Shown piece by piece: positions 1-64,000 of a stretch of 64,000 nucleotides of DNA. How positions within the stretch are numbered: the first letter of the stretch is position 1; each line of letters opens with the position of its first letter. This DNA is from Cornus controversa. Its lineage: Eukaryota; Streptophyta; Magnoliopsida; Cornales; Cornaceae. A model generated the notes under the pieces. That model made no database searches. It was not told the origin of the DNA and saw nothing but the letters and a program-made list of their open reading frames with translations. The position numbers and the translations under genes were made by a program. The stretch spans positions 14,012,501 to 14,076,500 of the forward strand of contig CM048845.1 in NCBI GenBank assembly GCA_026545225.1, given 5' to 3'.

Positions 1-943
1 AGCCCAGTGTTTGTCTTCGCACCTGCCCACTCACACTCGTCCACAAGGGTTACTACAATCCACCCTTCTACGAGGCCTGACGTCCTCGTCGGCACACTTC
101 CGGCTAGGTTTAGACTCTGATACCAATTGTAATACCTCGCTCCAACACATGGTATGATATTGTTCGCTTTGGGCTTGAGCCCGCACGATTTTGCTCTTGG
201 GTTTTACCCCAAAAGGCCTCATACTATTTGAAGAGAACATACTACATATAAGCACATCTTCTTTTCCACACCCAGGCTATGTGGGATTGAGCATCCTGTA
301 CCCTGTCAATGTGGTAGCTCAGCCCAGTGTCTGTCTTCACACCCGCCCACTCACACCCGTCCACAAATTGTAATACCCCACTCTAGCTCCAACACATGGT
401 ATGATATTGTTTGCTTTGGGCCTCAGCCCGCATAGTTTTGCTTTTGGGTTTTACCCCAAAAGGCCTCATATCATTTGAAGAGAACATACTACATATAAGC
501 ACGTCCCCTTTTTCACATCCAGGCGATGTGGGATTGAGCACCCTGTACCCTATCAGTGTGGTAGCTCAGCCTAGTGTCTGTCTTTACACCCGCCCACTCA
601 CACCCGTCCACAAAGGTTACTACAATCCACCCCCCTACGAGGCCCGATGTCCTCTTCAGCACACTTTCGGCTGGGTTCAGGCTCTGATACCAATTGTAAT
701 ACCCCGCTCCAACACATGGTATGATATTGTTCGCTTTGGGCCTGAACCGCACGATTTTGCTCTTGGGTTTTACCCCAAAAGGCCTCATACCATTTGAAGA
801 GAACATACTACATATAAGCACATCACCTTTTCCACACCCAGGCGATGTGGGATTGAGCACCCTGTACCCTGTCAGTGTGGTAGCTCAGCCTAGTGTCTGT
901 CTTCGCACCCGCCCACTCACACCCGTCCACAAGAGTTACTATA
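1..943 (-). mobile_element. TRIM retrotransposon, tandem multi-LTR array
   Basis: Four LTR copies of about 240-256 bp lie head to tail: 1-57 (cut by the window edge), 128-366, 369-624 and 695-943. On the plus strand each begins TGTAATACC and the complete ones end near TTACTACA. Two 70-bp spacers (58-127, 625-694) are the entire internal domain. On the minus strand each spacer starts with a primer-binding site (TGGTATCAGAG, complementary to the 3' end of initiator Met-tRNA) and ends with a purine-rich tract just before the next LTR. There is no coding capacity, which defines a terminal-repeat retrotransposon in miniature. Between 366 and 369 the spacer and the LTR end are deleted. I could not find a target duplication because the left end is outside the window. 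Confidence 0.85.
625..694 (-). other. TRIM internal domain with PBS and polypurine tract
   Basis: Complete 70-bp internal domain between two LTRs. Minus-strand order is LTR, two bases, PBS (682-692 reads CTCTGATACCA on plus), about 45 bp, then a polypurine tract (plus strand ATCCACCCCCC at 625-635) touching the next LTR. Having only the two priming sites means reverse transcription must use proteins from another element. Confidence 0.8.
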
Positions 944-2438
944 GTATCGCCAAAGCCCTGTTTGGCGATGTAAAATGCAAATATGTGTTCCAACAGCTTA
1001 GTTAAATAATAGGGCCCACAACTTGCTTAGCTTAATGGCTAGGGGAATTTAGCGTGAGTTTTAGCTAAGCAAAATAGACCACATTGAATTTAAATCTCTA
1101 TGTTTACGTGCATGCATATATATATATAGATATTTGTTATGTTTTCTTCACCTAAACTTATATAATTTTTACTACAAATTGAATTTTTTGATGAAACTAT
1201 TTTTGTTATAAACAAAATTTTGAGAGCTTCAATTTGAGTAGCACTTAATTAGGCTATGTTCCGACTTAATTTTTTTAAAAAATAAGATTTATTAAAATAT
1301 TATTATTTTTGACTAGCCAAATCCTGAGAAGCTGCGGTGGAGCAAAGATATAAAAATATGATATGATAATTGGTTAACTAAAATGTTGACATAGTTAGCT
1401 AAAATGATGACGTGGTTGCACAAAATTTAAATCTAGAGAAGCAAAATTAGAGATGTCGTGGGATATGCTCTTAGAGGTGAATCCATGATTTTTTGACTTC
1501 ATGTATCACAGATGTGACCTGATACTGAAAAATAGTTTTGCACCTCAAATAGACTAGATTTTTTAAAATGATATTGTTAATCATGAATTATCAAATAATG
1601 ATTATTTGTATGCTTGTATACGTAGTCTTGAGTGATTTATTGATATTTAACATTCTTTACGAATACATATGTGGACGAATATTTTCATACAAAAGCCATT
1701 GGGCGGGCACTCATGTTGTTTCCAAAATTGTGGCATCATGTTCTCACTTCCATTTATGCCATTCACTATGGCAAACATCTTGGTTAGGGTATTATATATC
1801 TTCTATCATATCATACTATGTTTTTCTTTACCAGCTTTAAATTTTTATTGCTCTTAATCTTGTCCTTGTGACACTTTAAAATTGAATAAAATTGACATGT
1901 TCATTTCTTCATTTTCATTGTGCCTAGCAAAGCCATTGGGTAATGTTTGGCAGTTAAAGTGGCTCCTTCGAGGAAACCCTCATTCATGAGGTCCCGGGAA
2001 TGCTTTCGTATTTGGTAGTGTGTGGGTGTGCCAGGACAGTTAAGTCCAAATCTCTTGGATGTGTGTGCTAAGACATTAGGTTTGAGTTTATCGGTTATTG
2101 ACAAACCAAGGGAACTCAGATGCCAAACAAATATTTCTAATGCTACAGCCGAGGTAACTTGTAGAATTTTTGTAATCTGACTTCGTGTGACTATGGGGAG
2201 TAAGAAATGACCTCTCATTTGTTACTTACTTCGGCCTTGATCGACACTGTAGAATTTCTCGAAGTATTTTTGTGTGTGTGTTTCCTGTTTGGATTTAGCA
2301 GAAGCAAAAATATATCAATCGAATAACATTAATCAAGAGCGATGTAATATCATAATTAACATTGATTATTGAATGAGAATCTATTACAACTTCTTTAATA
2401 TTACATGATCTTAGTCTTAAGTAAACTCGAAACAAAAT
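944..2438. other. AT-rich intergenic stretch without recognisable genes
   Basis: No supported gene. A 105-codon minus-strand open frame at 1901-2218 lies in a patch that is less AT-rich than its surroundings. It resembles nothing I recognise and has no visible splice or promoter context. It may be a decayed exon or chance. Confidence 0.5.
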
Positions 2439-2566
2439 ACAACCAGAAGTAGGTTGCTAGGAGGCTACTTGGGTTTAAGTACAACCAACAGTAAAAAAGT
2501 AGAGTGTTAGGAGGCTACTTGTGTTTAAGTACAACCACCAGTAAAGTGCTAGGAAGCTACTTGGGT
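2439..2566. repeat. Imperfect tandem repeat, three units
   Basis: A unit containing GCTAGGAGGCTACTTGGGTT and AAGTACAACCA recurs three times at spacings of about 45-58 bp, with small indels between copies. Short local tandem duplication with no coding potential. Confidence 0.7.
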
Positions 2567-4180
2567 TGGGGGCAAGCAGTAACTGCAAGTAAAAACATTA
2601 AATGAATAAGAAGTTAAATAACAACCATGAATTATTTATGAATATAAATAATACAATATATAAAAATAAAAATAAATAATTATTAGTTAAAAGTTCTTTC
2701 TAATATCTTATTACTTGGATAGAGGCATATTAATGGACATGGACAAGTCTTTTAGTATTTTTGATCCAACGACGGTAAGAATTCCAACTCTGTGAGAGGT
2801 TCTCATTATAAATTTGCCTATTACATTATGCACAAAGACAAAGATCCGGCCATCATTTTAAAAAAAAAAAAAAAAAAACTCCACAAAAGGTTCCATCGAA
2901 AAGGTAATAATAAAAGTTTGTACTATTATTCCACTTGTATTACCCCCGACGCTACAACAACCATAACCACCGTTTGTCTTTGTCTTCTCTTCCAAGACCC
3001 ACCTCGATTTGGTAGAATGAGTTATTTGCTTATTAGGCAACTTGAAGCAAAGTGTTTAACTGAGATTAATGTAAAGTGTAAATTTGTCCAATTATAAAAT
3101 AATTTATTAGAGAAAGGATTTTTACATAATAAGTGATCAAATGGTCACTCGGTAATTAATTTCAATTTTGGAACTATTCATCTTTTTCTAACTTTATAGT
3201 CACTTTAGAGCAATTTTGTTTAGAATTGGTCACCAAAATCTAAGTTTCCCAATAAAATTTCCTCCATATTTAAAATTACTAATTTAACCTTAAATACATG
3301 GACTGCATTACCTTATATAACACAATATTTTTGGGATTCTCCCTCCACATCTCGTTTTCCTCTCTTTATATCTTTACATCTCTCTGTCTCTTCTCTCTAT
3401 CTACATCTCTCTTTCTCCTCCTCTCTCTCTCCTCCTCTCTCTCTAGCCTAGAATCATGCATATACATACACACATTTATTTGCAATAATCACAATCTCTC
3501 ATAGTCCATGCGCCATGCTTTATGATGCTTTAATTGTCTTAGTCTTCAAAAACCAGACACTGTTTCAATTGTCTGAAGACTTAGCAAATTTATATATAAA
3601 ATGATCAACAGAGAAGCCACTCTCAATTACTCTCTCAAAGCCCCTCTCCACCAACTTACCCACTGGAGACTCCAAACTCCATATCATTATCGAAAAATTC
3701 AGCCCAAAAATCATGGCAAAATTCAAACTTACCCAAATCCACAACTGAAAAATATTTAGGTTATGTTGAGCTCCATGGAATTGGAGCTTCGAAATTAAAA
3801 TTGGTAAAATTGAAAAAAAAATTATAGTCCATTAAGATTTTTTTTTCAATTTTACTAATTCTAATTCCAATTTCATGCAACCGAACATAGATTTAGAGTT
3901 TCAAAAATCCTAACTCTAAACAGATCGCAATAGTGAAACATAACGAGTTACGGTTACTGTAAAACAATAGTCACCGTCACCAGAGGAATTACCCTCCGAC
4001 ATAGCACTAACATGTTGTTGGCGACATTTGCTTGTTAATTGATGGGGATGGAACTTGGTATAATACATGAGAGTTTGCAAGGAAAAATCTAAGCGGAGAG
4101 AGATGAGAGAGAGACATGAGAAGTAGAGAGAGATTTTCTAGGTTTAAGGAGAATGAGGGAGGAGAGAGACTGATAGTCTG
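2567..4180. other. Intergenic, low-complexity tracts
   Basis: No gene seen. Contains a 19-base poly-A run (2860-2878), a CT-rich microsatellite-like tract (about 3338-3446) and a GA-rich tract (about 4080-4176) directly before a TRIM LTR. Open frames across the CT tract are low-complexity Ser/Leu runs and not convincing proteins. Confidence 0.6.
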
Positions 4181-4735
4181 TGTAATACCCCGCTCCATCT
4201 GATAGTATGATATTATCTACTTTGGGCCTAAACCCGTACGGTTTTGTTCTTGGGTTTTACTCCAAGTGGCCTCATACCATTTGGAGAGAACACACTATAT
4301 ATAAGCACATCCCCTTTTCTACACCCAAGCGATGTGGGATTAAGCACCTGTAGCCTACTTGTGTGGTAACTCACCCCAGTGTCTCTTCTTGCACCCACCC
4401 ACATCACACTCGCCCACAAGGGTCACTACAATCCACCCCCTAGGAGGCTTGACGTCCTTGTCGGCACACTTTCGATTGGGTTTAGGCTCTGATACCAACT
4501 GTAATACGCTGCTCCACCTGATGATATGATATTGTTTGCTTTAGGCCTAAGCCCGCACAATTTTGTTCTTGGGTTTTATCCCAAGAGGCCTCATACCATT
4601 TGGAGAGAACACACTACATATAAGCACATTCCCTTCTCCACACCTAGGTGATGTGGGATTGAGCACCCTGTAGCCTACCAGTGTGGTAGCTCGCCCCAGT
4701 GTCTTTTCTTGCACCCGCCCACAAGGGTCACTATA
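4181..4735 (-). mobile_element. TRIM retrotransposon, complete single copy
   Basis: Same family as the array at 1-943. LTRs at 4181-4430 (250 bp) and 4500-4735 (236 bp) surround a 69-bp internal domain (4431-4499) with the Met-tRNA-type PBS (CTCTGATACCA on plus near 4488-4498) and a polypurine tract (plus strand ATCCACCCCC from 4431). The second LTR ends CTATA, not CTACA. Flanks GTCTG and GTCCA match in only three of five bases, so the target duplication is eroded or the boundary is misplaced. Confidence 0.85.
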
Positions 4736-4818
4736 GTCCATTTTAAAGGTTAAGGGGTAAATTTGTATTTTCTCTTTTTCTTATTACATCATCACTGAAG
4801 TAAACAATTTTGTTTATT

Positions 4819-4910
4819 AAACTTAAGGGTAATGTTTTACTTTATGATACAAATTAACAGAAGTAATGTAAACTCAGACAGGGTGTCAAAGTTATTTTTC
4901 AAAAACTTTA
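4819..4910. repeat. Direct repeat D1, left part (split by solo LTR)
   Basis: 4819-4910 continues at 7386-7432. Together they match 8443-8586 closely. The match runs straight across the position where the LTR sits, so the second copy is the uninterrupted form. Role unknown; probably part of an older repeat. Confidence 0.75.
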
Positions 4911-7385
4911 TGTGACCCGAGAAGTGTCCCTAGAGGGGGGGGTTGAATAGGGACTTTAAGCAAACAATGGAACTTTTTCAATTTAGCATGTTTTGACAAA
5001 GATTAGCTTGAATGGACTTTTGTCAAACACTTGATGATCTTATGTATTCAACAAGTAGGATTGAGAATGCTCTATCTATTATTCACTTAAATGATCTAGT
5101 GGATACAATAAGTGTAAGTGCAACATATCATGTTTGTAGTGTGTGAAAATGTTGATAGCATATTTTATTAAACACATAGTATGAAAATTGATTGATAACA
5201 AAATAATCAAATAAGAACTCAATCAATCAACAATTAATTAATTCCACAACTCAACAAATGTACTCCAAGCATTCATCCCATCCTCCTGATATAAATTGAA
5301 GCATATAAACATAACATTGATATATAAAGCATATAGAATTTAAACATATGAAATGCTATAAAGGAGTTTAAGGATAGAGAAATGCAAACCAAGTGACACC
5401 ATGATTTTTACATGGTTCGGCCCCTCTTACCTACGTCCATGCCTCAAGAGAAATTCTTGAGGTTTCCATTATAGAGCATTCCTTAATGGTGGAAAGCAAA
5501 TCGTACAATTGCCAAGTGAATTACTTGGGTTTCCTTGCTCAATGACAACCTCACCAAGACTTCTTTGCCAAGTTCATGACTTGGGCTTCATTGCTCAATG
5601 AAAACCTCACCAAGACTTATTTTCCAAGCTCATGACTTGGGCTTCCTTTCCAAGTGCATCACTTGATCTTCCTCTCAAAGGTAGATAAGAATTTTGGTAC
5701 AATGGAGAATATCCCTCAATGGATAGATACACAAATGATAGCTCAATGGAGAATATCCCTTAATGGATAGATACACAAATTATAACTCATATACGTAGAG
5801 TAAGCAGTGAAATACTCAATTGAAAGCTCTTCACTAGAATTTTGCCACTATGAATGATATGAAAGTGTTTAGTTCAATAGCGGTGGCTACCAATGGATGA
5901 ATGATATGAAGATTTAAGCTCTAAGGTAGCATCTACCAATAATATGTGATCATAGAGGGTTATGGTAGTCTCTCTCACATATATAATGCATATACAAGGT
6001 GTATTTATAATGCAAGAAGGAATTCTGGCCGTTTGGAAATGGTTGGGAAGTATTAAGTGCAGAAAATAGCCGTTGGAATTTGAATCTTCAGGTTTCGGTC
6101 GACTAATGAGTTTATTGGTCGACTAAAAACCTTGTTTCGGTCGACTAAAGCAATGTTTCGGTCGGTTGAAACCTCCCATATTTTGTAAAGCCTGCTGGAA
6201 TTCATTTCCAGTTTCTATCAGTAGATTGATGAAGAGATTCGGTCGACTGAAAGACCTCTATCAGTCGACTGATGGGTTCATCAGGTGACTAAAAGTCCCC
6301 AGGTCAGAATCTGTTCTCAGACTCAGTCAGTTTCTCCTGTACAGTGCATTAATACACTGCACATTTAATTACATTAAAAATATTTAAGTAAATTACATTA
6401 AACCTTTATATTTCTATTTACTTTAAGTTATTCAATGTAATTAAGCAAAGTACCCCCATTTGGATTCAATAAAAATAGTTTCAAAATGAAATTCTAAGTG
6501 AATCAAAATCTAATTTTTCAGTTTTAGTACAAAATAGATTTTCACAGCTTTGACATAAAAATTCATTGTGTAATATGAATGACTAAATTAAGTCATTTAG
6601 GGCTGAGAAAATTTATATGAACGTGATAAATCATGAGGTACAATTACCGAGACTTTTTATGTCATGATTCATTAAAAAAACTCATATTTACGTTTTTGCT
6701 TCTAGAATCCAACACTTAGCTAAATTTATGCGTTTAAGACCCAAAACAGTAACTGTGCATGACACGACTTTAGATAGTGATTCATTTGAGTTTAAAGCCT
6801 AAGACAATATATCTAAGAACCATAAATGATATGATTGAAAGACATGGTCTTAATTATGGCTTATTAGTTGAGTTCTTATAAAGCTTACGATGACTTGAAC
6901 TAACTCAATCATAGCAAGGGTCTCATGATGTTATAAGTGAAGTTCATGGCCTAATTCTAAGTGTCCAAGGAACCATGATATGATATGAATGATATGCATT
7001 GGTCCTAAGGTTCACTAGGTCAATAGATGAGCTCTCAAAAGAAGTTACTTCATAAATAACTTTACATTAAATCTAGCACTCACCCAAGACTAGCCTACCC
7101 AAGTCTTTTGATCTTCAAATCTTTAAGCTTTTAGATTCCTTCATCATGTGGCTTAGATTCACTTCAACTTCGCCATTGATCTTGATTACTGATCTTTGAG
7201 TTCCATGATCATGTGGCTTCATATATTTTCTAATTCCTTGTAAAGTCCAATACTTTTAAGATACTTGAGATAACATGGTATTTTATAAACTACACACTCA
7301 AGTAAACTTATTAAATCTACACTACAATAGGCCGTTATCATCAAAATTACCCAAGTAACCTAGGGTTGAAAACTTGAGGTCAACA
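4911..7385 (-). mobile_element. Solo LTR, about 2.5 kb
   Basis: Begins TGTGACCCG and ends GGTCAACA on plus, so it has TG...CA termini, and is flanked by perfect 5-bp repeats CTTTA (4906-4910 and 7386-7390). The paralogous repeat at 8443-8586 is the empty site. Read on minus it starts TGTTGACC followed by a TTTTGATGATAAC-type segment and ends with the CCCCCTCTAGGGAC-type sequence common at LTR ends of large plant elements. No second LTR or coding domain is present, so this is a solo LTR from intra-element recombination. The family is probably a large Ty1/copia-type element, but that rests on terminal motifs only. Confidence 0.85.
6096..6292. repeat. Palindrome cluster GGTCGAC(T) inside the LTR
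   Basis: Several copies of GGTCGACTR, CAGTCGACTG or close variants occur within about 200 bp of the solo LTR. The CAGTCGACTG core is a perfect 10-bp palindrome. No known function is assigned. Confidence 0.55.
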
Positions 7386-7439
7386 CTTTAATCTACGAAT
7401 AATTTAGTTAAACCTCATGGAAGGTTTAAGTAATTTATA

Positions 7440-8440
7440 AGCATAAATCTGACCTCCCCTAAGGTTTGGCCTAATTACACCTGGCATCAAACTAATGGAT
7501 TTTGTTACAATGACCTCCCCTGAGGTTTGCTCCGTTAGACAAAGACCCCTCCATCCAAAATTCTGTTAGATTTGTCAAAAAAATTATGGTAAATTACACT
7601 GACCTTCCCTAAGGTTTGGCTTAATTATATCCAGTATCAAACTAATTGATTTTGTTACAATGACCTCCCATGTAACATAAATGAACTAACCGACGTTAAG
7701 TTTTGGGTGAAATGTCTATTCTACTCTTAATATTATATTGATATAAAAATTAAAATATTTATATATATATAAAATAACACTTTTGCTCATCTAATGTAAT
7801 AATATTTACATGGTGGGAGCATGGTGGTGGCCATGGCAGCTAGGGTTGTGAACAATGGTTGTGGTGGCTCATGATGGCTCGGTTAGTGGTGGTTCATAGC
7901 ATGACAGTTATGAGTGGTGGGTCTGGTATGTGACATGGCAGTGATCTTAGTGTGGTATCGATGGGGCTGATGATGGCAGTTGAGGTTGGGCGCGCACACA
8001 CACATATATATAATAATATTTACTATATATATAATATAGTAAATATTATTATATTAGATGGACAAAAATGTCATTATATATATAAATATTTTAATTTTTA
8101 TATTAATATAATATTAAGGATAGAATAGACATTTCACCCAAAAGTTAACATCGGTTAGTTCATTTATGTTATAGGGGAAGTCATTGTAACAAAATTAATT
8201 AGTTTGATGCCAGGTGTAATTAGGCTAAACCTCGTGGGAGGTCAGTGTAATTTACCCCAAATCTCAAGGAGGTTAGTGTAATTTATTATAATTTTTTTGA
8301 TAAAACTAACAGAATTTTGGACCAAGGGGGGGTCTTTGTCTAACGGAGCAAACCTCAAGGGAGGTCATTGTAACAAAATCTATTAGTTTGATGCTGAGTG
8401 TAATTAGGTCAAACCTCAGGGAAGGTCAGTGTATTTTACC
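7440..8440. mobile_element. Long-terminal-inverted-repeat element, MULE-like, non-autonomous
   Basis: Arms 7440-7809 and 8039-8440 are inverted copies. The left reads GACCTCCCCTAAGGTTTGGC and then blocks naming the same order of motifs that the right arm has in reverse, including an internal repeat of the ACCTC..AGGTTT motif. The 229-bp centre (7810-8038) is rich in GGT/TGG triplets and has no open gene. Very long inverted arms with a short unrelated centre suit a non-autonomous Mutator-like or fold-back element. I could not define a 9-bp target duplication. Confidence 0.6.
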
Positions 8441-8442
8441 CT

Positions 8443-8586
8443 AAACTTAAGGGTAATGTTGTACTTTTATAATACAAATTAACAGAAGTAATGTATCTTA
8501 ACTCAGAGAGGGTGTCAAAGTTATTTTTCAGAAACTTTAATCTACAAATAATTTAGATAAACCTCATGGAAGGTTAGAGTAATTTA
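8443..8586. repeat. Direct repeat D2 (empty site of the solo LTR)
   Basis: Uninterrupted copy of the sequence at 4819-4910 plus 7386-7432. It crosses the insertion point as GAAACTTTAATCTAC, showing one CTTTA where the occupied copy has two. The D1/D2 pair also brackets the inverted-repeat element. Confidence 0.75.
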
Positions 8587-8590
8587 ATAA

Positions 8591-10113
8591 ATCTAACCCA
8601 CTAAAGAAAAATAAAATCTAAATATATCTATTGCTGAAATTTACCTTACTAATTTACTAAGGGAGACAATATTTGCACTTTCTTTTTTATGTTTGCACTC
8701 TCATTTGAAAAGAACACATATATTTTTTCAAATTACAGAACTACCCTTTCACATATCTCCTTTTCTGGTGTTTTCGGTCTCTTTAGACACGATTAAAAAA
8801 AAAACCAAAAAAGAGGACAAAAATAAAAGTTCTCTTTTGACTGAACCCCAAAAAAAAAGAAGTTATCTCTATTGAAAAAATTATCTTTTTTTGACAGGAC
8901 TCCCTCCAAAAAACAAAAAACAAAAAAAGTATGATACCCCAAAAAAAAAAAAAGACCCCCGAGAAAGTTATCTTTGTTTTAATAAATTATTTCTTTTGAG
9001 AGGTTTTCCAAAAAAAAGTTATTTCTGTTTTTAATAAATTATCTTTTTTGACATGATAAAAAAATTTAAAAAAAAGGACTGAAGAACAAAGTTATCTTTT
9101 TGGTTAGAAATAAAAAAAAAGTAGTAAAGGATTTGAAGAAGGTAAAAAGAGTTGAAGCTGATAGTATAAATGGGTAGTTATGGTATTATAAAATAAAGGA
9201 AGATGTATTAATGAGTTCACAGACATTATTGTCACTTTTTTTTAGAAGAAAAATGAAGTAGAGTGCAATTATAATAAAGTAGAATGCGAATATCGTCTCA
9301 ATTTATTAATTGTATGAAACACAAACATATGATTTAAAATTCAATATAAACAACTATATATCAAAACTGAAAGGAAAGAGAAAAATAAAAGAAATGAAAT
9401 GAAAGGAAAGAGTAGTTAAAGTAAAAGAAATGAAATAAAAAAGGACTAGCAAAAGTCCTACCGAAATTAAGGAAACTGATGAGAATTTTCAAAATAATAA
9501 CCACAAAAAAAAAAAAAGACAGGACAGTTCTTATGAGATGACACAATGTGAAATCTCATCAATTCGCATTGGAAAAAAAAAAGAATACAATTGAATGATT
9601 AAAATATAAAAGCAAACTTTAAAAGCCTACTAAAGACAGTGCACATGACGACTTTATATATGTGATTGAAGCCCCTTGCCTGTGTAATAAAACTATTGGT
9701 TGAAGACATAGTTTTGGTCTTTATTGTGTATGTAATGACAATATTTTGGTACTTATTGTGTATGTCAGTGAACTTTAATTGAAGATTTATTTGTATGGCG
9801 TTTAAGAAATAGTTGTATAAAAATTTATTTAATTATTTTATGTTGCCAAACAGTTTAAGAAAATAGTGTCTAAGGGCCAAATAGTTATATCAGTAGTAAA
9901 ATAGCTTCAGTAAATGTTTGTCAAACAGACAAAATAACTCTTCTACCAATAAAAACTTTTCTAAAATATAGTTTTCAAATACTAATGCATAAGTCAAATA
10001 GAAGTAATAGTTTTTGCATAAAAGCGGAAGCAAAAACTATGCCAAATGAGCCTTAAAACACGGTATTTTTTGGGCATAGATATATATTAAACAACTTTGT
10101 GTGTGTCAGTTGT

Positions 10114-10162
<49 letters not shown>

Positions 10163-10904
10163 TGCTCCTCCACTGATGAAAAAATGACCTTCTATCCTCT
10201 TCTAGGAATTCCTACCCCAAAAAGTGTAAGAGTATTCGCATGAATAAGCTTCTGCACTGCACTGGGAATATCTCATAGCATGAAGGCCCAGAGATCATAA
10301 AGGATGGGATGGGAATGTAGGCATTCCAGCCCAACATACTCTGGTGAATGGGTCGAGAGAGAGAGAGAGAGAGGGAGGGGAGTGGCTATCCAACCATTCA
10401 ATCGGCTATATGTTAGTACTTCGTGGCACTTCAATACAATAAAAAATTGAGATGAACCCTACCCATCTGTAATTAAGTACTCCGACTAGTGACTAAAACC
10501 TTATATTTAAACACACCGCTTGCTTAATACTTAGACAGCTTAAGCGATTGTCTAAGGCCCCAGTCAATAGAAGGCCTCAAAATTATTTTATTTCCTTAAT
10601 AAGAGTTTTTAAAATTTTATTTTCTATTATTATTAGACTTCCTAAAATATTTGTTTTCTTGTAGTGATAGACCTCAACCAATGGTAAAAATTTAATAATA
10701 GGCCCAAATAATTTAATTTATTCTAAAACTTCTAATTTCTAACCTTATCTCAAAACTTTCCTCTTTTTTCTCTCTGTCACCCCACATTTCACATTTTTTT
10801 TTATGAATTGTTGAATATATACTTAACGGATAATGGTAAAAAATTAAGAATTATAAAACTTTCCATCTTCTCCTATTAATTTTTATCTTGTTTTTCTATT
10901 CCTC
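8591..10904. other. AT-rich intergenic with microsatellites
   Basis: No gene supported. Many A-runs at 8790-9120 and 9490-9520 create spurious Lys- or Phe-rich frames. A perfect (AT)n run occupies 10117-10160, and a short (GA)n run lies near 10361-10378. The 10500-10700 stretch looks like degraded transposon sequence that I cannot classify. Confidence 0.55.
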
Positions 10905-11347
10905 ACCATTGACTATCATGTTTGACTTAATTTTTTTTTAAAATTCGAGATTACCTTGTGCATATTATAGGGTGAAGTGCAAAAAAAAATCACTCACTAT
11001 ATAGAAAATGTGCAAATAACTTTCTTATTGTTCGAAAAAATCCTTACCCATTTTGAACATTTTTCATATATATATATTTTTTTAATACTGTAAGGGTATT
11101 TTTGTCATTTTCTAATTCTGGCACAATCAAATTGACGATTTATCCTTATTTGCACAATTAGAAAATTATAGGGGATTAATTGGACATCGGAGGGGGGGGG
11201 GGGTGTATTTGCACATTCTATATATAGAGAGAGGTTTTTTTTTTGCATATTTTCTATATAGCGAGGAGGTTTTTTTGCACTTTACCCTAAAGTGCAACGA
11301 ATAATCTCAAAATTAAAAAAAAAAAGTCAAACATGACGATCAACGGT
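10905..11347. mobile_element. Fold-back (hairpin) element
   Basis: Left arm 10905-11018 and right arm about 11203-11347 are inverted copies. ACCATTGACTATCATGTTTG at the left matches the complement of the right end (ACCGTTGATCGTCATGTTTG), and the match continues inward through GAGATTA, GTGCA, AGGGTGAAGTGCAAAAAA and CTATATAGAAAATGTGCA. The loop is about 185 bp. No clear target duplication. It is a MITE-like or long-hairpin repeat. Confidence 0.6.
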
Positions 11348-11826
11348 TAAATCAAATGTGTGATAAGAAAATTCTTTTCAAATAACGTGAAAAAAGAATA
11401 AAAAAAAAAAGTGAACCAAGTAAAAAAAATGAAGATCATATTCAAAAATCATATTTTATTCCCAAAAATATCAATGCTGGAAAATATCATTAAAAATTAA
11501 AAGATTTATTAGTAGAAAATGGTCCAATTAAATATAATAATTTTAATAAGAATAAATTTATATATAAAGATTATTAACTAATATTTGATATAAAAATATT
11601 ACATGTTAAATAGCCACTCTTATATTTTTCGCCTAAGGCCTAAAATTATGTAGAGTCACCCATGTTTAAACATAATACGAAAATTCTTTAATAATGTTTG
11701 CTAAGAAAATGTAAGAATTTTTAGTCTCGCAAGCAATTTGGGACCCTATAGAACTGAAAAAAAAAAGAAAAAAAATCCAGTCATCTATGCACTTCTTTTT
11801 TGAGAAACCATACATCATAAAAAAAT
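11348..11826. other. AT-rich spacer before the segmental duplication
   Basis: Nothing recognisable. The 65-codon minus-strand frame at 11666-11863 is a low-complexity chance frame. Confidence 0.5.
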
Positions 11827-12431
11827 AATAATCAAGATTTGTTTTCATTTTCTCGGCGACCAAACGGATGGCATTGAAAATTTTGGGTACCGTTTTGAAC
11901 CCTAAAATAACAAAAAGAACTCAACAAAATAGCGAATAAGGTAAATAGGGAAAGATTGGATAGGAGGAAGAGAGTGAGGACTTGGTGAGATCTGGATTGC
12001 AGACTGGGATGGAAACTTGGATGTCGGATTCAAGAGGGTCAACGTTGAGGTTAGTAAGATGACGACTCTAGGTGTGGGGCATGGTCTATTGTAGGATAAA
12101 TTATTGAACACCCTAGAGGTATGATATCCCTTACACATCCAATGGATGAAAACTCCCCATTTTTCTTTATCATATAAAATGTTAATTCATCATCAGTTGG
12201 ATGTATAAGGGGTACGGTACCCCAACGGTATTCATTACTTTCTCCTGTTGTACGGGTGCAAATTGGGCGAGCTAACTCAAGGCCAGTTCAATTTTTCATA
12301 GACTTAGACAACCATTTTTACAATTAAGGTTGAACTTGGATTGAAAATTCTCAACCCGTCGAATTTAATTAAGGGTGAGTTTGGTTAAAGTGCTTGCAAC
12401 TCGAGTCCAATCCAAACCCGAATTCTAATTA

Positions 12432-12437
<6 letters not shown>

Positions 12438-12472
<35 letters not shown>
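12438..12472. repeat. (AT)n microsatellite
   Basis: Nearly pure AT dinucleotide run inside the hAT-like element. It is shorter in the unit B counterpart near 29416-29428. Confidence 0.8.
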
Positions 12473-12475
<3 letters not shown>

Positions 12476-12488
12476 TTAAATATATTAT

Positions 12489-12990
12489 ACATAATATTCA
12501 AATTATGATCACTTTTTCTTTTTATCTTCTTTTGTGTAAATCTTAATTTATTGTATGTTAACGCTTTGGAGAATTAATTTTCTAAGAATTTGTTTGTAAT
12601 TTTGGCATTTGTATTAAATTATTAAAAATTTGTATGCTTTAAAGTAATATAATATAAAACTAATTCAAGATTACTTTAAATTTTAAGTTTGAAGATTGGC
12701 CATGTGGGCAACCTGAATTAACCTAACTTTTTAATCAGACTACATAATATTCAAATTATGATCACTTTTTCTTTTTAGCTTCTTTTGTGTAAATCTTAAT
12801 TTATTGTATGTTAACGCTTTGGATAATTAATTTTCTAAGAATTTGTTTATAATTTTGGCATTTGTATTAAATTATTAAAAATTTGTATGCTTTAAAGTAA
12901 TCTAATCTAAAACTAATTCAAGATCACTTTAAATTTTAAGTTTGAAGATTGGTCATGTAGGCAACCTGAATTAACCTAACTTTTTAATCA
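12489..12990. repeat. 253-bp tandem duplication
   Basis: 12489-12741 and 12742-12990 are adjacent near-identical copies starting ACATAATATTCAAATTATG and ending CTTTTTAATCA. Unit B has one copy (about 29450-29695), so this is a private duplication in A or a loss in B. Confidence 0.85.
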
Positions 12991-13345
12991 AAAATTTTAG
13001 TTTGGGTTAAAAACCCGAGTTTAAAAATTTTAAAATGGGTTGAATTTGGGTTAAGTAATTAGAGTTGGAGGTCGAATTAGAATTGAGTTATGATTGAACA
13101 TTAGATATGACAAGTTGAGTCTAAATTGTACCTCCAACTCATTAGAGTTTCAGCCCTAATTTGTTGTTATAAAAACACGAAGGGTAATATAAGTTATTTT
13201 GAAATATAAATAAATTAAAATAAAGAGAAGAGGTGAGTAATTGCAAATGGGAGATGATCGTCCCTTACAAATATTGCGAGGAGGTTTTGCTAATTGAACC
13301 AACAGTGTAATTTAGTTTTGCCGCGACACTGCTCGGTAGTGGTCG

Positions 13346-13354
13346 ATATATATA
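13346..13354 (+). promoter_or_regulatory. Putative TATA box of mTERF copy A
   Basis: ATATATATA lies 95 bp before the upstream ATG and is followed by AACGACATCGTC. The same pair is kept upstream of copy B (30067-30075) and, diverged, copy C (about 49646-49656). Conservation and position suggest a core promoter, but AT-rich sequence makes chance matches easy. Confidence 0.4.
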
Positions 13355-13440
13355 GTTAAACGACATCGTCTATGTATTGTTTCATAAAAATGTTTACCAA
13401 TTCTTTCTAGGGTTTTTCTGGTTGATCGAAGCGAACCCAA

Positions 13441-13499
13441 ATGAAGAGGGAAGCCATCGCACTGCACAGAAGTATATATAATCTCAACCCTCAAATCTG
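13441..13499 (+). other. Possible upstream exon of mTERF copy A
   Basis: A 59-nt segment starts with ATG and ends at a GTAAGT donor (13500). The acceptor TTTTATTGGCAG ends at 13568, giving a 69-bp intron and joining in frame (TG + T) to the mTERF frame, for a predicted 468-residue protein. Exon length, donor, acceptor and frame are conserved in copies B (30162-30220) and C (49763-49821). Most differences in C would change amino acids, so it may instead be a 5' UTR exon. Confidence 0.5.
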
Positions 13500-13548
13500 G
13501 TAAGTTTATATATACAATTATATAAATATATACATATATATCAGTTCA

Positions 13549-14916
13549 ATGATTCATTTTATTGGCAGTAGACTTCAACATACAAGGCATATTGCTTCAA
13601 TTACATGCCATGTATATTTGTTTTCAACCTCATCAGTCAATCCAGTCCTGAGTAGTTCAAATTCAACAGACCCACATTCTCTTACAGTCTCTTACTTACA
13701 AAATTCATGTGGGTTGTCCTTAGAATCAGCTATTTCAGCTTCTAAGAAGCTCCAATTTGAAAAAACTGACCAACCAGACTCAGTCTTGAACCTTTTAAAA
13801 ACCCACGGTTTAACTCAGACCCATATAAAAAATCTGATAACAAATCGTCCTCTGATACTTCTAGCTGATCCACACAAAACCCTCAAACCCAATATTGAGT
13901 TGTTTGAATCTTTAGGACTTTCTGGCACTAACCTTGTAAAAGTGCTCAAAAAACATCCGGGTGTGCTTGAAACTGATGCACATAAAGTTGTTGGCCTTTT
14001 CAAAACTTATGGTTTCAGTGAAAAGCAAATTTCAAGCTTAACCATGAAGCGTCCAGCTTTATATTTATGCAATGCACGCAACTTTAAGCCAAAGTTGGAA
14101 TATTTCAAATCTTTGGGCTTTTCAGATGCAGAAATTGCACAGATATTGTCATCTGAACCTTCTATCCTTCAAAGAAGCCTTGAAAACCAAATCATACCTT
14201 CTGTTCAAGTCCTTAGACGTATTCTTGGCACCAATGAGGGTGTCTTGAGAGCAATTAAAGCATGCTACCGAATACTTGAATCTAATTTGGAGAAGATGCT
14301 GGTACCAAATATTGCAATATTGTTGAATCATGGTGTACCCAAATCAAATGTTCTAAAATTGTTTATGATTCAACCAAAGTCCCTACTCTTAAGAAGTTAC
14401 CGATTTAGTGAGGTGGTCAGTGAAGTTGAAAAATTGGGTTTTGATCCCAGAAATCTGCTATTCTTGTTAGCCATCCGTTCGATTGCACTCAATAGCAAAT
14501 CACTTTGGGAGCGTAAATTGGGAGTTTTTTCTAGTTTTGGTTTGTCAGAGGATGACATTATTTCAGCATTCAAGTTAGAACCAATGTGCATGCTTGCTTC
14601 AGAGGAGAAGATCAGGAAAGTAATGGGCTTCTTTATTAATCAGCTGAAATTGAAGCCTAAAGTGATTTCCAAGAATTCTTTTCTTTTGAAATATAGCTTG
14701 GAGAAGAGGATTATTCCAAGGTGTTCAGTTCTACAACTTTTGATGATGAAAAATCTGATCAAGGGAGATACGAGTTTAATGTATGCACTTCACATGCCTG
14801 AAAAGATGTTCGTGGGGAGGTTTGTGAACAAGTACCAGGATGTTATTCCTGAAGTCGTTGATGCACGCCAAGGCAAGATACAATTTCAAGGGTTTCCCAG
14901 TAATTTAAGAACATGA
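13549..14916 (+). CDS. mTERF-family protein, copy A (intact)
   Basis: 455-residue open frame of the mitochondrial transcription termination factor family. These are nuclear-encoded helical-repeat proteins that bind nucleic acid in mitochondria or plastids and act in transcription, termination, intron splicing or ribosome biogenesis. The N-terminus (residues 1-30) is rich in Arg, His and Ser with few acids and ends FSTSS, as in an organelle presequence, probably mitochondrial. From about residue 80 to 400 there are roughly nine degenerate 30-35-residue units with the pattern LKPNIELFESLGLSGTNLVK or LGFSDAEIAQIL, the leucine/proline spacing of mTERF motifs. Length is usual for a plant mTERF. 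The ATG used is the first Met of the homologous frame; a spliced start at 13441 would remove the first seven residues and add twenty. Which organelle and which target are unknown. Confidence 0.92.
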   Translation: MIHFIGSRLQHTRHIASITCHVYLFSTSSVNPVLSSSNSTDPHSLTVSYLQNSCGLSLESAISASKKLQFEKTDQPDSVLNLLKTHGLTQTHIKNLITNRPLILLADPHKTLKPNIELFESLGLSGTNLVKVLKKHPGVLETDAHKVVGLFKTYGFSEKQISSLTMKRPALYLCNARNFKPKLEYFKSLGFSDAEIAQILSSEPSILQRSLENQIIPSVQVLRRILGTNEGVLRAIKACYRILESNLEKMLVPNIAILLNHGVPKSNVLKLFMIQPKSLLLRSYRFSEVVSEVEKLGFDPRNLLFLLAIRSIALNSKSLWERKLGVFSSFGLSEDDIISAFKLEPMCMLASEEKIRKVMGFFINQLKLKPKVISKNSFLLKYSLEKRIIPRCSVLQLLMMKNLIKGDTSLMYALHMPEKMFVGRFVNKYQDVIPEVVDARQGKIQFQGFPSNLRT

Positions 14917-16402
14917 ATGGTTGTAATATTTGTGGAATTTAAGAACAGCTTTACTATCATGTATTCAACAAGTGCATTGCAAATAGCCATTGGGAGCTTA
15001 TATGGTAGTTGTATGGGTAGCGGCAGTGGCAGTCTAAAATACAGCTCAGGAGAAGTTCCCCTAGCATGCATTAGTTCCAAAGTAGGAACAGTGTCAATTG
15101 AAGGATTGCAAAGTCCTATAAACCATGGCATTTCGTAGAAGTTTGCTTTTTATGCTTTAAGATTGATTTAATTCAATTTTCACAATCTAAGCATCATTCT
15201 GTTGTTCTTTTACGATGATGTCATGAGGATTCAATTTGTTTCCTCCTACTCTTTTTTACTTGAACTACTGGTTCGTTGGTTTGCATTGACCCATTTTAGT
15301 TGTAATTTTTTATCTGTTATGTGCTTTCACTGCATAGCACACTGAACAGAGCTGTCATTTTCTCAAATAGAGAAAATTAATGCAGGTGATTCCTTTTACT
15401 AATGGCTTGGCATCCTCTAGATGCCCGATCAATTCCACTTTCTGAAGCTTCCAGGTTGATTATTTTAGTTTATCAGCTAATCATAAATTTATTTGACTTC
15501 TTCAGAGAGTTTGTGCTTTGGTTGGCATTATGCAAGACTTGCTAGTTGCCATTTTAAGTAATGCAAGACTCACCATGTTAAGTAAGACCATTCTTAACTT
15601 AATTTTAACTAATTGCATTATTGTATCATATGGATGGTGTCTGTTTCAGGGGGCTTTAGCTCAGCCCCATTGCATAGGTGTTGCCTGCATTTATCCATTA
15701 GAAAGCTATGATAGAGCGTGGGCATCTTTTAATGCCTGAAGTACATTTTTTTATTCAGCTTGCAAAATTTTGGATTCTCCCAACGAGCTGATTTGCACTT
15801 CGTTATCAGGCATTTCTGTATTCGTCTCTCAGATGTGAGGGAAGTGACTCATTCATGTTGAACATTCTCAGTCTTTCAGAGCCTTTATTTCCCTGTACCC
15901 TTTCTAAGTTCTATAGCTTTTATCTACAGTGTAGTTGATGCTTAGACTTTTGCTCAGCCAGAAACAAGATGCTATTGTGTCCGGATGTTGGCCTGTGACT
16001 ATCTTCATTCTCCAATGGCTATATGCTCTGGCAATTTGTTCAGAAGTAGATTAAATTGAGCTGGACATTGTTTTCTAACCAAAGTGTCGTGAGCTTAATT
16101 CTATAGTTGTATGTAACTATGTATGGTCTACTAGAACTGGTGATTTTACAGTTGAGAAGAGATCTGTTCTGTCATCTATTGTACCTGTCATAATAAGATC
16201 CATATTATCTGAAGAATTATTGGGTCATTTGTGTGAAAATCTTATAATGTATCAAGGTCATTCAAGCATCCTCATGATTTGTCCAATATGGTGCACTGAC
16301 CAATCTGCTGTTGTCATTTGTACTACTTACCTGGCCTGTATTCACCCATGTTATGCATATATTCATTGAAAATAATATATTATCCTGTGAGGGAACTTGT
16401 GG
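14917..16402 (+). other. mTERF 3' flank module, unit A
   Basis: No intact gene. The sequence matches the 3' flanks of copies B (31630 onward) and C (51273 onward) over long blocks, including a repeated TTCATTGAAAATAATATATT-type segment, so it was duplicated with the mTERF gene. Intact-looking frames such as 14917-15138 and 15518-15739 are not conserved between copies. Part of it probably derives from an older mTERF paralogue (see 32791-33030). Confidence 0.6.
16061..16402. repeat. Direct repeat bracketing the 5.3-kb insertion, left copy
   Basis: 16061-16402 (starts CTGGACATTGTTTTCTAACC) is repeated at 21661-22013 with few differences. Unit B has a single copy near 33920-34255. The 5.26 kb between the copies is absent from B. 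The long flank duplication is far larger than a transposon target duplication, so recombination or template switching may have been involved. Confidence 0.8.
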
Positions 16403-16667
16403 TATATTTACTTGCTCAAACCCATTTCCAGATGAATGAGAAACAGCTTCCAAAGTGAGATGTTGAACTTGGTTTCCTAGTCTTGTTAGAATTATATTTA
16501 CTTGCTCAAACCCATTTTCAGATGAATGAGAAACGGCTTTCAAAGTGAGATGTTGAACTTGGTTTCCTAGTCTTGTTAGAAGTATATTTACTTGCTCAAA
16601 CCCACTTTCAGATGAATGAGAAACAGCTTTCAAAGTGAGATGTTGAACTTTGTTTCCTAGTCTTGTG
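16403..16667. repeat. 90-bp tandem repeat, about three copies
   Basis: Units start at 16403, 16493 and 16583 with TATATTTACTTGCTCAAACC and are more than 90% alike by eye. The period is a multiple of three, so a repeated open frame appears on minus (16262-16738), but nothing suggests it is a gene. The array begins exactly where unit A stops matching unit B. Confidence 0.85.
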
Positions 16668-17284
16668 AATGGGTTTGATCCACATCGAAATTTTAATCTT
16701 ATTGAACACTTTGTGTGTATGTATGTATATATATTCAAGGTCTGTTCTCTACTTGTCTCTGTATTAGTTCATCTTCAAGATAATTAATCTCTTAAATTTT
16801 TTCTTAGTTCTCGGTTTCAATTTGCATTTAAGGTCTATTCTTTGCTTGGCTCAGTTTCACTTCACATTCAAGGTAAATTACTTGAAGGTAATTAAAATTC
16901 CACTAAAACAATTAGATTCCATGGTATTGTATAATGTTTTGAAATTTGGAATTTTTAAGTTTTTTTTTATATATATTATTACTATCACTCTGTAATTTTT
17001 TAATTGCTTGATTGCTATGGGTGTTAATGAAATTTGGAGTTTTGTTTAATTTTTTTATTATCTATTGTTTTTTAATTGCTTGATTGGTATTGGTGTTCTC
17101 AAATTTGTGATTTTTTTAATATTTATTTATTAAAGTTGAGTATTGAAGACCTGGGCATTATCTTTGTTGATGCAATTTTCTACATGCTCTTGGAGATGAG
17201 ACTAGCCGGCTGGCTGCCGGTCGGGATCCTTCGACGCTCAAGTTAGTGATCGGAGTCATAAGAAAAGACTAATATAGATACTTA

Positions 17285-17714
17285 GGGCTCGTTTGGATTG
17301 ATGGAATTGGAAGAAAAAGAAAAGAAAGGGAAGGATAGTATTTTTTGTGTTTGGATTGTTTTTTTGTGCTCCAAATCTCTCATATTCTATCCTCATATTT
17401 GGAGAGAAATGATAAGAATAACTAAATCTTTCATAATACCAAAAATAACTCTAACATTTTAAAGAACAAAATTTAAAAGACATTTGAGTATATATTGTAA
17501 TATAAACACAAAAGGGACATGATAGTAAATTAATTAAAATGGTTTCTTTCTTTTCTCTTTTTTACCTTTTCCAAACAAGAATTCAATCATTTCTTTTATT
17601 TTTTTCATAATTTATCCAAAATGAATAAATGTTATGTTATTTTTTCTTTTCTTTTCTTTCATAACTAATGTTATCATTTCTTTTCTTTTCTCTCCTGCTT
17701 ATCCAAACAAAGCC
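17285..17714. mobile_element. Tourist-like MITE (PIF/Harbinger type)
   Basis: Terminal inverted repeats GGGCTCGTTTGGATTG (left) and the complement of ATCCAAACAAAGCC (right), flanked by the trinucleotide TTA on both sides (17282-17284, 17715-17717). A 430-bp length, no coding capacity and a TTA/TAA target fit the Tourist/PIF-Harbinger group. Confidence 0.75.
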
Positions 17715-18219
17715 TTAATTTAATTATCCCACACTTGAGTCACCCACCTCTTATTTATGAGGCATCATTAACGTAGCGTAGCTAATTGTAGGTGTAAGAA
17801 AATGGACACCACTTCAAAGAAAAATCTCCTTCCAAAATTTCCCCCTATTTTATTGCTTTTGTCTCTCTTTTATAATTTTGTGGACACACTAATTATGCCT
17901 GCAATCATTCCTCCCTTTTGGGATTTGATTGTACTCATGAAATTATGCCTTGTTTTATTGCAAGAATTTAATGTTTGGTTCTGTGATTACACGGAGATTT
18001 TTGGATCTTCCCTTGTGCTTTTGTCACCTAGTGATGGATGACTTGGAAGGTGATCATTGCTTCATGACGTGGCAATCGTGTGTATTCCAAGCTGTTATTT
18101 TCATGTGTCGTTTTTTATTAGGTATTTTTCATTCCGCCACACTTTGCCCCAAAAATCTTTTCAGTTTTATTTGAATTTGAAAGGGTTTTTTCCATTATGG
18201 ACGACACTTCATCTGGATC

Positions 18220-18960
18220 ACCAGATCATGTTTGGGCTTTGTGCCTGTGGTAGCCAGCCGAACACTGTTATAATGAAAAGATTTTGGCATGACTAGCCAA
18301 GCGTTTCAAATGAATGGAATTGGCTAAGGCATGGGCAGTCGAACGCCGTTATGAATGAAAAAAGTTCGGCATGACTAGCCGAGCGTTTCAAATGAATGGA
18401 ATTGACTAAGGCATGGCTAGCCGAACGCCGTTATGAACGAAAAGACTTCAGCATGACTAGCTGAGCGTCTCAAATGAATGGAGTTGGCAAAGGAATGGCC
18501 AGTCGAATGCCGTTATGAATGAAAAGACTTTGACATGACTAGCTGAGTGTCTCAAACGAATGAAATTGGCTAAGGCACGGCCAGCCGAACGCCGTTATGA
18601 ATGAGAAGACTTTGACATGACTAGTCGAACGTCTCAAATGAATGGAATTGGCTAAGGCATGGCCAGCCGAATGCCGTTATGAACTAAAAGACTTCAGCAT
18701 GACTAGCCGAGCATCTCAAGTGAATGAAATTGGCTAGGGCATAGCCAACTGAACGCCATTATAAATGAGAAGACTTCGGTATGACTGGCCCAGCGTCTCA
18801 AATGAATCAAGTTGGCTAAGGCATGGCTAGCCAATCGCCAAGTAGGAATGGAAAGACCTCGGCATGATTGGCCTAACATTTCAAACAGAATAAAATGACC
18901 CGCCAAGCATCTCAGAGTGAATCAGATTGGCTAAAGCACGACTAGCTAAACGCCAGGGCT
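18220..18960. repeat. 82-bp tandem repeat, about nine copies
   Basis: GCATGACTAGCC recurs at 18287, 18369, 18451 and 18533 (82-bp steps) and onward with increasing divergence. Each unit also carries GGAATTGGCTAAGGCATGG and GAACGCCGTTATGAATGA. Non-coding satellite-like array within the inverted-arm block. Confidence 0.85.
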
Positions 18961-19216
18961 TAAATTAGCAAAGGATGTGTCCACTTTGACATAATTGATC
19001 GGGCAATCACTTAAGATTAAACCGGTACCAGTCATATTGGCTGAGAAATATTGTGGTTGAGAAACTAACTGACAAATGCATAAAAAAGATAGCAGGAATA
19101 CACAATTATTGAAAAGAGAGAAAGACCATTTTTCATTAAAATCCATTTCAAAGTTACAAACTATTCCTACAGAGAAGAGCAGGACAGGAAAAATACAAGA
19201 AAAATGAAAGGAGAAG

Positions 19217-19826
19217 TCATGAAGCGCCTGCTAGAGGAGTAAGATCAACCAGGACGATGGAGAGTTCTGCACGCTCTGGAGCCCTAGCCTCAATGGGTCC
19301 AGCGGCATCTTCAAATATGGCCGAGATTTCCTTTTCCTCGTCCCTTTCATCGGGATCCTGATATGGAGGACCAGCAAGACCCATTTCCCGATCGTACTCA
19401 GCCGGACCACCCAGATAGGACCAGTCGCTCTCGGGAGCTGTTGCATCCTCAAATCCCTGATGGTAGGCCTCATTATTCCTGATCTCGACCATACGGGACA
19501 GCCTATGGAACTATGTTTTAGCCCCTTTCTCCAACTTCAGCGGATTGGACATTCAATTCAGATTTAGATGCCCTAGACTCAGCTAAAGCTCTCTGGAACT
19601 CAGCCTCCTCCTTCTCCTTGGCCAAATCCTCCAGCTGGGACTTGAGCCGCTCATTTTCGAGCAACGGGGCCTTGGACTTTGACTTTTTACTGTTTACTTC
19701 ACGCATGGCGTCTTGGAAATCAGCTTCAGCCCTCCTTGCCTGGACGTCAGCCTTCTTTACCTTGACAGTCGCCTGCTCAACCAACTTGCACATGGTCATT
19801 ACGTCAAACATATTCTGCGTAGGCAC
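19217..19826 (-). pseudogene. Retrotransposon-associated coiled-coil protein, decayed
   Basis: Two minus-strand frames make one broken gene. 19826-19518 encodes a charged coiled coil rich in Ala, Glu, Lys and Gln heptads (about residues 10-90). 19492-19217 encodes RMVEIRNNEAYHQGFEDA followed by an acidic tail ending at a stop. A stop and frame change separate them near 19510. An acceptor-like TGCCTACGCAG precedes the first segment, suggesting an intron. The order coiled coil, then a xxAYxxGFxxA motif, then an acidic tail matches the C-terminal half of the antisense gene in the gypsy element (compare 37790-38325). Probably the extra gene of a Tat-type element; function not established. Confidence 0.5.
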
Positions 19827-20222
19827 AAGAAAGTGTTAAAAAGGCATATAAAAGAAAGAAAGTGTGGCAGAAGGAAAAATACCCAGTAAAAGACGACATG
19901 TGGAAATAATAGCTTGGAATACACACGGCTACCATGTCATGAAGCAGGGGCCACCTTCCAAGTCATCCATTACTAGGCGACAAAAGCACAAGGGAAGATC
20001 CAAAAATCCTCATGTAATTGCAGAACCAAATATTGAATTCTTGCAATAAACCAAGGCATAATTTCATGAGTATAATCAAATCCCAAAAAGGGAGGAATGA
20101 TTGCAGGCATAATTAGTGTATCCACAAAATTATAAAAGAGAGGCAAAAGCAAAAGAATAAGGGGGAAAATTTTGGAAGGAGATTTTTCTTTGAAGTGTGG
20201 TGTCCATTTTCTTACACCTACA

Positions 20223-20576
20223 CCAACTCTCTTTACCTTATTCAGCTCTTCAACTTTCTTATTCCTTCTAATCGAAAAATTATTATATACCACATGAATT
20301 CCTTGCATTGGAGAATCTCACCACTAATAAGAATTTATTTTATATAATTTCCTATAATAATGAAAAATAGTGTTTTATCAGTGGTGAAATTCCTACCTAC
20401 AAAGAATTCCCGGTATATTATAGAACTAGTCTTTCTAATAAGTTTAGTCGGTCTGTTAGGTTATTCCATCTGAACTTATTCTAATTGTCTTATCTTATCC
20501 TTTCGCAAGATCAGTTATCAAAATTCCTTATCAATCTCTCTTTAATTTTTTAATTCTTGGTAGATTGTCTGATTTG

Positions 20577-20608
<32 letters not shown>

Positions 20609-21660
20609 ACGTAAGGGGGTCAAAACAGAGCCAAATTTTTTTTTAATCTTTTAATTGCTTTATTGTATTTGTTTTTTTGAAATTTGGGTTTCTTTTTCTC
20701 TTTTATTTGGGCTTTTGACTTTCTTTCATTTTTAATAGATATAACATACCCATATACTCACTTTGACTCAATTAAAACGTGAACATTCAAAGTTCTCTTT
20801 AGGACTTAAGAGTTAAATGAGATTTGTGGTGGTCTAAGAAATCAATTTTTTCTCTTCCACTTTAACTCTAATTTTGCATAGAAAATTACTAATCTTACTT
20901 CATCTGTTTTAATCTTCAATATGATTTAATCCATTTTAATTTTTTCAAACCTCCTCTCATCGATCATCTCACAGTTTGCATCTCATTAGATATATTGTTA
21001 TATCTAAATCTACACTCTATCATAGTGTTTCAAATCATTCTATTTATTATAAACTCTTAAACAACATAAATTCTTTTCAAATCATTTTTAACTTAAGATT
21101 GACTCTCTATTTATAATAAACTCTTAAACAATATGATTTTTTTTTTCACAAACACTATTCAACGTTATTATTTTATTTTATTCAAAAAAATATAAAAGAT
21201 TTTTTATTAAACACAAACTCTTCTTACAACATCAATTCCTTTCTCACAAACTATATTCAACGTTATTATTTTATCCATATGAATGTTGATGGCGGCTAAA
21301 TGATTCATCACGTGGAGCGCGAGAAAAGATTTCCAAATCCAACACGTAACCTAACAATACAAAAACTTGGCTTAGCTAAGGCATTAGATTCAAAATTATA
21401 GTAAAAACAATCATTGATTTTAGTATTTTAATCCTTAAGAGATGACATGTTTACACTGGAAGCTTGTGCATTGGGTAGCCTTTTTATTAACCTCATTACT
21501 ATTAGATTTATTGAATTTTATTATTTTAATATATTCTTTACCTTAATATTTGGTTTAAATGTATGTCACTTGCTAACACTCAATTTTTACTATTCTTAGC
21601 AATTGCAGTGAATTAGTAAAGTTAATGAACTGTATTGTTTTCTTATTCCTCAAGTATAGT
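20223..21660. other. AT-rich remainder of the unit A insertion
   Basis: No gene seen. Contains a (TA)n run at 20581-20608 and long AT-rich stretches. It ends where the second direct-repeat copy begins. Confidence 0.5.
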
Positions 21661-22446
21661 CTGGACATTGTTTTCTAACCAAAGTGTTGTGAGCTTAATT
21701 CTATAGTTGTATGTAACTATGTATGGTCTACTAGAACTGCTGATTTGGTGATTTTACAGTTGAGAAGAGATCTGTTCTGTCATCTATTTTAGCTGTCATA
21801 ATAAGATCCATATTATCTGAAGAATTATTGGGTCATTTGTGTGAAAATCTTATAATGTATCAAGGTCATTCAAGCATCCTCATAATTTGTCCAATATGGG
21901 TGCACTGAGCAATCTGCTGTTGTCATTTGCACTATTTACCTAGCCTGTATTCACCCAAGTTGTTATGCATATATTCATTGAAAATAATATATTACCCTGT
22001 GAAGGAACTTGTGAAGGTAGATTCCAGTAACTTACTATTGCCATGGCCTCAAATGTACCCTTTTTTCGACCTCATAATCGGTTTTTCTCTTATGGTTGTT
22101 GATACGGGGTATCCGGAATTGTATTGTACTTTCCATTGCAATCGATGATGCATACATTAAATCGAGCATGCAATACTACTTACTAAATAAATCGAAGATA
22201 CAACGATGTGATGTGAAGATGTTGTATTATCAATGGACATGTTACTTGTGTCAGTTTCATCCATACCCTTGTTATGTAAGCTTATATTTGGGATGAGTTG
22301 CCAATTCAATTTGTGGACCAAATTGTGTTAAATTAAATGCAAACATCAGGAACCATTAAACTTCATTTGACTTAATAGAAATGAAAGGAAAAGAAAAGAA
22401 AGAGAGAGGAGATGAAGGGAAACAACGACGTTTAGTTTGTGAAAGT
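21661..22446. repeat. mTERF 3' flank resumes (right direct-repeat copy)
   Basis: 21661-22013 duplicates 16061-16402, and from there the sequence stays colinear with unit B from about 33920 onward. Short frames here are not conserved between units. Confidence 0.75.
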
Positions 22447-23042
22447 TGTTGAGAAATAAGTCTCCAATTACGAACTATCAAATATTACGATATGATGGTA
22501 AGTAAACAAGTATGAAAAAATTTGTAAGAATATACCAAGAATTATATGTGGTTCGGTTAAACAAGCCTACGTCCACGGAGAGCCCGATTTCACTATATAG
22601 ATTGTAACAATACAAGTTGAAAGACTGTATCAAGAGTACGCTCAACTCTTAACCCATAACTCTTGTACACCCAATCTTACTCAAAAGGAAATCACAAATT
22701 CTAAACAAGAATTCTCTCTCTAAGTGTCATCTCAATAACAATGAGAGTATTACCTCTACGCAAGAGTTGCTAGAGCAAAACAATGAGAGTGACCTCTCAA
22801 ATACAATGAGAGTATTGCCTCTTTTTTTCTCACTTATCTCAACCTATAACATAGGTAACTATTTATAGAGCCCAAAACCTAATTCCTTGGTGGACTAGGA
22901 TTACAATTCCTTAGAGCCTAGGACTTACCTAACAAGTGTTTTCCTTCCTTAAGATCAAGACTTGTCTACTAAGAAATTACCTAATAAGATACAATTCTAT
23001 AATAGAAACCTAATTACAATAGAAATTTGAGCCAACCTAACA
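22447..23042. mobile_element. Solo LTR, 596 bp, private to unit A
   Basis: Starts TGTTGAGAAATAAG and ends CCAACCTAACA, flanked by perfect AAAGT repeats (22442-22446, 23043-23047). Unit B at about 34664-34680 shows the uninterrupted GTGAAAGTGAACG site. It contains the GTGGTTCGG...GCCTACGTCCAC motif common inside plant LTRs. No coding sequence. It inserted after the segmental duplication. Confidence 0.85.
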
Positions 23043-23562
23043 AAAGTGAAGGAAAAGGAAAGGGTTTAGAGGGAGGAGAGGGGAGGCCTCTCTTGGACAA
23101 TGATTTTTGTACATTTTTCTCCATTTATCCCTTGTTCGTGTTGTTGTTGTATTTTTTTATGGTAAGTTTGTCTCTCACACACACTCCATTTAAAACTCGA
23201 ACGATCAACATTCTTCAACACCTTCTTAATGAACCTCTAGAAAAAAAAGTGAAAAGTAATGAATTTAATATATGAGTGGTACATAAAATTAACAATAAGG
23301 AATAGAAGGCACTTTTAAAAGGATGAAAAAGAATAAAACAAACCAGATAATATACCTATAGAAGAACGGAGAACGTTACAAAAATTAGGAATTGAATGTC
23401 TAACAAAATTCTAAAAGAGGGAACGACCAAAAATGAGTAGAGGAAAAGCAGTATAGTACCTATTTATATATATATAAAAAGGGATATACAAAATTGCAAA
23501 AATAATCAAAGAATTAAATTAATGAATCATATAATGAAACTATGGGAGAGGGTTGTCGCATC

Positions 23563-24125
23563 TAGGGGTGCACACAGTTCGGTTCCTCACAGTTCTTGGT
23601 GGAACCGGAACCGTTTCCAACGGTTCCAATCAGGACTGTTGAGTACGGTTTGATTTTGGTTCTTTGCGGTTCCGGTTCCTTTGTCAAAAAAATTTAATTT
23701 TTTTAAACATTGGTAACATACATACTCATACTTGTGCACCCCTAGTTATAACAATAAATTAGAAACTATTAATATTTATTTATATATCTTATATTATATA
23801 AATATACAGAACATTAAAACTTAGAATCTATTAGTATTTATCTATATATTATATATTTTTTACTTTATATATAAATAGAACACTAGAACTTAGAAGGTAT
23901 TAATATTTATTTATATATTATATATTTTATACTATATATATATATATACATATATTAAGAAATTTCCCTAAAGGGTCCGATTCCGGTTCCTTGACATGAA
24001 ATCAAAACCATAGTGAACGATTCTTAAAATGTGGAATCAGAACAGGAACCGTAATGAATGGTTCGGTTCAAGTACAGTTCCTTACGATTCTAGTTTCGGT
24101 TCGACCGGTTCTTTGTGTACCCCTA
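23563..24125. mobile_element. hAT-like non-autonomous element, private to unit A
   Basis: Inverted ends TAGGGGTGCACACAGTTCGG and the complement of GTGTACCCCTA. The interior has many GGTTCCGGTTCC-type subterminal motifs. Flanking octamers GTCGCATC and ATCACACC differ by three transitions, and unit B (about 35180-35195) has the single empty site GTCGCATCCATG. 563 bp, non-coding. Confidence 0.85.
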
Positions 24126-24541
24126 ATCACACCCATGTTTTTCAATATGATGAAAAAGGAGACCGAATGACTACAATCAATGATGCTAGCAAAAGGGCCA
24201 ATGTTATGAGTTTGGAATTGTCACCTAACTGTGAATTTTGGTATGATATGTCATCTAGGATGTATAAGGACATATGAGGGTGTTGAATTAATCTTCAATT
24301 ATTTTGATGATTACGAACGTTTGAACTAGGCCTTATTAGATTGATTTTTATGCAATCTTCTGAAAATTAAATTAGTGGATTCAGAGGCTTCTTTATGCAT
24401 AAGGAATATGTTAGTTGAGGTTGAGTTTGTAACAATTTTGAAATTCCTACCTTTGCTTTTTTCTTCTCCAATGGCATTGTATGTTATAAAAGGTGACTCA
24501 TTAGTTGTCGAACGAGAGGAGTAGCATATGATGATGATGTT

Positions 24542-24948
24542 TGTAAGTACAAAAAATTGCTTAGCTATTTATTGCTAATTAATTTGATGCACACACCCAA
24601 TAAAATTAAGAATACAATATTTTTAGAGAGAAAATCAAGAGAGGATTCGAGGATCCTTTTCATTCATATGTCCTTGGATATTTATACAAGTTGGGATTTG
24701 AATCCTTCTAGGATTCAAATTTCCTTATTTGCAACTATCTTTACTCTCAAGGATTTGAATTCCTTTTTGAGCTTGGACTTATATTTGGACAGGACCGTTT
24801 TGGCCTTTTAATGGGGCGACTAACTCCATTCATTTTTTCAAAATAATCATTTGGGTCTTCTGCTGATACTTGGGCTCAAACTGACTTGGGCTTGGTCCAT
24901 TTGTGTATCAGTTCGGCCCATTGGATCAAGTAAGATTTTTACCCAACA
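24542..24948 (-). mobile_element. Gypsy LTR, truncated element copy in unit A
   Basis: Counterpart of the 3' LTR at 35592-35966 in unit B, and alignable with the 5' LTR at 45083-45469. It keeps a segment (GGATATTTATACAAGTTGGG) that was deleted from the B LTR but is present in the 5' LTR. The purine-rich tract (TTGCCCCCATTCTC on plus) follows directly. The internal sequence continues to 27396, where the unit stops. Confidence 0.85.
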
Positions 24949-25261
24949 TATTGCCCCCATTCTCTTCAATTATGAGCTTTTGTCATACTGGAGGGAATTT
25001 GTATAGGTTTTTGTAATGATTTCACTACTTATATCGAGGTCCCTCATTTAATATTGGGGTACTAACAATGGCACTGAGTACGTAAGTGATCTCTTCATGT
25101 TGCCCTTTGTACTTTGTCTTGATACTTGTCATTTTCAGCCACAAATCTTCTACAACTGATTGCCTTCTCTTCCAGATTTATTTTCTTTTGATCTTCCTGG
25201 TACCTATTTGTCTTCGTATTTTAGTCTTCATCATTTTATCCGCATCTTTTTCTTCTTTACG

Positions 25262-27281
25262 ATGTCTTCCAATGATAGCAATCGTATCATTTCTAACAAT
25301 CAAGAGGTCATAATGTCTATTTCTTTTCTCCCAGTTGCAGAAACTACCCAACCCACTATTGTGGCTGGGGAAACAGTCACATCCAATCAGGGTGTGGTTG
25401 TTGCTTCGGTGACTTGGTAGTTGGTTGACATCGAGAGAATAAAAGAGGAATGTCGTATTCTAACGACGTCATAATCGAGGGTTACCTCTTAGACTCTGAT
25501 TATAGTGTTGGGGAAGGAGTCAAGGAAGGCGAAGTCCTTTTCTTAGCTTCTCACTTAAAGACTTTTAGATTTCATCTTCACCCTTTTTTCAGTTTCGTTC
25601 TTTTCAAATTGAAGCTTGCGCCACTTCAGTTAAACCCTAATTTTTTTTTTTTTTGCATTATTTCATGCTTACTTTCTTTGAACCATATTCATAAACATAA
25701 CCTACATTTGAATGATCCTCTATTCTGCTACCCTTTTTATCGGGTTAGATCGAAAGATAATCGTTATCATCTGTTCCCTAATAAAGACATAATTTTTTTT
25801 TGATACTCCTATTTCTGACAAGTTGTGAAAGGAAAAACTTGTTTTGGTGAAGGGGGTTTGAAATGTTAGGGCGACTCAACACTTCCCCATTCCCAGTGCC
25901 TTTGGTGATGTTGTGATTCCTTCTTTTACTCTTTCTGGCAAGTCCTTTTTGTAGGTACCCTAAGATATTTTTCTATAATAACTCTTTTCTTTTCATAACT
26001 TTGTTCTATTTTTCTTTGTTTTACTGCTAAACGGATTGAGTTTTTGAATGAGAAAGTTTGAAGTATTCGCCCTTCTGTGCAGAAGTATTTGTCACGTCGC
26101 CAACTTCAAGCTACTACTTGTAATTCTTCGGTTGAGTCCTCTTCTTTGTATCCTGTTTTAGATCCTAAGATGGAGATGCCGGAGCCCAAAACGAGAAGGG
26201 AATATTCTGGTTCTGGCCATCTTAAGGCCAAGAACTTGGAGGGGAGGTCTAAGGCTCATCATGACAAGAATAAGTTTGATGCCCCCTCTTCCCTTCAGAA
26301 AAAGGCTTCTTCTAGTGCTACTCCTATGCCCAAGTGCCAGAAGCTAATGGCCGATGCCATGAAGGGTCAGAGTTCATTTTCTTCAATTCTGACTCTATCT
26401 GATCCTGCTAGTGGCACAGTTGATGAGCCGTTCGCTGGCTCGTCCGAATGGTGGGCGCCAGACTTGAAGAAGTCTGATGGCTCATTTTTTATGGTGGGGG
26501 ACTGTGCTGCCCTTGATCGTGAAGTGATAGGGGCTCTTGCTCATGGGATATGGCTTCCCAGGGATGAGCTCCACTAACAAGAAGCTAACAGGGATGAGCT
26601 CATTGCCAATGCGCCTCTTCATATCATGGAGGTTTGTTTCATCATATCCTCTGTGTATTTCTTTACTTGCCCTTTTTTATGTCCCTATTCTAACTTCATT
26701 CGTCTTGTTGTGTTGCAGAGTGCATATATGACCATATCCCTCTATAAGGCTCTGGAGGTCGAACGTCTGAACGGACGCAAGGCCGAAAACCTTGAGGGGA
26801 AAGAGAAGTTGCTGACCAAGTCTCTTGCTGAAAAGCAAAAAGCTCTTGGTTATTTAAATAGAGGGCCCTGGAGGCCGAAGAGAAGGTTGCTGAGCTCGAG
26901 GCGATGCTGCAGGTTTGCAAGTTTGGGAGACTTAAGATGTACCAGTGGTTTCTAAAAATAATAGCTTTGATGCTTGCTGACAGCTTTCGTTATGGCTTCA
27001 AGCAAGGAGGGAAGCCTAAAACTGAATGGGAATAGGAAGATCTTGATGAGTTTGACGTTTATCAAGCTATTGAGTCGTCAGATGAGTATGGTATTCCTGT
27101 ACCTGGTGAAGCCGAATGCAAGTTCGCAGAATTTCTTAAGAGTTCATGCTCGGTTCCTCCCCCTCCTCCTCCTCTGTTTGATCAGGTTGTGCCAGAGGAG
27201 CCAGCCTAAGCTAAAAAGGGCATCCCGATTGTAGACTTCTTTGATCAGGACTTTAACAAGGAGGATATGGCAGCTCCCTAG
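25262..27281 (+). pseudogene. Antisense gene of Tat-type gypsy element, unit A copy
   Basis: Runs opposite to the element's polyprotein. Pieces in order: an N-terminal start (25262), a conserved block RIKEECRI, then in a shifted frame GYLLDSDYSVGEGVKEGEVL and a hydrophobic LAPLQLNPNF block that recall the plant family annotated as putative gypsy-type transposon protein. Next come a basic Ser/Lys-rich region (26077-26577), a coiled coil (YKALEVERLNGRKAEN and onward) and an acidic tail ending near DFFDQDFNKEDM. Introns probably separate the blocks. Several stops and frame changes, including a C-to-T stop near the end, make it non-functional here. The family assignment is from remembered motif pattern only. 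Confidence 0.55.
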
Positions 27282-27396
27282 GGTTAACTTTTGTAGTTTT
27301 TTTTTTTTTTTGTAATGCTCAAAAAGAGCTCTTTTCTTTTGAGGGATAACTTGTTCCCTCCTTCTTATAATTTCCATTTTGATCAATGCAAAACAT

Positions 27397-27437
27397 ATTC
27401 GGTGTCAAAACCAAACATGAACGAGTTATATTATTTG
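27397..27437 (-). other. Junction filler between duplication units
   Basis: 41 bp between the end of unit A and the start of unit B match neither unit. They read ATTCGGTGTCAAAACCAAAC and onward, resembling in reverse complement the 5' end of the LTR at 27833-29181 (about 29108-29152). The duplication breakpoint therefore carries an LTR scrap. Confidence 0.65.
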
Positions 27438-27832
27438 AATAATCAAGATTTGTTTTCATTTTCTCGGTGACCAAACAGATGGATATGGAAAATTTGGGTA
27501 CCATTTTGAACCCTAAAATAACAAAAAGAACTCAACAAAATAGCGAATAAGGTAAATGGGGAAAGATTGGATAGGAGGAGGAAGAGAGTGAGGACTTGGT
27601 GAGATATGGATTGAAGACTGGGATGGAAACGTGGATGTCGGATCAAGAGGGTCAACATTGAGGTTAGCTAAGACGACGACTCTAGGTCTAGGGTGTGGTT
27701 TGTTGTAGGATAAATTATTGAACACCCCAAGGGTATGATACCCCTTACACATCTAATAGATGAAAACTCTCCATTTTTCTTTATTATAGAAAATATTAAT
27801 TCATCATCATTTGGATGTGTAAGGGGGTACGT

Positions 27833-29181
27833 TGTGAGTTGCGCAGTGCAGAAGCGATTGCGAAAGTAATTAAAACTAGAGGGGGTAATTAGGTTTACTC
27901 GTTTTTTGTTTAATTATTTAGATTATCCAATTTTAAGTCCAATTAATAATTAAAGTAATCCCACAAAGCAAGTAAATAAAGTGCAGTAAAATAAAGTATA
28001 CGAATGCACCAGATATACGTGAAAAATCCAAGACGGGAAAAAAATCACGGGTGAGGCTTTATAGCCTCGGAGAAGCAAATCCACTATCGTCGAAACAAAG
28101 TACAACAAACTCTATCTCAGGATCACACCCACTCTACTTTAACAAGAACTTTGATGCAGAACACCTCAGGCTTATAATTGTGACTACCTTATCCAACTGC
28201 TGCAAATTCTAGGCTATCGTCAAAATCCTCTCAGAAGGGTAACTAGAAGAACACGAATACTCAGCAAATATTCTGTCCCCTTCGTAGCACAACCTTCTTC
28301 TCCTTCCTCACCAACGTAACAGTTGTAGAAGACACCAATCCAGTAACTTGATCATGAAGAAATCTTCAATGCAGTCTTCGAACAGTTGATCAAGCAAATA
28401 TAGAGAACACCCTAAAATCACTCAGTGAATATGTGTGTGCTCTCAAAAATATAAACAAAGAATTTGAGAGAAAAAATTCTTTGCCTAGAAAAATATCTCA
28501 ATACTTTCTTTCTCTAGAATATGTATTTTTTGCATATTAAAAAACATTAATTGAGAGAGAAATCATATGAGATTTTTATAGAGATAAGAAATTCTAATTT
28601 CCTTTAAAAACAAGTTAACATCCAATAGGAAACAAGTCCTTACGTTTTTAGAAACTTCCGAGTCCTATCTGAGTGAAAATAAGCTTATTTTTGCAGAGCA
28701 ACCTACTTGAACTAGTCCAGGGGTTTCTTGGACTGGTCCAACTTCCTATGGACCATTAAATGAGGTCCCGAGACATCATGGACCGGTCCAACAAAACCCT
28801 GGACTGGTCCAACCTTGAAAATTTTACAAAATTGCTTAAAAGTCCCTCTTTTCAAGGTCGGAACCTCCCGGCTTGAAAAATATGTGTTTTCACCACTTTA
28901 CCTGGACTATGTGACTCTCATAAGTGATCAATAATGTCCTCGTGCATTTGAAATCATCTCGAAACTTCAAACGATCGAATCCTTGTGTAGACCCTTGATG
29001 GCTTTTCCCGAAGATTTACGCTTTATACTTTGACGATCCTTTGCATGGTTGATGTAGAACTTCATGCTCACTCTAAGACTTTAATTATATGATCAATGAT
29101 AGAAATAGAACTCAAATAATACAACTCGATCATATTTGATTTTGACACCGAATATTGTCAATTACAAAAATATATGTCACA
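27833..29181 (-). mobile_element. Solo LTR, 1349 bp, private to unit B
   Basis: Starts TGTGAGTTGCGCAG and ends GTCACA on plus. Flanks TACGT (27828-27832) and TACGG (29182-29186) differ by one base, and unit A at 12216-12224 has the single empty site GGTACGGTACC. Read on minus it begins TGTGAC followed by a GACAATATTCGGTGTCAAAA block and ends with a CCCCCTCTAG-type tail, as in large plant LTRs. No internal domain. Confidence 0.8.
28712..28815. repeat. GGACYGGTCC palindrome cluster inside the LTR
   Basis: Four close matches to TGGACCGGTCCAA or TGGACTGGTCCAA within about 110 bp. The GGACCGGTCC core is a perfect 10-bp palindrome. The LTR fragment at the window end has the same motif near 63760-63772. 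Confidence 0.6.
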
Positions 29182-29219
29182 TACGGTACTCCAGCGGTAT
29201 TCAATACTTTCTCCTATTG

Positions 29220-29864
29220 TAGGGGTGCAAATTGGGCGAGCTAATTTAAGCCCAATTTGATTTTTCACGAGCTTGGACAACCACTTTTACAATTAGGGTT
29301 GAGCTTGGGTTGAAAAATCTCAACCCGTCGAATTTAATTAGGGGTGAGCTTGGGTTAAAGTGCTAGCAACCCGAGTCCAATCCAAATCTAAACCCGAATT
29401 CTAATTTTATCTTTTATATATATATATTTTTATTTTAAATATATTATACATAATATTCAAATTATGATCACTTTTTCTTTTTAGCTTCTTTTGTGTAAAT
29501 CTTAATTTATTGTATGTTAACACTTTGGAGAATTAATTTTCTAAGAATTTGTTTGTATTTTTTAGGCATTTGTATTAAATTATTAAAAATTTGTATACTT
29601 TAAAGTAATCTAATCTAGAACTAATTCAAGATCACATTAAAGTTTTAGTTTGAAGAATGGCCATATAGGCAACCGAATTAACCTAACTTTTTAATCCGAA
29701 ATTTTAACCCGAGTTACAAACTCAAGTTTAAAAATTTAAAAATGGTTGAACTTGGGTTAAGTATTTAGGATTAGAAGTCAAGTTAGGATTGAGTTATAAT
29801 TAAACATTTCATATGATGAGTTGAGCTTAAATTATATCTCCAACTCATTCAAGTTGTAACCCTA
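29220..29864. mobile_element. hAT-like non-autonomous element (unit B copy)
   Basis: Begins TAGGGGTGCAAATTGGGCG and ends with inverted GTTGTAACCCTA. Orthologous in position to 12251-13158 but with a single copy of the 253-bp segment. Its left end is closer to the hAT consensus than the unit A copy. Confidence 0.65.
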
Positions 29865-30066
29865 ATTTGTTGTAATAAAAATATGAAGAGTAATATAAGT
29901 TATTTTGAAATAAAAATAGAGAGAAGAGATGAGTAATTTCAAATGGGAGATTATCGTCCCTTACTAATATTGCGAGGAGGTTTTCGTAATCGAACCTACA
30001 GTGTAATTTAGTCACCAAAATATAAACAGGTTTGCCGCGACACTGTTCGGTACTCGGTAGTGGTCG

Positions 30067-30075
30067 ATATATATA
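30067..30075 (+). promoter_or_regulatory. Putative TATA box of mTERF copy B
   Basis: ATATATATA followed by AACGACATCGTC, identical in arrangement to copy A. The leader to the upstream ATG (30162) is also conserved, so the promoter of this copy may still be active although the gene is broken. Confidence 0.4.
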
Positions 30076-30161
30076 GTTAAACGACATCGTCTATGTATTG
30101 TTTCATAAAAATGTTTACCAATTCTTTCCAGGGCTTTTCTGGTTGATCGAAGCGAACCCAA

Positions 30162-30220
30162 ATGAAGAGGGAAGCCATCGCACTGCACAGAAGTATACAT
30201 AATCTCAACTCTCAAATCTG
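30162..30220 (+). other. Possible upstream exon of mTERF copy B
   Basis: Same 59-nt ATG-to-GTAAGT segment as in copy A, with two substitutions. The intron would be 30221-30281, 61 bp, ending TTTTATTGGCAG. The alternative TCAG acceptor present in copies A and C is lost here (TCTGAT), which favours the conserved GGCAG site. Confidence 0.5.
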
Positions 30221-30261
30221 GTAAGTTTATATATATCTATATATATATATATATCTGATCA

Positions 30262-31629
30262 ATGATTCATTTTATTGGCAGTAGACTTCAACATACAAGG
30301 CATATTGCTTCAATTACATGCCATGTATATTTGTTTTCAACCTCATCAGTCAATCCAGTCCTGGGTAGTTCAAATTCAACAGACCCACATTCTCTTACAG
30401 TCTCTTACTTACAAAACTCATGTGGGTTGTCCTTAGAATCAGCTATTTCAGCTTCTAAGAAGCTCCAATTTGAAAAAACTGACCAACCAGACTCAGTCTT
30501 GAACCTTTTAAAAACCCACGGTTTAACTCAGACCCATATAAAAAATCTGATAACAAGTCGTCCTCTGATACTTCTAGCTGATCCACACAAAACCCTCAAA
30601 CCCAATATTGAGTTGTTTGAATCTTTAGGACTTTCTGGCACTAACCTTGTAAAAGTGCTCAAAAAACATCCGGGTGTGCTTGAAACTGATGCACATAAAG
30701 TTGTTGGCCTTTTCAAAACTTATGGTTTCAGTGAAAAGTAAATTTCAAGCTTAACCATGAAGCGTCCAGCTTTATATTTATGCAATGCACGCAACTTTAA
30801 GCCAAAGTTGGAATATTTCAAATCTTTAGGCTTTTCAGATGCAGAAATTGCACAGATATTGTCATCTGAACCTTATATCCTTCAAAGAAGCCTTGAAAAT
30901 CAAATCATACCTTCTGTTCAAGTCATTAGACGTATTGTTGGCACCAATGAGGATGTCTTGAAAGCAATCAAAAGATTCTATGGAATACTTGAATTTAATT
31001 TGGAGAAGGTGCTGGTACCAAATATTGCAATCTTGTTAGATCATGGTATACCCAAGTCAAACATTCTAAAATTGTTTATGTTTCAACCAAAGTCCCTACT
31101 TTTAAGAAATTATGGATTGAATGAGGTGGTCAGCAAAGTTGAAAAAATGGGTTTTAATCCCACAAGTTTGCAATTCGTGTTAGCCATCCGTTCGATTGCA
31201 ATCATGAGTAAATCACGTTGGGAGCATAAATTGGAAGTTTATTCTAGTTTTGGTTTGTCAGAAGATGACATTATTTCAGCATTCAAGTTAGAACCAATGT
31301 GCATGCTTGCTTCAGAGGAGAAGATCAGGAAAGTAATGGGCTTCTTTATTAATCAGCTGAAATTGAAGCCTAAAGTGATTTCCAAGAATTCTTTTCTTTT
31401 GAAATACAGCTTGGAGAAGAGGATTATTCCAAGGTGTTCAGTTCTACAACTTTTGATGATGAAAAATCTGATCAAGGGAGATATGAGTTTAATGTATGCA
31501 CTTCACATGCCTGAAAAGATGTTCGTGGGGAGGTTTGTGAATAAGTACCAGGATATTATTCCTGAAGTCGTTGATGCACGCCAAGGCAAGATACAATTTC
31601 AAGGGTTTCTCATTAATTTAAGAACATGA
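30262..31629 (+). pseudogene. mTERF-family protein, copy B, single premature stop
   Basis: Colinear with copy A over all 455 codons and without a frameshift, but codon 160 is TAA (30739-30741) where copy A has CAA (Gln), a C-to-T change. The frame resumes at once and runs to the same terminus (290-residue frame from 30757). The stop falls after about two mTERF motifs, so the predicted product is a 159-residue fragment holding the presequence. Residues 1-199 and 340-455 are almost identical to copy A, while residues about 200-330 differ at about thirty positions. Possibilities: a recent pseudogene, a truncated targeted peptide, or an error at one base. The intact remainder argues the stop is recent. 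Confidence 0.85.
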
Positions 31630-34600
31630 ATGGTTGTAATATTTGTGGAATTTAAGAACAGCTTTACTATCATGTATTCAACAAGTCCATAGCAAATAGC
31701 CATTGGGAGCTTATATGGTAGTTGTATGGGTAGCGGCAGTGGCAGTCTAAAATACAGCACAGGAGAAGTTCCCCTAGCACGCATTAGTTCCGAAGGAGGA
31801 ACGGTGTCAATTGAAGGATTGCAAAGTCCTATAAACCATGGCATTTTGTAGAAGTTTGCTTTTTATGCTTTAAGATTGATTGAATTCAATTTTCACAATT
31901 TAAGCATCATTCTGTTGTTCTTTTACGATGATGTCTTGAGGATCCAATTTGTTTCCTCCTACTCTTTTTTACTTGAACTACTGGTTCGTTGGTTTGCATT
32001 GACCCATTTCAGTTGTAATTTTGTTCCTGTTATGTGCTTTCACTGCATAGCACACTGAACAGAGCTGTCATTTTCTCAAATAGAGAAAATTAATGCAGGT
32101 GATTCCTTTTACTAATGGCTTGGCATCCTCTAGATGTCCGATCAATTCCACTTTCTGAAGCTTCCAGGTTGATTATTTGAGTTTCTCAGCTGATCATAAA
32201 ATTATTTGACTTCTTCAGAGAGTTTGTGCTTTGGTTGGCGTTATGCAAGACTTGCCAGTTGCCATGTTAAGTAATGCAAGACTCACCATGTTAAGTAAGA
32301 CCCATTCTTAACTTAATTTTAACTAATGGCATTATTGCATAGGCGTTACCTTCATCTTTTAATGCCTGAAGTACATTTTTTGATTCAGCTGACAAAAAAT
32401 TGCATTCTCCTAACCAGCTAACTCGCATTTCATTACCAGTGATTTCCATATATTGGGAGGCATCTCTTACCTTGGCATCTTTCTCAGATGTCGGAGAAGT
32501 GACTCATTCATGTTGAACATTCTCAGTCTCTCTCCTCCTTTATTTACCTGTACCCTCTTTAAGTTCCTTAGCTTTTCCACAGTGTGACTATCTCCATTCT
32601 CCAATGGCTATATTCTCTTCAAATTCTGCATCCCCCAGCCTCTGTTTTTGTACCTTCATTGATTGGTACGTACACCAAAATTTCAAGCTTTTACTCATCC
32701 AAAGATATCCCTATGGTAGAATGTGCCAGACATCAGGCATAACAAAGGTATCCCCATTGAAGCACTGAATAGTTTAGCAAGATTGTCCAGGAAGTTGCCA
32801 AGTTAGGTTTCGAACCCATGGATCTACTACTTATTCTAGCCATCCTATCAATGGCAGTAATTAGAAATGATCTCTTTGGAAAAAAAAAAAAAAATTGCAA
32901 ACTTATTAGCAGTTTTGGTTTGTCTGAGAATGAGTTATGCTTTTCCTTGTGAACAAACTGGATTTTGAGCCTTTCCTTGGCATCTGGATGTATTAAGGGG
33001 GATATAACCAGCTTTGGTTTGTATAGCACATTGTACAGAGCTGTCATTTTCTCAAATAACATGCTCGATCAACTCCACTTTCAGAAGCTTCCAGTTTGAT
33101 TATTTGAATTTATGAACTAATCATAAAATTGTTTGACTTCTTCAGAGAGCTTTTGCTTTGGTGGGCGTTATGCAAGACTTGCCAGTTGCCACTTTCAGAA
33201 GCTTTCAGTAATGCAAGATTCACCCTGTTAAGTAAGACCATTCTTAACTTAATTTTAACTAATGGCATTATTGTATCATATGGATGGTGCCTGTTTCAGG
33301 GGGCTTTAGCTCAGCCCCATTGCATAGGTGTTGCCTGCATCTATCCATTAGAAAGCTAGATAGAGCGTGGGCATCTTTTAATGCCTGAAGTACATTTTTT
33401 GATTCAGCTTACAAAATTTTGGATTCTCCCAACCAGCTGATTTGCACTTCATTATCAGGCATTTCTGTATTCGTTCTATAGCCTTTATCGACAATGTAGT
33501 TGATGCTTAGACTTTTGCTCAGCCAGAAACAAGATGCTATTGTGTCCGGATGTTGGCGTGTGACTAACTTCATTCTCCAATGGCTATATGCTCTTCAAAT
33601 TCTGCATCCCCCAACCTCTGTTTTTGTACCTTCATTGATTGGAACATACACCAACATTTCAATCTTTTACTCATCCAAAGATATCCCCATGGTAGAATGT
33701 GGTAGACTTCAGGCATAACAAAGGTAGCCCTGTTCAGCTCAAATCTCCTTCACAGTTTTATCAAATCTTGCTTCCTTGAAGCATTGAATAGTTTAGCAAG
33801 ATTGTCCAGGAAGTTGCCAAGTATCAGATTTTGTTCTTAACATTAGCGAGGCAAGATATAATTCTAGGGTTTTACATAGTTCTGGCAATTTGTTCAGAAG
33901 TAGATTAAATTGAGCTGGACATTGTGTTCTAACCCAAGTGTTGTAAGCTTAATTCTATAGTTGTATGTAACTATGTATGGTCTACTAGAACTGGTGATAT
34001 TACAGTTGAGGAGATCTGTTCTGTCATCTATTGTACCTGTCATAATAAGATCCATATTATCTGAAGAATTATTGGGTCATTTGTGTGAAAATCTTATAAT
34101 GTATCAAGGTCATTCAAGAATCCTCATAATTTGTCCAATATGGTGCACTGAGCAATCTGCGGTTGTCATTTGCACTATTTACCTGGCCTGTATTCACCCA
34201 AGTTGTTATGCATATATTCATTGAAAATACTATATTACCCTGTGACGGAACTTGTAAAGGTAGATCCCAGTAACTTACTAATGCCATGGCCTCAAATGTT
34301 CTCTTCTTTCGACCTCGTAATCGGTTTTTTTGTTATGGTTGTTGATACAGGGTATCCGGAATTGTACTGTACTTTCCATTGCAATCAATGATGCAACAAC
34401 ATTAAATCGACCATGCAACACCACTAAATCGAGGATACAATGATTTGATGTGAAGATGTTGTATTATCAATAGCCTTACTTGTGTCAGTTCATCCATACC
34501 CTTGTTATGTAAGCTTATATTTGGGATGAGTTGCCAATTCAATTTGTGGACCAAATTGTGTTAAATTAACATCAGGAACCATTAAACTTCATTTGAATTA

Positions 34601-34910
34601 ATGGAAATGAAAGGAAGAGAAAAGAAAGAGAGAGGAGATGAAGGGAAAGTACAACGTTTAGTTTGTGAAAGTGAACGAAAAGGAAAGGGTTTAGAGGGAG
34701 GAGAGGAGAGGCCTCTCTTGGACAACGATTTCTGTACATTTTTCTCCATTTATCTCTTGTTCGGGTTTTTGTATTTTTTTATGGTAAGTTTGTCTCTCAC
34801 ACACACTCCATTTAAAACTCGAACGATCAACATTCTTCAACACCTTTTTAATGAGCCTCTAGGAAAAAAAGTGAAAAGTAATGAATTTAATATGAGTGGT
34901 AAATAAAATT
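31630..34910 (+). other. mTERF 3' flank module, unit B, internally duplicated
   Basis: Matches the unit A and C flanks. About 32150-32730 and 33060-33840 are two diverged copies of the same stretch, both carrying GAAGCTTCCAG...ACTTCTTCAGAGAG and TTTAGCAAGATTGTCCAGG. The relic at 32791-33030 lies between them. No intact gene. Confidence 0.6.
32791..33030 (+). pseudogene. mTERF relic fragment
   Basis: Translation gives EVAKLGFEPMDLLLILAILS, aligned with the copy A/B block KVEKMGF.P..L.FVLAIRS. After a poly-A tract come LISSFGLSENEL (compare VYSSFGLSEDDI), then LVNKLDFEP (compare FVNQLKLKP) and IKGDITSFGLY (compare IKGDMSLIYV). The order is correct, with frame changes and a deletion. It is much more diverged than copies A-C, so it is an older member of the same cluster. 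It shows that the mTERF 3' flank itself contains mTERF debris. Confidence 0.7.
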
Positions 34911-35073
34911 AACAATAAGGAATAGAAGGCACTTTGGACGAAAAAAATAAAAAGGACCAGATAACATACCTATAGAAGCACGGAGAACGTTACGAAAATT
35001 AGGAATTGAATGTCTAACAAATTTCTAAAAGAGGGAACAATAAAAAATGAGTAGAGGAAAAGCACTATAGTAC

Positions 35074-35074
<1 letters not shown>

Positions 35075-35105
<31 letters not shown>
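35075..35105. repeat. (TA)n microsatellite
   Basis: TA run of about 30 bp in unit B. The unit A equivalent near 23463-23477 is shorter. Confidence 0.8.
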
Positions 35106-35109
<4 letters not shown>

Positions 35110-35591
35110 GGATATCCAAAATTGCAAAAATAATCAAAGAATTAAATTACTGAGTCATACAATGAAACTATGGGAAAGGGTTGTCGCATCCATGTTTTTC
35201 AATATGATGAAAAGTGAGATCGAATGACTACGATCAACGATGCTAGCAAAAGGGCCAATGTTACGAGTTTGGAGTCATAACTATGAATTGGTATGTTATG
35301 TCATCTAGGATGTATAAGGACATATGAGGGTGTTGAATTAATGTTCAATTATTTTGGCGATTACGAACGTTTGAAGTAGGCCTTATTAGATTGATTTCTA
35401 TGCTATCTTCTGAAAATTAAATTAGTGGATTCAGAGGTTTCTTTATGCATGGGGAATGTGTTAGTTGAGGTTGAGGCTGTAACAATTCTGAAATTCCTAC
35501 CTTTTATTTTTTCTTCTCCAATGGCATTGTATGTTGTAAAAGGTGAGTCATTAGTTGTCAAACGGGAGGAGTAGCATATGATGATGATGTT

Positions 35592-35966
35592 TGTAATACA
35601 AAAAGTTGTTTAACTAATTATTGCTAATTAATCTGATACACACATCCAATAAAATTAAGAACACAATATTTTAGAGAGAAAATCAAAAGAGGATTCGAGG
35701 ATCCCTTTCATTCATATGTCCTTCTAGGATTCAAATTTTCTTATTTGCAGTTATCTTTATTTTCAAGGATTTGAATTCCTTTTTGAGCTTGAACTTATAT
35801 TTGGTCTGGGCCGTTTTGGCCTTTTAATGGAGCAACTAGCCTTATTCCTTTTCTCAAAATAATCCTTTAGGTCTTCTGCTGATACTTGAGCTCAAACCGA
35901 CTTGTGCTTGGTCTATTTATGTATCAGTTCGGGCCCATTAGATTAAGTGATAATTTCTACCCTACA
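35592..35966 (-). repeat. 3' LTR of gypsy element
   Basis: Begins TGTAATACAAAAAGTTG and ends TTTCTACCCTACA on plus. It lacks a roughly 30-bp piece found in the 5' LTR and the unit A LTR. Confidence 0.88.
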
Positions 35967-35985
35967 CATTGCCCCCATTCTCTTT
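35967..35985 (-). other. Polypurine tract of gypsy element
   Basis: Plus strand CATTGCCCCCATTCTCTTT; on minus this is AAAGAGAATGGGGGCAATG abutting the 3' LTR, the expected plus-strand primer position. Confidence 0.8.
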
Positions 35986-36279
35986 AGTTATGAGCTTTTG
36001 TCATACTGAAGGGAATTTGTATAGGTTTTTGTAATGATTTCACTGCTTGTATCGAGGTCCCTTATTTAATGCTGGGGTACTAGCGACGACGATGAGCACG
36101 TAAGTGATCTCTTCACATTACCTTTTATACTTTGTCTTGATACTTGTCATTTTCAGCCACAAACCTTCTACAACTGATTGTCTTCTCTTCCAGATTCATT
36201 TTTTCTTGATCTTCCTGGTACCGATTTGTCTTCGCATGTTAGTCTTCATCTTTTTATCCACATCTTTTTCTTCTTTACG

Positions 36280-38325
36280 ATGTCTTTCAGTGATAGCGAT
36301 CGTAACCTTTCTGACAATTAAGAAATCACAATGTCTTGTTCTTCGCTCCTAGTCTTAGAAACTACCCAACCCACTACTGTGGCTAGGAAACAATCACATC
36401 CAATCAGGGTGTGGTTGTTGCTTTGGTGACTAAGCAGTTGGTTGACATCGAGAGAATAAGAGAGGAATGTCGTATTCCTAATGACGTCGTCATAATCAAT
36501 GGTTACTTCTTAAACTCTAATTATAGTGTTGGGGAAGGAGTCAAGGAAGGCGAAGTTCTTTTCTCAGCTTCTCACTTGAAGAATTTCAGATTTCCTTTTC
36601 ACCTTTTTTTCAGTTTCGTTCTTTTCAAATTGAAGTTTGTGCCGCTTTAGTTAAACCCTAATTTTTTCTCATTATTTCCTACTTACTTTCTTTGAACCAT
36701 GTTCATAAACTTAACCTACATCTAAATGATCTTCTGATCTGCTACTCTCTTCATCGGGTTAGATCAGAAGATAATCGTAATCATCTATTCCCTAATAAAG
36801 ACTAAAAAATTTGTTTTGATACTTCCACTTCTGACAAGTTGTGGAAGGAAAAACTTGTTTTGGTGAAGGGGGCCTGGAATGTTAGGGTGACTCAACACTT
36901 TCCCATTCCCAGTGCCTTTGGTGACATTGTGATTCCTTCCTTTACTCTTTCTGGTAAGTCTTTTTGTAGGTACCCTAGGATGTTTTTCTGCAAGAACTCT
37001 TTTCTTTTCATAACTTTGTTCTGCTTTTCTTTGTTTTACAGCTGAACAGATTGAGTTTTTGAATGAGAAAGTTTGGAGTATTCACCCTTTTGTGAAGAAG
37101 TATTTGTCATGTCGCCAACTTCAACCTACTGCTTGTAGTGCTTTAGTTGAGTCCTTTTCTTTGTATCTTACTTCAGATCCTGAGATAGAGATGTTGGAGC
37201 CCAAAACGAGAAGGGGATCTTCTTGTTCTGGTCATCTTAAGGCCAAGAACTCTGAGGGGAGGTCTAAGGCTCAACATGACAAGAACAAGTTTGTTGCCCC
37301 CTCTTCCCCTCAGAAGAGGACTTCTTCTGGTGCTGCTCCTATGCCCAAGCGCCAGAAGCTGATTGCGGATGCCATGAAGGGTCAGAGTTCCTTTTCTTCG
37401 GCTCAACTTTATCTGATCCTGCCAGTGGAGCAATTGATAAGTCGTTTGTTGGCTCGTCCGAACGGTGGGCTCCAGACTTGAAGAAGTCTGATGGCTCATT
37501 TTTTATGGTGGGGGACTGTGTTGTCCTTGACTGTGAAGTGATGGGGGCTCTTGCTCGTGGGATCTGGCTTCCCAGGGATGAGCACTGTTAACAATAAGCT
37601 ATCAGGGATTAGCTCATTGCCAATGTGCCTCTTCATATCATGGAGGTTTGTTTCATCATATCCTTTGTGTATTTCTTTACTTGCCCCTTTTTTATGTCTC
37701 TGTTCTGACTTCGTTCGTCTTATTGTGTTGTAGAGTGCATATATGACTATTTCCCTCTATAAGGCTCTGGAGGTCGAACATCTGAACGGACGTTAGGTCG
37801 AAAACCTTGAGAGGAAGGTGAAGTTGCTAACCAAGTCTCTTGTTGAAATGCAAAAGGCTCTTGGTTATTTTGAGCAGAGGGCCCTGGAGGTCGAAGAGAA
37901 GGTTGTTGAGCTCAAGGTGATGCTGCAGGTTTGCAAGTCTGGGGGACTGAGATATGCCAGCAGTTTCTGAAGATCCCAGCTTTGAAGCTTGCTGACGACT
38001 TTCGTTATGGCTTCGAACAATGAGGGAAGCCTGAAGCTGAACGGGACTACAAAGATCTTGATGAGTTTGCTACTGATCAGGCTATTGAACCGTCTGGCGT
38101 GTATGACATTCCTGTACTTGGTGAAGTCGAATGCAAGTTCGCAAACTTTCTCAAGAGTTCGTGCTCGGCTCCTCCTCCTTCTACCTCGGTTGTTGTTCCT
38201 CATCCTCATCCTCTGTCTGATCAGGTCGAGCCAAGGAGCAAGCCCAAGCTAAAAAGGGCACCCCGATTGTGGACTTCTTTGATCATGGCTTTAACAATGA
38301 GAATGGGGCAGCTCCCCAAGGTTAA
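36280..38325 (+). pseudogene. Antisense gene of the gypsy element, unit B copy
   Basis: Opposite in direction to gag-pol. Blocks in order: an N-terminal start at 36280; IREECRIPNDVVIINGYFLN and YSVGEGVKEGEVLFSASHLK (36411-36650), with FRFPFHLFFSFVLFKLKFVPL recalling the plant gypsy-type transposon protein family; a basic Lys/Ser-rich region (37059-37481); DGSFFMVGDC; a coiled coil from YKALEVE (about 37750-37930); DDFRYGFEQ; and an acidic tail with DFFDHGFNNEN ending near 38325. Donor-like GTAAGT and GGTTTG sites between blocks suggest introns. It has stops (for example TAA in the N-terminal block). B keeps some frames that A lost and the reverse, so the ancestor was intact. Function unknown. 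Confidence 0.55.
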
Positions 38326-38639
38326 CTCTTGTAGTTTTTTTTTTTTTTGTAATGCTTAGAACAAGCTCTTTTCTTTTGAGGGATAACTTGTACCCTCCTT
38401 CTTGTAATTGTCATTCTGATCAATGCAAAACATCTTTTTTACGCTTCAGTTTCTCCAAACTTATTTTCAGATTTTAATTTGATACTTCTGCTCTTGATAG
38501 CTATTTGCACTGATAATTACCTCGGTAGGTTGGGTCCTTAGCTTTTTCTTAGACTGGAAACTCCTTTCCAATTTTGTTTAGTAGTGTAGACGATCAGTGT
38601 TCGACACTTGATGTCTCATCTTTTTTTTTCACTAAAGAA

Positions 38640-39530
38640 TTTAGAAGTGGACTGATCCAATCGATTGGCTTTTGATGACGGTTGCTTTTCCCATAAATTG
38701 ACTTGATTGGGTCTATGGCCTTTATCTCTTTTTTATAAGCGGTCGGTCATTTAGACCTTAACTTTGATAAGCGATTGGTCGTTTAATACCTTAGCTTGCT
38801 TTGGGCCTATGACATCTTTTTTTTATAAGCGATCAGTAATTTAAGACTTTAGTTTTTATAAACGATCTATCGTTTAAGATCTTAGCTTGATTTGGGCCTA
38901 TGACATTTTTTATTATTATTAGCAATCGATTGTTTAGACCTTAGCTTTGATAAGTGATCGGTCATTTAAGACCTTTTGGACCTATGACCTTTATATATAT
39001 ATAAGCGATCGGTCGTTTAGACCTTAGCTTTGATAAGCAATTGGTCATTTATGACCTTAGCTTGATTTAGGCCTATGACCTTTTTTTTTTATTATAAGCG
39101 ATTGATTGTTCAGACATTAGCTTTGATAAGCGATCGGTTGTTTAAGACCTTATCTTGATTTATGGCCTCTTTTTTTTTTTATAAGGAATTAGTCGTTCAG
39201 ACCTTAGCTTGATTTGGGCTTATAGCCTCTCTTTTTTTATAAGCGATCGGTTGTTCAGACCTTAGCTTTGATAAGCGATCGGTTGTTTCAGACCTTAGCT
39301 TGATTTGGGCCTATGACCTTTTTTTTTTTTATTATAAGCGATCGGTCGTTCAGGCCTTACCTTTGATAAGCGATCGGTCATTTAAAACCTTAACTTGATT
39401 TGGGCCTATGACTTTTTTTATTTTTTTATAAACGATCAGTCGTTTAGGCCTTAACTTTGATAAGCGATCTGTCGTTTAAAACCTTAGCTTGATTTGGTCA
39501 TATGACCTCTTTTTTATATATAAGAAAGTT
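38640..39530. repeat. About 93-bp tandem repeat in the gypsy 3' region
   Basis: CTTTGATAAGCGATCGGTCG and ACCTTAGCTTGATTTGGGCC recur at about 83-96-bp steps (near 38762, 38945, 39028, 39121, 39265, 39361, 39454), separated by T-runs. About nine degenerate units between integrase and the antisense gene. Tandem arrays in this region are typical of Tat-type elements. Confidence 0.8.
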
Positions 39531-40306
39531 GGTCATTATTGTTGACAAAAGGACATGCAAGAGCATGCTACTACGCAGTAACATGTCTTGCCATGACATA
39601 AGGTTTCCTGTTTCCTTTTATATATGACGAAAAACAAGAATTTTTATCCGGTGTGGGACTATACCCATTCATACGTATATTCTTTCTAATAACCAACTGA
39701 AAAATGACTCTCATTGGCTTTAAGGCTAATTCTAAAGAAGGTGTACTTCTTACCTTAGAAAAAAAAAGGTTGTATTGCCAAAGTTTATACTCTAAACTCT
39801 AATATATCAAGTTTTAAACATGCGATTCCCCTAAAGGAATTTGGGGGTTATATTTACAGAAATGCAATGTTTGCCTTAGTGGCTAAATGCCTTTGGAGTA
39901 AAGGCAAAAAGAAGGCAAGACATTGCCATTGTGCATGTATTCTTGCACAACGACCATGTCTCGCTACGACTGTAGAGTTTTAACTCTACTCCTTATTTAT
40001 TGTGAAACATGGCACTTTTTTCTTGATGTGGAACCAAGTCCTTTTATCTTTTTGACAGCAAAGTACTTCTTGGTGAATGCACTTTTTTTTTTTTATTATT
40101 ATAGGATCTTTCCACCTTTGGAAAGTCAAAAGGTGCATTGTCAAAAAGGAATATTCTAATTCTAGTACGTCAGAATTTAAACATAATACCTTTTTTAATG
40201 TGTTGTAATCCAAGGCTTGCGAATTGCTTCTACATTGCTAACTCTGCGAAGGTTGTATGCGCCATTTCCAATCACTTCAATGACCTCGTATGGGCATTCC
40301 CATTTG
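39531..40306. other. Non-coding part of the gypsy 3' region
   Basis: Lies between the tandem array and the integrase C-terminus. No protein is recognised, and the short frames here are not similar to known retrotransposon proteins. Confidence 0.5.
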
Positions 40307-41363
40307 CTACGATTTTTCAGCATTATTCTCAGTGACCCTTTGTAGCACCCAGTCTCTGAGACTGAGCACTCTATATTTCACCTTCTTGTCATAACTATTT
40401 TTGATCATCTTCAGATAAGACGCAAGCCTTATTTGAGTTGCCTCCCTCTTCTCTTCCAAGAGATCTAGATTTTGTTCAAGCAGTTGATCATTCTGCCCCC
40501 TCTCCAGTACCTCTATTCTGGTTGTTGGGGTAGACAGCTCGGATGGTATCACTGTTTCAGATCCATAGACCAGGCAGAACGGACTTTCTCCGGTCGAACG
40601 CCTGGGCGTCGTTCGGTAAGCCCAAAGCACTTTAGGTAACTCGTTTAGCCATCTGCCCTTTCGGTCCTCCAGCCTCTTTCGAACACATTCAAAGGTGGTA
40701 CAATTGGTTATTTCTGCTTGGTCGTTCCCTTGTGGATATGACCGTGATGAGAACTTCTGGTTGATCCGATATTTCTTGAAGAATTTCTCGATCAGCCGAT
40801 TGTCAAAGTTTGTGGCATTGTCTATGATAATGGACTCTGGAAACCCTGAATCAGTAGATGATATTACTCTATATGAACCTTTTCACTTACACATGGGTGA
40901 TCGTTGCGTAAACTTCTGCTTCAACCCATTTTGTGAAGTAGTCGGTGGCCAGAATGGCGTATTTTTTGTTGTTAGCAGCCTTTGGGAGAGGTCCCACCGA
41001 ATCCATCCCCCATTTTATAAATGGCCATGGACTAGCCATGTTGGTCAGATCTTCTAGGGTTTGATGGGTTACCCTTCCATGTCACTGGCATTTATCATAT
41101 TTTCTGGTGTGTTCTTCGACTTCTCTAATCATGTGTGGCCGGAAGTACCCTTGGGTAATGGCCTTATAGGCCAGCAAACATCCTCCTGAATGGTTTCCAC
41201 ATACTCCTTCATGAATTCTGGAAAGAATTTCTTTCACTTTTGGAGGTGCCACACACCTTAGGTACGGTCCTGAGAACAACCTCCTGCACAGGTGTTCGCC
41301 GATCAAGGAATATTGGGAAGAATTCATTCTGATTTTTCTTGCCTCTTCTTTTGAATCTAGCAA
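40307..41363 (-). pseudogene. Integrase region of gypsy polyprotein
   Basis: 41363-41082 carries the zinc-binding N-terminus (HEGVCGNHSGGCLLAYKAIT...KYDKCQ). About 41050-40690 gives the catalytic core across two frames: WGMDSVGPLPKAANNKKYAI, LATDYFTKWVEAE, then IIIDNATNFDN, then SYPQGNDQAEITN. The DDE triad residues are all still present. 40630-40307 gives the C-terminal part (LWAYRTTPRRSTGESPF...YGSETVIPSEL). At least two frameshifts and stops break it, so no functional integrase is made. Confidence 0.85.
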
Positions 41364-41823
41364 TACTCCGTTAACAAGATAAACCTTGATAGGATCCTTC
41401 AGCTGGGTTGGTTCTGTACGACCAGCACCTACTTATGGACATGGATGCTAGGCATTTGCAAAGAGTCAATTGGCGTTATTCTGATTAGATCCGGCTGAGT
41501 TGCTGAGGCTGAACATGTTAGCATATTGAAATTTGAGAAACCTTGACTTGGTCAAAGTCTTTGAGCTCTCTTCCCACTAAGTCTTTGTAGGTTTTCATGC
41601 GATCATCTTTTGAAGAATAATCCCCATTAACCTGTTTAACGATTAGTTGAGAATCACTAAAAACTTGTAAGTTTTTTACCTGCAGTGTTCGTTGCAGTCT
41701 TAGTTCTGCTAACAGGGCCTCGTACTCGACTTCATTGTTTGATGCAGGGTACTCTAGATGGATTGTCTGCTGTAAAATAGTTATGTCAGGAGTCTAGATT
41801 TTCACACTAATGCCCGATCATGT

Positions 41824-42132
41824 TTATGTCGATGATCCATGGACAAAGAGTTTCCATTCGGGTTGAACTGAAACATTTAATTCTTCATCATTTTTTGTCT
41901 CATATTCCAGTAAAAAATCTACAACTGCTTGTCCTTTTATGGCGGTCCGAGGTTTATAGGTTATGTCGTAGACGCCCAACTCAATTGCCCATTTGATGAC
42001 TCCTCCCGACTGATTAGGTTTTTGAAGAATCGCTATGATCGTGAATTTGGTCCGGACAATGTTTGGGTGAGCTTCAAAATAGTGCCTAAGCTTCCTCTTT
42101 GCTTGGACCAGGGCCATCACAATCTCTTCCAT
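41824..42132 (-). pseudogene. RNase H region of gypsy polyprotein
   Basis: Encodes MEEIVMALVQAKRKLRHYFE, then KWAIELGVYDITYKPRTAIK and GQAVVDFLLEYE. This is the conserved end of the RT connection and start of RNase H in Tat/Athila-type polyproteins. Stops separate it from the RT and integrase parts. Confidence 0.8.
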
Positions 42133-42347
42133 CTTCGATACCTTTGTTCTGCCTCAGTCATAGTTTTGCTTGAGTAGAATACTGGGTATTTCCTTTTATT
42201 GAGCTCTTTGATCAGAACTGCGCTAGTAGCCTTTCGAGATATCGCAAGGTATAAATACAAAGGCTCTCCAGCCTCAGGTGCTGAAAGTGTTGGCAAGTGA
42301 ATTAAGTACTACTTGAGTTTTGCCAAGGCTTCGTTCTGCTCAGCTCC

Positions 42348-43135
42348 CTATACCTCTTTTCCCTTTGCCCTGATGGAATTAAAAAAGGGCTTGCATTTGT
42401 CAAAGAGCCGAGAGATGAATCTACTCAGAGCGGCAATGCGCCCTGCCAAAATCCAAATGTCCCTGTGAGTTTTCGGTTCTTCATTCTGAAGAAAGGCCTT
42501 CACCAATAATGGGCTTGCTTCTATTCCTGTTCGGTTTACTATGTGCCCCAGGAACTGTCCTGAAGAAACCTCGAAGGAGCACTTTGATGGGTTCAGTTTC
42601 ATGTTATGTTTTCATAGGGTGTCGATTACCTCCTGCAGATGTCTCAGGTGATCCTTTTTTTCTAGACTTTTTACCACCATGTCGTCTATGTATGCTTTTA
42701 CCATTTGGCCCATCAGATTTTTAAAGACTTTGTTGATTAGTCACTAGTAAGTGGCCCCAGCGTTTTTTAGACCGAATGACATTACTCTGTAACAGTAGAT
42801 TCCTTTTTTAGTGATGAACCAAGTCTTTTCTTGATCGTTTGGGTTCATCGGGATCTGATTGTATCCAGAGTATGCATCAAGTAACGCCAACCGTTCATAT
42901 CCAATAATGGCATCGACCATTTGATCGATCTTCGGTAGATGAAAACTATCTTTAGGACAAGTCTTGTTCAAATTGGTGAAGTCTATGCAGATTCGCCACT
43001 TGCCATTCTTTTTCTAGACCACTACCACATTTGAGAGCCAGTCCGGTAACTAAACTTCTCTGATAAAGCTTGTCTGAAGGAGGCGGTCTACCTCTGCTGC
43101 TATGATCTGATTCTTCTCAAGAGCGAATCGCCTTT
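42348..43135 (-). pseudogene. Reverse transcriptase region of gypsy polyprotein
   Basis: 42971-42744 contains NKTCPKDSFHLPKIDQMVDA, LLDAYSGYNQIPM and VMSFGLKNAGATY. Next come two adjacent stops TAG and TGA where CAG and CGA would be expected (both C-to-T). The frame then continues to AYIDDMVVKSL with the catalytic YIDD intact (about 42665-42700). 42602-42348 gives MKLNPSKCSFEVSSGQFLGH...GRIAALSRFISR. All core RT motifs are visible but the frame is broken. Confidence 0.88.
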
Positions 43136-43495
43136 ACCTTTGTTTCACTGGTGGGTAGCTTGGACTGACGTTGAGTGCAGGACATGATACAGATAGATCA
43201 ATGTCGGGCATGCCTGTGTGATCCCAAGCAAAAACATCGACATTTTTTCTAAGCAATTGTATTAGTTGCGTTCTGTCTTTTTGGCATAAAGATGTCCCAG
43301 ATTTGTGGGATCTTTGCCGGGAACAATCTCTACCTCCTCGATGTGTTCTACCTCCAGGCCCATCTGTTGGAAGGCCGACAAGGTCAAGACGTTTGCGCTG
43401 CTCCATGTATCTACCAATATTCTCTTTACTTCACAGTTGGAGACGATGAGGCTGATCACGAGCGGGTCTTCATGTGGCATCTGGATTTTACTCAT
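43136..43495 (-). pseudogene. Protease region of gypsy polyprotein
   Basis: 43495-43262 encodes PHEDPLVISLIVSNCEVKRI followed by LVDTWSSANVL. The aspartic-protease motif DTG has become DTW (GGG-type codon to TGG), which would cripple the active site. A frameshift leads into the linker LLRKNVDVFAWDHTGMPDID (43406-43134) that precedes RT in this lineage. Confidence 0.82.
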
Positions 43496-43759
43496 GTCCT
43501 CATATGTGAAGACGATTGATACGTTGGCCGAACGGTTATGTACCGAGTGGATTTCTCCAATCCTTTAAAATTTTTGAGCATTCTTGAGGTATAACCGTTT
43601 TTCAAACTTGCTATCTCGATCTGAGGCTGTTCGTCCATGAATAACATTGATAACATGAATGAGAGTAGGGTTCAGCGGTCTATTTTCCTTTTGTTGAGAT
43701 TGATCAGAGGGTTTGGCTTATTCTTCCTGAATGACATACTCTGACAAGCCACCCTTAGT

Positions 43760-44650
43760 GATTAGCCTCCACTTGTTGCCTCAAGCTTCTGCACTCATTG
43801 GTGGCATGGCCGGAATAGTTGTGGAGAGAACAATGATTGTTCTTATCTCTCTGTTCTGGGGATTGTCTGATGGCCGGAGGTGAGCGAAAGATTCCCTTAC
43901 TATTATTTTCATACTAAAGCCTGGCCAGAGATACCTTTAGAGGGGTGATCTTCTTTTCAACCTTTTGTTTTTTTGCAGTTTCCGGTGTAGACGAAAGAAT
44001 AACTCGAGGTGGTTTTGCCTTAGCAACCTGGGTCTTTGTTTGTTGTGCCACAGTGATCAAGGGCGATTGCTGTCTTTTGGCCGCCTCATCCTCTTCTATC
44101 CTTAGATACTTCTAAGCCCGAAAATTCAGGTCGCCCATATCTTTTGGGACGCTTTTTACCATGGATCTGTGGAAGTCTTCTTTTGGAGAGACTGCTATCT
44201 TGAAAGCTTCCACTGTTGCGGTCTGATCTCATTGATCTCTCATTGACATCTCCAATTGAAACGAGTTAGGAAAGATTTCAACGTCTCCCCTTTAACTTGC
44301 CTCATGGTGAATAATGACGAGACTGTCCTCTTCCGTTCCTGGTTTCCCGCGTACTAAGCTACGAATAGCTCGCATAGTCCTGCAAAGTTTGAGATCGAAC
44401 GAGGTGGTTGTTGCTTGAACCAGAGTAATGCTGGTCCAGCCAGACTGGACGGAAAGATTTTGCACATGAGCGTATCGTTTTCGGTATCTAGAGTCATCTT
44501 CTGTTGATACTGGTAGATGTGCTCCACCGGATTTGTCCTCTCATTGAAGGTAGTGAATATAGGCCGGGTGAACCTCCTCAGCCTTTCAATTCTAATTATA
44601 TTCTCCATGAAGGGTGATTCAGTCAGCCTGGTGGCAGCGAGCACTCGGTT
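43760..44650 (-). pseudogene. gag region of gypsy element
   Basis: 44644-44354 encodes the capsid-like segment FNERTNPVEHIYQYQQKM...FPSSLAGPALLWFKQQPPRS, the retrotransposon gag domain. Downstream near 43780-43860 is CSLHNYSGHATNECRSL, a zinc-knuckle-like gag motif. Stops separate the two. It is needed for particle assembly in an active element but is broken here. Confidence 0.82.
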
Positions 44651-45061
44651 AGCTAGATAGCAAGACCGATCACCATTTAATTCATCGATCTGATCTTCGT
44701 TGGGTTGGTCAAGATGAGGTTTCTGCTTGTGGGCTGGTTGTGATAAGAGGCACTCAACGACTGGTTGCTCGATCTGGCCCTTTTATTTCATTGTTGTCCA
44801 GGGTCTCTCACGCTTTTGGCGCATTCGACCCTTGCTTGGAGATCAGCGATCTACTGACGCAAAGCCTCATTTTGCTGGGTTAAGTGCTAAACGCTCTGCT
44901 GTGCCAGAGGATCTTGGATGTTTGGCTATTGGCTATATAGGCGGCACTCCCCTTTGATTCCTAAGGGGTCTGCCCAGATTTACAATGTCATAAGTATTCA
45001 TTCTCGTATCCACCATGATTATAAATTTTTCAAGTTTTTGGAATGGAAAACAATCAAATGC

Positions 45062-45082
45062 TTCCCACAGACGACGCCAAAG
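45062..45082 (-). other. Primer-binding site region of gypsy element
   Basis: On minus, TTTGGCGTCGTCTGTGGGAA begins directly after the 5' LTR. This TTGGCGCCGTCTGTGGG-type sequence is typical just inside the 5' LTR of Tat-type gypsy elements. Confidence 0.75.
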
Positions 45083-45469
45083 TGTAAGTACAAAAAAATT
45101 CTTAACTAATTATTGCTAATTAATTTGATGCACAGACCTAATAAAATTAGGAATACAATATTTTTAGAGAGAAAATCAATAGAGGATTCGAGATTCCTTT
45201 CATTTATGTCCTTGGATATTTATACAAGTTGGGATTTGAATTACCTTATTTGCAGCTATCTTTACTCTCAAGAATTTGAATTAATTTTTGAGATTGTATT
45301 TATATTTGGACTGAGCCGTTTTGGCCTTTTAATGGGCGACTAGGCCCATTCTTTTTCTCGAAATAACCCTTTGGGTCTTCTGATGGTACTTGGGCTCAAA
45401 CCGACTTGGGCTTGGTCCGTTTGTGTATCAGTTCGGCCCATTGGATCAAGTGAGAATTTCTACCCTACA
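45083..45469 (-). repeat. 5' LTR of gypsy element
   Basis: Begins TGTAAGTACAAAAAAATTC and ends TTTCTACCCTACA on plus. It keeps the GGATATTTATACAAGTTGGG segment that is deleted in the 3' LTR. Confidence 0.88.
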
Positions 45470-45474
45470 ATGTT

Positions 45475-46169
45475 GTTATGAAATTGATATTTTTTAGATC
45501 ACGTGGTTGGATGTGAGATGATTCCATCCCTTCACTAATGGAGTAAGTATTGGCTACTCCGGAAATACTGTAAAAATAGGAATTCCACCTACACAAACTA
45601 TCCATTTTTCCTATTATCATGGAAAAACTAGTGTTTGTATCAGATGAGATTCCCAATACATGGTAGTCCGATGGTGTTAAATAATTTTCCTCACTAATGA
45701 ATCTTTAATGATAATGTGATTATGTGCAATGCTTTTTAAAAATATAAAGGGATAAGGCTAAGTTTGGTACACATCAATGAAATGGAATGGAGTACAATTG
45801 GTAATGGATTGAGAAAGAGAATGGAATGAAATGGTCATTTTATTGTTTGGTTGCAAATACGAAATGTTCTAGGATTATAATGAATTTCAAATTGAATTAT
45901 CTAAAATATTCCTCTTAGCGAAAAATAAACTAACTGACAAAATAACATACTTCAATAATTTTTTTAAAAGAAATGGTGGCGGTAGTAGCATGGAAGACGG
46001 TGGTGGTGAAAAGCAATAGTGGTGTGGCTGGTAGTGGAAGGCAGTGGAGGTGGCGGTGATGATGACGATGGTGGTGGTGGTGAAATGAGGTCATAGTAGT
46101 GGTGTAGGTGGTGATGAAAGGCAGTGGTGGCAACGGCAGTGGTGGAAGGCGGTGGCGATAGTGACAGTG
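45475..46169. other. Spacer with GGT-rich trinucleotide tract
   Basis: No gene. 45973-46169 is dominated by GGT/GGC triplets (GATGGTGGTGGTGGTGAAATG), which produce a His-rich minus-strand frame that I regard as an artefact. 45770-45850 and 46870-47000 share inverted ATGGAATGGAATG-type segments, so an older inverted-repeat element may enclose this tract and the hAT element. Confidence 0.5.
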
Positions 46170-46177
46170 GCGATAGT

Positions 46178-46812
46178 TAGGGATGGCAACGGGACGGGTA
46201 TGCCAAAACCCTACCCCGTCCCATCAAGGAAATACTAAATCCATCTCTCGTTAAGAACCCTGACGGGTTTGTGGTAAGCATGCCGCCACTGCCCTATTTA
46301 GAGAAAGAGAGGAATAACAAAATTCTTAAAATTCTTTGCTTTATTTGCTTTGAATTCGATATTTGGGCTAAATGTATCAAAACGATGATACAACACTCCT
46401 ACAGTCAAAACCCCAATATATAAGACTAAAAAAAATGACACAAACATACATACATATGTAGATGGAGATAGAAACAGTTTTGGTCTTCAAGAAATTTTTT
46501 ATTATAGATCTATTATATACACAAGATAGAGAGAATTCTCTTTTAGCCATAAGATAAAGAGAGGAATAGAGCAGAACAAGATAAACCCTTATGTCTGCCA
46601 TATATCTAGTATACTATATTTATATAAGTAATATAATAATAAAAGAAATGGCACACTTCATATAATTATGTCACTATTTATATATATATATATGTAATCG
46701 GGGCGGGGCGAGTACTAGATGGGTTTTCTTAAAAAAAATCATACTCGCCCCTACTCCTATTAGGGGCGGAGCGGGACGAAAACCATCGGGGCAGAGGAAA
46801 TTGCCACCCCTA
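46178..46812. mobile_element. hAT-like non-autonomous element with perfect 8-bp TSD
   Basis: Begins TAGGGATGGCAACGGGACGGG and ends with the complement CCTCTGCCCCG...TTGCCACCCCTA. Perfect GCGATAGT duplications at 46170-46177 and 46813-46820. 635 bp with GGGGCGGG-type subterminal motifs and no transposase. Confidence 0.9.
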
Positions 46813-47082
46813 GCGATAGTGGTAGTTTTTGGACTTAAAATGTGAGATTTTTTTAAAAGGTGAATTTTTTTAAAACTTTACTTGAGAATGAAATGACCAT
46901 TCCATTCCATAGGTTGAAGTGTGGAATGTATTTTCATTCTTTTTCATTCTAGGGAATAAACCACTTTAATTTTCCTACCAAATAAAAGAATGGTTGGAAT
47001 GAGCATTCCATTTATGCATATTAAATGTAGCATTGAGTGTCTATTTCTTCATTATAAGGGATTATATACAAAACATTTATAA

Positions 47083-47230
47083 TTATGTGTGCACATAGTT
47101 TGGTTCTTTACGTTTCTTAGCGGAACCGATCCCAACAGTTCCTTAATTTTGGAACTGAAACCGTTGAGTTTGATTCAGTTTTTTACGGTTCTGGTTCCGG
47201 TTTCGATTTCATCTTTTAATTTAATTTTGA
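47083..47230. mobile_element. hAT-like terminal fragment
   Basis: GTGTGCACATAGTTTGGTTC and following GGTTCTGGTTCCGGTTTCG motifs resemble the left end of the element at 23563-24125. The partner end is not in place, so it is a fragment. Confidence 0.5.
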
Positions 47231-48185
47231 AATTATTTTGATATGTTTTTACTACATTAAAAATAATAAAAAAATCATGAAATGCTTCTTTCTTATTGTG
47301 TGTACGCTTATTGTTTAAAAATTTCCTTATCATTAATTTTTCTCTTGTTCTCATAAACTTCCGTCTCCATTCAATTCTGTCACAAGAATGATTAGAATAA
47401 AATTATAGATAGTTACTTTTATTAATATATTAACAATGAAGCCACATGAATTACAAAAAAATATGACACAAATATGATATAGATACATCAAAATAAGAAT
47501 AATTTTTGTTCATTTTATTCATATAATCATGAATGAAATCATTAATTTAGAGGATAGAACTTTTGTTGTTTTTGTTTTTTAAAATTTTATATTATTTTTT
47601 TAATTAACTTACAATATATTTTAAATTGCATTCAATACCATTATTCTGAAGAAAAAAAAAAAATCACTGCATCAAACATCATGACTCGGACGTGTTAAAT
47701 CCAAAAATAAAATATTTAAAATTTAAGACACTTTTAGCTACCACACAATAATAGAAGGGTAAATTACTTTGACATCTTTTAAGGTTTGACTTAATTACCT
47801 TCAAATTAAAGATTTTGTAAAATTACTCCAACACCTTGTCAGACTCAGGATTCGTTAAATAAAATAAAATCTAATATAGAATTACAAAAGTACTCTCAAG
47901 TTATAATGTTTTTGTGTAAAAATTATCTCAATTTTTAATCTTTTGACTAATATTAACGCGTTATATATATATATTTTCTTCGTCAATGTCACACCAGCAC
48001 TATTGCTATTGAGAATAATTTTGACATTTTTAATTTTATGTAATTAACTTTAATAGAGTTGATTGTCATTTAACGACAGAAGTATCGGAGTAAAGTCAAC
48101 CAAATTTCAAAAAAGGTTGATCACCATATTTTAAAAACTTTAATCCAATGGTAATTCGGCAAAAACATAAGGGCGATCGGACTAA
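47231..48185. other. AT-rich intergenic; one decayed MULE-like arm
   Basis: No gene. 47755-47850 (GGTAAATTACTTTGACATC, AAGGTTTGACTTAATTACC) resembles one arm of the inverted-repeat element at 7440-8440, and 48050-48125 may be the decayed other arm. Confidence 0.4.
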
Positions 48186-48889
48186 GGGCCCGTTTGGTAA
48201 CCGTTTATGTTTACTGTTTATTGTTTATAAAAACAAATTTTTATGATAAACATGTTTGATAATTTTTGTTCTGTTTATAAATTGTCAAAACGCTTTTAAA
48301 ACAACACTGTTCATAAGCCTTCAAATCATAAACACCAAAATGATGTTTATTGTTTATGTTTATTATAAAAAAAACTTTTTTTTTCTTTTTTATCTAAAAT
48401 GATGATTATATTATTTTAATTAAAAATTAATACTAAAAGTGAGAAAATGAAAAAAATATATATAAAAGGTTATTGTTTGATACAACGATAAAAATATTAG
48501 AATTATCAAGTGTGGACAGAATTAAAGAGATAGTTACTTAGGGACACCAATGCTAAAAAAAAAAAACCTTATTTGATGGAAAAAAACAAAGAAGTCTCAA
48601 TCATCTCCTTATCAAAGAAACAAGAATGGTATTTTGTACTCATATTATTCATTCATTTTCAATGTTGAAAGAAAAATATAAATCAAAAAAATGAAAAAGA
48701 AATTAGTAGCATAAGAAGTTCAAGAGAAAGAGTATGCCCTCCAAATTCCTCTTCTCAGTCCATACAAATTGGACCAAACCGAGCCGTTCATTACGGTTCC
48801 GGTTCCGGCTTTAAATTTTAGGAACCATTCACTATGATTCCGGTTCCAAGCCTTGGAACAGGAACTGAAACCGTTGAATATATATAGAG

Positions 48890-48927
<38 letters not shown>

Positions 48928-49549
48928 GAAAATCATTATAAGAGTTTTATAAATATATATATATATATAACTATATATATTTATAATAACATTTTGTTAT
49001 GTTAAAAATTTTAAACAATGAAGTTATTATAACTATTATAAGGTTAAATACAACTCCTATAATAACCGAATTGAATCGAACTTATTTATTCCGGTTTCAA
49101 AATTAAAGAACCGTTGGGAACGGTTCTAGTTCCTGTTCTCCCAATAACTGAAAAGAACCGAATCGTGTGCATCTCTTATTTGTTAGGGCCATCGGTGTTG
49201 TGGGTCATTCTAGATTTACAGTATCATTTGCAGTGCGTAGATATATATGTAACCCAATATTATTTATTTCTTTTTTATGCATATTTTTTGCTCTATTATT
49301 GCTATATAGATTTGTTGTAGCATAAATTTGACTTTTTATACAGTTTATTGAATTGATTTTTTTTATAAAAAAAAAAAGTTTAGTATTAACAAACACGTTT
49401 TTCTGTTTATGATTTTTAAAATAAGTTAAACGTTTTTTCGTTATCAAATAACACTCATGTTTATGAATAAACAAAATCGTAACATAAACACTGTTTATGT
49501 AAACACTTAAACAATAAACACTAAACATAAACGGTTGCCAAACCGGCCC
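48186..49549. mobile_element. PIF/Harbinger-like non-autonomous element
   Basis: Left end GGGCCCGTTTGGTAACCG and right end, inverted, GGGCCGGTTTGGCAACCG. The match continues through CGTTTATGTTTACTGTTTAT. Flanked by TAA on both sides (48183-48185, 49550-49552), the usual PIF/Harbinger target. 1.36 kb, no transposase; its centre contains hAT-like and (TA)n sequence. Confidence 0.8.
48770..49165. mobile_element. hAT-like remnant nested in the PIF-like element
   Basis: GGTTCCGGTTCCGGC motifs at the left and AACCGAATCGTGTGCA at the right, arranged as in the element at 23563-24125. (TA)n at 48893-48924 lies inside. The left terminus is missing. Confidence 0.5.
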
Positions 49550-49645
49550 TAATTTACCCATAATAGAATTGTTCGGACTGTGATATATGTAATTACACTC
49601 CTGAAATCCAAGGGCCCGGTCTGAGAATAACGATAAGGTTCCACA

Positions 49646-49684
49646 ATTATATATACAGGTAGCGTTTAATTTAAACGACGTCGT
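49646..49684 (+). promoter_or_regulatory. Putative core promoter of mTERF copy C
   Basis: ATTATATATACA followed by ACGACGTCGT (49675-49684), a perfect palindrome with a GACGTC core of the kind bound by plant bZIP factors. Copies A and B have ACGACATCGTC at the equivalent place, one base away from the palindrome. Confidence 0.4.
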
Positions 49685-49762
49685 GAAAGGTTCTATGTAA
49701 TGTTTCTTAGAAAACTTTGCCAATTGTTCTAGGGTTTCTTTGCTTGATCGACACAAACCCAA

Positions 49763-49821
49763 ATGAAGAGGGAAGCCATTGGAGTGCACAGAACCACATA
49801 TAATATTGACTGTCAAATTTG
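49763..49821 (+). other. Possible upstream exon of mTERF copy C
   Basis: 59-nt ATG-to-GTAAGC segment, the same length and frame as in copies A and B. The intron is 49822-49906 (85 bp), mostly a pure (TA)n run, ending TTTTATTAGCAG. A single unspliced frame through the TA run gives a meaningless Ile-Tyr repeat. Confidence 0.5.
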
Positions 49822-49826
49822 GTAAG

Positions 49827-49830
<4 letters not shown>

Positions 49831-49879
<49 letters not shown>
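49831..49879. repeat. (TA)n microsatellite in the mTERF copy C leader intron
   Basis: About 48 bp of pure TA between donor and acceptor. The equivalent introns in A and B have shorter, impure runs, so intron length is set by this microsatellite. Confidence 0.85.
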
Positions 49880-49882
<3 letters not shown>

Positions 49883-49886
49883 TTCA

Positions 49887-51272
49887 ATGATTCGTTTTAT
49901 TAGCAGTAGACTTCAACATACAAGGCATATTGCTTCAATTACATGCCATGTATATTTGTTTTCAACCTCATCAGTCAATCCCATCGTGAGTAGTTCAAAT
50001 TCAACGCAGCCACAATCTCTGACAGTCTCTTACCTATTAAACTCATGTGGGTTGTCCTTAGAATCAGCCATTTCAGCTTCTAAGAAGCTCCAGTTTGAAA
50101 AAACTGATCAACCAGACTCAGTCTTGAACCGTTTGAAAACCCATGGTTTAAATCAGACCCATATAAAAAATCTGATAACAAATTGTCCTCTGATACTTCT
50201 AGCTGATCCACACAAAACCCTCAAACCCAATATTGAGTTGTTTGAATCTTTAGGACTTTCTGGCACTAACCTTGTAAAAGTTCTCAAAAAAAATCCGCGT
50301 GTGCTTGAAACTGATGCACATACAGTTGTCGGAGTTTTCAAAACTTATGGTTTCAGTGAAAAGCAAATTTTAAGCTTAACCATGAAGTTTCCAACTTTAT
50401 ATTTATTAAATGCACACAAAACCTTTAAGCCAAAGTTGGAATATTTCAAATCCTTGGGTTTTTCAAAAGAAGAAATTGCACAGATATTGTCCTCTGAGCC
50501 TTATATCCTTGGAAGAAGCCTTGAAAACCAAATCATACCTTCTGTTCAAGTCATTAGCCGTTTTGTTGGCACCAATGAGGATGTCTTGAGAGCAATCAAA
50601 GCATGCTATCGAATACTTGAATCTAATTTGGAGAAGGTGCTGGAACCAAATATTGCAATCTTGTTGAATCATGGTGTACCCAAGTCAAACGTTCTAAAAT
50701 TGTTTATGATTCAACCAAAGTCCCTACTTTTAGGAAGTTATCGATTTAGTGAGGTGGTCAGCAAAGTTGAAAAAATGGGTTTTGTTCCCACAACTCTGCG
50801 ATTCGTGTTAGCCATCCGTTCGATTACAATCATGAGCAAATCACTTTGGGAGCATAAATTGGGAGTTTATTCTAGTTTTGGGTTGTCAGAAGATGACATT
50901 ATTTCAGCATTCAAGTTACAACCAATGTGTATGCTTGCTTCAGAGGAGAAGATCAGGAAATTAATGGGCTTCTTTGTTAATCAGCTGAAATTGAAGCCTC
51001 AAGTGATTTCCAAGTATCCAGATCTTATGCTACATAGCTTGGAGAAGAGGATTGTTCCAAGGTGTTCAGTTCTGCAACTTTTGATGTCAAAAAATCTGAT
51101 AAAGGGAGATATGAGTTTAATTTATGTAATTAAAATGCCTGAAAAGATGTTTGCAGGGAAGTTTGTGAGCAAGTATCAGGATTTTATTCCTGAAGTCGTT
51201 GAGGCACATCAAGGCAAGATACAATTTCAAGTGTTTTCCATTATGAATGGTTGTAATATTTGTGGATTTTAA
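49887..51272 (+). CDS. mTERF-family protein, copy C (intact)
   Basis: 461-residue frame starting MIRFISSRLQHTRHIAS, same architecture as copy A: an Arg/Ser-rich organelle presequence ending FSTSS (residues 1-30), then about nine mTERF motifs from about residue 80 to 400. No internal stops. It differs from A throughout, for example SLGFSKEEIAQIL and the block KYPDLMLHSLEKRIVP near residue 390 where A and B have KNSFLLKYSLEKRIIP. The C-terminus differs because about 11 bp including the A/B stop region are missing, so the frame runs into former 3' UTR and ends SIMNGCNICGF. I chose the ATG homologous to copy A; the longer frame from 49779 runs through the intron repeat. Probably functional; organelle and target unknown. 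Confidence 0.9.
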   Translation: MIRFISSRLQHTRHIASITCHVYLFSTSSVNPIVSSSNSTQPQSLTVSYLLNSCGLSLESAISASKKLQFEKTDQPDSVLNRLKTHGLNQTHIKNLITNCPLILLADPHKTLKPNIELFESLGLSGTNLVKVLKKNPRVLETDAHTVVGVFKTYGFSEKQILSLTMKFPTLYLLNAHKTFKPKLEYFKSLGFSKEEIAQILSSEPYILGRSLENQIIPSVQVISRFVGTNEDVLRAIKACYRILESNLEKVLEPNIAILLNHGVPKSNVLKLFMIQPKSLLLGSYRFSEVVSKVEKMGFVPTTLRFVLAIRSITIMSKSLWEHKLGVYSSFGLSEDDIISAFKLQPMCMLASEEKIRKLMGFFVNQLKLKPQVISKYPDLMLHSLEKRIVPRCSVLQLLMSKNLIKGDMSLIYVIKMPEKMFAGKFVSKYQDFIPEVVEAHQGKIQFQVFSIMNGCNICGF

Positions 51273-51748
51273 GAACAGCTTTACTATCATGTATTACAAC
51301 AAGTCCATAGCAACTAACTATTGGGGGCTTATATGGTAGTTGTATGGGGGGTAGAGGCAGTGGCAGTATAAAATACAGCTCAGGAGAAGTTCCCCTAGCA
51401 TCCATTAGTTCCGAAGGAGGAACAATGTCAATTGAAGGATTGTAGAGTCCTATAAACCAAGGCATTGTTTAGAAGTTTGCTTTTTATGCTTTAAGATTGA
51501 TTTAGTTCAATTTGTACAATTTAAGTATCATTATGTTGTTCTTTTACGATGATGTCTTGACGATTCGATTTGTTTCCTCCTAATCTTTTTTACTTGCACT
51601 ACTGATTTGTTGGTTTGCATTGATCCATATGAGTTGTAATTTTGTTCCTATTATGTGCTTTCGCTGCATAGCACATTGTACAGAGCTGTCATTTTCTCAA
51701 ATAGAGAAAATTAATGTTGGTGGTTGCTTTTTACTAATGGCTTGGCAT

Positions 51749-52310
51749 CTAGGAAGCACGTAAACTTCTACAAGAGTAACATACCTGTATCGAATACTGA
51801 TACTCTTTGGATACTCGTTGATACGTGTCCGATACTTTCTAAATGTATCCATAATTTTAAAATATATTTTTTATTTCTAACACGTATCGGATACTTTTTA
51901 GATATTTCAACCATGTATCTAATACTTCTCGGATACTTCAGAACACATTCTTAACAAATTTTGAACATTAAAATGTAGTTTTTCCAACAATATTATCGTA
52001 GTATAATTGTTAAGAAGAGTTTAAATTTATTTTAAAAAGAAGTGTTGAGATATATATCATAATTTAGTACAAATTTATTTATGCAAATTATGCAATATGA
52101 TTCTTAGCTTTTGTTAATCATAATATCTTATAAAGAAATGATAATAACTCTATTTTTTGTATATATAAAAATGTAATTTGTTATTTTTATATTGTTGTAT
52201 CCTGCCGTATCCATATCCTGTTTTTTTTTAGATTTGTCATATCGTCATACCCTTATCGTATTGTACTTGTGTCCCATATCCGTATCCGTATCCGTATCCA
52301 TGCTTCTTAG
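51749..52310. mobile_element. hAT-like element, CTAGGAAGCAC family, copy 1
   Basis: Begins CTAGGAAGCACG and ends CCATGCTTCTTAG, an imperfect inverted pair. Perfect CTTGGCAT duplications at 51741-51748 and 52311-52318. The equivalent sites in units A and B read GGCTTGGCATCC without insertion. Subterminal GTATCC hexamers repeat at the right end (52270-52299) and GATAC motifs at the left. 562 bp, non-coding. Confidence 0.88.
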
Positions 52311-53754
52311 CTTGGCATCCTTTACATGCTCAATCAACTCCACTTTCTGAAGCTTCCAGGTTGATTATTTGAGTTTATCAACTAATCATAAAATTATTTG
52401 ACTTCTTCAGAGAGCTTGTGCTTTGATGGGCGTTATTGAAGACTTGCCTGTTGCCATGTTAAATAATGCAAGACTCACCATGTTAAGTAAGACCATTCTT
52501 AACTTAATTTTAACTAATGGCATTATTGTATCATATGCATGGTGCCTGTTTCTGGCTTTAGATCAGCCCATTGCATAGGCTTTGCCTGCATCTATCCACT
52601 AGAAAGGTATGATAAGAGTGTGGGCATCCTTTAATGGCTGAAGTACATTTTTTAATTCAGCTGACAAAAATTTCATTATCAGGCATTTCTGTATTCGTCT
52701 TTCTCAGATGTGAGAGAAGTGACCTGTTCATGTTGAACATTCTCAGTCTCTCTTAGCCTTTATTCCCCTGTACGCTCTCTAAGTTCTGTAGACTTTTGCT
52801 CAGCCAGAACCAAGATGCTATTGTGTCCCGATGTTGGCGAGTGACTATCTCCATTCTCCAATGGCTATATTCTCTTCAAATTCTGCATCCCCCAGCCTCT
52901 GTTTTTATACCTTCATTGATCGGTACATACACCAACATTTCAAGTTTTTACTCATCCAAAGATATGCCCATGGTAGAATGTGGCAAACCTCAGGCATAAC
53001 AAAGGTAACCCTGTTCAGCTCAAATCACCTTCACAGTTTTATCAAATCTTGCTTTATAGAAGCACTGAATAGTTTAGCAAGATTGTCCAGGAAGTTGCCA
53101 GGTATTGTGTATTAGAGCAAGGAACTTCAACTATAGTTCAGAAGAATTCCTCTTGGCATCTATTGAGCCCAGTGGTTCACTAACATCAGTTTATGACCAT
53201 TGATTTCTTAGCACTATTTTTCCTTTTCTTTGATGCAAAATATTGCTAAAAGTTAGGTCTAGTCTTTCCCTCCAATCACTTGCATGGGCAGGTAATAGAT
53301 TGGGTAATGCGTACTTTTATTTTAGAATGGCATTCATGTAAATTCTGCTATCTCAAGCTCTATTATTGGATTTAACTTCTTAATCATTAATTTCTTGAAC
53401 ATTCTAATGGTTCTCTGGAAGTGATGCTTTGTTATTCTGTTTGCAGCTCATTTTCTGTTCAACTTGTGTGATTTGCTTACATTATGACTCACATTTAATT
53501 CAGTATCAGTTGTGTTGTTACTGCTATTTCAGTGCTACTTTTGCATATTAAAACAATGGGCTTTATGAAACACATTCAACTTCTACTGTACTAAAGCTGC
53601 AAATGTGACCAAAGGCATTTGTCCAATATGGTGCACAGAGCAATCTGTTGTTGTTACTGCTCTATTTCCCTTGCCAACCGAAGTTGTTATGCATCTATTC
53701 ATTGAAAATAATATTTTACCATGTGAAGGAACTTATTAAGGTGGACCCGAGTAA

Positions 53755-53883
53755 GTTTTTTTTTTCCCGAAAGTTCAAGCAAACACACACACACTCACAA
53801 TATTACTCCTAGATGGATTCGAACACTGAACCTTCCGTTTTGAAAGATGATATTATACCATCTGGGCTAATGGCCATTGGTTA
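53755..53883 (-). mobile_element. tRNA-derived SINE
   Basis: Read on minus: an A-box-like TAGCCCAGATGG (53858-53869 on plus), then a B-box GTTCGAATCC (53815-53824) at about 35 bp spacing, a short (GT)n, and a 3' poly-A (T-run at 53756-53765). Flanks GACCCGAGTAA (53744-53754) and GACCCTAGTAA (53884-53894) are near-identical target duplications, and unit B (34260-34275) has the empty site GATCCCAGTAAC. About 130 bp, typical of plant SINEs. Confidence 0.82.
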
Positions 53884-54159
53884 GACCCTAGTAACTTCCT
53901 AATGCCATGGCCTCAAAGGTACCCTCTTCAACCTTGTAATCGGTTTTTCTGTTATGGTTGTTGATGTAGGGGTATCCCGATCCTTTGAGTGACTAGTAAA
54001 ACAAGAGATCTAGAGCCTCTTCGCTACACTTTTTTGTACTGTACTTTTTATTGCAATTAAATTGAGAATGCAACATAACACAACATTAAATCAAGCATAC
54101 AACACCATTGCGATCTTACTTTTTTTGTTACCTTGATTTACTATACCTTGATAATTTGT

Positions 54160-54302
54160 TCATTTAAGCGAACGGCGCTTCGATTAGTCTCGGAAATGAC
54201 TTGCCTGGCTCAAAAGTTCTTTGCTTTGCCTCGGTGGAGAAGCTCTGGTTCGACATGTCCGGTGGCAAGAAAGGCGGTTTCATTGTCTCGAACCATCTAC
54301 AG
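54160..54302 (+). other. Exon-like segment, unrecognised
   Basis: GC content rises, and an open frame (FKRTALRLVSEMTCLAQKFF onward) ends at CTACAG|GTATCA, a plausible splice donor. I recognise no family. It could be a 5' exon of a lost gene or a transposed gene piece. Confidence 0.35.
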
Positions 54303-54420
54303 GTATCAAGCTTTCTTTAATATATGCATTTCGTATTTGTTTCAAAATTTATGATTCATTTGCTTGTGTTAATCTTTTGTTTGGAATCAAATCTTATTTA
54401 GACGTTTAGAACAAACTACA

Positions 54421-54590
54421 ATTTTGGATTTTAGTCTTTATACTGCATTTTTCGTAGTATGGAATTCATGCATTAGAATTGAAATTGTGAATGATGTTCG
54501 TATTAATTTTGGATTTTAGTCTTTATACTACATTTAGTATGGAATTCACGCCTTAGAATTGAAATTGTGAATGATGTTCTTATGTAATCC
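54421..54590. repeat. 85-bp tandem duplication
   Basis: ATTTTGGATTTTAGTCTTTA begins at 54421 and 54506, and each copy ends GAATTGAAATTGTGAATGATG. Two copies, non-coding. Confidence 0.8.
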
Positions 54591-55388
54591 ACATGTTTAA
54601 ATTGAATTTGTGAATTATGTTAGTTAGTAGCCCTAATGAATCAAAGTGTTTAAATCAATGAGTCTTACTTATTAGTCCTAATTACTCTTTTATAAATTTT
54701 TCTTATGAGTTATAGGTCAGGTCAGTGATTTGTCAAATTAAACTTTTAATATACTAATAGTACCAAAATGTTATTTAAACTCTAATTTCTTTACTTCATA
54801 AATGAGTATGAACAAGAAACTGGAGCTATAAGGGAGCAATATATGGGAGATATATATATGTTGGTTTCAATTAATAAACTAATAAGTGCATCTATTTTTT
54901 GTTTTTTCATCAATTCCTAGCTGCATTTTATGCGTCCTCTTTATTTGTTTGTATGAAAAGCTAACAATGTTTCCCAAATAGATCTTGTGCTCTAAACAAA
55001 CAAAATATCTCCAACCACATATTGATTTAAACATCAAAGTCCCTCCAAAGGAGGAGAAGATATCTTCTTTTATTTCTTGAGTACTACTGCTCTTCCACTG
55101 TCCTTGTGGCTGTTTTATCTCCATGTGCATCGCATTTTCTTTTCCTTTAGCTAGTATTCCAAAAATTAATCACTAGAGGAAAAAAAAAAAAATACTACTT
55201 TCCCGAGCATGAGGTGGCATGATAACGATGATCTCGTCTTTAATCATTATCCTCGGTTGTCTTTATCTTTGATGAGTAGATCGTTCATGTCATACGAAGC
55301 AACAGGTGGTAGTGCGGGTGTTGTGTCATACCTGTATTGGTCTGTATTTGTTGTGTTATTTGTGGCCTGCTTAGGTCTGTTCTGCCCT
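54591..55388. other. Intergenic, no gene recognised
   Basis: The minus-strand frame 54879-55130 has no known motif. The rest is AT-rich. Confidence 0.45.
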
Positions 55389-55545
55389 TTATTATTCTGG
55401 CCCAGCCCACCATTTGCTTGTCTGGGTTTGATTGGGCCTGTTCAGTCTTTTATTATTTTGGCCCAGCCCACCATTTGCATGTTTGGGTCTGATTGGGCCT
55501 GTTCAATCCTTTATTATTTTGGGCCATTATTTTGGCCCACAATAA
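55389..55545. repeat. 61-bp tandem repeat, about 2.6 copies
   Basis: TTATTATTCTGGCCCAGCCC, CCATTTGC and TTGGGCCTGTTC recur at 61-bp steps (about 55389, 55450, 55511). This explains the repetitive hydrophobic plus-strand frame 55209-55628. Confidence 0.8.
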
Positions 55546-56969
55546 TAATGGTGGAGACAAATTTTTTAAATTTATTTATTTTGAAATATTGGTTTGCAAG
55601 TATGATAATGGGGGCTTCAACATCATGAGTCTAGTACAATTTAAGGGTGCCCCATGCATGCAGAGAAATGCCCATCCTAGACTATGATTTGGCCCTCTTG
55701 TTCGAGCTGGTGCTCATCTTAGGCATCACTGATTGGTGTTAGTTTGAGTGTTGTCTTCCCCTATTGGCTCATCACAGTCCTCATCATCATTCTCTTCTTG
55801 GGTATGCATTATTTTTTTATGATTTGTAATCCAAGATCGATCATTGGTTCTTAACATATGTCAATATATCTCTGTCATAATTTTTTTTCCTTTCAAATTT
55901 TCTTTAAAGGGGCATCATTGTTTACAGTTCACAGTAAAACCCCTGTTTTTTTAAATGTTATTGTTTCAATTTTATGTTAATAGGGATGTCATCAAGGTCT
56001 TTTTTAAGGCGATTGAAATGTGGAAGGAAGACTCTTTTGAAGGTTAGTTTTATTAAACTAAGCCTCTTTTGGGTTTTCTTTATGAAACAATTTTCTGGTA
56101 TATTTAGCAACACTAGTGAAAAATAAAATGTAACAGCAAAGAGAATCACAAAATACAAGGAGAAAGACAGAATTTTAGACTGAGAACTAGAAACCACAAA
56201 ATATTTTTTTAATCTTAGGAACTTAGAATATGATGCATTTAACCCTTTCTTTATTTTTTGTTTCTTCAAACTTATAGAAAGAAATGGCAAAGCAACAAGA
56301 AACTACAGTTAACTCCCGTGGTTAACGTAAGACATCCAGACAAACCCATGAATGCCATAAGATTGATTTTTTTTTTTTCATATGGGTGAGGTCTTGATCT
56401 TCTTTTTCATTTTCCATTTTTGTGCTCCACCTTCTAGCTAGGAGTGATTGATAGTCCCAATTGCAGTGATTGATTGTCATTTCACGCGTCATCACCTACA
56501 ACTTGGCACTATATCTTTTCCTTTTGTTTCTTCTACTATGCAGTTGGCTGACTTTTTCATGAAGTCTCGTACTATTATGCGTTTTTTTTTTCTTTTAGGC
56601 AAACTCTGATGCTTCTTGCTGTAACATTGTGAGTTTGAGAGGGAGGGGGGGAGGGGTGTGGTGTTAGAGGATTTGTTTTATTCTTTGAGGGCAATATTGT
56701 ACTTTTCTTTCTTAGTCAGTGAGCCCTCTTTAGGGTATATATTATGCAATTGTATTTTATTCTTGTAATTTAATGCTTTTAGACAGTGAACCTGTTTTAA
56801 TTTGATTGATTATTTAGATATATTGAAATGAAATATAAAAATTAAGATTAGGTTAATGATAATTACTACACGCATATATTTTTTGATAGTTATTTATTTA
56901 TATTGCCTGGATTCTCCCATTGATGTGAAAAAGAGGTGGTTTAGTGCAGTGATTGTTATTTGTGGGGAC
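55546..56969. other. Intergenic, no gene recognised
   Basis: AT-rich sequence with a G-rich patch at 56638-56655. No conserved frame, RNA gene or complete element identified. Confidence 0.45.
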
Positions 56970-57824
56970 CTAGGAAGCACGGACACGCCTAAGAAGGCAA
57001 AGAATCCGTGTTGGACACGGATACGCGTCGGACACGCCCCGACACATGTCGGACACGCCAAAAAACGTGTCTGATTTTTTTTTTTTTGAATTTTCGGACA
57101 CGGGGCGGACACGCGTCCGACACGGCTTGAATTTTCAGACACGGCGCGGACACATGTTGGACACGACAAATTTTTTTTTTCTCTTTTTCCTCTTGTTTTC
57201 ATGAATCTTCTCTCTTCCATGGATTCTTACTTTATTTTTCACTAATCCCTAATTATTTTTCTAACAAAACCCTAATTGTTTTTGCTTTTTTCTCCTTTTT
57301 TAGCCTCTTTCTTTCTTTTTCCTAGCAAAACACAAGTCTAGAAATGTTGTTTTAACAATTCAACTATAGCCCATCTCATCTCTTCATCTTTGTTCTTTTT
57401 TACTCTTCTTTCTCTTACTGTACAACTGCTATCTTTTACATGTGACTTTCCTATGATGCATTTGTATTTGGAGTAAGCTAGAATGATGATGTTTAAATGA
57501 TAAGACTAGTTTTTATTCTAATGTCTCGTTTTGATTTGGTTTTATGATTTTGTGACATCGTTCTCTTATAATTATTGTTGTTGTGGAGTAGATAAAATTG
57601 TGTACTTGTGATTTATGATTTGTGAATTTTTTCTTTGTTAGGTTGATGAAAAATAATATTACTCTTAATTATTTAAAGTACGACATCAAATATTATATAA
57701 AAATAAATATTTATTATTTGCCGTGTCCCCGCCGTGTCTGTGTCCTAATTTTTTAGGATTTGCCGTGTCGCCGTGTCTGTGTTGTGTCGTATCCTTGCCC
57801 CATATCCGTGTCCGTGTTTCTTAG
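56970..57824. mobile_element. hAT-like element, CTAGGAAGCAC family, copy 2
   Basis: Begins CTAGGAAGCACGGACACG and ends with the inverse CGTGTCCGTGTTTCTTAG. Perfect 8-bp duplications GTGGGGAC at 56962-56969 and 57825-57832. The termini are arrays of CGGACACG or CCGTGTC hexamer-like motifs, probable transposase-binding repeats. Same family as 51749-52310 but longer (855 bp) and more GC-rich at the ends. The minus-strand Cys-rich frame at 56894-57220 is an artefact of these repeats. Confidence 0.9.
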
Positions 57825-58540
57825 GTGGGGACTACGTCACATTCTAATGATGTAGAAACCAACTTGATTATGTAATTAATCTTCACTAATGATTGCATTT
57901 TCACTAATGGTTTAATGTTTTTCATTGATTATGTAATTAATGTTGGTAGCTTTTTATGCCAAATTTTCACTTCCCTCAACTTTCATTGCAGCTAAATTGC
58001 AGTGAACATGGAAAATATATGTTTACCTTGATGAGTGGTGGAAATTGCATCCCTCTACCCATAAGCTAAATCTGACGTTCATCTCCATCTGGATATCTGT
58101 TAAATTGCAGGTTATGATCTTTATACCATAGCTTGGTGTCTTCCTTCTGCTAGGTTATATGCCAAATCTTCTACTACTAATATTCTCTTGACAACTCTAA
58201 GCGGCATTTAATCATGTTAACTGCTGGTCTGTTCAGTCATTATGATTTCTTAACCCCCTGACTTGACTGGACGCGCACACACACAGACTGTAGTTATCAG
58301 TTCGAATGAGGAGTCCTCTGTTTATGTGGAAACCCCAATGAGGGAAACTAGATTGAAAACTTCAACTGATTTGATTATTTGGAAAAGAAGAAACAAGGAC
58401 TACTCTAAAGTTTCAGTTTTATCATCTAATCTGTATACACACACACAGATTTCTTTCTAGAAATTTTGACTGTGCAAGTGTTAGTTTTACTTTACTTTCT
58501 TGGATTTGCTTTTAAGTTAAAACCCATGTTCACATTACAG
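57825..58540. other. Sequence upstream of the MIOX fragment, no exon found
   Basis: The 5' two-thirds of an inositol oxygenase gene would be expected here but none of its conserved blocks is visible. The 65-codon frame at 58263-58460 is unrelated. Confidence 0.5.
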
Positions 58541-59280
58541 GTGACACATCCCCTCTTGGATGTGCTTTTGACCAATCTAATGTTCATCACATGGTAAAAT
58601 TTCAAATTAACACTTAATCTGCAACTGCATTTTGTACATGATTAGTAGTCATTTAAATCTGATAGATTTCTATAAATATAGTGATATCATGGGGGCATGA
58701 TGACTTTATGTACTTCGTATAACTCTTCAAAACTTTGATTTTATTTTGATCTTCACTATTACCATTAACCGCCATTAATTTTCTTTTCAGAGAATTTTAT
58801 CTCCTTGCATTTCTGAATTTGCAGGTGGCAAAGGAAAATGGAACCACTCTGCCTTCCACTGGATTGTTTGTCATCCGTTACCACTATTTTTACCGTAAGC
58901 ATTTTGTGTTAGTAATTTTTATAGAAAGAAAGCAAATAAATAATAAAGTTTTCTATATATGAGAATAATCATACAATGCATTTGATTAATGATTTGAATT
59001 TATCATCTGCAGCTTTACATAGGTGTAGGGCTTATAAACACTTGATGAATAAGGAGGATATTGAGAATTTGAAGTGGCTCAAGATATTCAAGTAAGCTTC
59101 CCGTTTTTCTTCATAAATTCATATATATGTGAAAATCATTATTAGAATTTAATGTTTTTCATTTTAATTCTTAAATTATGTGCAGAAAATATGACCTTTA
59201 CAGTAGAGCAAAGTTCACATTGATGTTGAAAAGGTCAAGCCATCCTATCTCTCTCTCTTTGGAAAGGTCAGTAAATATGA
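58541..59280 (+). pseudogene. MIOX: Inositol oxygenase (MIOX) 3' fragment, broken
   Basis: Four exon remnants keep plant MIOX order and splice sites. 58541-58593 gives GDTSPLGCAFDQSNVHHM. 58825-58894 gives VAKENGTTLPSTGLFVIRYHYFY. 59013-59091 gives PLHRCRAYKHLMNKEDIENL then KWLKIFK. 59186 onward gives KYDLYSRAK and then, one base out of frame, DVEKVKPSYLSL. MIOX oxidises myo-inositol to glucuronate in the cytosol, feeding ascorbate and wall-sugar synthesis, using a di-iron site. The exon carrying the GHDDY metal-binding block is absent between the first two remnants, all 5' exons are missing, and a one-base deletion near 59205 shifts the last exon. RYH and KYDLY ligand residues remain. It cannot encode an active enzyme. 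Confidence 0.88.
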
Positions 59281-59402
59281 CCTTTTGTCTAAAATTTGTT
59301 ACTATAGTTATTTTGATTCAGTTTTTGCCTTGAAATCTTCTTCTACTCTCTTATTCAAATTTTAATTTTTCCAATTCTCGTTCTGTTTTTGAGCCTTGAA
59401 TC

Positions 59403-59567
59403 ATGATGGGTGATGATCATGTGGAGTTGAATGCAAAGAGGAAAGAGAATAGGCTGTTGATGTTCCAGTTGTTTAAGGATGATTGGGCTATGGCTCAGAG
59501 GGTTGTGACAGATAGTGAGGCATCTTCTGGTGCTGTTATGCCCAAGTGGTTATTGGTGAATTTCATT
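59403..59567 (+). other. Exon-like open segment, unrecognised
   Basis: Starts MMGDDHVELNAKRKENRLLM, continues FQLFKDDWAMAQRVVTDSE and ends LVNFI at a GTAAGT donor. The composition looks protein-like (charged, amphipathic) and GC is above its surroundings. I recognise no family. It lies between the MIOX and O-fucosyltransferase fragments, so it may be another stranded exon. Confidence 0.4.
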
Positions 59568-60308
59568 GTAAGTGTGATCTTTCTGTTAAATTTTTTTAGT
59601 TCTTCCATTATTTCTGTTTGTTTTCTGAGAAGAGGATGGAAAGAAAAATATTGCTATAAGGTTCCATTTGCACGAAGCATTTGAATACTCCAAAAGAGTA
59701 TGAATGAACCGATTGCTTGTTTCAAAGCAGTACAAATTGTGGATTGAAGCAGACTAAGCTTGCGGGTAAACACCATGATTGTATTATAGTTGTGTGTTTA
59801 GAGAACGATGGAGGTGGGAATTTTTACCTGGACATTGGACAATTGAAACATTATCTTGCTTGAAGCAGTTGCCATATTGATTGTACTGTATGCTATTTTT
59901 ATTATGTCAAGTACTTTCATTGATATTTCTACTTTAAAAAGCTCAAAAGCAACATGAGGAGTCCCAAAAACAAAATTAGAAGCTATTATTGTCATTTTGG
60001 GAGGACACAATTGCTGTGCATGATATGTAGGTGGTGACTGAATGAATGGGAGAGAAAGTGGTTGTGGAGGAAATGCCCCAAAAATATCAATACAACTTGG
60101 CTAAGAGTATCCTATATCAATATTTGCTATTTCTAAAACTGACGAGGAGTGATCTCTTCCATTTTTCGTTTGGTAATGACATGTATGCCTCTAGAAGACG
60201 AACAAGTAAAACATGAAGTAACCTTTAACATATGAAGTTATGTTTACTTCTTCCCTGTCTTGCTAACTCATAATCTTTAGTTAAATTTCTATGTTTATCT
60301 TACCGCAG

Positions 60309-60397
60309 ATTTGTGATATGGTTGCTGTTGCAAAGATTATGAATGCCACCTTGGTTCTTCCTTCTCTTGACCATGAGTGGTTCTGGACAGATTCAAG
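60309..60397 (+). pseudogene. O-fucosyltransferase-like single exon
   Basis: Between acceptor TTACCGCAG and donor AAG|GTATTG the frame reads [20 protein letters not shown] then [10 protein letters not shown]. This is the first conserved block of the plant GDP-fucose O-fucosyltransferase family, normally [20 protein letters not shown] and LD..SFW.D.S. These are Golgi type-II membrane glycosyltransferases. Neighbouring exons (the preceding GG.N block, the following FDVD block) are not found, and mTERF-flank sequence begins about 40 bp downstream. An isolated exon, so a gene fragment. Confidence 0.75.
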
Positions 60398-60439
60398 GTA
60401 TTGTTTTCCTGTGCTTGTGGTCCATCGGAGATTCTCTTT

Positions 60440-60725
60440 TGTCCCTGTATCCTTTTCTAAGTTGTATAGCTTTTATCTACAGTGTAGTTGATGCTTAGAC
60501 TTTTGGTTAGCCAGAGCCAAGATGCTATTGTGTGTGACTATCTCCATTCTCCAATGGCTATATTCAAGTTTCGGTTTTTCTGTTATGGTTGTTGGTACAG
60601 GGGTATCCGGAATTGTACTGTACTTTCCATTGCAATTAAATCGACAATGCAACATCACACAGTATTTGATCAAGCACCCAGTACCACTAAATTGACACAA
60701 TGATGTAAAGATGTTTTACGAATTC
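60440..60725. repeat. Fourth partial copy of the mTERF 3' flank
   Basis: CTTTTATCTACAGTGTAGTTGATGC..., AAGATGCTATTGTGTG, CTATCTCCATTCTCCAATGGC and GGGGTATCCGGAATTGTACTG match unit A (15895-16020) and unit B (33480-33600, 34330-34400) segments, joined with internal deletions. There is no mTERF frame nearby, so the flank has moved or been duplicated on its own. Confidence 0.75.
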
Positions 60726-61184
60726 TCAATTTAATGATGCTGGAGTGTGTGTTGCATGAGTATTTGCATAAAAAAAATTTATTGCGCACACATCATATAT
60801 GAGTGCAAAAAATAAAATTAAGAAGATAAAAAAAAAAAAAAATTACTGCACATATTCCCAAAAAAATCTGTGAATATATAGCATTGCCCAAAAAATTCAA
60901 AGCTTCAGCAGTTTGTGATTCCATGTCTAGCTCAAATAACAACTGACTAACATCCAAAAAAACATATAATTTTCGTCTAAACAACAACTGATTAAAATAC
61001 AAACTCAATCATAGTTAACGTGATTCGTGTGTACCAATGGATGAAATATCCATGTCAGCAACTTGAGATTGAGGAATACTTACAATCTGTGAAAAAAACA
61101 CGTCACACATTAAACTTTTTATATAAACGAACCAAATGTATAACATAATTTAATGAAACAAGGTATGGGAGTTATACCTCTCTC
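60726..61184. other. Spacer upstream of the MULE 3' end
   Basis: AT-rich with a poly-A run at 60829-60842. No gene recognised. Confidence 0.5.
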
Positions 61185-63337
61185 AATTGACCCGTGACTG
61201 TGCACCTTTACTATGTCCACCTCTACTCTTACCTCTGCCTCTTCCACCCACACCACTCCTACTTCTACCTCTTCCACCTACACTTAGTCTAACTGCACCT
61301 CCCATTGCATCCAAAATTGTAATGCCCCTAGGATCAATTACTTGATCTTTCCTTTGCCGTCACTCCCAACACCTTTGCCACCACCTCCAACACCTCTGCC
61401 ACTAGTTTCAACACCTTTGCCACATCTTCCAACACCTCTACCACCACTCCCATCACCTCTGCCACCACTTCCCACCTCTAGTATCATCACCCTTACAAAC
61501 ATGAGTCTCACTCTTGGAAGAGGGGTTTACCTCCCTTGCTTGTAAATGGTGGTCTAGTGTCTACTTCACAATATTTGCAGCTCTTTGTGTTGTGGCCCAC
61601 TTGATTACATTTGCTACATTTAATATGAGCCATCTGTCTCGAAGCAAGTTGGACAGATTTTTTATTTTCACCATAACCTCTCTCCCTTAACCTTTTTGGT
61701 CTGCCTCGAGGTATCCTAATATATGGAGGGATCAATGGAACCACTCCCTACAACCCTTTCAAATTCCTTAGTGAAAGAGGTTTGATGACATTTTTATATG
61801 CCTTCATGACCCTTTCTCTGTGATAATAGGAATCCACATAGTCCCTAGGATTGAACCTTTTTTCAAAATGCAAGCTAATGCATGCATGCATGGTACTCCA
61901 GTAATTTGCCACTCCTTGCATGAGCTTGTCCTTTTTGCTAAATCCACAAAATCATTCATTCCTCTATATTGAACCTCATAAAGTTGCATCCCAACACCAT
62001 CCACAACACACTTCTTTGTATATTTCTTGAGTTGTTTTAATTGCTCTTGTACCTTAGGAACTAATAACCCTTCAATTTGTTTTATATACTCTCTCTTCTC
62101 TTGGAACCTTTTCATTAACATTATTCCGATCATCTCAAACATGTGGATTATTGGCTTCTCCTTTACCTATTTAATATGTCCATTCCATGACTCACACATA
62201 TTATTATTGCATAAATCACAATTTGAGGTTTCTGTAAACTTATGCTTAGACCAAAGCCTGGCAGGTATTTTTTACAACCATGCATATACTTCACAGTTCA
62301 GCCTCTTGATGAAACCCATTTTCCCTCAAACTCACCCATAATGAATGCACTTGCAACTCCCCGCAGTCCTTTTCTCAACACTGCACTTGGGTATTTCTTC
62401 TTGAAGTGCTCATAGATATGCCTAACATAATATATGTGATTTGCCCCAGGAAACATGTCTTCAAACACCTTAACTAGACCCTTCTGCCTGTTTGAAATTA
62501 ATGTTATCCCATGACAATCACCAAGAACATCCAACAGCTCTTCCGTGAACCACTTTCAACTTTCCTTATTTTCAGCTTCAACCACTGCAAGTGCTATTGG
62601 ATTGAAATTGTTGTATCAATCTCTACCAACAACACTGAGCAATTGTCCTTTGTAAGGAGTTTTCAGGAAGCATCTATCAAGGCCAAGACCTACATCCCTC
62701 CTTAAAACCCTTCAACATTGTATCCAAATAGAAAAAAAAATCTCTCAAACCTTTTAGATTAGTGGTCATGTTCCAAATTTGCACTTACTTTAAAGACACT
62801 ACAAGGATTTGAGGATATAATCAAATTGTCATACTCCCTCAGATTTTCAAACTGATCCACATAATTTCCTTCAATAATTTCCAAAGCTTTTCTTTTAGCC
62901 CTTGAAGCCTTGAATCTTGACACATCTAGGTCCAAGTCATCCTCAATATGACATTTAAATGCATCAAATTTCTATAGCATGTCCAATATAAATTTATAGA
63001 CATTTTTTAGCAAGTATCCTGGATGATGCTTACTTACTAGTCCCCACTTCAAAGCAACTGTCACTGTGCTCAGATTTGTATTTCTTGATAACAAAATTTC
63101 CCATCCTTACCCAACCTACTTGCATACATCCTCCAACCACAACCATTGACACAAAACATAAGTCACCCTCTTCCCTTCATTTTTTATGAAACTAAAATCA
63201 TATCTATGTTTTAAAGAATGATGCCTCAATGCAGTCCTAAAATTTGCAACACATGCAAACTCCGTCCCTTCAAAGAAACATAAATCTTCCTTCTTTACAT
63301 CCCTCTTTGGAAGAAACTGGGATATTCTCTGTGTCAC
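61185..63337 (-). pseudogene. MuDR-type (MULE) transposase, decayed
   Basis: Minus-strand pieces in the right order. 63337-63116 is the N-terminal MuDR domain (FFEGTEFACVANFRTALRHH...FIKNEGKRVTYVLCQWLW). 62534-62298 is the transposase core end (GITLISNRQKGLVKVFEDMF...VRHIYEHFKKKYP). 62142-61804 runs to a SWIM-type zinc finger, SSCKEWQITGVPCMHA, in which the first Cys of CxC is Ser. 61744-61508 has RIPRGRPKRLRERG and a CCHC knuckle CSKCNQVGHNTKSC (about 61577-61618). A Gly/Arg-rich tail (VGGRGRSRSGVGGRGRGKSR) ends near 61185. Stops and frameshifts separate all pieces and much of the core (62540-63110) is unreadable. Terminal inverted repeats were not found. Confidence 0.85.
61360..61480. repeat. 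CCACC-type minisatellite in the MULE 3' end
   Basis: About 20-bp units of the form ACCTCTGCCACCACYTCCAA recur. On the coding (minus) strand they give Gly-rich repeats, matching the low-complexity tail of MULE proteins. The plus-strand Pro/Leu-rich frame is an artefact. Confidence 0.6.
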
Positions 63338-63349
63338 ATCTTCATCTCA

Positions 63350-63930
63350 TTTTCATCTGATAAGTTGTGGAGACTCCAAAACTCAACATTAGGAGCATAC
63401 ACAGAGTCCCCGTCAATGTTTAGGTGTGTGCTCTAAATATATATATATACAAAAAATCTATGAAGATTTTTTGTCCTAAAAATACTTTCAAAAAGCTTTT
63501 TGCTCTAAAAAATAATAATTTCTATGGTTGTATTTTGTAAAAAATCTTAGAGTAGTATTTATAGATGAGAGATTCTTAAATTTACTTGAAAAACAAGTTA
63601 AAACCCTTTTGGAACGTTTCATGATGTTTGGACTGAATTGAAAGAAAAAATCGGATTAAAAAGAAAATCTCGCAACTATCACACCAAGTGCGACCAATCC
63701 TCAAATTGGGGACCTGTCCAACTTTACAGGTTATGAAAATTCTAATATATTGAGAAACGTGGACCGGTCCTAAAAATGAGGGCCGATCGAATTTTGAGAA
63801 AATCATTTTTTTTAGCTTTAAAACCTATTTTTCTAAGTCACAAACCTTTCAAACTCCAAACATAAAGTGTCCTCGCACCATACCTATTCTAAGTGATGTT
63901 TTCATCAAATTAACAATATCTATGCACTTA
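63350..63930 (-). mobile_element. LTR fragment related to 27833-29181
   Basis: Shares the layout of the solo LTR at 27833-29181: a GTGTGTGCTCT start of similarity, AACAAGTTAA, a GGACCGGTCC-type palindrome (63760-63772), then GTGTCCTCG. Diverged, and ends where a new LTR-like start appears. Confidence 0.45.
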
Positions 63931-64000
63931 TGTTGACCCAAAGGTTTCAACTTAAGGGCAATCTTGTAATTTTGATGATAACAAATCATTAATGATGTTT
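63931..64000 (+). mobile_element. Start of an LTR running off the window
   Basis: TGTTGACCCAAAGGTTTCAAC followed by AATTTTGATGATAACAAA closely resembles the 5' end (minus strand) of the LTR at 4911-7385, TGTTGACCTCAAGTTTTCAAC. It is therefore probably the first 70 bp of a same-superfamily LTR in plus orientation. Confidence 0.6.

Follow-up and report, generated by a model that had tools for sequence, protein, structure and literature searches.

The restorer-like (RFL) PPR genes are described as lying in tandem clusters that include partial copies, with exchange between copies and with diversifying selection on positions 5 and 35 of the PPR motif (PMC7380019, PMC5075784). The positions under diversifying selection in RFL proteins are described as one of the foundations of the PPR code (PMC5075784). 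The mTERF proteins are a family that binds nucleic acid in organelles. Among plant mTERF genes, an account of Arabidopsis chromosome 1 describes a cluster of nine genes within 70 kb (PMC3471360), and mTERF genes are linked to the Rf loci Rfm3 of barley, Rfp1 of rye and Rf9 of wheat, where a role in fertility restoration has been proposed from genetic association (PMC8035072, PMC8431178, PMC7154926). An NLR cluster of banana is reported to hold mTERF remnants, the exchange analysed there being between NLR genes (PMC3017797). In the accessible text of the open-licence literature, preprints excluded, we found no account of gene conversion in the repeats of plant mTERFs or of positions under selection there. 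To our knowledge, target choice by plant mTERFs is an unsolved problem. Human MTERF1 binds duplex DNA at one mitochondrial site, and we know of no diversifying cluster for it.

The window analysed here is a stretch of 64,000 nucleotides from Cornus controversa. It contains three mTERF copies, A, B and C, which belong to a cluster of 12 full-length copies, plus broken copies; several cluster copies are fragmentary or interrupted. We propose that A, B and C belong to a nuclear cluster of plant mTERF genes that would be diversifying in two ways: by ectopic exchange (gene conversion or paired crossovers), which would carry segments among copies, and by positive selection, which would alter recurring residues of the repeats.

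The three copies and their central tract

The features of the locus are collected in Table 1. By profile, A (144.7 bits), C (150.8 bits) and both pieces of B (43.8 and 91.2 bits) all belong to PF02536, for which the cut-off is 23.1, and a Pfam scan (E up to 0.01) gave no match to PPR models in any of them. For C we use the ATG; the start of 49779 in the ORF list is a TTG upstream. B is a broken copy as assembled, owing to its in-frame TAA, a stop that was missing from the original prediction. The first 40 residues of A contain no D or E, and in that respect are presequence-like. A tblastn search found no relatives in viral contigs. The relic downstream of B is like A at 4 A-unique sites, like B and C at 4 and like neither at 5; at B-unique sites it is like B at 1, like A and C at 5 and like neither at 3, too few sites in both cases for the relic to serve as an outgroup.

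Table 1. Features of the locus, in positions of the window
Feature	Position	Strand	Remarks
mTERF copy A	13549..14916	+	single open frame, 455 aa; Pfam PF02536 E=4e-42
mTERF copy B	30262..31629	+	frame interrupted at codon 160; PF02536 matches on both pieces
In-frame TAA of B	30739..30741	+	A has CAA at 14026-14028
mTERF copy C	49887..51272	+	single open frame, 461 aa from ATG
Tract of B with ancestry unlike B's ends (likelier exchange recipient)	30875..31263	+	change-point scan, trees
Matching tract of A, keeping m02-like sequence	14162..14550	+	change-point scan, trees
Putatively selected registers of repeats 1-9 in A	13846..14694	+	codons -1, +1, +4, +5 around register origins
Register-origin codons in A	13849, 13957, 14053, 14158, 14266, 14374, 14479, 14581, 14677	+	repeats 1-9
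Relic of another mTERF copy, more diverged	32773..32937	+	matches A residues 286-337, 47% identity
Duplicated unit with A	12213..15626	+	pairs with the B unit (29182-32340) in two matches of 86.9% and 93.1% identity
Duplicated unit with B	29182..32340	+	pairs with the A unit
Duplicated unit with C	49692..51749	+	matches the other two units at about 89%

The original prediction held that A and B differ at about thirty residues inside a central block and at about six outside it. Its coordinates and counts are borne out, in that 30 residues differ in alignment codons 223-336 and 8 elsewhere, one of which is the stop, and the residue strings it quoted match the alignment. At the nucleotide level 57 of 1,368 positions separate A from B, and nt 661-1020 hold 44 of these; over alignment columns 1-1350, 44/342 sites differ in the central tract and 11/1,005 outside. 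A change-point scan of A, B and C alone places the block at columns 679-983, where A and B have different bases at 42 of the 46 variable sites, compared with 13 of 98 outside (0/500 shuffles as extreme). With all 12 copies the block occupies columns 617-1005, that is, a tract of about 390 bp spanning roughly repeats 5-7, whose edges lie near the sharp changes predicted at about 14200 and 14530. The synonymous sites jump with the block as well (pS between A and B of 0.014 in the N part, 0.160 in the block and 0.030 in the C part; Fisher p=1.6e-4), which argues for sequence exchange and not selection alone.

The block as a whole is recovered by both the three-copy and the all-copy scans, but the shifting patches that had been predicted inside it, in which A and B would resemble C by turns, are not. 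The 22 A-unique and 20 B-unique sites of the block form 23 runs, against a shuffled mean of 22.0, and in an internal patch scan 749 of 1,000 shuffles were as extreme; on these two tests we reject a patchwork within the block. The alternation of sites at which A or B agrees with C is what is expected from independent change on two lineages, and the sole mosaic unit is the block itself.

Exchange between copies and its probable recipient

Exchange of segments between copies is supported by a conflict among trees. In the tree of the block, A groups with the copy m02 (100/99) and a grouping of A with B is rejected (AU p=4.5e-7); in both end trees A groups with B (100/99) and A with m02 is rejected (p=0.004 and 0.0003). 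Along the gene, 10 of the 66 copy pairs are heterogeneous (0/100 shuffles as extreme). The exchange that had been predicted is borne out by these strongly supported conflicts and by the uneven synonymous divergence, and neither of the contrary outcomes named in advance, even synonymous divergence or a central tree that agrees with the end trees, occurred.

Judging from the pattern of divergence, the likelier recipient is B rather than A. Divergence between A and m02 is low throughout columns 436-1008 (3/178, 0/50 and 13/342), whereas over the same columns that between B and m02 jumps at the block (5/178 and 2/50, then 43/342). A and B are sisters save for the tract, which is m02-like in A and not in B; A would have kept the ancestral tract, and that of B would have come from a copy absent from the assembly. 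A genome search did not find a close donor of B's tract, the best non-self match being 92%.

We consider it unlikely that A was instead the recipient, having acquired its block, once A and B had duplicated, from m02 or a copy closely related to it. The block of A is 96% identical to m02, which carries A's state at 37 of the 44 sites of A-B difference, as such a transfer would have it; but the A-m02 divergence in the block (13/342) exceeds that of the A-B ends (10/963; p=0.003), so that the block common to A and m02 appears to predate the split of A and B, and the closeness of A to m02 starts far to the left of the block, where it is common to B. Similarly doubtful is a history in which A and B arose by an older duplication and were later homogenised at their ends and near flanks, the block being left out and no foreign block having arrived. 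Such a history would fit the uneven A-B flanks, which diverge by about 9-19% at 12935-13315 and 18% past 15724, compared with 0-8% immediately 5' of the gene and, over some 700 bp on the 3' side, 1-5%. However, the N-part tree joins A and B with m02 (98/96), and both the block of A and columns 436-666 of B are m02-like, such that B's block alone breaks the pattern; at least two homogenising tracts would also be needed. Receipt of a tract by B is the reading we retain.

Selection at recurring repeat positions

The analysis of selection is confined to this one genome, in which there are 163 profile matches; the cluster and 31 other mTERF loci are part of these. An open frame of at least 340 aa is present in 23 of the 31 loci, and 20 of these 23 were assigned to four further paralogue groups, G2-G5, with L032, L035 and L055 lying outside all groups. 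The broken cluster copies L021-L023 and L025 were excluded from the alignments. Codon models were run with custom scripts rather than PAML on 11 cluster copies (B excluded) and on 9 of the 11 copies of G2 (L031 and L033, at 96-98% identity to L030, were left out; all 11 entered the entropy test); G5, with 2 copies, was excluded from the models. The G2-G5 alignments have no counterpart of repeats 2 and 3 of A, so that 7 of the 9 repeats were used, and they are gapped next to the origin of repeat 6.

The codon models indicate positive selection in the cluster across all three gene parts: with a separate tree for each part, M2a is preferred over M1a with p=0.0045, 1.7e-5 and 2e-4, the mean dN/dS of the parts being 0.51, 0.95 and 0.95. 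The original prediction of a dN/dS above 1 confined to the block is not supported, since dN/dS in the block is 0.74 between A and B (1.82 between B and C, p=0.35) and the signal in the cluster extends over all parts, with a concentration at recurring registers of the repeats.

We count registers from an origin in each repeat, which in 8 of 9 repeats is the residue at which the short third helix begins (repeat 7 is uncertain). Register entropy in the cluster peaks at -1, +1, +4 and +5 (0/20,000 circular shifts as extreme), and the entropy autocorrelation peaks at lag 36. With the registers fixed beforehand, the mean entropy of the set is enriched in all four other groups (P of 0/20,000, 0.00055, 0.0047 and 0.0065). 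dN/dS at the preset registers is 3.33 in G2, against 0.72 elsewhere (p=2.8e-17), 2.01 in G3, against 0.64 (p=0.011), and 1.71 in G4, which is not significantly above 1 (p=0.07); register dN/dS is thus above 1 in the cluster and in two of the three other groups modelled. Null data simulated on three trees and analysed on one gave a mean register dN/dS of 1.01 and a largest LRT of 8.5 among 28 sets. The real cluster gave 2.55 and an LRT of 44.9, and five disjoint close cluster pairs showed 47 register codons with nonsynonymous and 3 with synonymous change, against 122 and 56 elsewhere (p=1e-4), the cluster dN/dS and the close-pair count both being biased upward because the registers were picked from this cluster. 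The null LRT is mildly inflated (95% point 5.1), and the G3 result (LRT 6.5) is therefore weak.

In a single-register scan (n=34), dN/dS above 1 with LRT above 3.84 is found only at -1, +1 and +5 in the cluster, only at -1, +1 and +4 in G2, and only at +1 and +5 in G3 and G4 together; no register outside the set shows both. Singly non-significant are +4 in the cluster (LRT 2.8), +5 in G2 (LRT 3.3) and, in G3 and G4 together, -1 (LRT 2.0) and +4 (dN/dS 0.77). In G3 and G5 the variability of register -2 equals or exceeds that of -1, and G3 shows no rise at +4; within the set, cluster repeat 1 varies only at -1, and repeat 7 at neither -1 nor +1. The differences between A and B within the tract show no concentration at these registers (4/12 register codons compared with 26/102 others).

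Plain relaxed constraint, under which these mTERFs would drift, the four registers being no more than tolerant positions on the surface, would suit the high dN/dS of the gene parts, the broken state of B and the fragmentary or interrupted copies. Relaxation is incapable, however, of producing a dN/dS above 1, and single registers of the set reach 1.8-2.9 in the cluster (biased upward, as above) and 1.8-4.8 in G2, while cluster registers -14, -13, -4, +6 and +14 stand at 0.08-0.40; we regard this alternative as improbable. An assembly artefact, with the block of B a haplotype switch or a mis-joined copy, is very improbable: near-identical tandem copies are hard to assemble, and the assembly holds no close donor, but the tract of B reads as an open frame and is colinear with the other copies, the window contains no N bases, and the register result rests on models from which B is absent.

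A candidate recognition surface and its counterparts

The AlphaFold2 model of A (pLDDT 83.4, pTM 0.71) predicts an MTERF1-like superhelix of three-helix repeats. Its short third helices begin at residues 101, 137, 169, 204, 240, 276, 345 and 377, which are register origins, and the best PDB match by Foldseek is human MTERF1 on DNA (chains 3mva and 5crk at ranks 1 and 3; E about 5e-6, TMt 0.75). The direct-readout contacts of MTERF1 are given as R162, R202, R251, R350 and R387 (PMC4705650). Placed by register, R162 (-2) and R251 (+9) lie beyond the set, and R387 is unplaceable; the residues at +1 are named below. The register positions may mark a candidate surface for reading DNA or RNA.

If so, the register residues would face the groove that binds nucleic acid and determine sequence specificity, and point changes together with swaps of repeat blocks would give rise to new binding specificities. 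By analogy with what has been proposed for restorer-like PPR proteins, the most likely setting would be conflict with fast-changing mitochondrial sequences. We regard this two-way account as a whole, exchange and register selection with their inferred parts, as probable. With somewhat less than even confidence, we suggest further that plant mTERF repeats embody a modular recognition code, in which -1, +1, +4 and +5 read one or a few nucleotides, that clusters gain specificities by residue change and repeat-block swap, and that they form a second, PPR-independent reservoir of restorers in mitochondrial conflict. The recurring signal narrows the residues that might set specificity to a few testable candidates, and A and B are natural variants, differing mainly in about three repeats, that could be used to test specificity. 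It would also point to a way in which the mTERF genes proposed as restorers in cereals might work.

Like human MTERF1, its best structural match, A is predicted to have the mTERF-repeat fold, and the MTERF1 contacts R202 and R350, as well as F243, fall at +1. With the Rf-linked genes of cereals the present cluster shares the mTERF family. Like the Arabidopsis chromosome 1 cluster, it is a tandem expansion of mTERF genes in the nucleus of a plant, although the available text on that cluster (PMC3471360) describes it without the copy exchange or selected repeat positions seen here. The analogy with RFL-type PPR genes made in the original prediction gains strength from the concentration of selection at recurring registers: in both cases clustered copies, some of them partial, appear to exchange sequence, with diversifying selection at fixed, periodic positions of the repeats (non-significant in G4). 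Unlike the RFL genes, the cluster in Cornus controversa belongs to another repeat family, and the positions concerned are -1, +1, +4 and +5 around the short third helix.

The mTERF cluster and its surroundings

The window (C1:14012501-14076500) belongs to a genome of 772 Mb in 61 contigs, in which we find at least 163 matches to the mTERF profile. Twelve full-length copies, including A, form a cluster at C1 13.92-14.81 Mb; they are named m01 (L019), m02 (L011), A, B, C, m07-m10 and m12-m14. The eleven copies besides A are 83-92% identical to it, and fragmentary or interrupted mTERF copies lie between the full-length ones. A, B and C are mTERF genes, each a single reading frame, that of B being broken by an in-frame TAA at codon 160 (30739-30741; CAA in A). 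Between A and B, 57 of 1,368 nucleotides differ. Thus B, as assembled, is a broken copy; since its frame is otherwise open to its end, the break looks recent, or else an assembly error.

Features of the window
Feature	Position	Strand	Remarks
mTERF copy A	13549-14916	+	central block 14162-14550
mTERF copy B	30262-31629	+	central block 30875-31263
mTERF copy C	49887-51272	+	
Divergent mTERF relic	32773-32937		47% to A; directly downstream of B unit
Further copy of the family's 3' flank	from 33061		after the relic
AT dinucleotide repeats	13500-13548 (A), 30228-30257 (B), 49830-49880 (C)		immediately upstream of start codons; longest in C, imperfect in A
Second duplicated segment	24127-27399 and 35184-38436		86.5%; between mTERF units
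Tandem duplication, 250 bp	12488-12990		96.8%; upstream of copy A
Degenerate retroelement	40307-44782	-	weak Pfam gag, RNase H and integrase zinc-binding domain, every match under curated cut-off
SWIM zinc-finger match	61804-62166	-	
Tandemly repeated units	1-941 and 4181-4723		offsets about 240-570 bp; recur about 4 kb away

The one open frame checked in the second duplicated segment (26062-26577) has no Pfam match. The SWIM zinc finger occurs in MULE-type transposases. On a different chromosome lies an isolated mTERF fragment (L054, C9:21785279-21785547) that matches little outside the exchanged block; it is 64% identical to residues 213-315 of A, with two TAA, and 78-81% at the DNA level.

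Exchange between copies

The original prediction placed most differences between A and B in a central block. The concentration is real, with 44 of the differing nucleotides within nt 661-1020 and 30 protein differences in alignment codons 223-336 versus 8 elsewhere. Using A, B and C only, columns 679-983 score best as the limits of the block (variable sites 42/46 versus 13/98; 0/500 shuffles); using all 12 copies, the limits are columns 617-1005.

Synonymous divergence between A and B is 0.014 in the part N-terminal to the block, 0.160 in the block and 0.030 in the C-terminal part (Fisher p=1.6e-4). At the 44 difference sites in the block, other copies carry A's state at 37 and that of B at 36, so that most of these differences are states that the family shares rather than new mutations. 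In the tree of the block A joins m02 (100/99) and A+B is rejected (AU p=4.5e-7), whereas in the trees of both ends A joins B (100/99) and A+m02 is rejected (p=0.004, 0.0003). The synonymous jump and the conflicting trees support the proposed exchange; the sequences indicate that exchange, and not selection alone, separates A from B in the block. A is close to m02 over columns 436-1008, while for B such closeness stops at about 666, and the simplest history is that B would have lost an m02-like block through exchange. A genome search scoring only the best candidates found no close donor of B's tract, the top non-self match being 92%.

Patches shared in changing combinations inside the block, as also proposed, are not seen: sites unique to A and to B in columns 661-1020 interleave at random (23 runs versus a shuffled mean of 22.0), so that the block has no patches on a smaller scale. 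Since 10 of the 66 copy pairs are heterogeneous along the gene (0/100 shuffles as extreme), exchange was probably not restricted to A and B.

Selection at repeat registers

We fitted codon site models to 11 copies (B excluded), with a separate tree for each gene part. M2a fits better than M1a in each of the parts (p=0.0045, 1.7e-5, 2e-4 for N part, block and C part). Selection is therefore not limited to the central block, contrary to the original prediction. Several selected sites come back about every 35 codons. With the repeats brought into register on a conserved proline, and positions counted from the first residue of the short third helix, diversity is highest at registers -1, +1, +4 and +5 (mean entropy 1.25, 1.14, 0.92, 0.92; next 0.57), and 0/20,000 circular shifts are as extreme. 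Within this set, repeat 1 is variable at -1 only, and repeat 7 is invariant at -1 and +1. Under a two-omega model, register dN/dS is 2.18, 2.44 and 2.70 in the N part, block and C part. When 34 registers are scanned singly, the set ranks highest (2.93, 2.48, 1.78, 2.10; next 1.28), with -1, +1 and +5 passing an LRT of 3.84. In a model-free count over five disjoint close pairs, the codons at the registers that differ are 47 nonsynonymous and 3 synonymous, versus 122 and 56 in the rest of codons 79-392 (p=1e-4), a count that depends on a register choice read off the same cluster.

Because the registers had been derived from the cluster itself, we tested them on four further groups of mTERF paralogues from this genome. 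G2 has 11 copies, which share about 40% identity with A; G3 has 4, G4 has 3 and G5 has 2. The set's mean entropy is elevated in all four groups; in G3 register +4 is not elevated, and -2 is variable as well in G3 and G5. Under the two-omega model, register dN/dS is 3.33 versus 0.72 in G2 (above 1 at p=2.8e-17), 2.01 versus 0.64 in G3 (p=0.011) and 1.71 versus 0.64 in G4 (p=0.07). The set again ranks highest among 34 registers in G2 (4.82, 4.08, 2.93, 1.78; next 1.51); -1, +1 and +4 singly pass 3.84 in G2, as do +1 and +5 in G3+G4. Among the 34 registers scanned singly in the cluster, G2 and G3+G4, none beyond the set has dN/dS significantly above 1.

To learn whether exchange itself could mimic this signal, we simulated 28 null sets on three different trees and analyzed them on one. 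Mean register dN/dS is 1.01 (LRT 95% point 5.1, maximum 8.5), and in 1 of the 28 the LRT exceeds 3.84 and dN/dS is over 1; under the same one-tree analysis the real sequences give 2.55 and an LRT of 44.9. The null LRT is mildly inflated, and so the G3 result is weak; the G2 result far exceeds this inflation.

Possible nucleic-acid contacts and known systems

In a structure of A predicted by AlphaFold2 from 18 sequences (pLDDT 83.4, pTM 0.71), most repeats consist of two helices and a short third helix. The short helices begin at 101, 137, 169, 204, 240, 276, 345 and 377, which are the register origins; 240 and 377 coincide with helix starts though A has no proline there, and repeat 7 lacks a third helix of its own. 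Registers +1 and +4 fall inside the short helix, with -1 and +5 on its flanks.

The top solved structural match is human MTERF1 on DNA (3mva, TMt 0.75), whose numbering we fixed by the PDB-title variants R162A, F243A and Y288A together with the chain sequences. R202, F243 and R350 occupy +1, R169 +5, R162 -2 and R251 +9. A figure legend of PMC4705650 lists R162, R202, R251, R350 and R387 as direct-readout contacts; R387 could not be placed, and two of the four placed contacts are at +1. We infer that registers -1, +4 and +5 face nucleic acid.

Our searches of the open-licence literature turned up no earlier account of exchange within the repeats of plant mTERFs, nor of registers under selection there. 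In cereals, restorer loci are described as linked with mTERF genes. The combination seen here, of a cluster with exchange, broken copies and diversifying selection on periodic positions, resembles what PMC7380019 and PMC5075784 describe for restorer-like PPR (RFL) genes.
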